A stretch of 64,000 nucleotides of DNA from Sphaerolaimus hirsutus (lineage: Eukaryota > Nematoda > Chromadorea > Monhysterida > Sphaerolaimidae): the NCBI GenBank assembly GCA_964036195.1, contig OZ038453.1:29640997-29704996 (forward strand), in the 5' to 3' direction. The translations under genes and the position numbers were made by a program. A model generated the notes under the pieces. That model ran no database searches. It worked only from the letters and a program-made list of their open reading frames with translations, and was not told the DNA's origin. Positions 1-64,000 of this stretch are shown in pieces (position 1 is the stretch's first letter; each line of letters opens with the position of its first letter).

Positions 1-395
1 TGCTTGTGGATATGTGTGGAAGACACTTCACCCATAATTGTGTGATCCTTGTGGATGTGTGTGGAAGACACTTCACCCAGAATTGCATGATGCTTGTGGA
101 AGCGTGTGGAAGACACTTCACCCATAGTTGCATGATGCTTGTGGAAGTGTGTGGAAGACACTTCACCCAGAATTGTGTGATCCTTGTGGATGTGTGTGGA
201 AGACACTTCATCCAGAATTGTGTAGTGCTTGTGAAAGTATGTGGAAGACACTTCACCCAGAGTTGCATGATGCTTGTGGAAGTGTGTGGAAGACACTTCT
301 CCCAGAATTGCGTGATGCTTGTGGATATGTGTGGAAGACACTTCACCCAGAATTGTGTGATCCTTGTGGAAGCACGCCACTTCATGTGCATCCAG
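1..395. repeat. 45-bp minisatellite, about 8.5 units (family F arm)
   Basis: Units of 45 bases built on GTGTGGAAGACACTTCACCC repeat from base 1 to about 382. As 45 is a multiple of three, two frames stay open and give a false 15-residue protein repeat (VCGRHFTQNCVILV). The same core forms the arms of the family F elements elsewhere, so this is the right part of an F element that starts before the window. Confidence 0.85.
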
Positions 396-607
396 CCTGC
401 TTCCCAATGTATTAGCCACCTTTACTATTTATTCTTACATAATGAGTATAACCAGACTAAAGTCTTGTCACTTTATCTTATATGACCAATTTCTATCACA
501 GACACTTAAATCCAATAATTTATTTCATAACTAAATACTTTAGTTGGAACAACATGTACAACTCATTCTATCAAAATTTGCATTGGTTGATACTGACAAC
601 AGCAGCA

Positions 608-3600
608 ATGCTACTAATTTTAATGGTGTCACTTTCAACTTCAGCCCTCGGTGACGTTCAAGTTATTTATAACTTAACTATAATATGTGCACTTGTATTT
701 AATTCAATTGATCTGTGTGTAATTCAACATGTTACGCAACAGAACACACAATTTACAGCGGAATCTACACTATCATATCAGAAGAAGAAAAGCAAAGCCA
801 AATTTTCCCTGTCACATAAGTAGTGATGTTAAAGCGCCATGGCGCTTTTGGCGCTTTGAGCTATTTTTGACCGGCGCCAGGAACAAAATGCCTGGCGCCG
901 GCGCCATTTTTCTCTGGCGCCATTGGCGCTTGGCGCTGAGGGCCGGAAAAGCGCCGTTGCGTTTTTGGCGCCGCCAAAGTTCTGGCGCTTTTTACATCAC
1001 TACACATAAGTTATGTGTTAACATGGACACATGCGCTTCACTCGCAGATGGTCAAAACTATTGCAAATCGCCAAAAAATACCCCAGTGCTGCAATACGCC
1101 GGCTGGTGCTGGACCATACTGAGAAGCAACAGTGAGAAATTCCCCAATTTCACTAGTGCCGGTTTGGCACACGACTTGAAGACTGAAACTGGCACCAATC
1201 CCAGACCCTGTAAAATGTGCTGTAAAATGTAAAATGTCATTGTAAAGTGTGTAAAGTAATATAAAATGTTCTCGGTTGCCATATTGCAGGCCATTTTACA
1301 TTACTTTTGACCCTTCCATGACCTTTTACATTTTACAGGGCATTTTACAGGCTCTGGGACTGCCCCTGGTATCATCGCTGCCAATGTGCAGCTGGCAGCA
1401 CCTTTGCAATATGAAATCATGGCTATGGTGTACAGCTTTCTAATAAATGTGAGATTATCATCAACTGTACACCGTATTGTTTCGAAATACCCACTCGAAA
1501 TACCCCCCTCGGAAAAAAAACACTCGAAATACCCTGCTCGAAATACCCCCGCGGAAAAACCTCTCGCCATACCCCACTCCAAAAAGCCGCGAAATACCAT
1601 CTTTGAAAACCACGCTTCAAAATAGCCACTATGATTCTATGAATTAAAAATCATCCCGTTTGAAATACCACTCAAACTGAGTGTAAAAAGAATGTAAATG
1701 TTTAGTTGTGGTCTGAAGTATTATAGTTAGAAAGTAATCATAACTGGGTGCAAAATCATCCTCAGGTGCCGGTTCCGCAGGTGGAAAAGTTAAGAGTAAA
1801 GGGTTAAGAGTTGAGTAAAATGCAGTGTTGTTAAAATACTGGTATTTTGGAAAACGTAAATGTAAATACCTTTTCCAAATTAAAAGTAAAATACTAAAAT
1901 GTAAGGTATTTTTAAAATACCAAGTAATATGTAGAAAAAACGTAAGGCACCTTTTACACTGTGAGACTGTGACGACAAAAAATGCAAATTTTCAGCCATT
2001 CAAAAAAAGCCTTGAAAAACAATTTGTTGGGCGATACATATGAAATATTTTTCATGTGTGAAACCTCAATTGATCATGACTTGATCACCCCCAGTGCCTA
2101 GTAAGGCAGTAAGGCTGATTGAGTCATGATCGATTGAGGCTTCGCGAATGTAAAATATTTCATATGCATCCAACAAAAATGGCTGAAAAATTGCATTTTT
2201 TGTCGTCACAGTCTCACAGTGTAAAAAGCGCCTAAACATTTCATAACAAATTTCATAACATTTCACAAAACAAATTTTTCATACAAGTAGTATTTGCCAT
2301 TCTTCTTTGGAACACACCATTATTTTCACTTTTAGATGTGTAAATTATTGATTTCCATGCAATATCCACGTTTTTTGCACTTGATGCATTTCATCACCAA
2401 CCAGAGTTGTACAAATACTGGTATTTTTTAAAAACATAAACGTAAACCTAAATACCTTTTCCAAATCAGAAGTATAAATACTAAAACGTAAGGTATTTTT
2501 AAAATATCAAGGAATTTCAGTGCATTGAAACTTTTACAACTGTTTTTAGTCTATTTTGGAAAAACACTCCATCAAATATACTTTGAAATCTGGCACACCT
2601 ATCTGAAGAGAGTACCTGGAATTGTGTTGATCATAAATATGACATTTCTTTCACTATTTTGTTCATAATTTGTTGTCAGATTATGACAAAATACAGTTGC
2701 CTACATTCTCTGTGTGGCATCGACTATGGTCGGTAGACAATGGTGACTATGATCGGAGTTTATAAAATGTTTTGGCTATGGTTTGTAATCATCCTAAACA
2801 CTGCACTAATGGGATCGCCACATCATTCTGATCATTTTTAGTGCTCGACAACAAAAATCTGTAAAGAATTCATGGAAATATGCAGGAAATATGCGTCTGA
2901 GGGCGCGGCCACTAAGAAGCTACTAAAGATCAGACTTTTTACTTTTTCCCTAGTACCCGGGTATTTTGGTTAGGAAAACGTAACAAAACGTAATGGTATT
3001 TTTGGAAAACGTAAACGTAAACGTAAATATAAGTAACCAAATAACCGGGTATTTCGGGTAAACGTAAATACGTTTTTCCAACTCTGTCACCAACAACATC
3101 AAGATTTGAACAGTGTGGACAACGATAATGCATCCCGGATGATGTCTGTTTTAGCTCCCCAATCTGCAGCGTTTTTGGATGCCCCCTCCCCAATGTGTCA
3201 GTGGATGTGGATGGCTGCTTGCCGGAAGCATCTTGTAAGTAGGGTGTCAAAAAATTTTTTACGGAATACGGAAACGGAAACAGAAAAAAAAATTCAGCGG
3301 CCGGAGAACGGAACGGAAAACGGAAAAAAATTTGCACTTGGCGGAAAACGGAAACGGAAACATAAAAAAAATTTCAGCAGCCTGAAAACGGAAAAAGAGG
3401 CCGGAAAAACGGAAACGGAATAATCAAATTTGCACGGAAATGGAAAAACTTGCTGAAATTTTGGGAACAGAAAACGGAAAAAATTTGCCTGCAGAAAACG
3501 GAAACGGAAAACAGAAAACGGAAATTTGACACCCTACTTGTAAGTTTGCTGTCATATCATCTTCAAGTTCTGACTTTGTGCTGTACACAGCCACTGTGTC

Positions 3601-6600
3601 GTCATCAGAATTCATCTGGATAGCAGCAAAAATGGTCTACTTCACATGCTTGGCATATGAACACATTTTTATGCAGCCTGTATTCTGTGTGTGACTGTGT
3701 GTGTGCAGTCACTTTTTATTCATACACCATGTTTTTCTTTTGTATACATTTTACATTTTTGCAAAAACGTAAGAATTTTGCTTGCTGTGCACAATGTGGC
3801 TATTTAAAATGAGTGAACGTGTCACCAATGTGATTTTTTATGTTTTTGCCAGTACCCGGGTATTTCGGTCAGGAATAGGTATGTAACAATACATAATGGT
3901 ATTTTCCAAATGCATAAATGTAAATATAAATACCAAAATACCCGGGTATTTCAGGTAAACGTAAATATGTTTTTGCAACACTGGTAAAATGATAAATAAT
4001 ATGTTAAGGGTAAAGTTTAAAGTTAAGAGTTAAGTAAAGTCATTTGTCGTCTCACTCAACTCTTAACTTTCACTTTACTCATAACTTGTCATTTGTCATT
4101 TTACTCAACTCTTAAGTTTTATCTCTTAACTTTTCCACTTGCGGAACTGGCCCCACCCCCAGGTCAGACTGCCCAGACCAGAAACAACCCCACCAAAAAT
4201 ACTCATTTTGCCCACAGTACGCAGCTACAAAACACAGAATTGGTCTGTTCTTTGACACTGTCAGTGCAACTCTACTCTGGCAAAGTGCCAATGGCAACTG
4301 GACCACTGCCAGGTGGCAGTCCCAAGCCCTGTAAAGTGTTAAGTAAAGTGTCACATGTAAAGTCTAATGCAAAGTAAACTGTCAAACGTAAAGTCAAATG
4401 CAAAGCAAACTGTCAATGGACATGCAAAGTTCAGTAATAAAATCTTTTTTTTCGTTTTGATTGCCAGTTTACTTTGCATTTGACTTTCCATTTGACACTT
4501 TACTTTACACTTTACACGGCTTGGGACTGCCCCCAGCACAGATGACTGGGTGGATAAACATAACTTTTCATCGGCAACACCCTATGCAGTAATAAGTGGT
4601 ATGGCGATAATTCCTGACTCTGGCATAGAGAGATCGCCAATTGTTGTGCAATACAGTGAGTATTATTGTAAAATGAAAATATGATATTGTATTTACTGTA
4701 TTTCTTCTAATAGAAGAGTGTTATTCTATTGTTTTACGTACCATTCTATTAGAGGTGCGATTCTATTTGAGGCTACCATTCTATTTTTTCACCATTTTTT
4801 CACAGATTTCGCATTTCAGCATAGCCTTATTTTTTATTAAGATAGAGCAATATTTCAATATCAGAGCATCAATTTGATATTTAACACCTATTTGATTGTT
4901 TGAACATTCTCACCATCCATTTTCAATTTATTTTTTGTGTTCTGGCACACTCCCAACACAATTTCTACCTGCCGTTCTATTGGAGGTGCCATTCAATTCA
5001 TCATATAAATCATATAACTTAACTGTAACGCGAAAACAGGGCCTGGCAAATTGAGTATGGCATGCAAGCCAGGAAAATATGCACTTGGAGAGATAATCGA
5101 TCACGACATACCTGTCAGCAACCAGCAGGTGACAGTCCCAAGCCCTGTAAAGTGAAGTAAAGTGTCAAATGTAAAGTCAAATGCAAAGTAAAGTGTCAAA
5201 TGTAAAGTAAAATGCAAAGTAAAGTGTCAATCAAAACAAACAAAAATAAAAGATTTTACTAATGACAATTGACAGTTTGCTTTACATTTGACACTTGACT
5301 TTACACTTTACAGGGCTTGGGACTGCCCCCAGGAGTGCGAAAGGAGGTGCCACCACAGTGGATTCTGTCTATCCATCAGCTTCGATGTGAACCTCAACCT
5401 CTGCACAATGCACGGGGCTGTGAGAACAGAAAAACTGAATATTATAAAACGAGAAGGGGGCACTCCCAAACCCTGTAAAAGACCATGCAAAGTGTCAAAG
5501 ACCCTGTAAAATGTCATGTGTAGTGTAAAAGACTCTGTAAAGTGTCAAATGTAATGTAAAAGACCCTGTAAAGTATCATCTGTATCCAAATCTTATTGTA
5601 TTGCGTCCAAATCTTCTGTTTTTATACCCAAATATAAGGTCAAAAAGTAAGATTTGGATATGATAAAATAAAATTTGGATACACATGACACTTCACAGGG
5701 TCTTTTACATGACATTTGACACTTTACATGACACATGATATCTTACAGGGTCTTTTAGATGACACATGATATTTTACAGGGTCTTTTAGATGCACATGAT
5801 ATTTTACAGGGTCTTTGACACTCTACAGGATCTTTTACAGGGTCTGGGAGTGGCACCTGGAATGATGTTTTGCACCGGCAAACCGAAATTCAAGGGTGAA
5901 ATACCAAACTTTCAGCCAACTTCAACTAGAAAACCTAACCAACTACAAAAATGCACAATTTCACTGCAGGATGTCCATCGAACTACCGCAGAGGGGATGT
6001 GGAAATTGCAAACACCGTAAACCCAGGGGCAGATTTTCAACCCGTTGGCTCGCAGGTGGAAATCAACTGCATTTCAGTCTATGCAAATGACTATGAATCG
6101 ACGGATAGAACTGTGACATGTGTGGCTGATATGGCCTGGTGCCAGTCCCAGACCCTGTAAAAAGCCTTGTAAAATGTTAAATGTCATGCAAAGTGTCAAA
6201 AGTCATGGAAAATGCGCTGCAAAATGTCAACCGAGTTTTCCAGCAGGGCATTTTCCATGACTTAGGACACTTTGCAGGACATTTGACATTTTACAGGGCA
6301 TTTTACAGGGTCTGGGAGTGCCCCCAGGGATATAGAGCCAGGGAAATGGACGGAACACTTCTGCTTACGACGTATGTTTTCACTTGTATTTCTGTATAAC
6401 CAAATACCGTATTTCCTCGAAATACCCCCAGGGGGTTTATTTTTTCAGACTGGAAATTTTGAGGGGGGGGATTTCGAGGGGGCGGGGGGGGGGGTTAATT
6501 CAAGGGGGGGTATTTCGAGGAAATACGGTTTGTCATCGTGAACTTCACACCAACACATCGTACCGTTTCACATCTGCCTAGTTTACATCTTCAATGATTA

Positions 6601-9600
6601 TTTCATTTTCAATCGTGATAATCAATGTGAACAATGCAATTGCTCATGCAGTGTGTATAAAACCTCGATGTGTATTCCCATACACGTACACTGACTACAG
6701 CGGGCCGGGCATAGTAGCCACGTGAGTTGATTTATCATTTTGTGATTGGATCAAGTTTGGGTGCAACACTGCAAGACTTCTATTAGCCTTTCTATTAGCA
6801 CTGCAAACTGAAATGGCCCAACACACTTTAGACACAATTTTGACTGAAACATAAGCATTGAGCTGGAGTTACAGCACAAGGATAAATACCGTATTTCCTC
6901 GAAATACCCCCCCCCCCTCGAAATACCCCCCCCTCGTTTGACCCCCCCCCCCCTCTCGAGACCACTATGAAACAATCACCCCCCCTTCGAAATACCCCCC
7001 CCAAATTGAGTGTAAAGGGATCGTACATGACAATAACTGTAGTTTGTGTTCTGTGTACTGCAGAACACACGTTAAAACAATGTCGGTGTCACGTTAGAAC
7101 GGTGTACATACCACCTACATACTAATATTAGTCTACAGAACCTTATAAATGGCGGTTTTTGTTGCATTTTTCGACGTCTGCGTACGTTTCAGACGACAAT
7201 TTCGTACTTGGTTTTCAAAAATTTTCTTGTGAAATAATAACCCCCCCTCGAAATACCCCCCTCGTTTAACCCCCCCCCCCCCCCCCTCTCGGGACTAGGG
7301 TGTCAAACTTCCGTTTCCGTTTTCCGTTTCCGCCTTTCCGCAGGAAAATTTTTTACCTTTCCGTTTTCCGTTTTCCGGCAGCTGAAAAATTTTTACCTTT
7401 CCGTTTTCTGTTTTCCAGCAGCCGAAAAATTTTTACCTTTCCGTTTTCCGTTTTCCGGCAGCTGAAAATTTTTTACCTTTCCGTTTCCGTTTTTCCGGCC
7501 CATTTTTCCGTTTTCTGGCTGAAAAATTTTTACCTTTCCGTTTCCGTCTTACCAGGCCATTTTTCCATTTTCTGGCTTGATTTTCAGTTTTCTGGCTCTT
7601 TTCCATTGTTTTTCCAATCTGTATTTATCTTCAATTGGCTCATCCCATTGTGTTGTTTTTGTCTCTTGGAGCAGCATTGACAACTGGGATTTCAGGGTCA
7701 GTGAAATAGGTGCTGTGAACCCAATTGAGTCATATGCTGACACCAATAATTTATTCAAGTTTTGTCTGGTTGGTGTTGTGATGCTGTCAATTTGCAATTT
7801 TGGTGTTGATATTGCCAGCATGTCCATTCGGTGATTTTATTTCATGCCCATTACTGCGACAATTTTATTCACCTTTGGACTCCTGTCGTTTTCTGCTATT
7901 TCATTCATGACTGATCTGGAGTTTGACAGCCATTCCCTCATGTTCATAGAACATTGGTTAAATAAAGCTTTGACTTTGTAATATAGTTATAAAGCTTCAA
8001 CTTCATTCGTGACACTCATGATGAAGTTATCGACGTAAATGTTGTTTATTATCATTGCCAACTGGTTTCATTCCCCTTCATTTTCTTCATATTCATTCAT
8101 GTTGTTTATTGTCACATTTAAATGGTATTTTATGACTGCTCCCAAAATTGCTGGGCTGCAGACAAGTCCAAACAGTATGCGTTTAAAACAAAGTACTATT
8201 AAGTTATTTTCAGTTACTGGTTTTAAGGCATCTTTCAGCCAGAAAAATCGTGTGTAGTCTCTAGCTTGGTCATGCAATCCTATTTGAAAAAATGCCTTTT
8301 TAATATCGGCAATTAATGCTAGATTGCCTGCCCTGAACCTCAGGAGTAGGCCCAGTGCTAATGGTGTTGTAATTGGTCCTCTAAAAAGGCACTCATTGAA
8401 ACTGGGCTTACCTGACGACCCGTCGTACACGATTCTGCATGATGTTGATTTTCCCAGCGTGATTACTGGCTGGTGTGGCAGGTAATGAATCCCCTTGTTG
8501 TCTGTTTTGTTGTCACAGATCTCAATTATTCCCTTTTCTAGTTGGTCATCCAAAACTTTCCAGTATTGTTCAAATAAGTTTGGATCTTTGTTGAATCTTC
8601 TTATCAGTGATTTAAACCACACCAAGGCTTCTGCTTTATTTTTTTCCGTTTCTGTGAAAATTTTGCTTTCCGTTTTCCGTTTTCCGGCATTTCATTTTTC
8701 CGTTTTCCGTTTTCCGGCCGACAAATTTTTTTTACCTTTCCGTTTTCCGTTTTCCGCTGAGTGAAATTTTTTTACCTTTCCGTTTTCCGTTTTCCGGCAG
8801 AAATTTTTTTTTTACCTTTCCGTTTTCCGTTTTCCGTAAAGTGAAAAAATTTTACCTTTCTGTTTTCCGTTTTCCGTAGAAAATTTTTTTTGACACCCTA
8901 CTCGGGACCACTATGAAACAATCACCCCCCGGGGGGTATTTCGAGGAAATACGGTAGAAGCTGAAGCCACAAATACATGTTGCCGCAAATTCGAATAGCC
9001 GAGTATTCAAAAAGCTCCAGTGGTTTTTGAGATATAAATGTAGGTAAAACAAATATTTTTGCTATTTGTCGGCAATCTCAATGAGAAATGTTGCCGACAA
9101 TTCAATTAATTCAATTTGCATTTACTTGTTGCAAACTATAGAAGACAAATGCAAGTAATCTTTCGGGGGGGTATACACAGCAAAAAATGGGTTTGTGAAG
9201 TGTGTGGAAGTGAGCTCTCAGTTCCACTCACTTCCACACACTTCACGAAGTTTTCGGTGAAGTGTCTTCCACTCACTTCACCTAGCTTCACAAAGACTGA
9301 AATTCGTGAAGTGCACTTGCAGCATAAACTTGCATGAACCTTTGCAGCATACTTTACATGGTTTGTGAAGTGCCCTGAAGCATCTGGCATGCAGTGAAGT
9401 GTCTTTGCGCCGATATTGCGCGTCTGCATGAAGTCACTTCAGGACACTTCACCGCGCATCACACACCCATTTTTTGCTATGATAGTGCTCAATGGTTGCA
9501 AACCATCTTCCTAGTTGATTACAAATCACTCAATGTACTCCACCATCTGCTGGAGTAGTGGGCCTTAGGCTAAAGTTGCCAGGCAGTACTGTTGACCAGT

Positions 9601-12600
9601 GCCATGAATTACTGATGTTTCTTGTAGTGGCTTGGGATTAGCTGGTGAGGGTGCTATTTGTCACTAATCACGTGAGTTGTTCAATCTGTTTGTTCTGCTG
9701 GTCAAATTGCTGTTGGAACATTGCCACCATTGTGGCTAGATTGGATGTCTGCCTGCACCTTCATCTCCACAAAAAGTGTGGGGGATAGATATTCTTGTGG
9801 TTGCCTGGATGGCTGAAGTAGGTGTGCATTCATGGTGCTCATGTTACCACTATCACTGCTGTCTCCACTGCTGTCTTTGTCTGTGTGTTCTGGGTTTTCA
9901 ATTGTTGTCATTGAAAGATGTGTCGATTCAAAAAATTCCCCCACCAGACGTAATAGTCTGTGGCTTAGTGTCATGTTGCTGTCTTTGCCAGCCAATTTGC
10001 CATTTGGCCAGTCTGCTTTTCATAATTTATTCACTGATTCAATCGCATTCACCAGCGCCCTCATATTCCAGGAGTCTGTCAATTTGTAAATCTTTTGTCT
10101 AAATTCGTGCTTTTGGTAGGTTAATTGTGGGTGTGCACTGGGGTTGGTATGGGTGGCAGCTATTGGGCCAGTGGGGTTGTTTTCAGACATTTTGTCTCTG
10201 AATTGCACTTATATGGCGCTTCACATGCTGCTTGTGGTTGGGCTGTGAGAGGATGTGTGGGGCCACTGTTACTTGACAGCACCACCGCGTGGGTGTGGGA
10301 AGTGCGCGGGGCCGCAGTTACTGGACGGTGCTACTGCTTGGGTTATTTGTGTATTTACTGGTGTTTATGCTGTACGGTCACCATGTTGTACACACGGGTG
10401 CCAGAGCAGGCATGCAGTTTTCCTAACCAGTTCTTCTACAAGTGAGTTCCAAGGTCCAATCGAACTCTAGGCGAGCAAGTGACACATTTTCAGTGGCTGG
10501 AGGCCGAGTGCAGTGATTTCCAACTCAAACCATCACCACGTGACATAGGCTTCACACTGTCAATATTTCCATTTCATTTGCACTCTTGGGGTGAGGGAAA
10601 TGGGAAGGTGAAGGGAAAGGAAAATCAGCTGAACTAAATAATAGAGCACACAGCACTGTCTTAGATGGGGATCATCCGGCCGTAAAGTAAACTCGGCCGT
10701 AAAGTAGAGGGTGCTACTTTAGTTTTATACCTAGGAAAACGTAAAAATGAGTATTGGTGAAAGCGAGAGTTGTCGCTATCCCTACCCATCGCGAATTCTA
10801 CAAATTCCAATGTTATTTTACACCATTTTTTCAGCCATTTATATTCGTGTGAGTGATTTTTTGCTTTTTATGCACTCAAAAAATGTTCTCAATCACGTTT
10901 TCTGTACCCGCGTACTTTCAAAGTACGCGAGTAAGTGAGTGCCGGTATTTTTTCGGGAGGAAACGTAAACGTATTTACGCAGCACTCGAGTATACGTATT
11001 TTTCGAGTAAATGTAAATACGTTTGTACAACTATGCCTTACGGCCGGATTTACTTTACGGCCGAGTTCTCGCCATCTTAAATACCCCTAAAAGTGAGGTG
11101 GCGCTGCAGAGATGCATATTGATTGGCATCTCTTTCAGTGCCAAAATTCAAATTGTGCATGGGGCAAAAACATGTAAATGCCTGCACAACATTGGCTGAA
11201 AAGTTCACAAAAAATAGAAGGGTGTAAAACTTCTATCCGCGCTTGTATCACAATAAATACAGTAAGACTTGTTCGCTGGTTCATACCATCGCAGCGGCTC
11301 ATACTATTTCTACGGCATCGGCAGCCAGCTGCGAATGGAGTGTTCCTCAACTGAGTACTGGGTAATGGATCTGTGGACCCAAGTGAGTGACAGAATTGCC
11401 ACCTGTCTGACTGGCGGCGCTTGGGACCTGAATATATGCAATCCATATTCTTGTGTCAAGAAGACAGCCAGTGAGTTTGTTTTGAGAATTTTGTCTTTTT
11501 GCATTAAAAGACAACCAAATGTGAATCATTCTAAAATTTTATTATGTCTGGTAATTCTAATTTTGTTGTGCTTGGATACTGCATTGCGATTAATGGTGGA
11601 AAAAGTGCCTGGCGCCAGATTTAATTCTCCCTACAGATTTTGTAGTATAGGGCATCCGCCCAATAGATTTTCAACGTTCCCCCAGGTCGACGCACACGCA
11701 CCAAGAGCAATGCAGTTCATGAAATACAGGAAAGTTTACATCGACGTCGTCAATATTGCAATATGATGCGTTTTACTTAGATTTTGGCCCGGATCTAACG
11801 ATTTCGTCAGTTTTTGGCCGTCGGCCAACTCTTTCTTGTTTTTTTTTTGTCGGGCGGGCTACCCGCATAACTCGCGATTTTGTATAGTCCCGTTCGCACT
11901 TCTTAGTTTTCTCTGCCCTACAGCTGAGACATGACACAGCAAAAAATGGGGGTGTGATGCGTTGTGAAGAGGCCTCTGTGAAGACACTTCCACACGCTTC
12001 AACACGCTTCACGAGATTTTTGGTGAAGTGTCTTCCACACACTTCACCTAGCTTCACGATGGCCAAAATTTCGTGAAGCGCGCTTCCCGATGCTGTTGCA
12101 GTGAAGACACTTCACAAACATTGTGCAGCATCGTTGACGCACATCTGTGATGTGAAGTGTCATCACATTCAACTTTGTGAAGCGCCGGGAAGCGGACCAG
12201 CTTCGTGAAGCGTCAGGAAGTGTTGGCGTGAAGCCACTTCAAGACGCTTCACGGCGCATCATACCCCCATTTTTGGCTGTGTGAGGGCAGTGGAAATAAA
12301 GGAATGCATGCACAAGCATACAAAATCGCGAGTTATGCGAGTAATGCGCCCGACAAAATCGAAAAAAGAACGAGTTGGCCGACGTCAAAAAAATGACGAA
12401 ATCGCTATTTCCGGGCCAAAATCTAAATAAAACGCGTCATATTGCAATATGGGCGACTCCGAGGTAAACTTTCCTGTATTTCACGAACTGCCTTGCTCTC
12501 GGTGCGTGTGCGTCGACCTGGGGGAACGTTGAAAATCTATCAGGCGGATGCCCTATACTACAAAATCTGTAGGGGGAATTAAATCTGGTCCCTGGACTTT

Positions 12601-15600
12601 GACGCCAAGCGGTTTTCCGTGGCGCTTTTCCGAACCACAGCCAGAACAGCTTTTTATGCGTGTGGCGCCACAGAAAAAAGGTGCCAAGCATAGGCGGCGT
12701 AAGTGCTTGTGCGCGCTTGTGAATGTCACAAGTGTAATTTTTGTTGTCACAAGCAGAAATTTCACCGTCACATTATGACATTATGGCATGTATTGTACAA
12801 ATGAGAATTAAAGACCAAAATTTGCTCAAAATCACTAAAATTTGCTCCATTTTGCCAATTTTCACCTATAAAATCACTATTTTCATCTAGGTATTTAGTT
12901 ACATCGTTTTATGCATATTTTTGGCCAATTTAATTTTTATTTATAGCAATTTTTAACTTTTTGGCTGGCTGCCAATTTGACATAAGGGCTCCGAAAAAAA
13001 GGGGTCATAAGGTGAAATTTTGGCTAATCTGAATGTCACAAGCACAAATTGGGACCTAGCACCAAAAGCACCATGGCGTATTTCCATCACTAATTGTGAT
13101 GTTGCCATGTCTGTGGTCTGTGGCAGAGTTGTTAAAAAGACTGAACTTTTTTCAAATTATATGTAAATGTAAAGCTTTTTATCATCCCATGAGCAGGGTT
13201 GGCAAAATCTCAGAAAAAAATAAAAATAAAATAAAAATAAAATGGAATATTCAAGAATAAAATAAAATAAAATAAAATGGAAAATTTAAGAATAAAAATA
13301 AAAATTGTATAAAAATTCGAATTTTTGTAAAAATTTTTGTAAAATTGTATAAAAATTCGTATTTTTGTAAAATTGTATAAAAATTCATATTTTTTGTAAA
13401 ATTTTGTCTCATTGCTTGCGTCTCTACCTGCTTATTCATGGATCTGGGGGCAGTCCCAAGCATTGCAAAGTGTCAAATGTCATCTAAAATGTCATGCAAA
13501 GTGTCAATTGTCCTGACAAATGTAAAGTAAAGTGTAAATTGTCATGACATGTAAAAATTAAAGTATCAATTGTCAAGCAAATTGTGTTCAAATCTCATGT
13601 TTTATTTCAAATCTTATGTTTTGTATCCAAATTATGTTGTTGTTGACTACAAATCTTATGTGAACATTTGGATACAAAAACATAAGATTTGGATATAAAA
13701 CATACTATGGATACAAAAACACAAGATTTGGATACACAATTTACACTTTGCATGACATTTGTCATGACAATTGCCACTTTGCTTGAAATTTTACATGACA
13801 CTTGACATTTTGCATGACAATTGATACTTTACTTTACATTTGTCATGACAATTGACACTTTCCATGACATTTTACAAATGCGCCCAGCACACTCCAGTAG
13901 TCCTTCTACTGAAAATGCAAACCATTCTTATCAATAATTGTAACTTTACACATGCAGCTAGCTCCCAATACATACTAAATGCAACTTTTGCAAAGTAATG
14001 AATAAATTTGTCACACGTTTTTCATGTTTAGGTCTAATTTACACATTCTTCTGACCTTGCATGCAAGATTCTGATTTTTTGTAAAATTTCTGTAAAATTT
14101 TTGTAAAATTTTTGTAAAATGGTCCATTTTATTATTTTATTATTTTTTTGGAATAAAATAAAATAAAATAAAATGAAACAAGAATAAAATTAAAATAAAA
14201 TAAAATTTTTATACAATTTTTATACAATTTTACTAAAATGAATTTTTATAAAACCAACCCTGCCCATGAGTACTGAAAACCCGAAGTAATATTTTTTGCT
14301 TTTACTCTTGAGTAAATGTACTTTTTCACTGAGAAACGTAAATGTGAGTATTTTGGTGAAATTTTGCCCCAGCTCTCGGTCGAAATCACTTATTTGATAA
14401 CTTTTTGCCTATTTCCCGTAGTTTTTGGTTGCATATGAAGGGTGTGCTTCTAAAAGTACCGATCTACAATTTTTTTAAATTTGAGTTAGGACCATTTTTG
14501 GCGTCCCCATAAAAACGCGCTTCAAAAAAATATACAGGGGTGGGCATTTTCAGTTGCCGCTGAATGTTCAGTTGTCACAATGAAATTTTAACACAATAGA
14601 GTAGATTCCATAGGACACCTATTCTGAAGTTTGCAACCCAAAAGGCCACATTTTGGGTGAGTTGTGGAACACACCGTTTTTGTGTAATTTTGTGACTTGC
14701 ATCACCCATAGGATAAATCGAGGGTGGCATTTTAGGGGGGGCATAGGGGATAATCTGGGTAGCATTTTGGGGGGGGGTCACCGGTCTTTGGTGTCGTCCC
14801 ATTCTGTCATACACTAGCCGATTTTGATGCCCTTGGAGTATGTTGGGGCTTGGGGTCGGGGCTATGACAAAAAAAAATTTTTCTTGAATAGTCCCCCAGT
14901 CCTGAGATAAGGGGGTTCAAGTCACAAAATTACACTAAAAAGTTGGCATGTCATAACTCACTCAAAATGTGGCAATTTGGGTTGCAAACTTCAGAATGGG
15001 TGTCGTTAAAATTTCATTTTGATAGCTCAACTGTAGCTCAAGCTATACCGTTTTTTTCCAGCGGCAACTGAAAATGCCCACCCCTGTATAAATTTATGTG
15101 GGAGGTGCAAAATTCAATTTTGAGATATCGGGGGTCAAAAAATGACATAAATAACAAAATACAGATCCTGTAATTTAAGAAGTACCGATCTACAAGCTTT
15201 TTCAGCTTTTGTACCATTCAAAGTACTGATCTACACAGTTTTTCCAAAATAGTGCTATTAAAGGTACCAATCTGCCAGAGTTGGAAAAACGTATTTACGT
15301 TTACCCGAAATACCCGGTTATTCGGGTATTTATACTTACGTTTACGTTTACGTTTTCCAAAAATACCATTACGTTTTGTTACGTTTTCCTCACCAAAATA
15401 CCCGGGTACTAGGGAAAACGTTAAAAAAACTTGTGATCGTTCACGCGTGCACATGTTCTAATGAGCCGCACAACCTAAAAAGTGACTGCACGCTTGCACT
15501 TACACATGGAATGCTGGGTAGATATTCATAAATGTGTTCAAATGCTGAACACTTTTTGTTTGTTTGTGGAGTCTATAAATTTTTTGATGATGAATTCTGA

Positions 15601-18600
15601 TGACGCACTTGCAACAACTGTGAAAAGCACACGTTTGAAAACTGGCAGAGTGAGTGCAAGCTCTGGATCCAATCCCAGACTCTGTAAGATGCCCTGTAAA
15701 ATGTAAAATTTCATGCAAATGTCAAAACTTTTGTAAAATGCTCAGCGAAATGGCAAAGATTTGCCACCTTCCAGAGCATTTTGCATGACTTTAGACACTT
15801 TGCATGCCATTCGACATTTTCAAGGCATTTTACAGGGTCTGGGACTCCCCCAGAATCACCAGCGTAGTTGGATTGCGGCACACTTAAAACAGAAAGTGGT
15901 GCAGATGGAGCGATTTACACATCTAAAGGTGAAAATAATGGTATTTATTTTCCAAAGCACAATGGCAAATACTGTGTGTAAGTAAAAATTTTACGTTTAC
16001 GTTTCTTGTTACGTATTCCTTGGTATTTTAAAAATACCTTACGTTTTAGTATTTATACTTTTGATTTGGAAAAGGTATTTACGTTTACGTTTACGTTTTC
16101 CAAAAATACCAGTATTTGCACAACTCTGCAATCTGCACATTATTTTTTGTGCTTCTAAAAGTACCGATGTCAGATCGGCACTTTTCAGAGCCTAAACAAG
16201 TTTTGTGCTTTTTTGTACTGATATAAGTACTGATCTGCATGTATACAATTTTGTGCTTTTAAATGTACCGATCTACATGCTGTTACCAATTTGTTCCTTT
16301 CAAATGTACTGTACTACAAAAAATACCATTCACTAAATTTGATATAGCTAGTGTTATGTGTTTAAACAACGATTATACCCATGCATGTGTATACCCAACA
16401 ATATGCCTGAAATACCCAAACCCATAATTTCCATACCCAATAGCCATGTATGGGTATTGCATACTCCAAACTTTGTGATTGCTCCAAAAATTGCGATTAT
16501 CTCAAAATAGATTTTTTTTGTAGATCGGTAGCTTTAGAAGCACACCCTTCATATGTGCTTACCGTATATCCTTGAATACGTCCTCCCCCTTGAATAACTC
16601 CCGCCTCTGGGTATTTGATATCGGTATCCAGTACGTGTATTTGAATGATTCAGATGCTGATGAACACTCATTTTAGCATGAAAACCTTGCTTTTTTAACT
16701 GTTTCATACCTGGGATTACATGAGTTGATGGAATGCATTGATGCGAGGAATAAAGTGCAAGTTCCAAGGAAAAAATAACTCCCCCCCCCCTTGAATAACA
16801 TCCCCCTTTGAATAACTACGTTTTCTGTATTCGCTTACTTTCAAAAATTATGCAAGTGAGTACTGGCGTTTTTTTCGGGAGGAAACGCAAACAAATTTAC
16901 ACAGTACTCGAGTATCCGTATTTATTGAGTAAACATAAATACGTTTTAACAACTATGGAGTAAATATAATGCAAATGTTAACGTATTGACTGTTAATGCG
17001 CACATGACCTCAACGCATTTGCAGCCGCGTGCCCGCCGCTGGTGACCTGCCCCGCCGCTCTTCCTCTGGTTGCCAATTACACTGTGAGTGGGGCACAGTT
17101 GTTTAAAGTACTGAACTTTTTCTAAAGTAAACATAAACGTAAAGTATTTATTTTTTACTCACAGGTGAGTACATAAAACGTTACGTATTTTTTTTTACTT
17201 TTACTCATGAGTAAATATGAGTAAATTACTGTTGTCACTGGAAAATGTAAAGGTGGCTATTTCTGAGAAACTTTGCACCAATTTTTCCCCAAAATCACTA
17301 ATTTGCAAAACTTTTTCACCATCAAATTCACTATTCAATGTGTTTTGCCTATTCTTATGTAGTTTTGATACTTTTTTTTAGCTTTAACTCTCCTTTTGTT
17401 TCCTTTATGCGTTGAAAAAGCCTATAAAAAGCCTATTTGAAATACGTTATCTGTACTCGCGTACTTTCAAAAAGTACACAAGTGAGTGAGTACCAGTATT
17501 TTTGGGGAGGAAACGTAAACGTATTTACGCAGTACTCGAGTATCCGTATTTATCGAGTAAACACAAATATGTTTTAACAACTATGGAGAGGGAGAGGGAG
17601 GCGCGCGCCTGCTGGTGCACAGCAAACAAACTCTCATACAACTGTTCAAAGTAATGAACGCTCCATATCACCAGAGTTGTTAGAATTACTGAACTTTTTT
17701 AAAAGTATATGTAAACGTAAAGTATTTTTTTTTACTCACCACAAAGTATAGAAAACGTAAAATACTTTTTTTACTCATACATACGTGTAAATGTGGGTAC
17801 TTTTTTGTGAGTGTAGAAATGACTACTTTTCTTCATAGAATGTGTAAAAGTGGGCACTTTTTCATACGTGTACAGCACAACGTATGTTTTTCTATAAGCA
17901 AATGACATATTATAAAGTTTTCAAAGTATTCATTGTTTCAAAGTTTCATATTATATCGTTCTCCCGACTCGTTTACCACATCCATTGTCTCCACAACCAT
18001 TTTGATTTGGTTGCGAATTTTGAAATTTTTAAAGGCACTACCCCCGCATATCTAAAATATTCAATGGAACCACTTCTGTAAATACATAGCAGTGTAGTTA
18101 CTTTATAAATATGTCCCACATTGAATTTTCTGTACGCGTACGCTTTGAAAGTGTACGCGTACAAGTGCGTACGCTATTTTTTTGAAAAGTATATGTAAAT
18201 GTATTTACCGCGTACTCGCGTACGCGTATTTTTCGAGTAAACGTACGTACCTTTTAACAACTCTGCATATCACATTCTTTTTTTCCAATTTCTTCATTTC
18301 GACTACTGTATTTCCTCAAAATACACACAGAACTAGAGATGTAAAAGCGCCATGGCGCTGGCGCTCGGCGCTAGCGGTAAATTCCTGGCGCTTTTACATC
18401 ACTAAATACCCATGACTCAGGGCCCGGGAGTTCATCATTTTGTGAATATTTTTTTATTTATTTTTTTTTGGGGGGGGTGTATTCGATTAGGGGGCTTATT
18501 CAAGGGCGGGGTATTTATTTCACCAGCAATCTAACGAAATCCCGTTACTCATAAACACCTGCCTGAACAAGTCCGGCCTCTATTTTTGTTTTCACTTCGC

Positions 18601-21328
18601 ATGCCCTATCTCCAGTTGTGGGACGGGTGGACAGCTAATACTTTTGTGATATTTATATAGCCATAACTCCCTCTACTTGTTATGAATCGAAGGGGCCTCG
18701 CCATACATGTGAGAAATTTTTTGGGCGTTTTTGCTGCCCCACACAGGTCCAGTCCACTGATTTCTTACGCGAAGGTTTGTAAAATGGGTGCCAATCGTCG
18801 ATGCCGCCACAGGAAAAGGGCGCCGCCCCTCAAATGGAGCCAGCACTATACCATGTCTAATCCCGAGCCCCCTCTCCCTAAAAATCAGACAAGCAGAGTT
18901 GATATTGGGTATTTACTTTTACTCTAAAATACGCGTAAAAACAGCGTACTACTGAGTAAATACCCATGGGTAAAATACTTCAATTGTACCAGTACCCGTT
19001 GTACCCAGTAATTTTTCACAAGTACTAGATACTTTTACTGCCTATACCTATATCATTAAAGTATTGGCTGTTCACCCCACTCACCGCTGCAGATAGGGCG
19101 TGTGAAGTGAAAACAAAAATAGGGGGTCAGACTTACTCGGGCAGGTGTTTACATTGTTTGTAACATACTCAGACATACCAGACTGCCGGAAGGTATGCAA
19201 TTGGGGCTGTGGTGCATGTGTATTGCCCAACTATTAATGGCAACAGAATTTCTGTACCTTGTAATGGTGGTGCCTTGAAGACCTACAATACTGTTCCTTG
19301 GTGTTGGAAAAGTATTGACTTTACCCGAAAAATTGGTGTACTTTGAATTAATTACTTTAATCTGAAACAGTTTCCAGACCTTTGCAGTCACCGACTCACC
19401 AGTGTTCACACAATGCGAATAGACATTTTTCACAGTACTTTATCAGTGGTAAAAACTTTCAACCCTGCATCCAAGATTGTTTTCTTAGAGTTTTGTAGCT
19501 CCAGATGCAGCTGATTGCCGATTGAAAGGAACCTAAGTGGACAATCAATGAAACATTGATGCTGCGGGTTCAGCTTGAATGTGGCCATCCCTTCCCACCC
19601 AGTATGTATTTACCTAAGATGCTGGGCTGGGGGCACTCCCAGACCCTGAAAAAGACCCTGTAAAATGTCATGTGTATCCAAATTTTATGATGTCATATCC
19701 AAACCTTATATTTTTGTATCCAAATCTTATGTGAAAAAGTAAGATTTGGATTCAGAAACATTAGATTTGGAAACAATAAAATAAGATTTGGATACACATG
19801 ACACTTTACAGGGTTTTTTACATGACACATGACATTTTACAGGGTCTTTGACACTTTACAGGGTGTTTTACAGGGTCTGGGAGTGGCACCAGCTCAAGCA
19901 CATCAAATTGTTGAAAACTGCTCCCCAACATGCAATAAAATCGCACTCAACCAGGTGCAAGGGTAAAGTGGCCATTACAGCTCCATGTAAAATTTGACAG
20001 TGTAAAATTTATCTTTGGTCATAAAATTAATTACAGGTGAATGGATGTATGAAGATAAAGCATTGATACCGCAACTAAAGAAAGCGCAGATGTAAATGTT
20101 TCTGGTGCCCAAAGCCCATCTTTTTATTATAATTGTACCATGAGTTATGAATTTTGGCACAAATTACCGTATTTCCTCGAAATACCCCCCCCCCTCGAAA
20201 TACCCCCCCCCCCCCCCCTCAAAATACCCCCCCTCAAAATGGACACTATGAACTTACACAGTGAAACGCAACTCTCCGACAACTCGCTTCCAACTGGCTT
20301 ACAACGCTTTGTTTACTGTTGGCAGCGAGTTGGAATGTAGTTGTCAGAGAGTGGCAGAGAGTTGGAACACAGTTGTCAGCGAGTGGCAGAAAGTTGGCAT
20401 ACATTTCTTTAGCAGCTGCACAGCTGGCAGCGAGTTGTCAGCAAGCTGCACACACGTGAACAGCATGTTTTACATGGGTTGTCAGTGAGCTGAAACCAGC
20501 CCATTGCTTACTGTCAGCGAGTTGGCAGCAAGCTGTAATTTATTGTCAGCGAGCTGGCACCATTTTTGTTGTTCGGCAAGCAAGCTGGCAGCGAGTTGTC
20601 AGATAGTTGCGTTTCACTGTGTTATAAACCCCCCCCCCTCGAAATACCCCCCCCCCAAATTTAGTGTATAGAGAACGTAAATGACAAAGGCTGCGGTTTG
20701 TCATCTGGGTAATGCAAAACACACGTTAAAAACGATGACTCTGTTATGTGAGTACAGTGATTATACGTTTACACACTTATACAAGTCTTTAGAGTCTTAT
20801 AAATGGCGATTTTTGTTGCATTTTTGACGTCTGCGTATGTTTCAGACGACAATTTAGTACTTGGTTTTCAAAAAATTTCTGGCGAAATAATAACCCCCCC
20901 CTCGAAATACCCCCCCCTCGAAATACCCCCCCCTCGTTTAACCCCCCCTCAAAATTCTCACTATGAAACAATAAACCCCCCGGGGGTATTTCGAGGAAAT
21001 ACGGTATTTAAAATTATGCATTGTAATTTTATGTAACTTATGGCTGGCAGGACCGGTCTTGCCAGAAAATTTTGTTGCTGGAAATTACCTCAAAAGCATT
21101 TGAGACGATAGGTAATGGGTCACTAAATAATAGGGCCTAAACCTGAAACAATGCGATCTCGCTACAGCTTCACTGCTACCCTTGACTCGATGAGTATCTA
21201 CTCATTTTCTTTGACTCAAATACTGAACAGAAACACTCGAACAGAACTCAATTAAAGCTCAGTGTGAAGCAGATGGCCAATGGCATTATGATAACTATGG
21301 CTTTATTAGTCCCTACTGCCATGAATGA
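608..21328 (+). CDS. Secreted multi-domain CCP (sushi) / PAN-like protein, 19-exon model
   Basis: Exons: 608-650, 1048-1191, 1369-1448, 1731-1765, 4163-4312, 4537-4655, 5040-5128, 5333-5456, 5860-5895, 5970-6138, 6328-6371, 6652-6721, 11295-11470, 17025-17083, 19173-19311, 19603-19629, 19893-19954, 21051-21111, 21231-21328. They sum to 1725 nt (574 aa plus TGA) and every junction keeps phase. Residues 1-15 are a signal peptide (MLLILMVSLSTSAL). Exon 8 (about residues 221-262) is PAN/apple-like (CERRC, GFCLSISFD, LC). CCP modules with the C-C-C-W-C pattern fall on exons 10-11, 12-13, 14-16 and 17-19; exons 3-6 hold one or two looser ones. Such proteins act outside the cell in adhesion, complement-like binding or matrix. 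No catalytic domain or membrane anchor is seen. Introns 2, 5, 7, 8, 10 and 16 are family A elements and intron 4 is family B. Least sure: the exon 4 acceptor and the non-GT-AG junctions (introns 2, 8, 16). No ortholog recognised. Confidence 0.72.
821..1002. mobile_element. hAT-like MITE, family E
   Basis: TIR TAGTGATGT..ACATCACTA is flanked by a perfect 8-bp TSD CACATAAG. The interior is made of GGCGCC/GCGCCA palindromic arrays. It lies in intron 1 of the CCP/PAN gene. Confidence 0.88.
1192..1368 (-). mobile_element. Family A introner, reverse orientation (intron 2 of the CCP/PAN gene)
   Basis: Ends GCACCAATCCCAGACCCTG..GGCTCTGGGACTGCCC, with CTG on both sides. Exact removal joins ..KTET to GIIAANV in frame. 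In the sense of the gene the intron ends are GC..TG, not GT-AG. Confidence 0.72.
1468..1690. mobile_element. Partial family C MITE
   Basis: Left end CCGTATTGTTTCGAAATACCC followed by CGAAATACCCC arrays; no matching right end. Confidence 0.5.
1820..3100. mobile_element. Family D hAT-like sequences, nested
   Basis: Repeated blocks TACTGGTATTTT and AACGTAAACGTAAA end near TTTTTCCAACTCTG (about 3091). An inverted pair (GAGTTGTACAAATACTGG at 2403) shows more than one overlapping copy. 2066-2290 is an inverted copy of 1930-2060 (GTGAGACTGTGACGACAAAA). Confidence 0.6.
3240..3536. mobile_element. hAT-like MITE, family G
   Basis: TIR TAGGGTGTCAAA..TTTGACACCCTA with perfect 8-bp TSD CTTGTAAG. Interior arrays of GGAAAACGGAAAC. 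Confidence 0.9.
4313..4536 (+). mobile_element. Family A introner (intron 5 of the CCP/PAN gene)
   Basis: GTGGCAGTCCCAAGCCCTG..GGCTTGGGACTGCCCC, CAG before and after. Splicing GT..CAG joins GNWTTA to TDDWVDKHN in frame. Confidence 0.88.
4690..5010. mobile_element. Family K MITE, degenerate (intron 6)
   Basis: TACTGTATTTCTTCTAATAG start and repeated TTCTATTGGAGGTGCCATTC; matches the better copies near 34617 and 44582. Confidence 0.5.
5129..5332 (+). mobile_element. Family A introner (intron 7 of the CCP/PAN gene)
   Basis: GTGACAGTCCCAAGCCCTG..GGCTTGGGACTGCCCC, with CAG on both sides. Splicing joins PVSNQQ to ECERRCHH in frame. Confidence 0.88.
5457..5859 (-). mobile_element. Family A introner, reverse orientation (intron 8 of the CCP/PAN gene)
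   Basis: GGGGCACTCCCAAACCCTG..GGGTCTGGGAGTGGCACCTG. Removal joins NIIKREG to MMFCTGK in frame; ends in the gene's sense are GG..TG. The centre holds the palindromic TATCCAAATCTTAT core. Confidence 0.68.
6139..6327 (+). mobile_element. Family A introner (intron 10, inside a CCP module)
   Basis: GTGCCAGTCCCAGACCCTG..GGGTCTGGGAGTGCCCCCAG. Splicing rebuilds VTCVADMAWDIEPGKW, supplying the invariant Trp and last Cys of the CCP module. Confidence 0.88.
6417..6528. mobile_element. Family C MITE
   Basis: CCGTATTTCCTCGAAATACC..GGTATTTCGAGGAAATACGG; poly-G centre. Confidence 0.85.
7296..8900. mobile_element. hAT-like family G element carrying a BEL/Pao fragment
   Basis: TIR TAGGGTGTCAAA..TTGACACCCTA with perfect 8-bp TSD CTCGGGAC. 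Arms of CCGTTTTCCG repeats surround about 1 kb of minus-strand pol sequence. Confidence 0.9.
7560..8625 (-). pseudogene. BEL/Pao retrotransposon pol fragment (reverse transcriptase region), broken
   Basis: On the minus strand 8625-8068 encodes an RT domain typical of BEL/Pao: YLPHQPVIT, RIVYDGSSGKPSFNECLFRG, ADIKKAFFQIGLHDQARDY, FGLVCSPAILGAVIKYHL. A second frame, 7827-7549, carries the region after the RT (LLVSAYDSIGFTAPISLTLK, then WDEP). The frame is broken between them; protease, gag, integrase and LTRs are absent. The fragment is enclosed by the arms of a family G hAT-like MITE, which itself has a perfect 8-bp TSD, so the retroelement piece was captured by or inserted into that element. 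Confidence 0.8.
9176..9481. mobile_element. CACTA-like MITE, family F
   Basis: CACAGCAAAAAATGGG..CCCATTTTTTGCTATG with 3-bp TSD ATA; interior GGAAGACACTTCACC-type arms. Confidence 0.85.
9702..10208 (-). pseudogene. Degraded gag-like or unknown mobile-element ORFs
   Basis: Two consecutive minus-strand open stretches (10208-10020 and 9995-9702) read as a polar, serine/threonine-rich protein (RQKIYKLTDSWNMRALVNAI; TDKDSSGDSSDSGNM), separated by a stop. They lie about 1.1 kb upstream, on the same strand, of the BEL/Pao pol fragment, but other elements intervene. No gag zinc knuckle is visible. The region about 9482-10640 is otherwise free of the recognised MITE arms. Confidence 0.35.
10678..11064. 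mobile_element. Family M inverted-repeat element with nested family D2
   Basis: CGTAAAGTAAACTCGGCCG near the left and TTTACTTTACGGCCGAG at the right. The centre carries CGTAAACGTATTTACG blocks of family D2. Confidence 0.6.
11600..12600. mobile_element. Foldback element with about 300-bp arms
   Basis: The arm TTTTGTAGTATAGGGCATCC..GTCGACGCACACGCACC and onward to about 11900 returns inverted at about 12305-12600. The spacer is a family F element. Both arms encode a false overlapping ORF. Confidence 0.75.
11935..12281. mobile_element. CACTA-like MITE, family F, nested
   Basis: CACAGCAAAAAATGGGG..TTTTGGCTGTG with 3-bp TSD TGA, in the centre of the foldback element. Confidence 0.85.
13194..14262. 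mobile_element. hAT-like family J element with embedded family A sequence
   Basis: CAGGGTTGGCAAAAT..AAACCAACCCTG with perfect 8-bp TSD CCCATGAG. A family A-like block (about 13448-13893) sits inside. The copy at 55196 carries the same block. Confidence 0.9.
14533..15088. mobile_element. Family P inverted-repeat element
   Basis: TACAGGGGTGGGCATTTTCA..AATGCCCACCCCTGTA with long inner repeats (TCAGTTGCCGCTG/CAGCGGCAACTGA). Confidence 0.8.
15276..16128. mobile_element. hAT-like family D element with nested family A
   Basis: CAGAGTTGG..CACAACTCTG with perfect 8-bp TSD CAATCTGC. The interior has an ATG ORF start (MNSDDALATTV) like those at 3615 (minus) and 34557, perhaps the remnant of the parent transposase N-terminus. 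A family A copy sits at about 15667-15857. Confidence 0.88.
17084..18266. mobile_element. Family D2 hAT-like copies in intron 14
   Basis: Three runs of CAAAGTACTGAACTTTTT..TTTTAACAACTATG/CTCTG type with GTACGCGAGTA blocks (17096-17590, 17665-17880, 18110-18266). Boundaries are approximate. 17880-18110 has no recognised feature. Confidence 0.5.
18334..18404. mobile_element. Short family E MITE inside a degraded family C repeat
   Basis: TAGAGATGTAAAAGCGCC..TTTTACATCACTA; surrounding 18308-18512 has family C signatures. Confidence 0.65.
18552..19151. mobile_element. Family I element
   Basis: TAAACACCTGCC..GGGCAGGTGTTTA, with inner repeat CCTATTTTTGTTTTCACTTC-like. It ends 20 bases before the exon 15 acceptor. 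Confidence 0.8.
19630..19892 (-). mobile_element. Family A introner, reverse orientation (intron 16 of the CCP/PAN gene)
   Basis: GGGGCACTCCCAGACCCTG..GGGTCTGGGAGTGGCACCAG. Removal joins YLRCWA to AQAHQIVENC in frame. An AG is present at the 3' end, but the 5' end is GG rather than GT. Confidence 0.7.
20167..21004. mobile_element. Family C element with a private tandem-repeat interior
   Basis: CCGTATTTCCTCGAAATACC..GAGGAAATACGG with TA on both sides. The 20260-20620 interior is about 30-bp CAGCGAGTTGGCA-type repeats, not seen in other C copies. Confidence 0.8.
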
Positions 21329-21365
21329 TATATCACTGTAAAAATAATAATTTACAAAATTTGTG

Positions 21366-21371
21366 AATAAA
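21366..21371 (+). promoter_or_regulatory. Poly(A) signal AATAAA
   Basis: AATAAA lies 38 bases after the TGA of the CCP/PAN gene, in an AT-rich stretch, and supports 21326-21328 as the true end of that gene. Confidence 0.6.
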
Positions 21372-21444
21372 ATTTTAACACAATTTTCATAATTTTACTC
21401 AATGGACTTTCCACTATACACTTTTGTCCACCTTAGGTCTGATT

Positions 21445-21769
21445 CACAGCAAAAAATTGGGGTGTGGATGCGCGGTGAAGCGTCTTGAAGTGCCTTCACG
21501 CTGACGCTTCCCAACGCTACACCAAGCACGCTAGCGCTTCCACAAGCATCATGAAAATCTGCGTGAAGACACTTCACACTTTTTAATATGGCGCAGCGCC
21601 AGCACTGTGAAGTGTCTTCCACATGATTGGATATTTGTGAAGCGCATGGTGAAGCTAGGTGAAGCATGCGAAAGACTTCTCCCAGAATCTTGTGATCTTG
21701 GTGGAAGCGTGTGGAAGCGTGTGGAAGCGCGCAGCTTCCATGCGCTTCACGAGTCCATTTTTTTCTGTG
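21445..21769. mobile_element. CACTA-like MITE, family F
   Basis: CACAGCAAAAAATTGGGG..CATTTTTTTCTGTG with 3-bp TSD ATT. Confidence 0.85.
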
Positions 21770-21864
21770 ATTACTTATGTTTTAAATTCAAATTTGTTCA
21801 GATGCTTTTTGTTTGATAAATGGTTGATTTTACACAGTCTGTCATTTTGATGTGGATCAATCTA

Positions 21865-21963
21865 CCGTATATCCTTAAATAAGTCCCCCTCCCGAAAAAC
21901 TCCCCCCTCAAAAACTTCTGACAAACAAATAACTCCCCGGGGGACTTATTCAAGGATATACGG
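21865..21963. mobile_element. C-like MITE, TATATCCTTG subtype
   Basis: CCGTATATCCTTAAATAAG..CTTATTCAAGGATATACGG with TA flanks. Confidence 0.8.
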
Positions 21964-22009
21964 TATGCACTGAATTTGCTCGAATATTTCACCCTCCCCT
22001 TGCATAATT

Positions 22010-22690
22010 ACCCATTGTGAATAATTCCTCTTGTAAAAAAATTGAGGAAAAAACATATTCCCCCTTGATAAATTCCCTACTTTAAAGAATCATACCCTGT
22101 AATATGAACGAGTAAAAAATAATCCCCATCGAATAATTCGCCCATTGAGACATATGATCAGCCTTTATGATGAATTTGAAAAAAAATGGCATTTTATTGC
22201 ATTAATGTGGCCACACAACTAAGCTAGTTTTCAACCGAAATTTTGAAAACTTGTAAATCAGCATTGAACACATTTGAGTTTTCTAGAATGAGGTGCCTGT
22301 CATCTACAGTGACAGAGAGTAAAAATCACTCATTCTAGAAAACTCAAATGTGCTAAATGCTGATTTACGAGTTATCAAAATTTCAGTTGAAAACTAGTTT
22401 GTGTGGCCACAATAAAGCATATTTCATGGAATGAGTTGATAGAAACATCCTTCAATTTTTTGAAAAAATAAAGAAAGAGTGCAAAATTGCACTTGCCTCA
22501 GGCAGGAATTGAACCCGCACCTTTCGTATAGAAACCGAGCGCTCTAACCACTAGGCTACAGAGGCGGCTGGGCTCCTCGCATGCTGCATCGGCAATACCC
22601 TTAACAATAATAATTCCCCCTCAAATAGGCCCCCTAAAATAGTGTGAAGGAAAATAATTCCCCAGAGGAATTATCCGAGCAAATGCGGTG
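22010..22690. mobile_element. Degraded C-like element with nested family O foldback and tRNA-like block
   Basis: AATTCCCCC blocks at both sides; 22203-22412 is a foldback (CTAGTTTTCAACCGAAATTT..AAATTTCAGTTGAAAACTAG); a tRNA-like block follows. Confidence 0.55.
22497..22568 (-). tRNA. tRNA-like sequence, probably a SINE head or degenerate tRNA
   Basis: The minus strand reads a box A (TAGCCTAGTGG) and box B (GGTTCAATTCC) at tRNA spacing, with an acceptor-like pairing GCCTC/GAGGC. The anticodon stem pairs poorly, so a functional tRNA is unlikely; a tRNA-derived SINE is the better reading. Confidence 0.5.
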
Positions 22691-22881
22691 TGTTTTTTGG
22701 CTCAGTGCCAACATTTGGAAGATATGCATTTGGAAGACTTGCATTTCTTAATTGCTATGTTTTCCAAAAATACCAGTATTTTCACAACTCTGCTGTACAA
22801 TCGTCAATCCGAATGATCCATTATTTCTGTTCCTTCATTTGTTTTTCATGTGTTTGTTAGAGTCTAATGAATTATGAAAAC

Positions 22882-25800
22882 CTAAATTAAAAATTGTGTA
22901 TTCGATAAATCGGTAAATATGGTACACTCATTTGAAGAAAACACTTGTGATAAACTAGCACATAAATCCTCACTAAAAGTGGCTCCAAAGAATCCATATA
23001 AATAGAAAAGTGACAGTGACTGTGGCAAACCACTTTTGACAAATTTTCGGAATTTCAGCTGACTCGGCTACTGTTGCTCATGCGGTTAAAGGGTTAGGCG
23101 GTGGTTACAGTAAACTTTTGGTGACAATGCGACCTTTTTTTAAAGTGTCAAATCCCAATGGAAAAGTTCCGTATATTCGTGAAAAGGCAGTGAAGTATAG
23201 ATACTATAGGAATATACATGCATGCAAAGTTTTCGGGTATTTCTTCTTGTCGTTCGTAAGTTACAGGCTCTTAAAAATAAAATTCATCGTCACAAACCGC
23301 GACAAATTTGCGGAATTTTTTTAAAGCCTATAACTTAGGAACAGCAATAAGAAATCTCCTGAAACTTTGCATGCAATGTATATTCTATAGTATCTATAGT
23401 TCACTGTCTTTTCATGTAAATACGGAACTTTTCCAATGAGATATAACACTTAATGGCATCGTCATTAAATTTTCTGTAAAACACCGCCTAACTCACTGGG
23501 GCAGGTGCTGGGCGACATCACTCAATTTGGGCTCCAGACATTTTCCTGGTGCACTAGAAATAGTGATGTAAATTGTGCCATAATTTTGGCGCCAAGCGCC
23601 AAAAACTCCATGGCTAGTGATGTAAAAAGCGCCAGGTCGTTGGCGCCAAGTGCCACAGCCAGGCATTTTGTTCCTGGCACCGGGCAAAAATAGCGCTAAG
23701 CGCCAAAAGCGCCATGGCGCTTTGACATCACAAGCCATGGCGCATTTTCGTTTTTTTTTTATTTTTTAGTTTGACTGGTTGGCCCCTGGAAAGCTTGAAA
23801 ATGTCACTCACATTCATATATTCTGTTAAATTTGTTTGTGTGTTGTAGGTCAGCACTAGTGATGGAATGGCGCCATGGCGCTGGCGCCATTTAAGGGCGC
23901 CAAAGGGCGCCGCCCATGGCGCCATTGGCGCTTGGCGCCCTTTTTCTGTGGCGCCCTTGGCGCCTGGCGCCCACATTCTGAAAGGCGCCATGGCGCCCTT
24001 GGCGCTTGGCGCCCTTTTTTCCGTGGCGCCCTGCTTTAGAAGGGCGCCAAAAAGGCGCCAGCAGAGTTTCACGGTGAGTGCTGTGTAAACGAAAAAAAAT
24101 GAAAAACATCCGTGGATGATCTAAATTCGCCAGAAAAATGGACGGAGCGGTATGAGTGGGTGGAAATCTTTCGTCCAACGGTTCATCAGATCTGTCTGAC
24201 AGATCAGAAGACAAGATCGATGGACCGTCTAACTTGCAAAATCATAAATAAACGGATTTAAATCGTTGCAATTAGGAAACATTGTTTGGAAAGGTCTATT
24301 TGTAATGAATGGATTGTTGACAAATGACAATTTCCATTGCGTTTGAATTCGTCATGTGGATTTTATTCAATTTTTTTTTGTTGCTAGCCTTGTTTTTGTT
24401 CATTACATCCTGGAGAACCCGAATTAAGAAGTGAATGCGCGTACAATGGTGCTGTAGAAACATTTTTAGCACACGCATGGTGTTGTAGGCACTTTTTATT
24501 CTGGCGCCCTTGGCGCCTGGCGTCCTATTTTCCAAATGGCGCCATGGCGCCCTTGGCGCTTGGCGCCCTCTTTCCGAATGGCGCCATGGCGCCCTTGGCG
24601 CCTGGCGCCATGTTTTCTGGCGCTTTTCCATCACTAGTCAGCAGTCAGCACCTGGAAATTGATTTTATTTGAAGCAAACAGCCGACAAACACACAGAGAT
24701 AGATCCAATGGAAAATATGTACATTTGCGGCATGAGTACCAAAGTGAGTTGAAAAGTATCACTGACTCTCAGCATACGAGAGTGAGAGAGATTCAAATGT
24801 TTAGAGAAAATTTTTTAATCTTTTTGGAGAATATATGAAAAAACTCTCTAGCACTAATCTTGGAAATTATGTTTTGACACTTTTCTCAATCTGAACCTCA
24901 ATGGATTCTCTACCCTGAATTATCTCCAAGAAATCGATGATATTTTATTTTTGAGACATACTCCGTGATTATATTTGATAATACTTTCTGAAAAACTATC
25001 GTCTTTGTAACAGCAAGTTCATTGCGTACTCCTACCCATGTTTTGCAGACCGGTAGATTGGTGGTCAGTATCGCAATGATTGTACTGTCATAAGTGATGA
25101 AAAAGCACTGATCTGCGGTGTCCATGTTGTCAACAACACATTGCGCTACGATTGGCGCCACACAGACTGGTTTTCATGGTTCCCATCCCAATTCAAAGCT
25201 CGCTGACGAGTAACACTACGCATTATTGTACACATAAACTTCACACCAGCTTTGTACATTTTGCTGCGCTTACCGCAATATTTTTACAACACTGCAACTT
25301 TATTAGCAACATAAATCAACACAAGCTTCGAATTGGGATGAGAACCATTTTTCATTTTGGAACCATGAAAACTACCGTATTACCTCGAAATACCCCATGG
25401 GGGTTTATTATTTCGCCAGCAAAATTTGAGGGGGGGTTAATTCGAGGGGGGGGGGGTTTATTCGAGGTTTTTTTTATTATTTTGTCAGAAATTTTTGTAA
25501 GGATCGTAGTAAATAGTAGGCATTTGCATACCCAAAACAGGTAATAAATGTGTCCAAACAGGATATATTTGGACACAAAAACGTAGATAGCTACACAAAC
25601 TAGTCTATGTGTAGCTGCAATGCAAATTAACAGTAATATACATCATGCACATTGCATACATGACGTATTTATTATGTACATGACGTACATCATTCCGAAG
25701 GGTGGGGGAGTATTTCGAGGGGAGGGTTATTTTTTCCCCAGCCCATTTTGAGGGGGGTTAATTCGAGGGGGGGGGGGTCATTCAAGGGGGGGGGGGATAA

Positions 25801-27491
25801 TTCGAGGTAATACGGTAGTCTGTGTAGCCACATTTGTGCGAGCGCACCAGTCCTACGGTCATTGATTCGTGCTCCTTCCAAAATGGGATTTTCCTCGCCT
25901 GTGTCATAGCTGTTGCGCATGTGCACTTGCTCAGCCGACCAGAGTTACTGCTGCCTCAGGTGGCAATCCCAAGCCTAGTAAAGTGTAAAGTAAAGTGTCA
26001 AATGTAAAGTCTCACAGCAAAAAAATAGATGCGTGAAGCGTGTGGAAGCGGGCTGGATGCGCATGCGCGTGAAGCGGCGCGCTTCCACACGCTTCCACCA
26101 ACATCACGAGATTCTGGGTGAAGTGTCTTCCACACGCTTCCACACGCTTCCACCAACATCACGAGATTCTGGGTGAAGTGTCTTCCACACGCTTCCACAT
26201 GCTTCCACCAACATCACGAGATTCTGGGTGAAGTGTCTTCCACACGCTTCACCTAGCTTCACCGCGCACTTCACGCGCATCGAAGCATGTGGAAGACACT
26301 TTGACACGCTTCCCCCGCGTATAAATTTGCATGGGAGCGCCATAATGTGCCTGCGCACACTAGTTTTCACACAAAATTTTGAAAACTCATGAATCAGCTT
26401 AGAACGCATTTGAGTTTTCTACAATGAGGTGGCCGTCAACTACAGTTGACGGAGATTAAACATGACTCATTGTGGAAAACTCAAACATGTTCAAAACTCA
26501 TTTATGAGTTTTTGAAATTTCGTGTGTAAACTAGTGTGCGCAGGGCCATTAAGAAGCGTGAAATGGCTTCACGCATTTCTTTGTGATGTGTGTGGAAGTG
26601 CTGGCATGCTTGGTGAAGCGTTCGGGAAGTGTTGGTGTGAAGACACTTCCCAACGCTTCACCGCGCATCCACACACCCATGTTTTGCTGTGTCTAATGCA
26701 AAGTCAAATGCAAATTCAAATGTAAAGTAAAGTGTCAAATGTCAAGTAAAGTGTCAACAGTGTATCCAAATCTTATTTTTCATATCCAAATCTTATGTTT
26801 TTGTATCCAAATCTTATTTTGAAAAATAAGATTTGGATACAAAAACATAAGATTTGGATACAAAAAATTAAGATTTAAATACACAATTGACACTTTTCTT
26901 TACATTTGACATTTGACTTTGCATTTGACTTTGCACTTGACACTTTACTTCACACTTGACATCTGACTTTGCATTTGACTTTACATTTGACACTTTACTT
27001 TATACTTTACAGGGCTTGGGACTGCCCCCAGATGCATAGAATAAATTGAGGGTGGCATTTGGGGGGGGGGGGGGTCTCCAGACTTCGTCTTGTCACATTC
27101 CACTGTACATTGGCCGATTTTTAAGCCGTTCGAGTATGTTGGGGATGGGGTCGGGGCTATGACCAAAAAAATTTTCTTCCTCGAATATTCCCCCACTCCT
27201 GAGATAAGGGTGGTCTACAAAAACATGTTCATTTTGCATGGCCAATCCTGGCCGATTGACCTTGGAGCTCAATAACTCGGCCATTTCTGGGCCGATTTCG
27301 ACCATTCAACACTTACAATGATCGCGACCACCCGAATCGATTCACTTCTCATTTCACTTCTCAATTCACTTCTCACTTCTCATTTCACTTTTGCTAATTT
27401 TCTTCTCAATTCACTTCGCATCTGCCATTTCACTTCTCACTTCTCATTTTGCGGAACTGGCACCTGGTCCGATGTCATTCGGTGCATTCAT
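22882..27491 (-). CDS. Cysteine-rich secreted protein with PAN-like module, 5-exon model
   Basis: Minus-strand exons in transcript order: 27491-27464 (ATG at 27491), 25954-25814, 25166-25036, 24765-23812 (interrupted by the hAT element 23857-24636), 22982-22882 (TAG). Removing the transposon and one target copy gives 567 nt, 188 aa, with every phase compatible. Exon 3 carries a PAN-like pattern (VAQC, then ADQCFFITYDS, then LPVC); exons 2, 4 and 5 are also cysteine-rich (SKCTC, SCRKC, LCVCR, NEC). Function is inferred as extracellular binding, like the convergent CCP/PAN gene next door. The donor of exon 2 (C|GTATTACC) lies in the end of a family C transposon. Intron 1 starts at the family B end (CAG|GTGCCAGTTCCGC) and ends just past the family A end. 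No signal peptide is seen, so upstream exons may be missing; the first exon is the weakest. Confidence 0.5.
23092..23492. mobile_element. Foldback element
   Basis: GTTAGGCGGTG at the left and CACCGCCTAAC at the right. Inner arms pair over about 180 bases (AAAAGTTCCGTAT..; TACGGAACTTTTCC). Confidence 0.8.
23561..23731. mobile_element. Family E MITE
   Basis: TAGTGATGTAAATTG..CATGGCGCTTTGACATCAC; internal second TAGTGATGTAAAAAGCGCC start. Confidence 0.7.
23857..24636. mobile_element. hAT-like family E element inside a coding exon (minus-strand gene)
   Basis: TAGTGATGGAATGGCGCC..GGCGCTTTTCCATCACTA with TSD GTCAGCAC/GTCAGCAG. On the minus strand the open frame INFQ continues on the other side as VLTADLQHTNKF once the element and one target copy are removed. 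Confidence 0.85.
25168..25352. mobile_element. Family N inverted-repeat MITE
   Basis: TGGTTCCCATCCCAATTCAA..TTCGAATTGGGATGAGAACC; a second copy is at 50668-50830. Confidence 0.75.
25375..25815. mobile_element. Family C MITE; its end may act as a splice donor
   Basis: CCGTATTACCTCGAAATACC..CGAGGTAATACGG with TA flanks. On the minus strand the terminal CC|GTATTACC is the predicted donor of exon 2 of the cysteine-rich gene. Confidence 0.82.
25960..27028 (+). mobile_element. Family A element with nested F and O elements
   Basis: GTGGCAATCCCAAGCC..GGCTTGGGACTGCCCC with CAG on both sides. It lies in reverse within intron 1 of the minus-strand gene. F element at 26013-26691 (CACAGCAAAAAA.., TSD TCT), itself holding 60-bp repeats and a family O foldback (about 26340-26540). 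Confidence 0.85.
27034..27310. mobile_element. Family P fragment without ends
   Basis: Shares ATAAATTGAGGGTGGCATTT and GAGTATGTTGGGG..GGGGCTATGAC with the internal part of 14533-15088. Confidence 0.6.
27310..27463 (-). mobile_element. Family B introner end (donor side of intron 1, minus-strand gene)
   Basis: On the minus strand GACCAG|GTGCCAGTTCCGC is the family B 5' end, followed by AGAAGTGA repeats. The other end is missing. Confidence 0.6.
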
Positions 27492-27528
27492 ACCATCAAC
27501 AAATAACACATCAACAAACAAATAATAA

Positions 27529-28140
27529 TTGAGGCGTCTAATTCTAAAAGTCGACAAGTCCACAAAATGCGATTTTGAGTAAATCGCATTTTAAGCTTCA
27601 TTTCCAATTCCAGGTCCGTGGTGCGTGTCCAATGCGGCTCTCTCATGCTCAACATTAAGTTCCAAATGTTAACAATAAAGTTTCAAATTTTCAGCCCCTG
27701 CTCTCAATGTATACTGGAAAAATTGGGTGTCTATAAAAGTCTACACGGACAGAACAAAAGTGTTTTTGGGGGGGAAATGGACTCGTCGACTTCTTGCACT
27801 CGAGATCATTTTTGTTCCCACCCGCCTTCTGCCTGTCTCATGGGAAATTTATGGACTTGTCGACTTTTAGAAATCGGTGTCCATGATGGACTTATCACAT
27901 TTCTTGCGTTTTTTCCCATAAAAAAGGCGGCGGAAGGTGGACTTGTCGACTTTTAGCCCAAAACTAAGTGGACTTGTCGACTTCTTGCCCAAATTTTTTG
28001 CGTTTTACACAAAAATGTCAAATTTGGCACTTATGGAAAATTATGAAAAATGTGCGGGAGTAGCCCCAGATGATGTTTCCTGGACTAACTCAAAATTTTC
28101 ATATTTTGGATCAGTCGACTTTTAGAATTGGACGCCTCAA
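27529..28140. mobile_element. Family Q MITE
   Basis: TTGAGGCGTCTAATTCTAAA..TTTTAGAATTGGACGCCTCAA, with repeated GACTTGTCGACTT inside. Confidence 0.82.
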
Positions 28141-28231
28141 TTCAATTGATTCTTGACTGCAATGTCCAATTGGTCCCTTTAGCTATTATTATATGGGCTC
28201 CAAACTGGCTTGTTGCCAACTAAGGAGTTAA

Positions 28232-31200
28232 TACTGTGCTCTGCATCACTTATGGTCGCTCATCGGTTGCGGCCTCAATGTGGTCGGAGTCCTAGTAACA
28301 GTGCTTCCTGCTTATATAACACTTGAGGTGGCTATGTTATATGTATGTATGTATGTTGCTGATGTATTATTGTTTATTGCTGGTGTGCTCCTGATTTGTG
28401 CAAAGGAGAAGTCGCCCCAGACCAAACTACCAGCAATTGCATTTTGGCTCATGGTGAGTACTTTTGTTAGTTTTGACTAGTGATGGAATGGCGCCATGGC
28501 GCTGACGCCCTTAAATGGCGGCAACGGGCGTCAGCGCCATGGCGCCGTTGGCGCTTGGCGCCCTTTTCTCTGGCGCCATCTGGCGCCTGGTGCCATTATT
28601 TCGAATGGCGCCGTGGCGCACTTGGCGGTTGGCGCCATTTTTGCTGGCGCCAATTTGGCGCCCGGCGCCATTGTTTTGAATGGCGCCAGAAATGGCGCCA
28701 AGATGCTGCGATGAGAGTTGGTTTTTATCCATTTTTAAGTGCCTTATCTTCGGAATGATATGGTTTTTATGGTATTTAGTTATTATGGTATTTAGTATTT
28801 TAACTATGTAAATTCTTGCCAACATTGACAGTTTATATTTCATTTCATCATTTTTATTCAACATAAACTGCAAAAATTCAGATGCTTCTGCACTGATTTT
28901 CACATGAGGGCTGTTTAAATCATTTTTCCTGGCGCTTTTCCATCACTAGTCTTGACAAGCACACCAGGTGCCTGTCCCAGACCCTGTAAAATACCCAGTA
29001 AAAGTACTTCAGTACAGAAAACGTATTTCAGATTTGAGGGGGGTAATTCAAAGGGGGTTTATTATTTCGCCAGACTCTTGTGCTGGGGAATAATAACCCC
29101 CCCTCGAAATACCCCCCCCCCTCCAGAATGATGTAAACACCTTCCTGGTCAAGTCCGGCACCCTATTTTTGATTTCACTTGTGACATCCTATCTCCAGTT
29201 CTAGGGTGCGCCAGAAGCTGAAATTTGAGGGAAATATTGACAGAACCCCCTCTACTTCGCATGAATTTGGGGGGTCATGGCAACGTCTAGGAGGGTGGGT
29301 CACCATAAGTGCAAAAATTTTATTGGCTTTTCTGGTGTCCCTCACAGGTAGGGTTCAAACGGGACCGCGGTCCCGGTACATGGTTCGGCAAAAAGTCATT
29401 GAGGGGGGGGGGGCATTACTTGGGGGCATTACTTGAATAATGTTCCAAGAAAGGGCTAATACATTGAGCGTGGTCCTTCACACAGTGGAGGTGTGTGGAA
29501 CAACATTGGCCAGATATTATGTACCAATAGGTTCAAACGAGACCGTGGTCCCGGTACACGGTCTGGCAAATCCCAGTCCCGGGACCGACCCCCCAGTCCC
29601 GGTCCCGGTCCCGACAATTGAAAAAAGCCAGTCCCGGTCCCGGACCCGGTCCCGACCCCCCAGTCCAAGTACTGGTCCCGGTCCCGACATAAGAAAATTT
29701 CTGGTCCCGGTCCCGGTCCCGGTCCGAAAAACTGGTCCCGTTTGAACCCTACTCACAGGTCCAGCATCCAATGCTTTTTGAGCTTTGGGAGGGGTAAAAA
29801 TCTAAACTTTTGGGGATGTGTTACCAACACCACTCCCCTACTATACACTATTCAAAAATGTGAGATTTATGTGAAAAATTTCTAAAAAATTATATAATAT
29901 GGGAATGGAGCAAGCCCACCATCAACACAAGGTGGCAATCTGCTAGTGCCACCCACACCAATATAATTAGGATCAACATTGTGTGGAGCTTGATACTGGG
30001 AAGCCCTGCACAAGATACTGTCATCCACACAGACAGGTCCACTACCAAACTTATCCCAGGGAAGCCCAGCAAAATTCATTCTACTCCCAAAATTCCCCCT
30101 GACAAACTTGGGTGACAAGCCCCAGTGCAACCTTTTAGCACTTACCCTAAGTCCTGAACCAGCTTGTCACACAAGTCTGACAACTCGGTCACCAACATGC
30201 TGTCAATCAGGCAACACACAACACCACTCTGCGCACGCAACTTTTGCGCAGCACTTTTACACATTCCCTTCTTGCACACAGCAACTTTGCACTTTTTAGA
30301 CCTGCTAACTGCAGCTGGCTTTGGCAGACCTCCAAGCAATAGATGGAGATATCACTCGATAGTGCCCTTCAGAACCACCTCCACCAACCACAGCAGCGCG
30401 CGCATACCGCAGCAATTTGCGTTTGATAGTGTGCGGCGTTAATTTCCCCCTTTTTCCCACATACCACCAAAGCGACTTTGACCTGGACACAATGTGCTTC
30501 CCAGGTGGGGCTGATTCACCCAAAATTCCCAGATCAATAAAACTGGGGTGCATCAGCAAATGTTCCATAAGCCATTCCTGAGAGGCACCACCAGCCCACT
30601 CTTGGGAGGCACCACCAACTACCTCAACACTTGGCAACACATATTCCACCACAAAATCCTTGGCACCAGCTACCTTTTCAGCATAGGTGGCCTTTCTAGA
30701 AATTGGAACGATGCCCCAGAACCCTCAGAAAAGTCCCCAGACAAAACATTGGCATCAGACACTGAGTCATCAATATCCCAAAAACCCTCAGAAACAGGTG
30801 CCACATTTTCAGAATCCATCAACTCAACCATGGCCCTGCCAAGTGGTAAGGGGTTGGCAGTGTCCACCTTAAAGCACATTGAGGCCAGATCCATGGCAAA
30901 GTGAATTTAAAAGAACATGAAATTATAAATTATCCAGTCAACTAAAAACTACTATGAGCCAAAGAATAAATTATAAAGTTCCAAGGGTTTCAGCTTGGAC
31001 ACAAAACACAGTTGGGAATAATCACACTAAGGGAAATCTAACAATGAAAGTTTCAGCTTGGACACAAAACACAGTTGGGAATAATCACACCAAGGGAAAT
31101 CTAACAATGAAAGTTTGCAAAGTTATTCAATATTTATGAAGAAGTTTCAGGATCAAAACATCAAATTTGTTTGTTGAGGTTTTATGAGAATATTTCAGAA

Positions 31201-34200
31201 TGCAAATGTCAAATCAGTTATTTCCAGTTGAGGGAGAAAGTTCCAGGGTTTACTATTTAACAAGTTTGTGCAGAAAGTTCAAAAGCCAATTTTTATTCTT
31301 GATCAACTTTTATGAACAGGCAAACAAATTGAGAGCACAAATTCAGAAAATTAGATGCAAAAGTTTAACAGTTAATTCCAATTTGACAGCAATCAAAAAT
31401 CCAATAAAAATCAATAAAACTACAGAAGCATAATTCAAAAAAGGGGACTGAAAAGATCAGAAAGTTTGATAAACAAATGCACAATTTGACAATTTCAGCA
31501 AGCTCTAAGAGCGATAAATAGATGAAAAGGGTTTAAAAGGGTTTTCACAATTTGATAAATTCACAAGTTCAAAAGGGTAGACAAGGGGTAAAAAAAGATT
31601 TCAACACTTTTAAAACATCCAAAAATCAATATATCAAACCTTCCAAACACAAAATATGACAAAAATATGGGTGCTGATTAAAGGCTACACCAGCCACACC
31701 CAGGGAGGGCAGACATGAGCTTGGGGGAGAGCATCTATTGACTGAGCATACTCACCCCACAAGACCCAAGCTCCCAGCTCAGGCTAAGTGCTGATTAGCC
31801 ACCTAAGGGCACTTTAGACACTTGGCACTGACAAATCCAGTAGACAAAGACAGTAACATAAACCAGGCTGGCTCATACTAGTCTTTAGTAGACTGGAGAA
31901 TGAATAATTAGTTCAGTAGTTGAGTGAGTGAGTGAGAGAGGGTTCTGATTCTGCTTTTATAGCTCAAAACTGGTTTTTTACTTGGGCGGAGCCAACCAAT
32001 CAGTTTGGAGTTACTTTAGTTTGAACTGTTACAAAAATAAGTGACTACCTTTGTATGAGCACAGTATGGCTTATGGGGTACTTTTGGGTCTTGTGGGTGT
32101 AACCCTTTAAAATCAGAGAAGCAATACACACTGCACAAGATTATCCTAATAGGTGGAGCTTAAAGGTAAACTTAAGAATAGACCTGGCAATGAGCCAAAA
32201 CATGAATATGAAGGAAACAGGCTCCAGCTACAACTTACAAGCACAAAGAAGCATAAAAAACAAGGGAAATAGCACAAAACTGAATAGAACTCACTAGCTG
32301 GAGCACGTAACCACACCCAACAAGTACCAGAGACTGCAACCTTTGTGTTACTAACCTCTAAGACAAAAGCAACAACACAAGAAAACAAGAGAAGATGAAA
32401 CAAGATCAGTGAATTAGAAACAAGGTTTATCACAGTGCCTTTGTTATGTATATCACAATGAGGTTACATTTGACAATACACAAGTTAGAATGAGCTAAAA
32501 AGCCACAAGTTAGTGAAATATCACACCTATTTACAACAAATATACATGGACATGGGTGAAGATTGAAGTTGTTTAGAGTCACCCCAAAGTTGTATTAGCA
32601 GTTAAAGAGCATGATTTTGATCAAAAATGGTACAAATTGCATCAAAGTCAGATTACAAACAAGTTAGATACAGTGAAAACTGTCTTTACTAAGAACCAAC
32701 TCATATCAAAAAATATTGAGATTTTACAACAACTACGGATCAAGGTGAGGTTTATGCCATGTGTTCTGGGGCTCTTTCCGAGTCAGAATATCAAAAATCA
32801 CGTAGTTTCGCTCAGAAACGGGTCCAGAATTAAAGGTGGAACATTTTAAGTCAAATACGAAAATAACACGGCTAAACTTTCAAAACAAGTGCAAATATGT
32901 CACAAACAAGAATATACAGTAAATACTGGTTAGTTGAAACAATTTGAGTCCTGTCGGATCCTCCTGGATGTCCTTCTAGGCCAGAAACTATTGTTGGAAC
33001 TGTGCCAAGGTCAATAGAACACCGACAGTACGAAGCCCGAAGTTGGCCGTGTCGTCCACAATTCACACGCTTGGCTGAACTTGGGGGTGGTATTTTATCA
33101 TAAACCAGCTCTTCAAGTGTCTAATAAAAAAGTTCCAGCAAATGTGAATTATTTGTCATCCATTTATTTTGGGGTCGTTTTTTTAGAGAATAGAAGTTTT
33201 TACTAAAATTGTACAAAAATTCAAATTATTGTACAATTTTACTAAAATTTTACAAAAATTCAAATTTTAGTAAAATTGTATTTTTATTTTTTTATTTTCC
33301 ATTTTATTTTATTTTATTTTATTGTATAATTTTCCATTTTATTTTTATTTTATTTTTATTTTTTTCTGAGATTTTGCCAACCCTGGGCACAAGTGAAATC
33401 AAAAATAGGGCGCCGGACGTGACCGGGAAGGTGTTTACATCAGGTATGCAAGGTGCATGATGTGTTTATTACTACGAATTAGCATTGCAGCTACACTTAC
33501 TGTATATGCTCATTTGTTTACAGATGTACATCTAAAGCCCCAATATAACCTATTTTCTCACGTTTATTGCCGTTTTTGTGTATTAAAAAGCGTATTCTGT
33601 ACTATGAATTTCATGAAAATTTATGACAATATAATAACCCCCCCCCCCTCGAATAAGCCCCCACCCTCGAATTAACCCCCCACCCTCGAATTAACCCCCC
33701 CCCCCCTCAAATGTTGCTGGTGAAATAATAAACCCCCCTTACACTCAATTGGGGGTATTTCGAGACGGGGTTATTTATTCATAGTGGCCATTTTGAGGGG
33801 CGGGGGGTATTTCAAAGGGGGGGGGGGTTTCGAGGACATACGGTATACTTTGAAGAAAGTTCGATACTCTTACCACCTTTGCCACTGGATTCTGCCACTG
33901 CAACTGAGACAAAATTTCAGGTTGCCAACGTATTACTCAACGCAATCGCCATCAAACAGTGGATAGATGGGATTATGCTCGTCTCTACAAATACAATATG
34001 GTCAATTGGCGGGCCTTCGGCATTCGTGGATATTTGGACAACATATACCTTTGCTGGTGGCAGTCCCAAGCCCTGTAAAGTGTAAAGTAAAGTGTCAAAT
34101 GTAAAGTCTAATGCAAAGTAAATTGTCAATTGTCATGCAAAGTTCAGTAATAAATTTTTTTCTTTTTTGTTTTGATTGACACTTTACTTTGCATCAGAGT

Positions 34201-36814
34201 TGCGAAAGCGTATTTACGCTTACCCGAAATACCCGGGTAAATGGGTATTTATACTTACGCTTACGCTTACGCTTTCATAAAATACCTGTACGCTATTTTA
34301 CGCTTTCCCGGCCAAAATACCCGGATACTAAAAGCGTAAAAAAGCTTTTCACACGGTTCAGTTTTACACATTTGAAAAAGCATAAAACCACAAAAAAGAG
34401 TGAACGAAACTACGTGTCAAAAAAATTACTGCGTGCATGCAGTAATGTGCTGGAAATAGTGGCACATTTACAAATTGTGTCGCAGTACGAATGTCTTGCT
34501 AATACTGTGTCGTCGAGCAAAATCGTGGCTTCAGATAAGAAGTTTTGGGCTGAAAATGGATTCCAACGACGATGTTGTCGCTGTCGACAGCACTAACTCC
34601 AAGTTGGAAGATAAAAAGATGACTTACTGTGTTTCTTCTAATAGAACGGCAGCCTCCAATAGAACGGCACCTCCCATTTAACGGCAGGCAAAAAAGTTGA
34701 CAAAAAAAATTGAACGGTGCTCTCCTATTATAAGAAATACGGTAAGTGTCGCTGCCGATGAATTGCCAAACAACATATGAGGGCAGACTACTAAGTGGAC
34801 ATCCGAAAAATGTCGCTGAGAGCTTTATTTGGAAAGAATTCACTGAGAAAACATATTTTAAACTTTTTTTACGCTTACGCTTTTATTTACGCTTTCCCAG
34901 GTATTTTAAAAATACCTTACGCTTTAAGTATCCATACTGAAAATTTGGAAAGTGTATTTACGCTTACGCTTACGCTTTCCAAAAATACCGGTATTTTAAT
35001 AACTCTGCTTTGCATGTGACTTTACATTTAACACTTTACTTTACACTTTACAGGGCTTGGGACTGCCCCCAGGACTGGGTATCAATATTGTCTACTTGCT
35101 CTTCGGTTGTTGGGCAGCAGTGGCTTGCTGGCACTTTCGCAAGAGTCTCAAAAGTGACAAGCCAGGTGGCAGTCCCGCACCCTGTAAAGTGCTCAAGTCA
35201 AGTGTCAAATGTCACGCAAAATGAGAATAAAAAGATAAACACCTTCCCGGACAAGTTCACCACCCATTTTTTTATTTCACTTCAAATGCAATATCTCCGT
35301 CCATGGGGGTGTTATAAAGCTGAAACTTTGTATATATAAAGTTGTAAGACCCCTCTACTCACCAACAATGGGGGAGGTGCGGCGACTCACTGCAGGGTGG
35401 GTCACCCTATATGCAACAATTTTTTTGGCGTTTTTGGTGTCCCAAACAAGTTCACCACCCACTTGATTGGCTACACTACGAGAGCCATATCTCCAGCTGT
35501 GATGGCGGTATAAAGCTGAAATTTGGGGGATGTCTTGCCAACAACCCCCTTCACGATCCACCAGTGGGGCGGCTGCCAACAACCCATTAAAGCATGGGTC
35601 ACTGCATATAAAGTTAACCATTTTCTAAAAACAGCCCAAGTGTCCCAAAACAAGTTCATTACCCAACTGCATTAAAAAAATGTTGCAACAACATACCTAA
35701 TAAAAGAATGAATCGGGTTGGAACACTATTTCAGCCAAAAACAATTTTTTTCAGTAGGGCATCCACCCTGTCCCATAAACAGCCAACTGAAAATTTCACT
35801 TTAAACCAATTCTTTGTATCACACTTAAAAAGTTGGTTTACAAAGTTCACTAGAGGAGGGTCTAAGGTTTAAAGTTATGTAAACAACATAACCTCTAAAA
35901 TGCTTCCATAAGGAAATTTACTTGGGGTGAATTCTATGATGTCAAAATGATGTCATTTCAGGAAGAAAATTTGACAAAATTTTCACTTTTTCATTCACCC
36001 CAAATAAATTTCCTTATGGAAGCATTTTAGAGGTTATGTTGTTAACATAACTTTGAACCTTAGACTCTCCCCTAGTGAACTTTGTAAACCAACTTTTTAA
36101 GTGTGATACAAAAAATTGGTTTAAAGTGAAATTTTCAATCTGCTGTTTATGGGACATGGTGGGTGCACTACTGAAAAAATTTTAATGAGCAGAACTAGGG
36201 TTCATATCTGATTCAATTTTATATCAGGTATGTTCTCACAACATTTTTTTATAATTCATTTGGGTGGTGAACTCGTTTGGGACACTTGGGTTGTTCTTAA
36301 AAAAATTAGCAAATTTATATGCAGTGACCCATGCTTTAGTGGGTCGTCGGCAGCCGCCCCACTGGTGTATTGTGAGGGGGGTTGTTGGCAAGACATCCCC
36401 CAAATTTCAGCTTTCTACCGCCCTCACAGCTGGAGATATAGCCTTCAAAGTGTAGCTAATCAAGTGGGTGGTGAACTTGCTTGGGACACCAAAAACGCCA
36501 CAAAATTTTTTTGCATATAGGGCGACCCACCATGTAGTGAGTCGCCACACCTCCCCCCATTGTTGGGGAGTAAGGGGGTCTTACAACTTAATATATACAA
36601 AGTTTCAGCCTTATAACACCACCATGGACGGAGATATTGCATTCAAAGTGAAATAAAAAAATGGGTGGTGAACTTGTCCGGGAAGGTGTTTATTTAGTTT
36701 CTGAACATCTGCATGACATTTGACACTGGACTTTACACTTTACAGTGTGCGGGACTGCCCCCAGATAGCTCGCAGGACCAGTCCACGCAGCAGGCAGAAT
36801 CGATTCCACAGTGA
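28232..36814 (+). CDS. Multi-pass membrane protein, 3' end resolved, 5' end open
   Basis: Coding pieces: about 28232-28477 continued at 28957-28967 after a hAT insertion, then 33860-34056, 35073-35165 and 36765-36814 (TGA). They sum to 597 nt and all phases agree. The protein has hydrophobic spans (near SLIGCGLNVVGVLVTVLP, VADVLLFIAGVLLICA, PAIAFWLMVSTF, a weaker one in exon 33860-34056, and GINIVYLLFGCWAAVACW) and a polar tail ending QQAESIPQ. It probably sits in a membrane; no family recognised. The last two introns (34057-35072, 35166-36764) are family A elements with clean GT...CAG ends, each carrying nested transposons. A family A left end also starts the intron at 28968, but its right end is lost and the acceptor used here (GAAGAAAG|TTCG) is inferred. 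The frame runs into a stop at 28229, so the start or an upstream exon is unresolved. Confidence 0.55.
28478..28948. mobile_element. hAT-like family E element inside a coding exon (plus-strand membrane gene)
   Basis: TAGTGATGGAATGGCGCC..GGCGCTTTTCCATCACTA with TSD GTTTTGAC/GTCTTGAC. Removing it restores FVSFDKHT in frame up to a family A donor. Confidence 0.85.
28968..29016 (+). mobile_element. Truncated family A left end
   Basis: CACACCAG|GTGCCTGTCCCAGACCCTG begins an intron, but the right end is not found; D2 and C sequences follow directly. Confidence 0.6.
29349..29751. mobile_element. hAT-like MITE, family H
   Basis: TAGGGTTCAAACGGG..CCCGTTTGAACCCTA with perfect 8-bp TSD CTCACAGG. Interior GGTCCC/GTCCCG arrays. 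Confidence 0.92.
29882..30894 (-). pseudogene. Unclassified decayed ORFs inside a nested insertion
   Basis: Minus-strand open stretches 30894-30670, 30652-30305, 30339-30142 and 30130-29882 follow each other in changing frames, with a repeated SQEWAGGASQEW motif and a basic segment (KAAVSRSKKCKVAVCKKGM-like). A TATA-type promoter lies upstream on the same strand. The block is enclosed by the arms of a family I element and does not match its short copies, so it looks like foreign cargo, perhaps a retroelement gag region or a captured gene. No conserved domain recognised. Confidence 0.35.
30988..31113. repeat. Two-copy 63-bp tandem duplication
   Basis: The block starting TTTCAGCTTGGACACAAAAC is repeated almost exactly at 63-bp spacing, with one or two differences. 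Confidence 0.85.
31930..32010 (-). promoter_or_regulatory. Promoter-like cluster: TATA, CCAAT and GC boxes
   Basis: On the minus strand CTGATTGGTTGGCTCCGCCC is followed about 30 bases later by GAGCTATAAAAGC and then a pyrimidine-rich CTCTCTCACTCACTCACTCA. This is the classic order and spacing of an RNA polymerase II core promoter. It would drive minus-strand transcription toward the decayed ORFs at 30894-29882. It could be a cellular promoter or part of an LTR; no LTR ends were found. Confidence 0.5.
34057..35072 (+). mobile_element. Family A introner (intron of the membrane gene) with nested D
   Basis: GTGGCAGTCCCAAGCCCTG..GGCTTGGGACTGCCCCCAG. Splicing joins TTYTFAG to LGINIVYLL in frame. 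The left flank is CTG, the right CAG. Confidence 0.88.
34195..35007. mobile_element. hAT-like family D element, nested
   Basis: CAGAGTTGCG..AATAACTCTG with perfect 8-bp TSD CTTTGCAT. It carries the MDSNDDVVAV ORF start (34557) and a K-type MITE (about 34623-34741). Confidence 0.9.
35166..36764 (+). mobile_element. Family A introner (last intron of the membrane gene) with nested I
   Basis: GTGGCAGTCCCGCACCCTG..GTGTGCGGGACTGCCCC with CAG on both sides. Splicing joins KSLKSDKP to DSSQDQSTQQ in frame. Confidence 0.88.
35236..36692. mobile_element. Family I foldback, nested
   Basis: TAAACACCTTCCCGG..CCGGGAAGGTGTTTA; the two halves are inverted copies over most of their 1.46 kb. Confidence 0.88.
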
Positions 36815-36876
36815 CCAATCGCAATGTGATTTGTCAGATATCACCCCCAATCACAGTGAAAGATGCATGTGTGATC

Positions 36877-37031
36877 CAGAGTTGTTAAAAGTACCGAACG
36901 TTTTTCGAAAATATAAATAAAAAAATTAAAAAAATACTTTAAAAGTAATAAATACTTTACGTTTACGAAAAAATGAATACTTTACGTTAACGTTTACTTT
37001 TGAAAAAGTTCAGTACTTTTAACAACTCTGC
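36877..37031. mobile_element. hAT-like MITE, family D2
   Basis: CAGAGTTGTTAAAAGTACCG..AGTACTTTTAACAACTCTG. Beyond it, 37032-38150 holds only degraded E/K traces (37350-37640) and no gene that I can support. Confidence 0.8.
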
Positions 37032-38154
37032 ATTTATGTTTTTTGAAGTTTTTTTTCATTAGCAGACAGAGTGAAATGAACTCACAAGCACCCACACAGT
37101 GCGACCTACATTTAGACAGAGTTCTCATATTTAGGTAAATATTTGTGTTTTGTTCAAACTCTCAAACAATTGGATTAAACATTACACTCGCACGTGTTTT
37201 CAAACTAAATTTCACGGTTTGATGCATACCGATTTAGGATATACCTACCTTTAAGGATAAATTCAAAATGTGCACCTATTTCAAGGCACTTGAGGCTTCT
37301 TTGATAATTATTGCACCCGAATTCTTCTTATATAGGGCAGGTCTCGATAGAAGGGCATCTCCAATAGAAGGCACACTTTTTAGGTTTAATTTGGGCTAGG
37401 AAAAAATAGAAGGGTGTCCTTGCATTGAAAGAAATACGGCATTAGTGAGGAAATGAAACCAAGGCTCTGGCGCCATTTACCTCATTTTTGGCACCTTTTT
37501 TCTGGCGCTATGTGCTGAACATACTGTTGGAAAGCGCCACGGAAAATGGCGCACTTGCCATGGCGCCATTCAAAAATGGTGCCGAAAATATAATTCGTGA
37601 ACTCAATAAAGTGACACTACTAAGGCGCCAAATCGTTTGGTGGAATTTTTAATTAATGGCAAAATTGCGCCAATGCACAATGCCAATGCCAATGCATTGC
37701 AATAAAAAGGGAACAATTTCAAAATACATTCTATCAAATTTTGCAGCCATTCCAATTTTCGCCTAATTTTAAAATCCTATCACATTTCACGGTCAGTTCA
37801 TTCACCTGCGTCGAAATTGATAATACTTATGTACCTATTTATTTGTTTATTTACATGAAAATATTTTGTTCCCTCGAGGCATCATTTTGATTTCCGGAAA
37901 TTGTCCAGATGTGGTGAACTGCGAAAATTTGATTGTGAATTTGTCTTGATTTATGACACATTTTTGATTGCGATTTTTTTTCGGAAATGCGCTCAATGGC
38001 GTACCTTTATTGAAACTTATGTTTCTTCGATCACACTTTTTGTTTTTACATGAAGTTACATAACAACAACTTTTACACAACATGTTTTTACATAATAACT
38101 TTGTGTGACACTTTACATTACATCTGACACTTTACTTGACACTTTACTGGATTC

Positions 38155-38803
38155 TCGAAATACCCCCAGGGTGATTATTATTTCAGAGAAAGAATTTTGA
38201 GGGGGGGGGGGGTAAACGAAGGGGGTATTTCGAGGGGGGGGTCATTATTTTGCCAGAAATTTTTCGAACTGCCAGTATAACTTTGTTGCTTGTACGCAGA
38301 CGTAGAAAAATGCAACAATAGGCACCATGTAAATATAAAGGTATATACCGTAAATCCTCGAATAAGTCCCCAGGGGAGTTATTTTTTCGTCAGAATTTTT
38401 TGAGGGGGGACTTATTCGAGGGGGGGGGGGAGTTATTCGAGACTTGTTCTAAAACCATGTTCTAACGTAAACTCGGCAGAAATGATACTCTACAAGTTTG
38501 TTCCACTTATGTTTCGCTTTGCTGAGCGTCAATGAAATGCAAAGCCTTACTGAACAGCGAAATGCGATGCATCTTCAATACGGTAGAAAAACGGTGCACA
38601 GTGGGTCATAAATAAGTCAATATGTATTTAGGTATAACAAATTCATTGTTTTTAACGTGTGTTCTGCATTGCCCGGATCACAAACCGCAGCTTTTGTCAT
38701 TTACGTTTTCTTTACACTCAATTGGGGGGAGGGGGTTATTTCGAGGGGGTTTATAAATTCATAGTGTCCATTTTAGGGGGGTATTTCGAGTATATACGGT
38801 ACC
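38155..38803. mobile_element. Nested family C copies
   Basis: CTGGATTCTCGAAATACCCC at the left and GAGTATATACGGTA at the right; a second start CCGTAAATCCTCGAATAAG at 38348. Confidence 0.7.
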
Positions 38804-38873
38804 CGGAAGAGAGAAATGAGTGATCCTATTTAATTAGCAGAACCTGAAAGAAGTATGTAAGATAGCAATGTCC

Positions 38874-39179
38874 AGGCGCCAATCCCAAACCCTGTAAAAC
38901 GCCCTGTAAAATGTTAAATGTCATGCAAAGTGTCAAAAGTCATGGAAAATGTCCTGCCAAATGGCAACCGAGTTGCCATTTTGCAGGGCATTTTCCATGA
39001 CTTTTGACACTTTGCATGGCATTTGACATTTTACAGGGCTTTTTACAGGGTCTGGGACTGGCACCTGGGGTGTTTTTTTCTGGAGATTACCTACAGCAAT
39101 ATAAAAAAGAAAACTCATTTAAATCCACCATGAATTGACATTTTACAGGTCTTTTTACAGGGTCTGGGAGTGCTCCCTG
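38874..39179. mobile_element. Family A copy plus a second family A right end
   Basis: GCGCCAATCCCAAACCCTG..GGGTCTGGGACTGGCACC (to 39068), then about 65 bases, then a second end GGGTCTGGGAGTGCTCCCTG. The 65 bases (CTGGAGATTACCTACAGCAA..) return inverted beside the family A copy at 55150-56262. Confidence 0.65.
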
Positions 39180-40065
39180 TTGAAGTTTCAATTGCGAAAA
39201 AATCCATTCACGCCAGTAATAAAATCGACATAATTTCGTCGCGGGGTGAAATAATTGACCACAATCGGAAATTCGTTATTGCTGAATTTATTGGTTGGGC
39301 AAAAAATCACTATCGAGAGAACATTTTAGTCATGCGTTTTATATTAGTACACTGAAGTGAAGTAATGTGGCGATGGGAAGAGAAATTATATTTTAGAAAA
39401 CATTATTAAGAAATATTCTTTGTTTTTGATTTCTAAAACGTTTCTCTCTCTAATAAGCCATTTCCATGCTTTTTACAACAAAAAAACTGTGTCATATTCT
39501 AAAATTTGTTATGCATGAGGTGTGTGACAAAAAAAACATTTTTCTTGTTTTCCTTCATTTTCATCTCATTTTCCCACTGGTAATGTCTTCAAATATAAAA
39601 GGATACATTGGAATTGATCACATATTTATATAAAGAGAAAAAGGATTAAAACTCAACTTTTGGCATCAGTGTTCTGCACTCAGTGCATGGAAGCAAATCT
39701 GCTTGCCAAATTTGAAAAAGTTGCTTTTTATTTGATAATCATGGAAAACATCCTGGGGCACTCCCAGGCCCTGTAGGTCCTGTAGGCAAAGACCCTGTAA
39801 AATGTAAAATGTCATGTAAAAGACCCTGTAAAATATCATGTGTATCCAAATCTTATGTTATCATATCCAAATCTTATGTTTTTGTATCCAAATCTTATGT
39901 CAAATAGTAAGATTTAGATGCAAAACATGAGATTTGGATATGATAAAATAATATTTGGATACACATGACACTTTACCGGGTATTGTATGTAACATTTGAC
40001 ACTTTACATGGTCTTTTACATGACACATGCCATTTTACACAGTCTGGGAGTGGCACCTGGAATAG
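39180..40065 (+). CDS. Candidate 3' exons of an unknown gene
   Basis: Three pieces read in frame: 39180-39346 (contains VEVSIAKKSIHASNK and EFIGWAKNHYREN), 39684-39755 (CMEANLLAKFEK), and 40060-40065 (GAA TAG). The first directly follows a family A right end (..GTGCTCCCTG). The last two are separated by a reverse-oriented family A element (39756-40059) flanked by CTG, whose exact removal gives ..ENILE and a stop. The donor at 39347 (GTACAC) is weak, and no upstream exon joins in phase. The first piece also ends in its own stop at 39353-39355 if not spliced. No family recognised. Confidence 0.3.
39756..40059 (-). mobile_element. Family A element, reverse orientation
   Basis: GGGCACTCCCAGGCCCTG..AGTCTGGGAGTGGCAC with CTG on both sides and the TATCCAAATCTTAT core in the centre. 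Confidence 0.8.
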
Positions 40066-40201
40066 TTTTCATGTGATTTTCAAAAATATAATCTTCTAGC
40101 TGGACTGGTTGTGCCAGTTGTACTGTTGTACTGTACAGTTGACTGTAAATGGCTTACATTGTATGTTTTTTGTACTTCAAAAACATAAAATTATTGTCAT
40201 T

Positions 40202-43200
40202 ATGAGTGAAGCTTGTGGAAAACACAACACAGGTAGGAATATATAAAAAATGTACACTTTTCTGAGGTTCATGTAAAAAATTAAACCAGGATAATGGTGA
40301 AAATGCAAAATAAAAAAACTATTTTTGAAAAAGTTTTGCCACTCTTTGTTTTTCACTTTTTCCCATCACTTCCCGAAATTGAATCATGCCCATACGAGCG
40401 TGTAATTTACTTCACCTACACTTGCAAATAGAATCGTGTTTCTTAACGTTTGAAAATTTGCCACTCATTTACCACTCAGTTTTTTTTTACAGTTAAACAT
40501 TTGTTGTTTTATTTAACAACATTAAATTATTTGATGGCTGACAAATTGAACAATAAAATCAAATCAGTAATACTCAATGATGTACGTTAATGCATGCTAA
40601 AGTAGTTTAAATACAAAAAAAATATTAAAAATTAGTTAACTCATCAATCAGCCATGGATGCATTTAAGTTTACTAAAATGAGTTAATTAAGTACAGTCCA
40701 GTTGACAAACATTTTATTCCAGTAAACTAAAACGCGATTTAAAGTTGAATTATGAGTTCACTTTTGGTGATAAATAAGCTCTGATTTGACTGGTGGTTTG
40801 GTTTGGTTTGGTTTGTTTTTTATCGTTGAAGTTTGTTTTTTATTCCAATGGCATATGGTAGATTTAATGATGAAAAAGCGCCATGGCGCTCGCGCCTCGC
40901 ACTAGCGCCAAAGCAAAAACGCATGGCGCTTGGGGCTATTTTGCCGTGGCGCCATGCATACGAAAAGCGCCATGGATAGTGATGTAAAAGCGCCATGGCG
41001 CTGGCGCCTGGCGCTAGCGCCAAAGCAAAAAGCGCCATGGCGCTCTTGGCGCTTGGCGCCATTTTCCCGTGGCGCTATTGGCGCTTGGCGATGGGGTTTG
41101 GAAAAGCGCCATGGCGCTTTTGGCGCTTGGCGCTATTTTTGCGTGGCGCCAGGAACAAAACGCCTGGCGCTGGCGCTTGGCGCTAGCACCAAAGCAAAAA
41201 GCGCCATGGCGCTTCTGGCGCTTGGCGCCATTTTGCTCTGGCGCCATTGGCGCTTGGCGCTGAGGGTTGAAAAAGCGCCATGGCGCTTTTGGCGCTTGGC
41301 GCCAAAGTTCTGGCGCTTTTCACATCACTAGCCATGGAGCTTTTGGCGCTTGGCGCCATTTTTCTCTGGCGCTATTGGCGCTTGGGGCTGGGGGTCGGAA
41401 ACGGGCCATGGTGCTTTTCACATCACTAGGGAGATTGCAATTTTGAGTTGGCTAACAGTGGACAAATTTCATATTCTCAATAAACTTATACTTTAGTCAA
41501 AAAAATGTTGTTCTGAGTGTCAGTTGAGTGACATTTCATGTTTTTTAATGCACTGGGACTAAATTGTAATACACTTTACAACCGCACAGCGAAATACACA
41601 TGTCAATTTTCTGCGGTTTTCGACTTTTTTTCACGGCTATTGAAAACGATGCCCTTGGTCTCTGTTGCATTTTTTATTTTTGTCCGTTTTTTAAATTATT
41701 TTGAGTTGACAGTTGACCGAGAAAATTTGTTGAATTTCCCTTTTTATGGATACCTACCTTTTTTAGAATTTGCGGGACATCAGTGAAATTTGTCATGCTT
41801 TTTACTATGTGGCGCTACACACTTTTTAGTTTACATCTTAGCTTTAGGAAATTTATAAATCTACTTTAAAAACATATCAGCTTGCCTACAGAGTTGCGAA
41901 AGTGTATTTACGCTTACCAGAAATACCCGTGTAAATGGGTATTTATACTTACGCTTTCTTAAAATACCCATACGCTTCGTTACGCTTTCCCGGCCGAAAT
42001 ACCCGGCTACTGAAAGCGTATATGAAAGTGTATAACTGTAGTTGACGGACCCCTCATTCCGGTGAACTCAAATGTTGTCAAAGCTGGTTTATCGGTTCCG
42101 GAAATTTCGCTTTTGATTTGAGTGCGCTTGTTCGTATTTAAATGGAATTGTGGAAATGCATAAATAATTACCTACCACATGTTTACCCCCCATACTAATA
42201 CATAAATACCGTATTTCCTCGAAATATCCCCCTTCGAAATACCCTCTCAAAATGACCACTAAGAATTAATAGACCACCACCCCCCCCCCCTCCAAATTGA
42301 GTGCAAACGTAAACGACAAGGGCTGCAGTTTGTTATCCAGCAAATGCAGAACACACGTTAAAACAACAATGACTACAAGTGCAAGAAATTTCTGGCGCAA
42401 TCTAAACCCCCTCGAAATACACCCTCTAAATTTCAACTTTGGAAAAAATAAATCCTTGGGGGGTATTTTGAGAAAGTGCGGTATATGATTTGATAAACAC
42501 CTGCCCGATCAAGTCCGGCCCCCAATTTTTTTTTGTCTGACGTCGTATCTACAGTTCTAGGACGCGCCAGAAGCTGAAACTTGTTGTAGATATTGGTGCA
42601 ACACCCCTATACTTCGCATGAATTGAAGGGGTCGCGGCGTCCCCCTACAGGGTGGGTCTCTGAGTGCAAAAAAATTTTGCAGCTTTTTTAGTGTCCCACA
42701 CAGGTCCGGCCGCCACTGATTTCTTACACTGCGGGTGCCGTACCTCCAACTGTGGGAGGGGTATAAATCTAAAATTTTGGGGATGTGTCGCCAACACCCC
42801 TCCCCTACTATACACTGGCCAGGCGGTTTTTGGCAACTCACCACAGTGTGGGGTGCAACGTTTAAAGTTTATTAAAATGTTACTGTCCCACACAAGTCCA
42901 GCATCCAATTGAATTTCAAAAAATGGACACTTTTGTGTTGTTTTAACACTAATGTGGTTGACAATGTGAAATAAGCATGAAATATCCTCTAAAAATATCT
43001 TATCCAACCTAAAACTGCCCATCACATGAACCCCCCCCCCAAGTGGGTGACAAAAAAATCACTTTTCACAACTTTTTTTTAGACACTTGAACTGCTGGTT
43101 CACAATAATCTATAGGGGAGGGTTAAAGGTTTCAAATTGTGTAAACAACCTTACCTCCAAAATGCCTTCATAAGAAAATTTGCTGGGGGTAAATTAAAAA

Positions 43201-44276
43201 CGTAAATTTTGCCTATTTTTGTTCCTGCAATGATGTCACTTTTACAATTTAAAATTCACCCCCGGCAAATTTTCTTATGAAGGAATTTTTGAGGTAAGAT
43301 TTTTTACACAACTTGAGACCTTTAACCCTCCCCTATAAATTATTGTAATCCAGCCGTTGAAGTGTCTAATAAAAAAGTTGTAAAAAGTTATTTTTTGTCA
43401 GCCACCCGGGGGGAGGAGTTGGGCATGTGGTGGGCGGTTTTGGGTGGGATAAAATATTTTAGCGGATATTTCAGGTTTATGTCACATTATCAAACGCTTA
43501 AGTGTTAAAACAACACAAAAGTGTTCATTTTTTGAGATGCAATTAGGTGTTGGACTTGTGTAAGACCGTAATGTTCTAACAAACTTTTAGCGCTGCACCC
43601 CACACTGTGGTTAGTTGCCAAAGACCGCCTGGCCAGTGTATAGTAGGGGAGGGGTGTTGGCGACACATCCCAAAATTTTTAGATTTATACCCCTCCCACA
43701 GCTGGAGCTCCGGCACCCGCAGTGTGAGAAATCAAGTGGGGGCCGGACCTGTGCGGGACAGTGAAAACGCCGCAATTTCTTCCACATATATGGCGACCCC
43801 CTCTATAGTGAGTCGCCGCTGCCCCATTTATTCATGAGGGGTAGTGGGGGGTTGCGCCTATATACCACCCAAGTTTTAGTTTTCCATCCCTCCCACAACC
43901 GGAGATCTTGGCTGCGAAGTGAAAACCAATAGGCGGCCGGACTTGATCGGGCAGGTGTTTATGTCGCTTTTTCTCACCAACCACCAGTAACGATGGCAAA
44001 CCCCTTGAAATAAACTGTTTAAACCATAAGTTTTTTCCCAAAATCACTTGTTTTCCAGGAGTTTTTTTTTCTTCACATTTTTTCCGCTTTTTGTGCATTT
44101 TCTAGTCGAATAGCTTTCAAATTATCGAATTTGAATGTCAATTTTGAATACATTTTTATGTTTTGCCCACAGGCACATTTGCACATTTTTTCGTACTTTT
44201 CTGCGGGTGGAAAAAACTCATAGTAAAAAAAATGAGAAAATTTTCGAATTTTTCAAATTTTATTTTCCAGCGCTAA
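40202..44276 (+). CDS. Possible 44-residue membrane microprotein, two exons
   Basis: Exon 1 (40202-40232) starts ATGAGTGAAGCTTGTGG and ends CAG|GTAGGA in phase 1. Exon 2 (44173-44276) follows TTTTGCCCACAG and continues in phase to TAA. The product is MSEACGKHNT, then a hydrophobic segment (GTFAHFFVLFCGW), then a lysine-rich tail. This is the layout of small single-span organelle or ER proteins, but no family is recognised. An AATAAA sits about 115 bases after the stop. The 3.9-kb intron carries nested E, D, C and I repeats. More exons could lie between; the phase match alone has a one-in-three chance. Confidence 0.33.
40865..41428. mobile_element. Family E elements, tandem or nested
   Basis: TAATGATGAAAAAGCGCC start, an internal TAGTGATGTAAAAGCGCC (40977), an internal CACATCACTA (41321) and a final CACATCACTA. 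Dense GGCGCTTGGCGCC arrays produce long false ORFs on both strands. Confidence 0.8.
41890..42020. mobile_element. Truncated family D element next to family O sequence
   Basis: CAGAGTTGCGAAAGTGTATT followed by the family D first arm; the second arm is missing and AACTGTAGTTGACGG (family O) follows. Confidence 0.6.
42209..42482. mobile_element. Family C MITE
   Basis: CCGTATTTCCTCGAAATATC..TTTTGAGAAAGTGCGG with TA flanks. Confidence 0.75.
42494..43964. mobile_element. Family I foldback
   Basis: TAAACACCTGCCCGATCAAG..TGATCGGGCAGGTGTTTA, arms inverted over most of the length. Confidence 0.88.
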
Positions 44277-44581
44277 TTCTCACGTCTCAATTTGCTCCAG
44301 GCGCCAATTTTAATTCTATATTTGCACAAAAGGCGAAAATCCGCGTATATAGTAAAATGGAATATTTATCTAAATATTTACGCTGAGCAAATAAATGCAA
44401 CAGTCGTTGTAAGATGGATAGATAGTAAAATGCTTTACAAATGCAAACACTGAACATTTGTGAAACAAATATTTGTTTAGGATTGTACAGATATGAAGTG
44501 GTCACTCCAAATCAGAAATCATTTCATTTGTACAATTTTGTTCACTCTGAATTCACTTTGCCCGACACACTACTTTGCTAC

Positions 44582-45365
44582 CGTATTTCTTCTAATAGAA
44601 GGGTGCCCTTCTATTTTTTCGTCAACTTTTTTACCTGCCCTTCTATTAGAGACTGCCCTTCTACTTGTTTCGTCAACTTTTCAACCAATCTTTTTCAAGT
44701 TCCGCCAAGGTTCTTCAAAGAGTTACGTCACAGACAGTTGATAGAATGACGATACATAGATTCATTCAACATTTGATGTTAAATTCCGTATTACCTCGAA
44801 TTATCCCCCCCTTGAATTAACCCCCCTCGAAATACCCCCCCCCCCTAAAATTCGGCTGAGGAAATACCAAACCCCCCCCCCCTCGAAATACCCCCCCCCC
44901 CCTAAAATAGAGTGTGAAGAGAACGTACATGACAAATACCGCAGTTTGTCATCTGTACAATGCAGAACACTGCATCTGTAAAATGATGATTGAGTGATGT
45001 TAGGGAATAGTTTATGTGTACCTAGATACAGTTATAAATATATGCCTACAAACACATATACATTTACATACTGTACATGTAGATTTTTCTACGTCTGAGT
45101 ATGGGGAATTTCTGGAAATGTCTGGCGAAATAATAGAACCCCCCCTTAAATAACCCCCCCCCCTCGAATTTTCCTCCCCTCAAATTTTGCTGGCGACATA
45201 ATAAACCCCCTGGGGGTATTTCGAGGTAATACGGTAGCACAAAGTCAATGAACCAAAGCCACTAAATAACAGCGTCCGCGGATATCTTTTATTCATTTGG
45301 CACAATTCCAGCATTTTGTGCACCTTCTATTGGAGATATTCCCTTCTATTAGAAGAAATGTGGTA
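44582..45365. mobile_element. Family K MITE with nested family C element
   Basis: CCGTATTTCTTCTAATAGAA..TTCTATTAGAAGAAATGTGG. Nested 44786-45233: CCGTATTACCTCG..CGAGGTAATACGG. Confidence 0.75.
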
Positions 45366-45369
45366 GAAA

Positions 45370-46060
45370 ACTGAAAAATTCTGTAAACTCATAAATCAGC
45401 ATTTAATGCATTTGATTTTGCTGGAATGATAATTTTTACTCTCAGTCGACTATTGTTGATGTAAGCCAAACTCCAGTAAATTCAAATGTCATTCAAAGTT
45501 GATTTACGAGTTGACTAATTTTCTTAGTTAACTGACAGTTAACTCATTTGCGCAGCACCATTATCGGGTAAATCGAATTTGGCCCCTGAATTGTGTATTG
45601 GCATACCCGGCCATTCTGAATACACAAAGTTCAGATGTTGGATTCAATGACATAACTTTCACTTTTAAGGTTGTTTGAAGACTTTTTTGCCACTCAATTG
45701 TCACTTATAAGAGCAACATTTTAAAATTGGACAAGTGAGAAAAAAAATGGTAAATTATGAGTTATGTTCAAGGTGACAAGTCAAGTGACAAGTAAAGTGA
45801 CAAAAAGTAAGCTTATAACTGACATGTTTTCTGACAGATTTATTTGAAATCGAGATGCTTTTATGGTTGCTGCACACACTAGTTTACAAGAGGTTTAAAA
45901 AAGTTGTAAACTCATAAACAAGCTTGACACATTTGATTTCACTGAAATGAATCATTTTAAGTTTCTGTCAACTGTAATTTATGAACACCTAATTTACAGA
46001 TGACTAAAATGTCATTCAAACTTGAATTTGCTCAGTTTACAGTTTTTAGTTTACTGGCAG
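45370..46060. mobile_element. Two family O foldbacks
   Basis: 45370-45560 and 45875-46060 share AACTCATAAA(T/C)(C/A)AGC and TTGATTT(T/C)(G/A)CTG(G/A)AATGA, each closing inverted. Between them 45565-45870 has no recognised feature. Confidence 0.55.
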
Positions 46061-46193
46061 TATTATATTTTACATAATATTTTAGAAATTTGTCACACAT
46101 TTGCATGAGATTTGACAAATTTGTCATACATATGACATTTGGCCAATTTGTCACACATTTTATATTTTACTAGCCCAATACAAAAATATGCAT

Positions 46194-46567
46194 ACTGTAT
46201 TACCTTGAAATACCCCCAGGGGGTTTAATATTCCGCCAGCAAAATTTGAGGGGGGATAATTCGAAGGGGGGGTTTATTCGAGGGGGGGTCTATTTTTTCG
46301 CCAGAAATTTTTGAAAATTCCCCATACGCGGACGTAGAAAAATCGAACAATCGATGTATATGTGTTTATAGGTATATATAACTGTATAGGTATACACATA
46401 AGCCCTTCCCTAACGTCACTTGATCATCACTTTTAACGTGTGTTCTGCATTGTACAGATCACAAACTGCGGTATTTGTCATGTAAGTTCTCTTTACACTC
46501 AATTTTAGGGGGGGTATTTCGAGGGGGGGTTTATTTAAGGGGGGGATAATTCGAGTTAATACGGTAA
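46194..46567. mobile_element. Family C MITE
   Basis: CTGTATTACCTTGAAATACC..TCGAGTTAATACGG. The following 46570-47150 contains three AT-rich minus-strand open stretches that I cannot support as genes. Confidence 0.75.
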
Positions 46568-47158
46568 TTATATTTGATACCACTTTTCAACCACGCAAAA
46601 TTCTCCATCAACTCATTGAATTTGAGTGACAAATGAGTGGCCGCAAAAAAAAAGTGTAACCCCCACCTAAACACTTGAAGTGGTGCTTTTTCCATTGAGA
46701 ACATGATGTGAAGTTTGAAGATGAATCTTGACATGTGACTTTTTTTACTTTGGCTGAAAAAAACGTGAAAAAGTAAACATGAATGACTTCATGATTCACA
46801 TGAAAAACACTTTTCATGATGCATGAGAATCAATTCTTATTTTTGAAAGTAAATATAAATGCATGGAACTTGATGATGTCCGAATATTTTTCCTCTTGAA
46901 ATGAAGAGAGTTTCTCAAAATTTGAACATTTTTGTGATATTTTTTGCAACAAATGCACAAATTCGAAATTTCCAACAGAAAGTGAAACATGCCACAATGT
47001 TTGTTTGCACAGTCATTCTGATTTTTGGACATTTCAATTAAATATACCTACATTTTTACACGAAAAGTAGCAAAGTCACAGTCAGGAGCTTATGCTGGAT
47101 ATCGACAAGTGACTCGCAAAGGTTTAAGTTCTAAAATAGTGATAAGTCAAGTGACCCG

Positions 47159-48221
47159 GTGCCAATCTCAGATCCTGTAAAATGTAAAGTGTCATGCAGT
47201 GTGCACAGTCATGTAAAATGTTCTGTAAAACTGCAAATATCATGCAGAGTGTCTAAAGTCATGTAAAATGTAATAAAAATGTAATTTAACATTTTACAGC
47301 GCATTTTACATGACTTTTGAAGCTTGACAGTTGACATTTTGAAGTATCTGCGAGTAGTCCCAGTGAACTGAGTATGTTAAGTTATTCTACATAGGTATAC
47401 AAATTTACTTGTCACTTAATTACCACTTATACCTTTATTTACCACATTTCCTTGAAATGCCCCCGGGGAGTGATGTTTTAATAGTGCAAATTTTGAGGGC
47501 AGTCCCACACTGTGTAAAATGTAGAGACAAATGTCAAATGTCACGCAGAATGTCAATTCAATTAAATGAAAGATAGATTTTATTACTGAAGTTTTGACAT
47601 TTTGCATGACAAATGCCCAATTTTTATGACATTTTACCTGACGTTTGACACTTCATGGGCTGAGGGACTGCCCCCAGGGGGCAGTCCCAAGCCCTGTAAA
47701 GTGTAAAGTCAAGTGACAAATGTAAAGTCAAGTGTCAAGTCAAATGTCAAATGTAAAGTCAAGTGTCAAATGTAAAGTCAAGTGTCAAGTCAAATGTCAA
47801 ATGTAAAGTCAAGTGTCAAATGTAAAGTCAAGTGTCAGGTCAAATGTCAAATGTAAAGTAAAGTGTCAAATGTAAAGTCAAATGTAAAGTATAGTGTCAA
47901 TTGTGTATCCAAATCTTATTTTTCGTATCCAAATCTTATGTTTTTGTATCCAAATCTTGTTTTTCGAAATAAGATTTGGATTCAAAAACATAAGATTTGG
48001 ATACGAAAAATAAGATTTGGATACGAAAAATAAGATTTGGATACACAATTGACACTTTACTTTACATTTGACATTTGACTTGACACTTGACTTTACATTT
48101 GACACTTTACTTTACATTTGACATTTCACTTGACACTTGACTTTACATTTGACATTTGACTTGACACTTTACTTTACATTTGACACTTTACTTTACACTT
48201 TACAGGGCTTGGGATTGGCAC
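47159..48221 (+). mobile_element. Cluster of three family A elements
   Basis: 47159-47357 (degenerate), 47500-47677 inside a truncated family C left end, and 47681-48221 (GGGCAGTCCCAAGCCCTG..GGCTTGGGATTGGCACCAG) directly abutting it. The third has long direct repeats of GTAAAGTCAAGTGTCAAATG and the TATCCAAATCTTAT core. Confidence 0.75.
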
Positions 48222-48312
48222 CAGATATCTGCAAATTTCATAACACCAGAATTCTAACAAATGATCTCAACATTGAACACAAATTTTACAGGCTAAAATT
48301 TCAATTTAAATG
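48222..48312 (+). CDS. Possible terminal exon after a family A element
   Basis: Directly after the right end of a family A element (..GGCACCAG) one frame stays open from ATATCTGC to a TGA (ICKFHNTRILTNDLNIEHK). The layout matches confirmed exon edges elsewhere, but the matching upstream exon was not found: the other side of the element pair is a truncated family C repeat. Confidence 0.2.
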
Positions 48313-48436
48313 ATTTCTATACAAGTATCGAATTTCTATTGAATTTATTATTTGTCTAATTAAATACAGAGTGCAAATAAAAAAAATTGAAAGTAGAAAA
48401 AAACGTTGCGGCGAAATTGTAAACAAATACTTAAAA

Positions 48437-51400
48437 ATGTCGCAGAATTTTCTGGATAGTTTATTTGCTAGTGGAAGGACATTTCTTCTCGCTGGCTGGC
48501 TGGGAGTGTGTGGTAATTTTTTTCGTTTTTTTACAGTAGATATTCATCATGTTGAAACTACCGTATTTGCTTAAATAGTTCCCCCTTGAATAATTCCCCC
48601 CTCGAATAATTCCCCCCTGTAAGGCGAGTGAGGAAAAAATAATTCCCCCCTCGAATAATCCCCCCCTTAAGAGATTTGCCCAATTTAGTTTGCCCAATTT
48701 GAACAAAAATGGCACGTTTTTGTGTCAATAAAGCATATTTCATCAAATGGGTTGATAGAAACATGGTTGAAATTGTTGACGAAATAATAATTCCCCCCCT
48801 CGAATAATTCCCCCCCCTCGATTAGTTCCCCCCTCAAAAAAGTCTGACGAATTAATAATCCCCCAGGGGGATTATTCAAGCAAATACGGTATACTCCCCT
48901 TTAATTATTTTTTTAAACCTCCCTCTGAAAAAAACGGTTTGAAAACTTTGGAAAGACACGTGAAATGTCAACTTCCTAGTCAAAAGTGACAAACATATTG
49001 ATGACAATTTATTCACTTATCACTCACCGTATTTCCTCGAAATACCCCCCCCCCTTGAATTATCCTCCCGCCCTCGAAATACCCCCAGGTGTTTTCGAGC
49101 TGAGAAAAAAATAACCCCCCTCCCCTCGAAATACCCCCGAAATACCGAAATAAGGTACATCATGTATGCAAGGAACATGATGTATTTCTTGCGACACTTT
49201 TGCATCGCAGTTATACGTATACACTTGTTTGTGTAGCGATGTACGTTTACATCCCTGTTATGTCCATATACCGTATTTCCTCGAAATACCCCCCCACTCG
49301 AAATACCCCCCCCCCTCGAAATACCCCCCCTCAAAATGGGCACTATGAATTTGTGGTCCGGGAAATGCATAACAGACATTCAAAACACTTACTGTGTTAC
49401 GTTAGAACATCGTTTATACGATCTACATCCTTATATAAGGCTGAAAAACTTATAAATGGTGGTTATTGTTGCATTTTTCACGTTTTTCCTTCAAAATTTT
49501 CACTCTGATAAAATAAACCCCCGGGGGGTAATTCGAGGAAATACGGTATCCCTATATTTGGTCACGTTTATTACCGGTTTGGGGTATGTAAAAGCGTATT
49601 CTTTGGTATGACTTTTCCAAAAATTTCTGACGAAAAAATAACCCCCCTCCAATAAGCCCCCCTCCCCTCGAAGTACCCCCCCTCCCCAAAATTTCCACAC
49701 TGAAAAAATAAACACTCTGGGGGTATTTCGAGGAAATACGGTAGTTATATTTGGCGGATCGCAAAGTATGAGCCCAAAATTACTTACCTATTTATGTCTT
49801 AGTCGAGAACGCGCGAGCAGGGCACTTATGTACGCACTTTCACAGAAAAATATATTCTAAGAAGAGAAAAAAACGGAATCAAGTAATTATAAAGTTTTTT
49901 TCGGAACAATTTTTTATTAATAATGACGTCATGATGGAGTATTTCATTCAGAAAAATGCATAACATTTTTCCGCCGAGTGTCATAAAATTCTGTCACAAC
50001 TTTTCCAAATCCCACATGAAATACCGTAACCATTTTTAATGCCAAAACCGAAACGTAACTCGCAGAAACGGAACAAGAGAACCCTCCGAGAAGTGCGGAA
50101 TCACTAATTGGCTGGAAGCCAATTCCTTGGCACCCAGGTGCGGAATTTAATTGACCCGAAACAATTTTGTCGGGCATCCCGAAAATTTGTAATGTGCAAA
50201 AATTTCCGTTGAAAATTAGTGTATGAAAGCATCCAAGACATTTGCTTTTTTGCATCCAAAACATTTGCAATTGCGAGTATGCACTGGCAAAGTAATATAA
50301 ATCGCCACAAAACACACATTCAATCGGGGAACATAAAATTTCAAATACAGTTTATCGGGTTACCCGACAAAAAAATGGCTGGGCAAATTAAATTTCGCCC
50401 CAGGTTTCGTCGTTCTCAGAAACGATCCACCGTGCATCGCTTGTTATAATAGCGAAGAGGTGAGTAAATTTTTTTGTATACTTGAAAATCAGGGTCTAAT
50501 TTTTGGCGGAAATTTGAATTTTGGAGAAAAAAGAAAAAAAGAAAATTCCGGTTTTCGTAAGCTGATCTTGGCATGTTGCCAAAACTAGAATTTTCCCCTA
50601 ACTTCTACCTCGCAGAATGTTTTACTAAAGAGTATACCTAGTTGACAATCAAGTATACCAAATGTCAACTGGTTCCCATCCCAATTCAAAGACTTTTCAC
50701 GAGCTGACGAACGACGTTCAAATGCAAAAGTGTAGAATCATGTTTCGAATGAAGCTGGACTGTTAAAAGCGTAGTGTGAATGATGAAGCACTTGTGATGA
50801 AGCTTTGAATTGGGATTGAAACCGGTTCACATTTCGTTTCATTGTATGTAGGGCCATTGAACGTTTTGTAATTTGAACTTGGCTAGTTTCCAAATTATTC
50901 AAATTTGTCCCGAATTCCCCAAAAATTTTTCATAACACATTTCCCAAATTTTGCAGGCAGCCGAGAGCGATTCTGGCGGTTTGCCGATTTTCCGAATAGA
51001 TTTTTGCGATTTTGGAACGGTGCCAAATTTTATGCGCATACCGAAAATGACCGATTTAGATTCTAAAGAGCGCATTTCCAAATCGGGAAAAAATCGTGAT
51101 AGAAGTAATACTGCTTTGTTTAGAGTCTATGAGCAGGTGAGCTTTTCTCACTTTTTGGATGAGTGCCAATTTTTCAAGGATGGTTGAGAAGGCGCGGAAC
51201 ATTTTTGTTGTGTTCTGGGGGCTCAATATATCGATTTTTTCAATGTATAGGATGCAGAAAATGTACATAATCGCTGAAATTGGAGGAAATAAAGCCAAAA
51301 ATAAGCAAAACGCACATGAAATAAGGATTTGAAAGAAAGATTGGCTAAAAGGTCTGAAGATTAGCGATTTTGAAAGGAACATTTTTTCAAAATTTTTCAA

Positions 51401-51797
51401 AACCCCGCCACCCAAAATCGGCCAGCTATCTAGCTATCTGAAGTGTGAACACATAGTAATTTTTGCGGTACGCCGCGTAAAATAAGGTAAAACATAATGT
51501 TGCAACAACATTTTTCAGCTGGAGCCACTCGCATCTCACTGCCACACTTATGAAACATTCGACTACCGTGCGGAAAATTACGGTACTCTGCCGGCTGTGG
51601 GTTACGGTTTACATTCGGAGGATTACGGTTTACATTCGGAAGATTACGGTAGCCGTTCGCTGGTGCGGAAGGGAAGGGGGAATAAAAGGAATAGAGGTGT
51701 GTTTTGGGCGAATTTTTGGGAATTTTTGTTGTTGTTTTGCAATTTGTGCGTTTTTGTTTTAGTGCCGCGCATAGTTTGCATGGTTATATTCATTTGA
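48437..51797 (+). CDS. Unknown 198-aa protein, six-exon model with a family S introner
   Basis: Exons: 48437-48512, 50066-50137, 50404-50459, 50957-51136, 51519-51696, 51763-51797 (TGA). They sum to 597 nt and all phases agree; introns 3, 4 and 5 have strong sites (GAG|GTGAGT, TTTTGCAG, CAG|GTGAGC, TTTTTCAG, TTTTGTTTTAG). The start sits in TTAAAAATGTCG. Residues 15-25 are hydrophobic (TFLLAGWLGVC). The middle is polar with two CxxC-like cysteines (PPCIACYN). Near residue 160 a perfect repeat YGLHSEDYGLHSEDYG occurs, followed by a basic stretch (RKGRGNKRNR) and a short hydrophobic end (IVCMVIFI). Intron 2 (50138-50403) is a 266-bp inverted-repeat element whose removal restores HPGFVVLRNDPP across the junction. 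Intron 1 (1.55 kb) holds several C-type repeats. No family recognised. Confidence 0.6.
48560..48892. mobile_element. C-like MITE, TATTTGCTT subtype
   Basis: CCGTATTTGCTTAAATAGTT..TTATTCAAGCAAATACGG with TA flanks; near-twin of 62385-62716. Confidence 0.85.
49026..49741. mobile_element. Nested family C elements
   Basis: Starts at 49026 and 49271 (CCGTATTTCCTCGAAATACC); ends at 49548 and 49741 (GAGGAAATACGG). Confidence 0.8.
50138..50403 (+). mobile_element. Family S introner (intron 2 of the 198-aa gene)
   Basis: Begins GTGCGGAATTTAATTGACCC and ends GGCAAATTAAATTTCGCCC plus CAG; the exon before also ends CAG. The arms are imperfect inverted copies of about 60 bases (GATGCCCGACAAAATTG; GTTACCCGACAAAAAAATG). 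Splicing restores WHPGFVVLRND. Confidence 0.78.
50668..50830. mobile_element. Family N inverted-repeat MITE
   Basis: ACTGGTTCCCATCCCAATTC..CTTTGAATTGGGATTGAAACC. Confidence 0.75.
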
Positions 51798-51943
51798 ATT
51801 TTGATGCGATTTTGATATCGAACTTATTTCTCCATAAATTTCACATATATTTTTTCTCCGTCTTTTCACTTCTCAACTTTATCAACTATACTCCGGTTAC
51901 TTGACACCTTGCACGCGTGGTTCCCGTTGGAAGTGTGCCAACA

Positions 51944-54900
51944 ATGGCTAACGCGTGTGAGTTTCATAAAAAGATGACAAAATTGATGGTTGTTACAATG
52001 TTATTCTTTCACATATTCATATCGATAAATTTTTTTCATCTTTTTATGGAAATCGCATGATTAAATAATCATTGGAACGCTTCCAACACGAGACATAAAT
52101 CAGTGCGAGTATCATGTACGCCGAGTATACATTATGCACTAGTTATCTTACATAAAATACCGTATTTTGTATAACAAAAAAGCGCCGTTTTATTTTTGTT
52201 ATCAACTTTTTCCCTGCAGTTCTACTGTATTACCAAAAATACGGTTGATTAACATTGTTATTAATCATTTCAAGATTATTTTTATCAAATTTTTTGGCAA
52301 ATTTCCAAAAATTGAACGCCCCCAATCGTATCTAAACAAACCACTTCGAATTCCGACAAGTAAACAAAGCGACAGGATAAATGGTAAGTGGGCGATATAT
52401 CGTATCAAAAATCTATTATTACACATCGAATATCGATATCGAAAATTGAATAAAATATTGAATATTGACTTTTTTGAATATCCGATATCGACAACATTTA
52501 GAATCGAGTATCGATATCCATGGTCCATATCGATATCGATATCAACTTACGGAAAAAACGATATCGGAAAGTCAACTCTACTTCGGGGGGTAATGTGTAG
52601 AAGAATCTTACTATCGTAGAGATGTAGAAATATGTAATATCGCTTTAATATTCTGACATCATCATCATTATTTTTATTATTATTCATCATAAAATAACAA
52701 AATCATAAAATGACACGATTTATAATGTCCAACAATTCGTGCAGATACTGTAAATATTTTTTCAGGAGTGGAATTCCACTGAGAATATATCCGTTAATCG
52801 TTCATGAAGATTGCATGTTTTTTCTTCGTTTTTTCTGAATCTGAACATGAGATTTTTTGTGCTGTATAGAGTCTTGTTTTGTCACTTTGCATGGGCGCAA
52901 AATTTTTATTATTTTCAAACTTTGTTTTTATTTAATTTTTGGGTTTAGAAAAGGTAGTATATCGCTTTTCAAATTACAACTTTCAGAAAAAGACATCAGT
53001 TAAGCAAAAAAAGCAAAAATGGGTTGTTTTTACTGAAATAATGAATCTCCAAAAATTGTCAAAAAGTAAAGTGAAAAAGTAAAAAGCTTGAAAAATTTCT
53101 TAAATTTGTAGTGTCCAATTTTCAAAGGTATTTTGTACATAAAGCGTATTTTGTGAAATGATTACCCATAATAACATGCTTGCAAATTTGGAAGAACTAA
53201 TCCCCCTTGAAAAGTCCCCCTCAGACAATCTGATGAAAAAATGATCCCCAGGGGAGAATTATTCGAGAAAATATGGTAAAAAGTCATGGAGCATTTTCAT
53301 TAAAAAAATTATCGACTTGTCACTTTTGATTTTACCACTTTTCTTTCTTTTTTATTGAGTTTGTGAAAATGGCCCCTGATTTAAAACAAACAAAAATACA
53401 TCAAAATGATGCAATTTTCCATCACTGAGTGTCATCAAGTGACTTGTGCATGATGCAATAAAACTTGATCACGCCCATTCCACACAGAAAACAGAGTTGT
53501 TAAAATGCATTTACATTTGCTCAAAGAATATGTATACTCAAGTACTGAGAAAAGACATTTAGGTACATTTCCTGTGGAAAAAGTACCTGTGTCCTGTATT
53601 CACCTTTGCACACACTTTTGAAAAGTACCTGAGTACAGAAAATGGTTGCTCCGAAATTCCAATGATGGATAAATGGGACATAAGTATGTAAATATTTACA
53701 GAAGTGCTTTTATAGAATAATTAAAAACATTTTGTCTTCCAGTGAAGACATTAAAAAAGTACCTGCTTTTACATGTTCCATGAAAAAAGTAACTTGTTTT
53801 TACATTTGCTTGGAAATTTTTTTTTACACGTTGACTCATTTAACCTTATTTTACATTGTACTCAAGGGGGGAGCGGGTGAGTATTTGCATGAGTATTTGC
53901 ATTTAGTTTGAAAAAAGTTCAGCAGTGTTAGCAACTCCAACATAAATATGAGTTCATTCTATCTGTGTTTTTGCTCTATTTTCTGCATGCATTTTCTGTG
54001 TTTTGGCCCCTTTTCAGATTATGTGGTAGCCAGCTTTTTTATTCTTCAATTGCTTTTATTTTGAAAAATTAATAAAAATCTGTATTGGCATTTACACACA
54101 GCCCATGTAAAGTAAAGTTCTGTATCAAGCCATTTCACGAAATCATTCTCAATTAACAAAAGATTTCCTATTTTTGTTGAAATTGGACAATACACAAAAC
54201 TACTTTTTTGCCTGTAGTTTATATGCCCATTGTCATCAGTGGGGGGGGGGGTATTCAAGAGGGTTTGTTTTTCTTCACCCCTCAAACAATGAACAATTAT
54301 TAGAGTTGATATGGTATTTACGTTGTGCCCAACGTGCTAAAACGCTTTTTTCAAGTATGAAAAATTCATGCGGAGATTTTATGGTGGCTGGCACAAATTT
54401 TGTCGAATTTTAAATTTATCGAACACTTCAAATTTATCGAACAATAGCTTCAGAAAATTTACGATTGTTTTCTAGACAAATTACATTTTTCATGCATTTC
54501 TGTTTTCAGGGTATACTCTGCGAACTGCAGCTATATTTTTCTGGGGCACTCCCAGACCCTGTAAAATGTCAAATATCATGCAAAGTGTCAAAAGTCGGGT
54601 AAAATGCCCTGCAAAATGGCAACCGAGTTTATATGTAACAAAGGCGATATATGTAATAAGTCGACATAAAAATGGATATTTTTGGAAGAAATCACTGCTT
54701 AAATGCTATCCCATGACTCCACAGTCATAATATGACCACAATAGACATAACAATACATTGTCTGACACATAACATACACATATTTTTCCTCTATACTCCC
54801 ATATTGGGCAATTTTTAAAAAAAATCTGATTTTAATTTTAAAAAAAATCAATTTTTTTTTAAATAAATTTGATTTTTTTCCAACCCTAGTTGGGGGGGGG

Positions 54901-56445
54901 GGGGGTATTTCGAGGGGGTTTATTAATTAATAGTGCCCGCTTTGAGGTGGGGGTATTTCGAGAAAATACTGTAGTTTTGCATAGTGCAAATATGCTTTCG
55001 ATTTCCTCCGCGATTTAAAAATGCACGCGTATTTATTTACTATAACTGGTTTTTCTCACTCGAAAATCTATTTTAATTGAGCTGCAGGTGAACAAAAGAT
55101 TTAAGTTTATGACACCTATGAAATTGCTTGAAATAATTGTTTGAGGCTTTTTCATGGTGGATTTAAATGAGTTTTCTTTTTTATATTGCTGTAGGCAGGG
55201 TTGGCAAAATCTCAGAAAAAAATAAAAATAAAATAAAAATAAAATGGAATATTCAAGAATAAAATAAAATAAAATAAAATGGAAAATTTAAGAATAAAAA
55301 TAAAAATTGTATAAAAATTCGAATTTTTGTAAATTTTTTGTAAAATTGTATAAAAATTCGTATTTTTGTAAAATTGTATAAAAATTCATTTTTTTTTTGT
55401 AAAATTTTATCTCGTTGCTTGAGTTTCTACCTGTTTATTCATGGATATGTGAGCAGTCCCAAGTGTAAAGTGTCAAATGTCATGTAAAATGTCATGCAAA
55501 GTGTCAATTGTCATGACAAATGTAAGGTAAAGTGTAAATTGTCATGACATGTAAAAAATAAAGTATCAATTGTCAAGCAAATTGTGTCCAAATTTTATGT
55601 TTGATATCTAAATCTTATGTTTTGTATCCAAATTATGTTTTTGTTGAATCCAAATCTTATGTGAACATTTGGATACAAAAACATAAGATTTGGATACAAT
55701 ACATACTATGGATACAAAAACACAAGATTTGGATACACAATTGACACTTTGCATGACATTTGACATGACACTTGACATTTTGCATGACAATTGACACTTT
55801 ACTTTACATTTGTCATGACAATTGACAAATTACATCACATTTTATAAATGTGCCCAGCACACTCCACTAGTCCTTCTACTGAAAATGCAAACCATTCTTA
55901 TCAATAATTGTAACTTTACACTTGCAGCTAGCTAATTATACATACTGCATGCAACTTTTGAAAAGTAAGGGAAAAATTTGTCACAGGTTTTTCATGTATA
56001 GATCTAATTATAACATTTTTCTGGCCTTGCATGCATGATTCTGATTTTTTGTAAAATTTTTGTACAATTTTTGTAAAATTTTTGTAAAATGTGTCATTTT
56101 ATTTTATTAATGACTTTTGGGAATAAAATAAAATAAAATAAAATGAAACAAGAATAAAATTAAAATAAAATAAAATTTTTATACAATTGTTATACAATTT
56201 TACTAAAATGAATTTTATAAAACCAACCCTGGCTGTAGGTAATCTCCAGAAAAACACCCCAGGTGCCAGTCCAAGACTCTGTAAAAAGCCCTGTAAAATG
56301 TCAAATGTCATGCAAAGTGTCAAAAGTCATGGAAAATGCCCTGCAAAATGGCAAACGTACGCTTTTTACAGGGCCTTTTACAGGGTCTGAGAGTGGCAGC
56401 TGGATTTTTTTTGGCACATTTTCACTGGGGATTTCACCCGACTGA
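51944..56445 (+). CDS. Small single-span membrane protein, four-exon model
   Basis: Pieces: 51944-51954 (ATGGCTAACGC), 52220-52383, 54510-54543, 56403-56445 (TGA): 252 nt, 83 aa, phases compatible. The product is basic and proline-rich in the middle (FGKFPKIERPQSYLNKPLR) and ends with one transmembrane segment (YTLRTAAIFFWIFFGTF) and SLGISPD. The size and layout resemble small mitochondrial inner-membrane subunits, but none is identified. Exon 2 ends AAATG|GTAAGT and exon 3 follows TGTTTTCAG. The last intron is a reverse-oriented family A element with CTG on both sides; exact removal joins IFFW to IFFGTF. The exon 2 acceptor lies in a K-type repeat, so the N-terminus is less sure. The gene starts about 150 bases after the preceding gene's stop. 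Confidence 0.5.
52400..52575. repeat. TATCGATATCG palindrome cluster
   Basis: A 175-bp block of overlapping ATATCGATATCG and TATCGAATATCG motifs that folds on itself. Confidence 0.7.
53170..53940. mobile_element. Degraded C-like right end and family D2 copy
   Basis: AATTATTCGAGAAAATATGG at about 53255-53275; CAGAGTTGTTAAAATGCATT at 53492 to CAGTGTTAGCAACTC (about 53936). 52620-53160 and 53945-54500 show no supported gene. Confidence 0.5.
54544..56402 (-). mobile_element. Family A introner, reverse orientation, with nested J (last intron of the 83-aa gene)
   Basis: GGGCACTCCCAGACCCTG..GGGTCTGAGAGTGGCAG with CTG on both sides. It contains a family J element and an inner family A copy from 56263. 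A C-like GGGGGTATTTCGAG block is at 54895-54970. Confidence 0.78.
55196..56231. mobile_element. hAT-like family J element with embedded family A sequence
   Basis: CAGGGTTGGCAAAAT..AAACCAACCCTG with perfect 8-bp TSD GCTGTAGG. Near-identical in layout to 13194-14262, including the internal family A block. Confidence 0.92.
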
Positions 56446-56669
56446 ATTATTTTTATCGGACTTTTTTAGGGGGAACTATTCAAGGTTAAATTTTTATTTC
56501 GCCAAATTTTTTACGCATGTTTCTATCAACTCATTTCTCAAAATATGCTTTCTTTACAAAAATAACAAGCCGTTTTTGTTCAAATTGGACACAAGCAATC
56601 ATATTTATGCGGAAATTAAATATTCATCGATTTAAACATGGGTAATTATTCATGAGGGGATAATTCGAG

Positions 56670-56869
56670 NNNNNNNNNNNNNNNNNNNNNNNNNNNNNNN
56701 NNNNNNNNNNNNNNNNNNNNNNNNNNNNNNNNNNNNNNNNNNNNNNNNNNNNNNNNNNNNNNNNNNNNNNNNNNNNNNNNNNNNNNNNNNNNNNNNNNNN
56801 NNNNNNNNNNNNNNNNNNNNNNNNNNNNNNNNNNNNNNNNNNNNNNNNNNNNNNNNNNNNNNNNNNNNN
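56670..56869. other. Assembly gap (N run)
   Basis: 200 undetermined bases just after a C-like left part (GGGGATAATTCGAG). Confidence 0.99.
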
Positions 56870-56999
56870 AGTTTTTCATCTTCAACATTCTAATTCATGT
56901 TCTGTATTGCCTATTTTCGGCTATTTTTCATACTATATGTACTTATATATCTATTTTTAGCTGTTTTTCTCCTACTTTTGGAGATTTCTTTCTCTTTTC

Positions 57000-57160
57000 T
57001 TCCTTCTATACCTCGGAAAAGCCTTTATATTGAACCCCCGTGAACCCCTCCCCCAAACCCCCCCACACCCCAAAAAAAAAAAATTGTTCAGCTATCTATC
57101 CCTCCGGAGGAGCGATTTACTATCTATATGAACCCCGGCGGGGGTCCAAATCTACAAAAC
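57000..57160. repeat. Family V repeat
   Basis: GCTATCTATCCCTCCGGAGG..GATTTACTATCTATATG, poly-C with TAGATAG-type blocks; it returns inverted at 61375-61860. Confidence 0.65.
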
Positions 57161-57637
57161 CCCTGTGTTGATGAATATTGAAAATAGTTCATTCTTGTCA
57201 ACTGAAATGTGTCTCATGCAGACCCAGATGTATCCGATTTTGTCAAATTGTGTGTCTAATTTTCCCATGAACTTCATTGGCACACACACTGGATGTCAAC
57301 TGGTTTAAATGTCAACTCAATTGTAGTTCAATTTTAGTATAAATAATTGAATATTGACAGAAAAATAATTTACCATGTTGTGTATTGTGGATGTCTGCAC
57401 CATTTAACAATCGAATTGTCCGATTACTTTACGAGCAGTATCAGACACTATTTTCAGTGACTTGTTTCAACGAGAAATTACAGTGTGTTCAACTGTTATT
57501 TGCCATTTGAGGCATTTTTTAACCGTGACAAACATAGATTTTTAACAATAGTTGTTTTCAAAATAAATCAGAAATTCTCCCACATTATCATGGCTTACCT
57601 GATAATTATAATGAACCACATTATTTCACATTTCCAG

Positions 57638-57687
57638 GAAATTAATGCAGATTTTACTATATGCACATCTGGAAACAATTTTAGCTT
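57638..57687 (+). CDS. Possible internal exon
   Basis: CACATTTCCAG| precedes, and |GTAAGTTTTC follows, an open stretch EINADFTICTSGNNFS. An upstream open stretch at about 57222-57304 (after CATGCAG; contains CVSNFPMNFIGTHTGC) would join in phase and give a cysteine-spaced module. No flanking gene was assembled; the sequencing gap at 56670-56869 may hide part. Confidence 0.25.
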
Positions 57688-58087
57688 GTAAGTTTTCACT
57701 TTTAAACCCTGGCACTCTGTAAAAGTGTTTCTGAATTATTCGAATAGTTAACAGATGTTTGACTTTCACTTTTACACACTTCAAAAATTATATTTTGGGT
57801 TATTTTGGCAGGACTTTTGACTGTGAATGAACTGTTGAATGCTTGTAAAGTGTATTGCACCTAAATACGATATTTTCAAGGTTCTTCTTTTGTTGGATTT
57901 GGCATTTGTATGAAATTTGGAAAAGTGGAGGCAATTGCAACACTAGTGAGCATTTTTGAATGTCAATTTAATAGTTTTTTGTCTACCATTAGTGAATAGA
58001 ATTGATTTTCTAACCGTTTTACATTTTCACAATTGAAATTGAATTGTGTAAATCAATTTTCATATCCAATCGTATATAAAGCGTATA

Positions 58088-59196
58088 CCGTATTTCCTCG
58101 AAATACCCCCCCCCCCTCTCGAGACCACTATGAAACAATCACCCCCCCCCCCTTGAAATACCCCCCCCCAAATTGAGTGTAAAGGGAACGTAGATGGCAA
58201 TAACTGTAGTTTGTGTTCTGTGTACTGCAGAACACACGTTAAAACAATGTTGGATTCACGTGAGAACAGTGTTTATACCATCTACGTAGGGTTGGCCGAT
58301 GTTTTTTTTAAACGTTTTTTTTTTTTTAAACGTTTTTTTTTTTTTTTAAACATGACGTCCGAAATCTTTTTTTTTTTAAAAAAACATCGGCCGAAATTTT
58401 TAGTACTAAGCACTAGGTATTTTGCAAAATTTTTGCGCGCAAGCGCGCAATTTCACACACAAATTGACATTGGTGGTTGTTTTCATTGGTTTTGTTGCAT
58501 TTTTAGTATCAAAACATCCATTTCTATGTGCTACCATGGGTGAATAAGCTGACATATGTTGCTGTAATATATAATATTGAGGTAATGTGCTTCCATGTAC
58601 CTCCACAGTGTGTAACTTCACTCCCAAAGTAACAACCTCCTTTTATAACCTTGTTTGATCACCATTCCGTGCCAAACTTTACCTGAAGTCACGAACATTT
58701 GACTATAAGGCGATATACGAACGATATGTCGACGAAAAATGGATATTTTTGACACAAATCACCACTTATAATGCTATCCCATGGCTCCACAGCCATTATA
58801 TGGTCATATTTAACATCACAGAGTATTGCCAGTGTCTGATATACCTATATATGTTGACACTAGGTCATATCTGGGAGCTTTTAAAAAAAAACGTTTTTTT
58901 TTTTTAAAAAACGTTTTTTTTAATAAAAAAAACATCGAGTTAAAAAAAACGTTTTTTTTCCAACCCTACATCTACGTAGTAATATTAGTCTGCAGGAGTC
59001 TATACATGTCAGTTAATGATGCATTTTTCTACCCCAGCGCACATCACAAACAACGATTTTGTACTATGATTTCAAAAAATCTCTTGCGATGTAATAAACC
59101 CCCCCTCGAAATACCCCCCCCCCTCGTTTAACCCCCCCCCCTCTCAGGAGCACTATGAAACAATCACCCCCCGGGGGGTATTTCGAGGAAATACGG
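58088..59196. mobile_element. Family C element with a nested family L hAT-like MITE
   Basis: CCGTATTTCCTCGAAATACC..GAGGAAATACGG with TA flanks. Nested L at 58287-58968. Confidence 0.85.
58287..58968. mobile_element. hAT-like MITE, family L
   Basis: TAGGGTTGGCCGATG..TTTCCAACCCTA with perfect 8-bp TSD CATCTACG; AAACGTTTTTTTT arms. Confidence 0.92.
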
Positions 59197-59230
59197 TATG
59201 TGTAGTTCTTTTTTCGGCGCAACGCACACT

Positions 59231-59345
59231 GGAGGCAGCCCCAGACCGTGTAAAATGCCCTGCGAAATGGCGACTAGGATTTTTGACACTTTGTGTGACG
59301 TTTGACATTTTACAGGGCATTTTACTGGGTCTGGGACTGGCACCC
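59231..59345. mobile_element. Short family A element
   Basis: GGCAGCCCCAGACCGTG..GGGTCTGGGACTGGCACC, then CAG. No exon could be joined across it. Family O-like inverted sequence follows to about 59510. Confidence 0.65.
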
Positions 59346-59691
59346 AGTTGACAGCCCGAAATTTAGAGTTGATAAATCTGTTTTAATCACACTTTTTAAA
59401 AATTTGTTATCTCCATCAACAGTAGTTGACAAACTCCACATTCCAGTAAACTGGAATGTTTTCAAAACAGATTTGTCAGCTTTGCAAATTTGAATTGTCA
59501 ACTAAATTATGTTGGTAGCACCTTTGCGAATTTACCCCAGTTATTGAAAAATGTCTGCGACAAAAAAAAAGGTGTGGCAAATTTTTCATTCACAAAATTT
59601 GTTCACACAGGATGCACCTACTTAATAACACCTAACGCTAAACAATATCACTCCTCAATTAAAAACTAATTATTAAAAAAAATTTCCGGCA

Positions 59692-60669
59692 ATGTTTACC
59701 CATTTCCAATCCCCAAATTCTAATCCCTGTCAGGGCCGGAAAATTTCATTTTTAAAACGCAAATGCCTAACCCCATTATTGCCGCGACGTTCGACTACCA
59801 GCGACAATTTACCTGTGCAAATTAGCTGTGCAAAATCGAATGCAAATTCGTTGCATGCAAAAAGTGTCCGGCAACAATGCGGCGCCATGTTTAAAAGTAG
59901 AACTTTGATGTGGCCGGCGCAGAAAAAAGATTTCCTGGGTTAGTGAAATGTGCATAGTTGTTAAAACGTATTTACGTTTAATCGATTATTACGGATACTC
60001 GAGTACTGCGTAAATACGTTTACGTTTTTCGAGTACTGCGTAAATACGTTAACGTTTCCTCGCTAAAAAATACCGGTACTCACTTGCGTACTTTTTAAAA
60101 GTACGCGAGTACAGAAAACGTATTTTGAGGGGACATAAAATGTTATTTTGCCAAACAGAAAGTGACAAACATAAGATATTTTCATAAGAAATACTTAGCA
60201 GGAGAGAAAAACATTTTTTTGTACATGGACCGGCTGAAAAGTCCCCGGGCAGTGCTCGCCATTCGCGCTAGGGGTAAGCTACGGTCATAAAATTCTAACA
60301 CGTTAATATATGAGGTTTTTTGAGTTTTCACCCAAAATTTCACCCCTCTAGCTCCACCCACTGCGGAACTGTGCGGGTTACAATTTCGGTCATTTTGTAC
60401 TGATGTACAAATGGTGCTCTAGCTCAATGCTGCTTTAAGTTGTGATCATGAAACTTTGGCTAGTGTAAGCCACCAGTGCTGGCAATGTGCCAGCAATCAC
60501 CAACATTAGCTATGATATCATAAGCCCAGTCAATATTGTCATTACTGTCACTACTCTCACTACAGAATTCATCATTAACCACAAAAAGTGGTTGTGCAAC
60601 CGCAACCGCGCATTTTTCCACCGTCCACGGGAATTATTGGAAAATCGACACCTGTACCCTCAAATATCT
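59692..60669 (+). CDS. Candidate first exon plus linked membrane-segment exon
   Basis: Exon 1 (59692-59938) starts at ATG in GGCAATGTTTACC, stays open for 82 codons and ends CCTGG|GTTAGT. It is less AT-rich than its surroundings, which argues for coding. The protein is basic (GRKISFLKRKCLTPLLPRR) with spaced cysteines. Exon 2 (60494-60669) follows AATGTGCCAG and keeps phase. It contains a hydrophobic run (IISPVNIVITVTTL) followed by a basic, histidine-rich stretch (FFHRPRELLENRHLYP), with donor TCT|GTAAAA. The N-terminus could be a mitochondrial targeting sequence. No family recognised; the link between the exons is inferred from phase. Confidence 0.35.
59948..60125. mobile_element. Family D2 copy
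   Basis: TAGTTGTTAAAACGTATTTA..AAGTACGCGAGTACAGAAAA, with a duplicated GTACTGCGTAAATACGTTTA. Confidence 0.65.
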
Positions 60670-60744
60670 GTAAAATACGTTGAATTTAGTGCCCATCTCT
60701 CCATATGTATGTATATTTACGTACATATCAGCGGTTCATGGCAC

Positions 60745-60935
60745 CAGCGCCAACGCCAATAGCGCCATGGTGTGGCGTCTACGAATGGCGCCAGCGCCGT
60801 GGCGCCATTCCGCCACTATACAGGTAAAATTTTAGGGGGGGGGGGGGCTGAGCCCCCCCCCCCCCGTTCGCCGGGCTCCGTAAACAAACAGCCCCCCCCG
60901 CTCAAAAATCCTGGATACGTCCCTGAGTTTACCAT
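60745..60935. repeat. Short E-like GGCGCC block and a poly-G/poly-C foldback
   Basis: AGCGCCATGGTGTGGCG.. then GGGGGGGGCTGAGCCCCCCCC, a near-perfect hairpin. Confidence 0.6.
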
Positions 60936-61370
60936 AATGTGGCGCCTGTCAACTACAGTTGACGCAGATTATAAATTACTCATTCTGGTAAACTCAAATG
61001 TGTTCAGAGCTGATTTATGAGTTTACTAAGTTTTCAAAATTTCGTCAGTAAGCTATTCAGTGTGTGCAGTAATAGTGTAAAGGAATTTTGCACATCCACA
61101 ATTTTTTCTGTCTTGGTGGGAAGTATTCGGGGTATACTTGAATAATCCCCACATTTGAAAAACTCCCTTTGATTCGCTGCATAAGATTTATTTGAGGATT
61201 TTTGTAATCCTGGCAGTATTCAGAGTTGTTAAAAGTACCGAACTTTTTCAAAGTATGCGTGTGTGTAAATTTTTTTTTGTCACCCCCGAGTACAAAAAGC
61301 GTAAGGTAAAAATAATTTACTTTTACTCGCGAGTTGGTAAGTGAGAGTAAAATACTTTTTCCCAGAAAGC
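60936..61370. mobile_element. Family O foldback followed by a partial family D2
   Basis: GTCAACTACAGTTGACG centre at about 60950; CAGAGTTGTTAAAAGTACCG at 61221. Confidence 0.6.
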
Positions 61371-61374
61371 GTCA

Positions 61375-61860
61375 GGGGTATCTTGAATTTCGACCCTCTG
61401 GGTGGTTAGATAGATAGCAAATCGCTCCTCCGGAGGGATAGGTAGCTGAAAATTTTTCTGGGGGGGTTGGGGGGGTTGTGGTGATTCGATATATAGGCTT
61501 TTTCTGGGCATAGAAGGGAGAAAAGGGAGAAAAATCGCTAAAAGTAGGTGTAAAATAGCTCAAAAATGGTATACAAGAGCATTTAGTACTAAAAAAAGCT
61601 GAAAATAGGCAAATAGGAACCAGAACTATGATTTTGGAAGTGAAAATCTATAAAGAGGTATGAAAAATAGTGATTTTGAGCGAAAATTGGGGTAAAGTTT
61701 CTCAAAAATCGCTCCAGATAGGTAGATAGCTGGGCGATCTGGGGCGGGGGGGGGGGGGTTTAGGGGGTAGTAGCCCAAAATTTTGCCCCCGGGATAGATA
61801 GATAGCTGGGCGGTTTGGGGGGGGGGTAACCCCACCCCCCCAACCCCGCCCCCATTCGAG
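61375..61860. repeat. Family V repeat, longer copy
   Basis: Three GGTAGATAG(A)TAG blocks with poly-G tracts; the inverse of 57000-57160 at its left side. Confidence 0.65.
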
Positions 61861-62049
61861 ACCCCTTGAAAGCATAAATGTGAAGAAAAAAAATTTCAGG
61901 AAAGTGTAAATGCATGTGAATTTATCTTTCATGTGAATTCTTTCTGGAAAAAGCATTATTATGAATGAATCTTCTGGAGTCTGGACAACGAAAAAGTGAT
62001 TTCTTTCTATTATTAAGTATTCTTTCTGAAAAACAGGGGTAGCAAATGA

Positions 62050-62217
62050 CAAAAATACTCTTTTTGTACTCTACTCGAATAAATAAATACTTGAGTACTC
62101 TCAAAAAGTATGCGTACAGGCGAGTGCAGACTTTTTCAATGTATACAATTGCGTATTTACTCAGTACTCGAGTATGCGTACTTTTTTGTGTAAAAGTAAA
62201 TACGCATTAACAACTGT
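62050..62217. mobile_element. Family D2 copy
   Basis: TACTCGAATAAATAAATACT..AAGTAAATACGCATTAACAA. Confidence 0.55.
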
Positions 62218-62384
62218 GACATTATTTTGAGTTATACGGATGTGATTTTTAAGTATTTGGTGTTGTAATGTGCAATGATATTCATTAGAAACGTTTATGC
62301 ACATTTATTTATTTATTAACCCATATAGTTTTCAAATTCCATTTTATATGTGAAGAATAATCTGTTGACTTCTGCTCACATACC

Positions 62385-62716
62385 GTATTTGCTTGAATAA
62401 TCCCCCTGGGGGATTATTATTTCGTCAGACTATTTTGAGGGGGGAACTAATCGAGGGGGGGAATTATTCGAGGGGGGGGAATTATTATTTCGTCAACATT
62501 TTCAACCATGTTTCTATCAACTCATTTTATGAAATCTGCTTTATTCACACAAAAACGTGCCATTTTTGTTCAAATTGGGCACAATAAATTGAGCAAATTC
62601 TTTAAGGGGGGATTATTCGAGGGGGGGGGGAATTATTATTTCCTCACTCGTCTTACAGGGGGGGATTATTCGAGGGGGGGAATTATTCAAGGGGGGGTAC
62701 TATTCAAGCAAATACG
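62385..62716. mobile_element. C-like MITE, TATTTGCTT subtype
   Basis: CCGTATTTGCTTGAATAATC..TATTCAAGCAAATACGG with TA flanks. Confidence 0.88.
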
Positions 62717-63109
62717 GTAAATACATGTATTTGTGCAAATGTCATTTCATTTTTTCTTAAAACCTTCACACGACATTTTATTGTCCAATTTGTCACTTAT
62801 TTTCCCATGTACTTTCTCCAAACATCGCGCAATAAAAATGCTCAAGTTTTTTTATTGAATGGAGCTTTGCTGTCCGTGCATAACAAACTGAACACTATAC
62901 AAAGAGCGTTACCGTATTTTGATGAATCAAGTGAAGTGACATGGAAAAGTTTGCACCAGATTTACCTAAAGTGGGGACAGGGTATAGTACTGGGGCAATT
63001 TTATGACACTTCGAAACTTAATCGAAAAAAATGTTCGAGATTCGACATTTTTTTCAACTTTTCGATATTCAATGTTGTATATTCGATGCGATATTTCGTC
63101 CCGTGATGA

Positions 63110-63408
63110 TAAAAAGGGGGTGCACTGATACGCACATCTGCCCGATACGCACATTTGCCCGTTTTTTCACTTGACACTTTTCCAAGTGATTTTCAGATAT
63201 GAGAAAAGTGAAAAAAGTTGCGCAATGACATTAGTGAACTTTTTTCACTTCACTCGTATCTGAAAATCACTTGAAAATGTGTCAAGTGAAAAAAAACAGT
63301 GAAAAATAGCCAATAGGCAAATTCCGGGACTGAGGCGGTCCCGGTCCCGATAAAACAAATTTTTGTTCCCGGTCCCGGCCAGAAAAAATGGTCCCGTTTG
63401 AACCCTAA
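63110..63408. repeat. Inverted TTTTCACTTGACAC block and partial family H end
   Basis: TTTTCACTTGACACTTTTCC pairs with GTGTCAAGTGAAAAA at 63277. 63320-63405 ends GTCCCGTTTGAACCCTA, the right end of a family H element. Confidence 0.7.
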
Positions 63409-63689
63409 TAAATATATATGATTGTGGGCTTATTCAGATTGGATACTGTAGATAAAATCGTAGTGTCTCCGTTCAGTGGAATATGATTGATATTTTTGAA
63501 ATGTGTTTACGGTGTGGTTCATTTTACCAGCTTGTTCTGTGAATTTAGTTCTGAGAAATGTTGAGTTTAATGCAATTTGACTTAGAAATTTTAAAATTTG
63601 ATTGATTGCTCAAAATATGACATTATAGGGATAAAAATGTATAGTACATAGACCAGTTTTTAATTACTACAAAGATTCCACGGCGCTTT

Positions 63690-63847
63690 CCGGCACCCTG
63701 TAAAGTGTCAAGTGTCTTGTAGAAAGTCAATTGATAGAAAATAAAAAGTTTTATTTTTGAACTTTGACACTTTGCATGACACTTGACAAACTTGTTTGAC
63801 ATTTAGCACTTCACTTTACATTCTACAGGGTGCGGGACCGCCCCCAG
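63690..63847 (+). mobile_element. Family A element
   Basis: GGCACCCTGTAAAGTGTC..CTACAGGGTGCGGGACCGCC then CCCAG. The flanking sequence shows no open exon. Confidence 0.65.
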
Positions 63848-63975
63848 TGGATAAATTGTATTTATGAGTTTATAATATGCACAATTTTAAGGCATTTTTC
63901 AAAAATATAGTGCATTATGTATAAAAAAGTGCATTGTTTATGAAAAAAAATTTTGTTTGACCAAAATTGACATAT

Positions 63976-64000
63976 ACTGTATATCCTCGAAAAAGTCCCC
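63976..64000. mobile_element. C-like left end cut by the window edge
   Basis: TACTGTATATCCTCGAAAAA followed by GTCCCC. Confidence 0.6.

What the first reader, a model, noticed from the sequence alone, without database searches (positions are those of the whole stretch)
1766..50403. Three unrelated MITE families act as ready-made introns (introners)
Families A, B and S have different terminal repeats and interiors. Yet each starts with GT at its own first base, is followed by CAG, and sits after CAG (sometimes CTG) in coding sequence. Taking out GT..CAG restores the frame at 4312/4537, 5128/5333, 6138/6328, 34056/35073, 35165/36765 (A), 1765/4163 (B) and 50137/50404 (S). At 6138/6328 it rebuilds the Trp-Cys end of a CCP domain. 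A CAG target duplication would give the 3' splice site while the TIR gives the 5' site. Convergent use by three families suggests selection for CAG targeting or for splicing ability.
Basis: partly seen in the sequence, partly recalled or inferred. Interest (0 to 1): 0.93.

Follow-up and report, generated by a model that had tools for sequence, protein, structure and literature searches.

The report
Jumping DNA acting as ready-made introns
In this animal-like genome a short, very common jumping DNA element begins with a splice-start signal and copies a splice-end signal from its landing site, so that when it lands in a gene it can probably be cut out of the message like an intron; this is direct material for studying how new introns arise.

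Summary
The GT..CAG coordinates are exact. Family A is a real introner-type MITE in a 348-Mb genome, with 1,634 exact left ends. It makes a 3-bp, CWG-biased target duplication; its left terminus starts GT, its right terminus (read inward) GG. So its first bases offer a 5' splice site and the duplicated CAG a 3' site. Removing GT..CAG joins open frames at all five A sites of the window, one inside a PAN domain; elsewhere it rejoins an EGF domain and, most tellingly, exon 1 of a multi-copy DDE_Tnp_4 transposase gene, whose unbroken paralog aligns to the joined sequence over 354 nt without a gap. The 'three convergent families' claim is weaker. B is a real family with GT/GG ends, but this copy lies just upstream of a native 3' splice site, not in an exon. 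S is one insertion event plus a gene duplicate. The CWG habit is the published mark of NuwaI (PHIS) transposons, so pre-adaptation of one transposon group may explain it better than three inventions; no autonomous relative was found. Exon bias is not shown. Some duplications are mixed (CTG left, CAG right), also outside genes. Splicing itself was not observed: no RNA data.

The parts
4313..4536 (+). family A copy: GT..CCCC element (4313-4533) plus 3' copy of the CAG duplication (4534-4536); predicted intron, splits a codon
5129..5332 (+). family A copy, predicted intron inside a PAN_1 domain, between codons
6139..6327 (+). A-like copy with left CTG and right CAG; predicted intron near the end of a Sushi-like stretch (below Pfam cut-off)
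34057..35072 (+). family A copy (1016 nt), left CTG, right CAG; predicted intron
35166..36764 (+). family A copy (1599 nt, long inner inverted repeats), CAG/CAG; predicted intron, probably same gene as the previous one; two frames open across it
50138..50403 (+). S element, CAG/CAG; predicted intron; locus duplicated 26 kb downstream with the element inside
1766..4153 (+). B element; right terminus at ..GGCCC|CAC; lies just upstream of a probable native acceptor (CACCCCCAG, 4154-4162); not an exon insertion
25960..27031 (+). family A copy with GT..CAG ends; no frame open beyond 5 codons on its right: not in coding sequence
5456..5856 (-). A' copy (related subfamily), antisense to the PAN gene
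19629..19889 (-). A' copy, no long open frame around it
47678..48221 (-). family A copy beside another A-type end, CTG/CTG flanks in its GT orientation (no acceptor)
4164..4312 (+). gene 1 coding segment left of the first A insertion
4537..4655 (+). gene 1 coding segment to native-looking donor GTGAGT
5040..5128 (+). coding segment, PAN domain start
5333..5449 (+). coding segment, PAN domain rest (3' limit uncertain)
5970..6138 (+). coding segment, Sushi-like; link to the PAN part unresolved
33921..34056 (+). gene 2 coding segment, membrane-protein-like by eye
35073..35165 (+). gene 2 coding segment between the two A copies
36765..36814 (+). gene 2 last segment with stop TGA in the frame followed
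50066..50137 (+). gene 3 coding segment after a native-looking acceptor
50404..50459 (+). gene 3 coding segment to native-looking donor GTGAGT

Best explanation
Family A is a non-autonomous DNA transposon (MITE) that resembles the NuwaI group of PHIS transposons. It inserts at C-A/T-G and duplicates those 3 bp. Its right terminus reads inward GGGGCARTCCC; its left reads GTGGCARTCCC: one base (G to T) gives a 5' splice site at the first base of the element, and a duplicated CAG gives the 3' splice site directly after it. In a sense insertion into an exon, GT..CAG is then an intron whose removal leaves the message as before. Shown: ends, duplication, empty sites, frame and domain restoration, in-frame stops if retained. 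Inferred: that the spliceosome uses exactly these sites, that the T is kept for splicing, and that a PHIS transposase moves it.
For: 1,634 exact copies of the 24-base left end, 0 of the reversed control. Within-copy left-right match above shuffle only at the three flank positions, z 5.1, 4.1, 3.9, in 83 copies; a non-CWG duplication also matches (CAT/CAT in L062; ATG/ATG in L046 and L047, one duplicated locus). Ends GT/GG in 79 of 84 A pairs (GT was part of the bait), and in 14 of 24 A' and 5 of 7 B pairs, which were not bait. Empty sites in repeats. Transposase exon 1: 15 copies (89-100% identity) split at residue 54 with the same 186-nt gap, one close paralog unbroken over 116 aa/348 nt, about 100 distant ones unbroken; joined sequence against the paralog 354 nt, 89.8%, 0 gaps. 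EGF domain of L003 rejoined, 30.2 bits against cut-off 21.5. PAN in the window.
Against: No RNA evidence: exact insertion and frame do not by themselves show which splice sites are used. Donors match 5-7 of 9 consensus positions, and the acceptor tract is short. Internal GTAAAG donors and a TTTACAG acceptor exist. L029, an antisense copy, lies in an exon with zinc-finger matches (24.3 bits, cut-off 25.2), where GT..CAG is not available. L062 (CAT/CAT, no AG) joins a weak Nse4_C match (16.8 bits, cut-off 26). 7tm_1, Piwi and Sushi matches at other junctions are below their cut-offs, and L024 gave only unrelated weak matches. Two DDE_Tnp_4 loci were read and neither shows A-type termini of its own within the 4.7-4.8 kb fetched.
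Confidence: 0.76

Rival explanations
1. Introners, but spliced mostly at internal sites: the sub-terminal repeat holds GTAAAG near the left and TTTACAG near the right, so part of the element stays in the message.
For: TTTACAG sits 19 nt before the end in 4 of 5 window A copies and GTAAAG 18 nt from the start in 4 of 5; GTAAAG with the terminal CAG would add 18 nt, in frame, which could also serve the antisense copy in L029.
Against: The internal acceptor with the outer donor adds 19 nt and shifts the frame. Exact spacing in EGF L003 and equal length against the transposase paralog fit full removal, but they show exact insertion rather than site use, so they do not decide.
Confidence: 0.14
2. 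Ordinary MITEs whose exon insertions are disabling; the interrupted genes are broken copies and nothing is spliced.
For: Many sampled copies show no recognisable coding context or lie in repeats; two of the hosts, L024 and L082, look like mobile elements themselves.
Against: Five A insertions in two or three window genes are all in gene orientation with joinable frames; the transposase gene with the insert is present in 15 close copies with both parts free of stops; PAN and EGF domains rejoin above cut-off.
Confidence: 0.08
3. One reading: three unrelated families were each selected to target CAG and to splice.
For: A, A' and B each show GT at one end and GG at the other in most pairs; most S-type right ends read CAG (8 of 10 loci).
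Against: B here is not in an exon; S is one insertion event plus a duplicate; the CWG target is a published group trait (PMC4482050), so a common transposase habit explains the acceptor without selection.
Confidence: 0.12

Closest known systems
Introners (Gozashti et al. 2022, PMC9860276; abstract, results section and TSD/TIR method section read; passages)
   Same: MITE-like elements with TIRs and/or TSDs that create introns on insertion; a case with the 5' site in the element and the 3' site co-opted is described (Chrysochromulina, 4-bp TSD, no TIR seen).
   Different: Here a 3-bp CWG duplication together with TIRs, a one-base asymmetry between the TIRs, mixed left/right triplets, and an introner inside a transposase gene. 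The species here is unnamed, so overlap with the two animal groups of that study cannot be excluded.
NuwaI group of PHIS transposons (PMC4482050; passages read)
   Same: CWG target duplication confirmed by empty sites; TIRs usually beginning GGG; known from animals.
   Different: Left TIR begins GTG; no autonomous copy with these TIRs and a Myb/SANT gene found.
Amoebophrya introner elements (PMC7789003; passages read)
   Same: Inverted repeats that join the intron ends, 3-5 nt direct repeats at the exon/intron boundaries.
   Different: Those are described mainly as non-canonical introns without family-specific inverted repeats; here GT..AG and shared TIRs.
Aureococcus/Micromonas introners (Huff et al. 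2016; recalled, paper not held)
   Same: Splice site partly supplied by the target duplication (recalled).
   Different: Different TSD length and hosts (recalled).

Membership tests
Introner | similar introns at several gene positions, similarity reaching the splice boundaries | tested here: met
   five A sites in the window, L003, L082 family; introns predicted, not observed
Introner | insertion into exons with an empty counterpart | tested here: met
   transposase paralog L083
Introner | spliced from mRNA | not testable with these tools
   no RNA data
Introner | enrichment in genes | tested here: inconclusive
   no annotation; 27 scanned peptides of the C1 sample without a match above cut-off
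MITE | TIRs, TSD, no coding capacity, high copy number | tested here: met
   no coding capacity judged by length and open frames only
NuwaI (PHIS) | 5'-CWG-3' TSD | tested here: met
   mixed triplets are frequent
NuwaI (PHIS) | TIR begins GGG | tested here: inconclusive
   right end GGG, left end GTG
NuwaI (PHIS) | autonomous partner: DDE transposase plus Myb/SANT gene between the same TIRs | tested here: inconclusive
   DDE_Tnp_4 abundant; two loci read, no A-type termini of their own in the stretch fetched

The most novel reading that the evidence does not exclude
The element can bring its flanking triplet from the donor site: target duplications are sometimes hybrid, with one side from the target and the other not (L034: target CTG, now CTG/CAG; L059: target CAT, now CTG/CAT). 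A copy leaving a CAG site would thus carry its own acceptor into CTG targets and widen the set of exon sites where it makes a working intron. A CWG transposon with one base change in one terminus would then be a self-contained intron maker.
Probability: 0.33. Interest if true: 0.78.

Novelty: new member of a known kind. Interest (0 to 1): 0.62.

Why it matters
Where new introns come from is an old question, and animals have given few cases (two groups in PMC9860276). This genome offers well over a thousand copies of one family, exact empty sites, sense insertions in identifiable domains, and a simple rule (CWG duplication plus one terminal base) that RNA-seq can test at once. It also suggests why one transposon group may turn into introners easily.

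Tried and rejected
B as an exon insertion: rejected from closed upstream frames and from the terminus seen in other B copies. CTG-to-CAG change as splice selection only: weakened, because L034 lies in a repeat and still shows it. The excess of CTG/CAG over CAG/CTG (12 to 2) is partly an artefact: the query ended in CAG; in the C1 sample it is 3 to 2, where the left-right association at the middle base alone is p 0.055, against 2.3e-5 for all A pairs. In that sample L046/L047 and L070/L071 are duplicated loci, so some counts are not independent. Recombination between copies as source of mixed flanks: unlikely for L034 and L059, since both outer flanks match one empty site. Protein homologs of gene 1: 80 candidates, none at E 0.01; PDB none; gene 3 only weak lectin matches. 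Autonomous partner: not found. Searches for gene 1 and gene 2 paralogs, for B copies genome-wide and for COX1 (organism) did not complete. The link between the PAN part (to about 5449) and the Sushi-like part (from 5970) is unresolved; they were joined only for searching.

Sampling. Of the 137 peptides listed, 30 were scanned: ten, chosen by eye (seven from the C1 sample, three from the first sample), and twenty sense peptides of the C1 sample. The peptides were chosen because they looked coding.
Full report
What was checked. The window lies in a 348-Mb genome of 762 contigs with pieces up to 34 Mb. PAN and EGF domains suggest an animal; no species name is available.

Family A. A genome search with the 4313-4537 copy scored 40 copies at 89-100% from 1,490 candidates; an exact 24-base left end occurs 1,634 times (799 + 835), the reversed control 0 times. 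39 of the 40 copies start GT (the query contained GT, so this alone shows little). Reading both ends in 305 kb of sequence (80 sources, window included), 79 of 84 A pairs are GT at one end and GG at the other; for A' (14 of 24) and B (5 of 7), which were not bait, the same asymmetry is the commonest state.

Target duplication. In 83 copies the left and right flanks match within a copy beyond shuffling only at three positions (z 5.1, 4.1, 3.9). On the left C and G stand in 79 of 83 each, on the right in 71 and 70. In the C1 sample of 40 paired elements: CAG/CAG 8, CTG/CTG 6, CTG/CAG 3, CAG/CTG 2, ATG/ATG 2 (one duplicated locus), CAT/CAT 1, and 18 other pairs. A lenient filter gave spanning matches for 22 of 83 copies, several of them poor alignments in simple repeats; by eye the clear ones are L004, L008, L013, L019, L020, L023, L034, L056 and L059. 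They show the triplet once in the empty site. Two of these copies, L004 and L020, sit in one repeat and are each other's empty site.

Mixed triplets. L034 came from a CTG site but is CTG/CAG; L059 from a CAT site but is CTG/CAT. The transposase copies are CTG/CAG while the empty paralog reads CAG; there later substitution cannot be excluded. I propose that one flank can be donor-derived. This is inference from few cases; the duplicated loci L070/L071 differ at this very base, so plain mutation or conversion also plays a part.

Coding insertions. Frames are open across the joins, with the ambiguity at 35165 told in the observation check. Retention gives stops from codon 7-19. PAN_1 spans one junction. 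Elsewhere, the EGF domain of L003 (30.2 bits, cut-off 21.5; match 28-58, junction codon 54) and JAG1-like_EGF2 (29.4, cut-off 27) are rejoined. 7tm_1 in L033 (18.7, cut-off 30.5), Piwi in L037 (15.5, cut-off 28.9) and Sushi at 6138 (15.3, cut-off 20.7) are below cut-off and only suggestive; L024 gave two unrelated matches below cut-off. Against a simple picture: L029 lies antisense in an exon with zinc-finger matches just below cut-off (the best stretch lies left of the junction), and L062 with CAT/CAT joins a weak Nse4_C match. Of 27 scanned C1-sample peptides none passed a cut-off. The joins are short, so this is a weak test, but it gives no sign of strong exon enrichment.

The transposase case. 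Looking for a PHIS transposase, 163 DDE_Tnp_4 matches came up (150 of 306 candidates scored). One family (L082) has an A copy in the first exon of its own transposase gene. With GT..CAG removed, the 116-residue N-terminus finds one close paralog unbroken over 348 nt at 83%, 15 copies at 89-100% split at residue 54 with the same 186-nt gap (sequence read in two of them, L082 and L085), one diverged split copy (L084, read), and about 100 distant copies at about 40% that are unbroken. DNA of the paralog aligns to the joined sequence over 354 nt, 89.8%, without a gap; the dozen bases left of the junction are its most diverged part. So the insertion is shared by copies of different age, and the transposon family multiplied with it. 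This is the strongest evidence that the element is tolerated in coding sequence.

B and S. B is a real family with termini GKGCCRGTTCCGCAAG, but the window copy ends at ..GGCCC|CAC and the following CCCCAG|GTCAG is best read as a native acceptor; no long open frame lies upstream. S has 12 matches in the genome: itself, a 94% duplicate in a duplicated locus, and ten that share only 50-106 bases at the right. Of ten loci read (the duplicate and nine of the ten), eight have CAG there.

Splice signals. The donors match 5-7 of 9 consensus positions and the acceptors have 8-10 pyrimidines in 17. The 4313 copy with flanks folds into one long stem that brings both sites together (-117.4 kcal/mol, shuffles -63, z -11), which may help or hinder. 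Internal GTAAAG and TTTACAG are rivals.

Placement. CWG duplications and GGG termini are the marks of NuwaI transposons (PMC4482050, passages). The cognate autonomous element was not found. In the held library, 'introner' with 'Harbinger' occurs together in one paper, on fungal introns (listing only); 'Harbinger' does not occur in the main text of PMC9860276; a search with introner and tunicate terms listed 12 of 374 papers, of which PMC13326754 mentions introner transposons once (passages). Subscription papers and preprints are not held, so this is no proof of novelty. Taken together: A is a new introner family of a known kind with a clear and simple splice-site rule; the convergence claim is reduced to a shared transposon habit; splicing remains to be shown.

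Noticed in passing
L082 (G000:C4:24231300-24236100, minus strand): A multi-copy DDE_Tnp_4 transposase gene carries an A introner in its first exon; 15 close copies are split at the same place.
   Followed up: yes
L029: Antisense A copy inside an exon with C2H2 zinc-finger matches and native-looking acceptor and donor; an internal GTAAAG donor plus CAG would add 18 nt in frame.
   Followed up: partly
L033: In what looks like a rhodopsin-type receptor near TM6, a second A-like right end lies about 20 nt upstream of the A copy, its flank reading CGG.
   Followed up: partly
L070 and L071: Duplicated loci 84 kb apart sharing one A insertion, differing at the middle base of the left triplet (CAG versus CTG).
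   Followed up: no
G000:C4:29627453, about 13 kb upstream of the window (L081): A copy of another, very numerous DDE_Tnp_4 transposase family whose match is interrupted by stop-bearing stretches that look like ordinary introns.
   Followed up: partly
window 6405, 8956, 20165, 21006, 49026, 49269 and others: A frequent repeat with ends TACCGTATTTCCTCGAAATACCC, unrelated to A.
   Followed up: no
window 8071-8691, minus strand: Open frame of 207 aa that looks like a Pao/BEL-type retroelement polymerase piece (recognised from memory).
   Followed up: no
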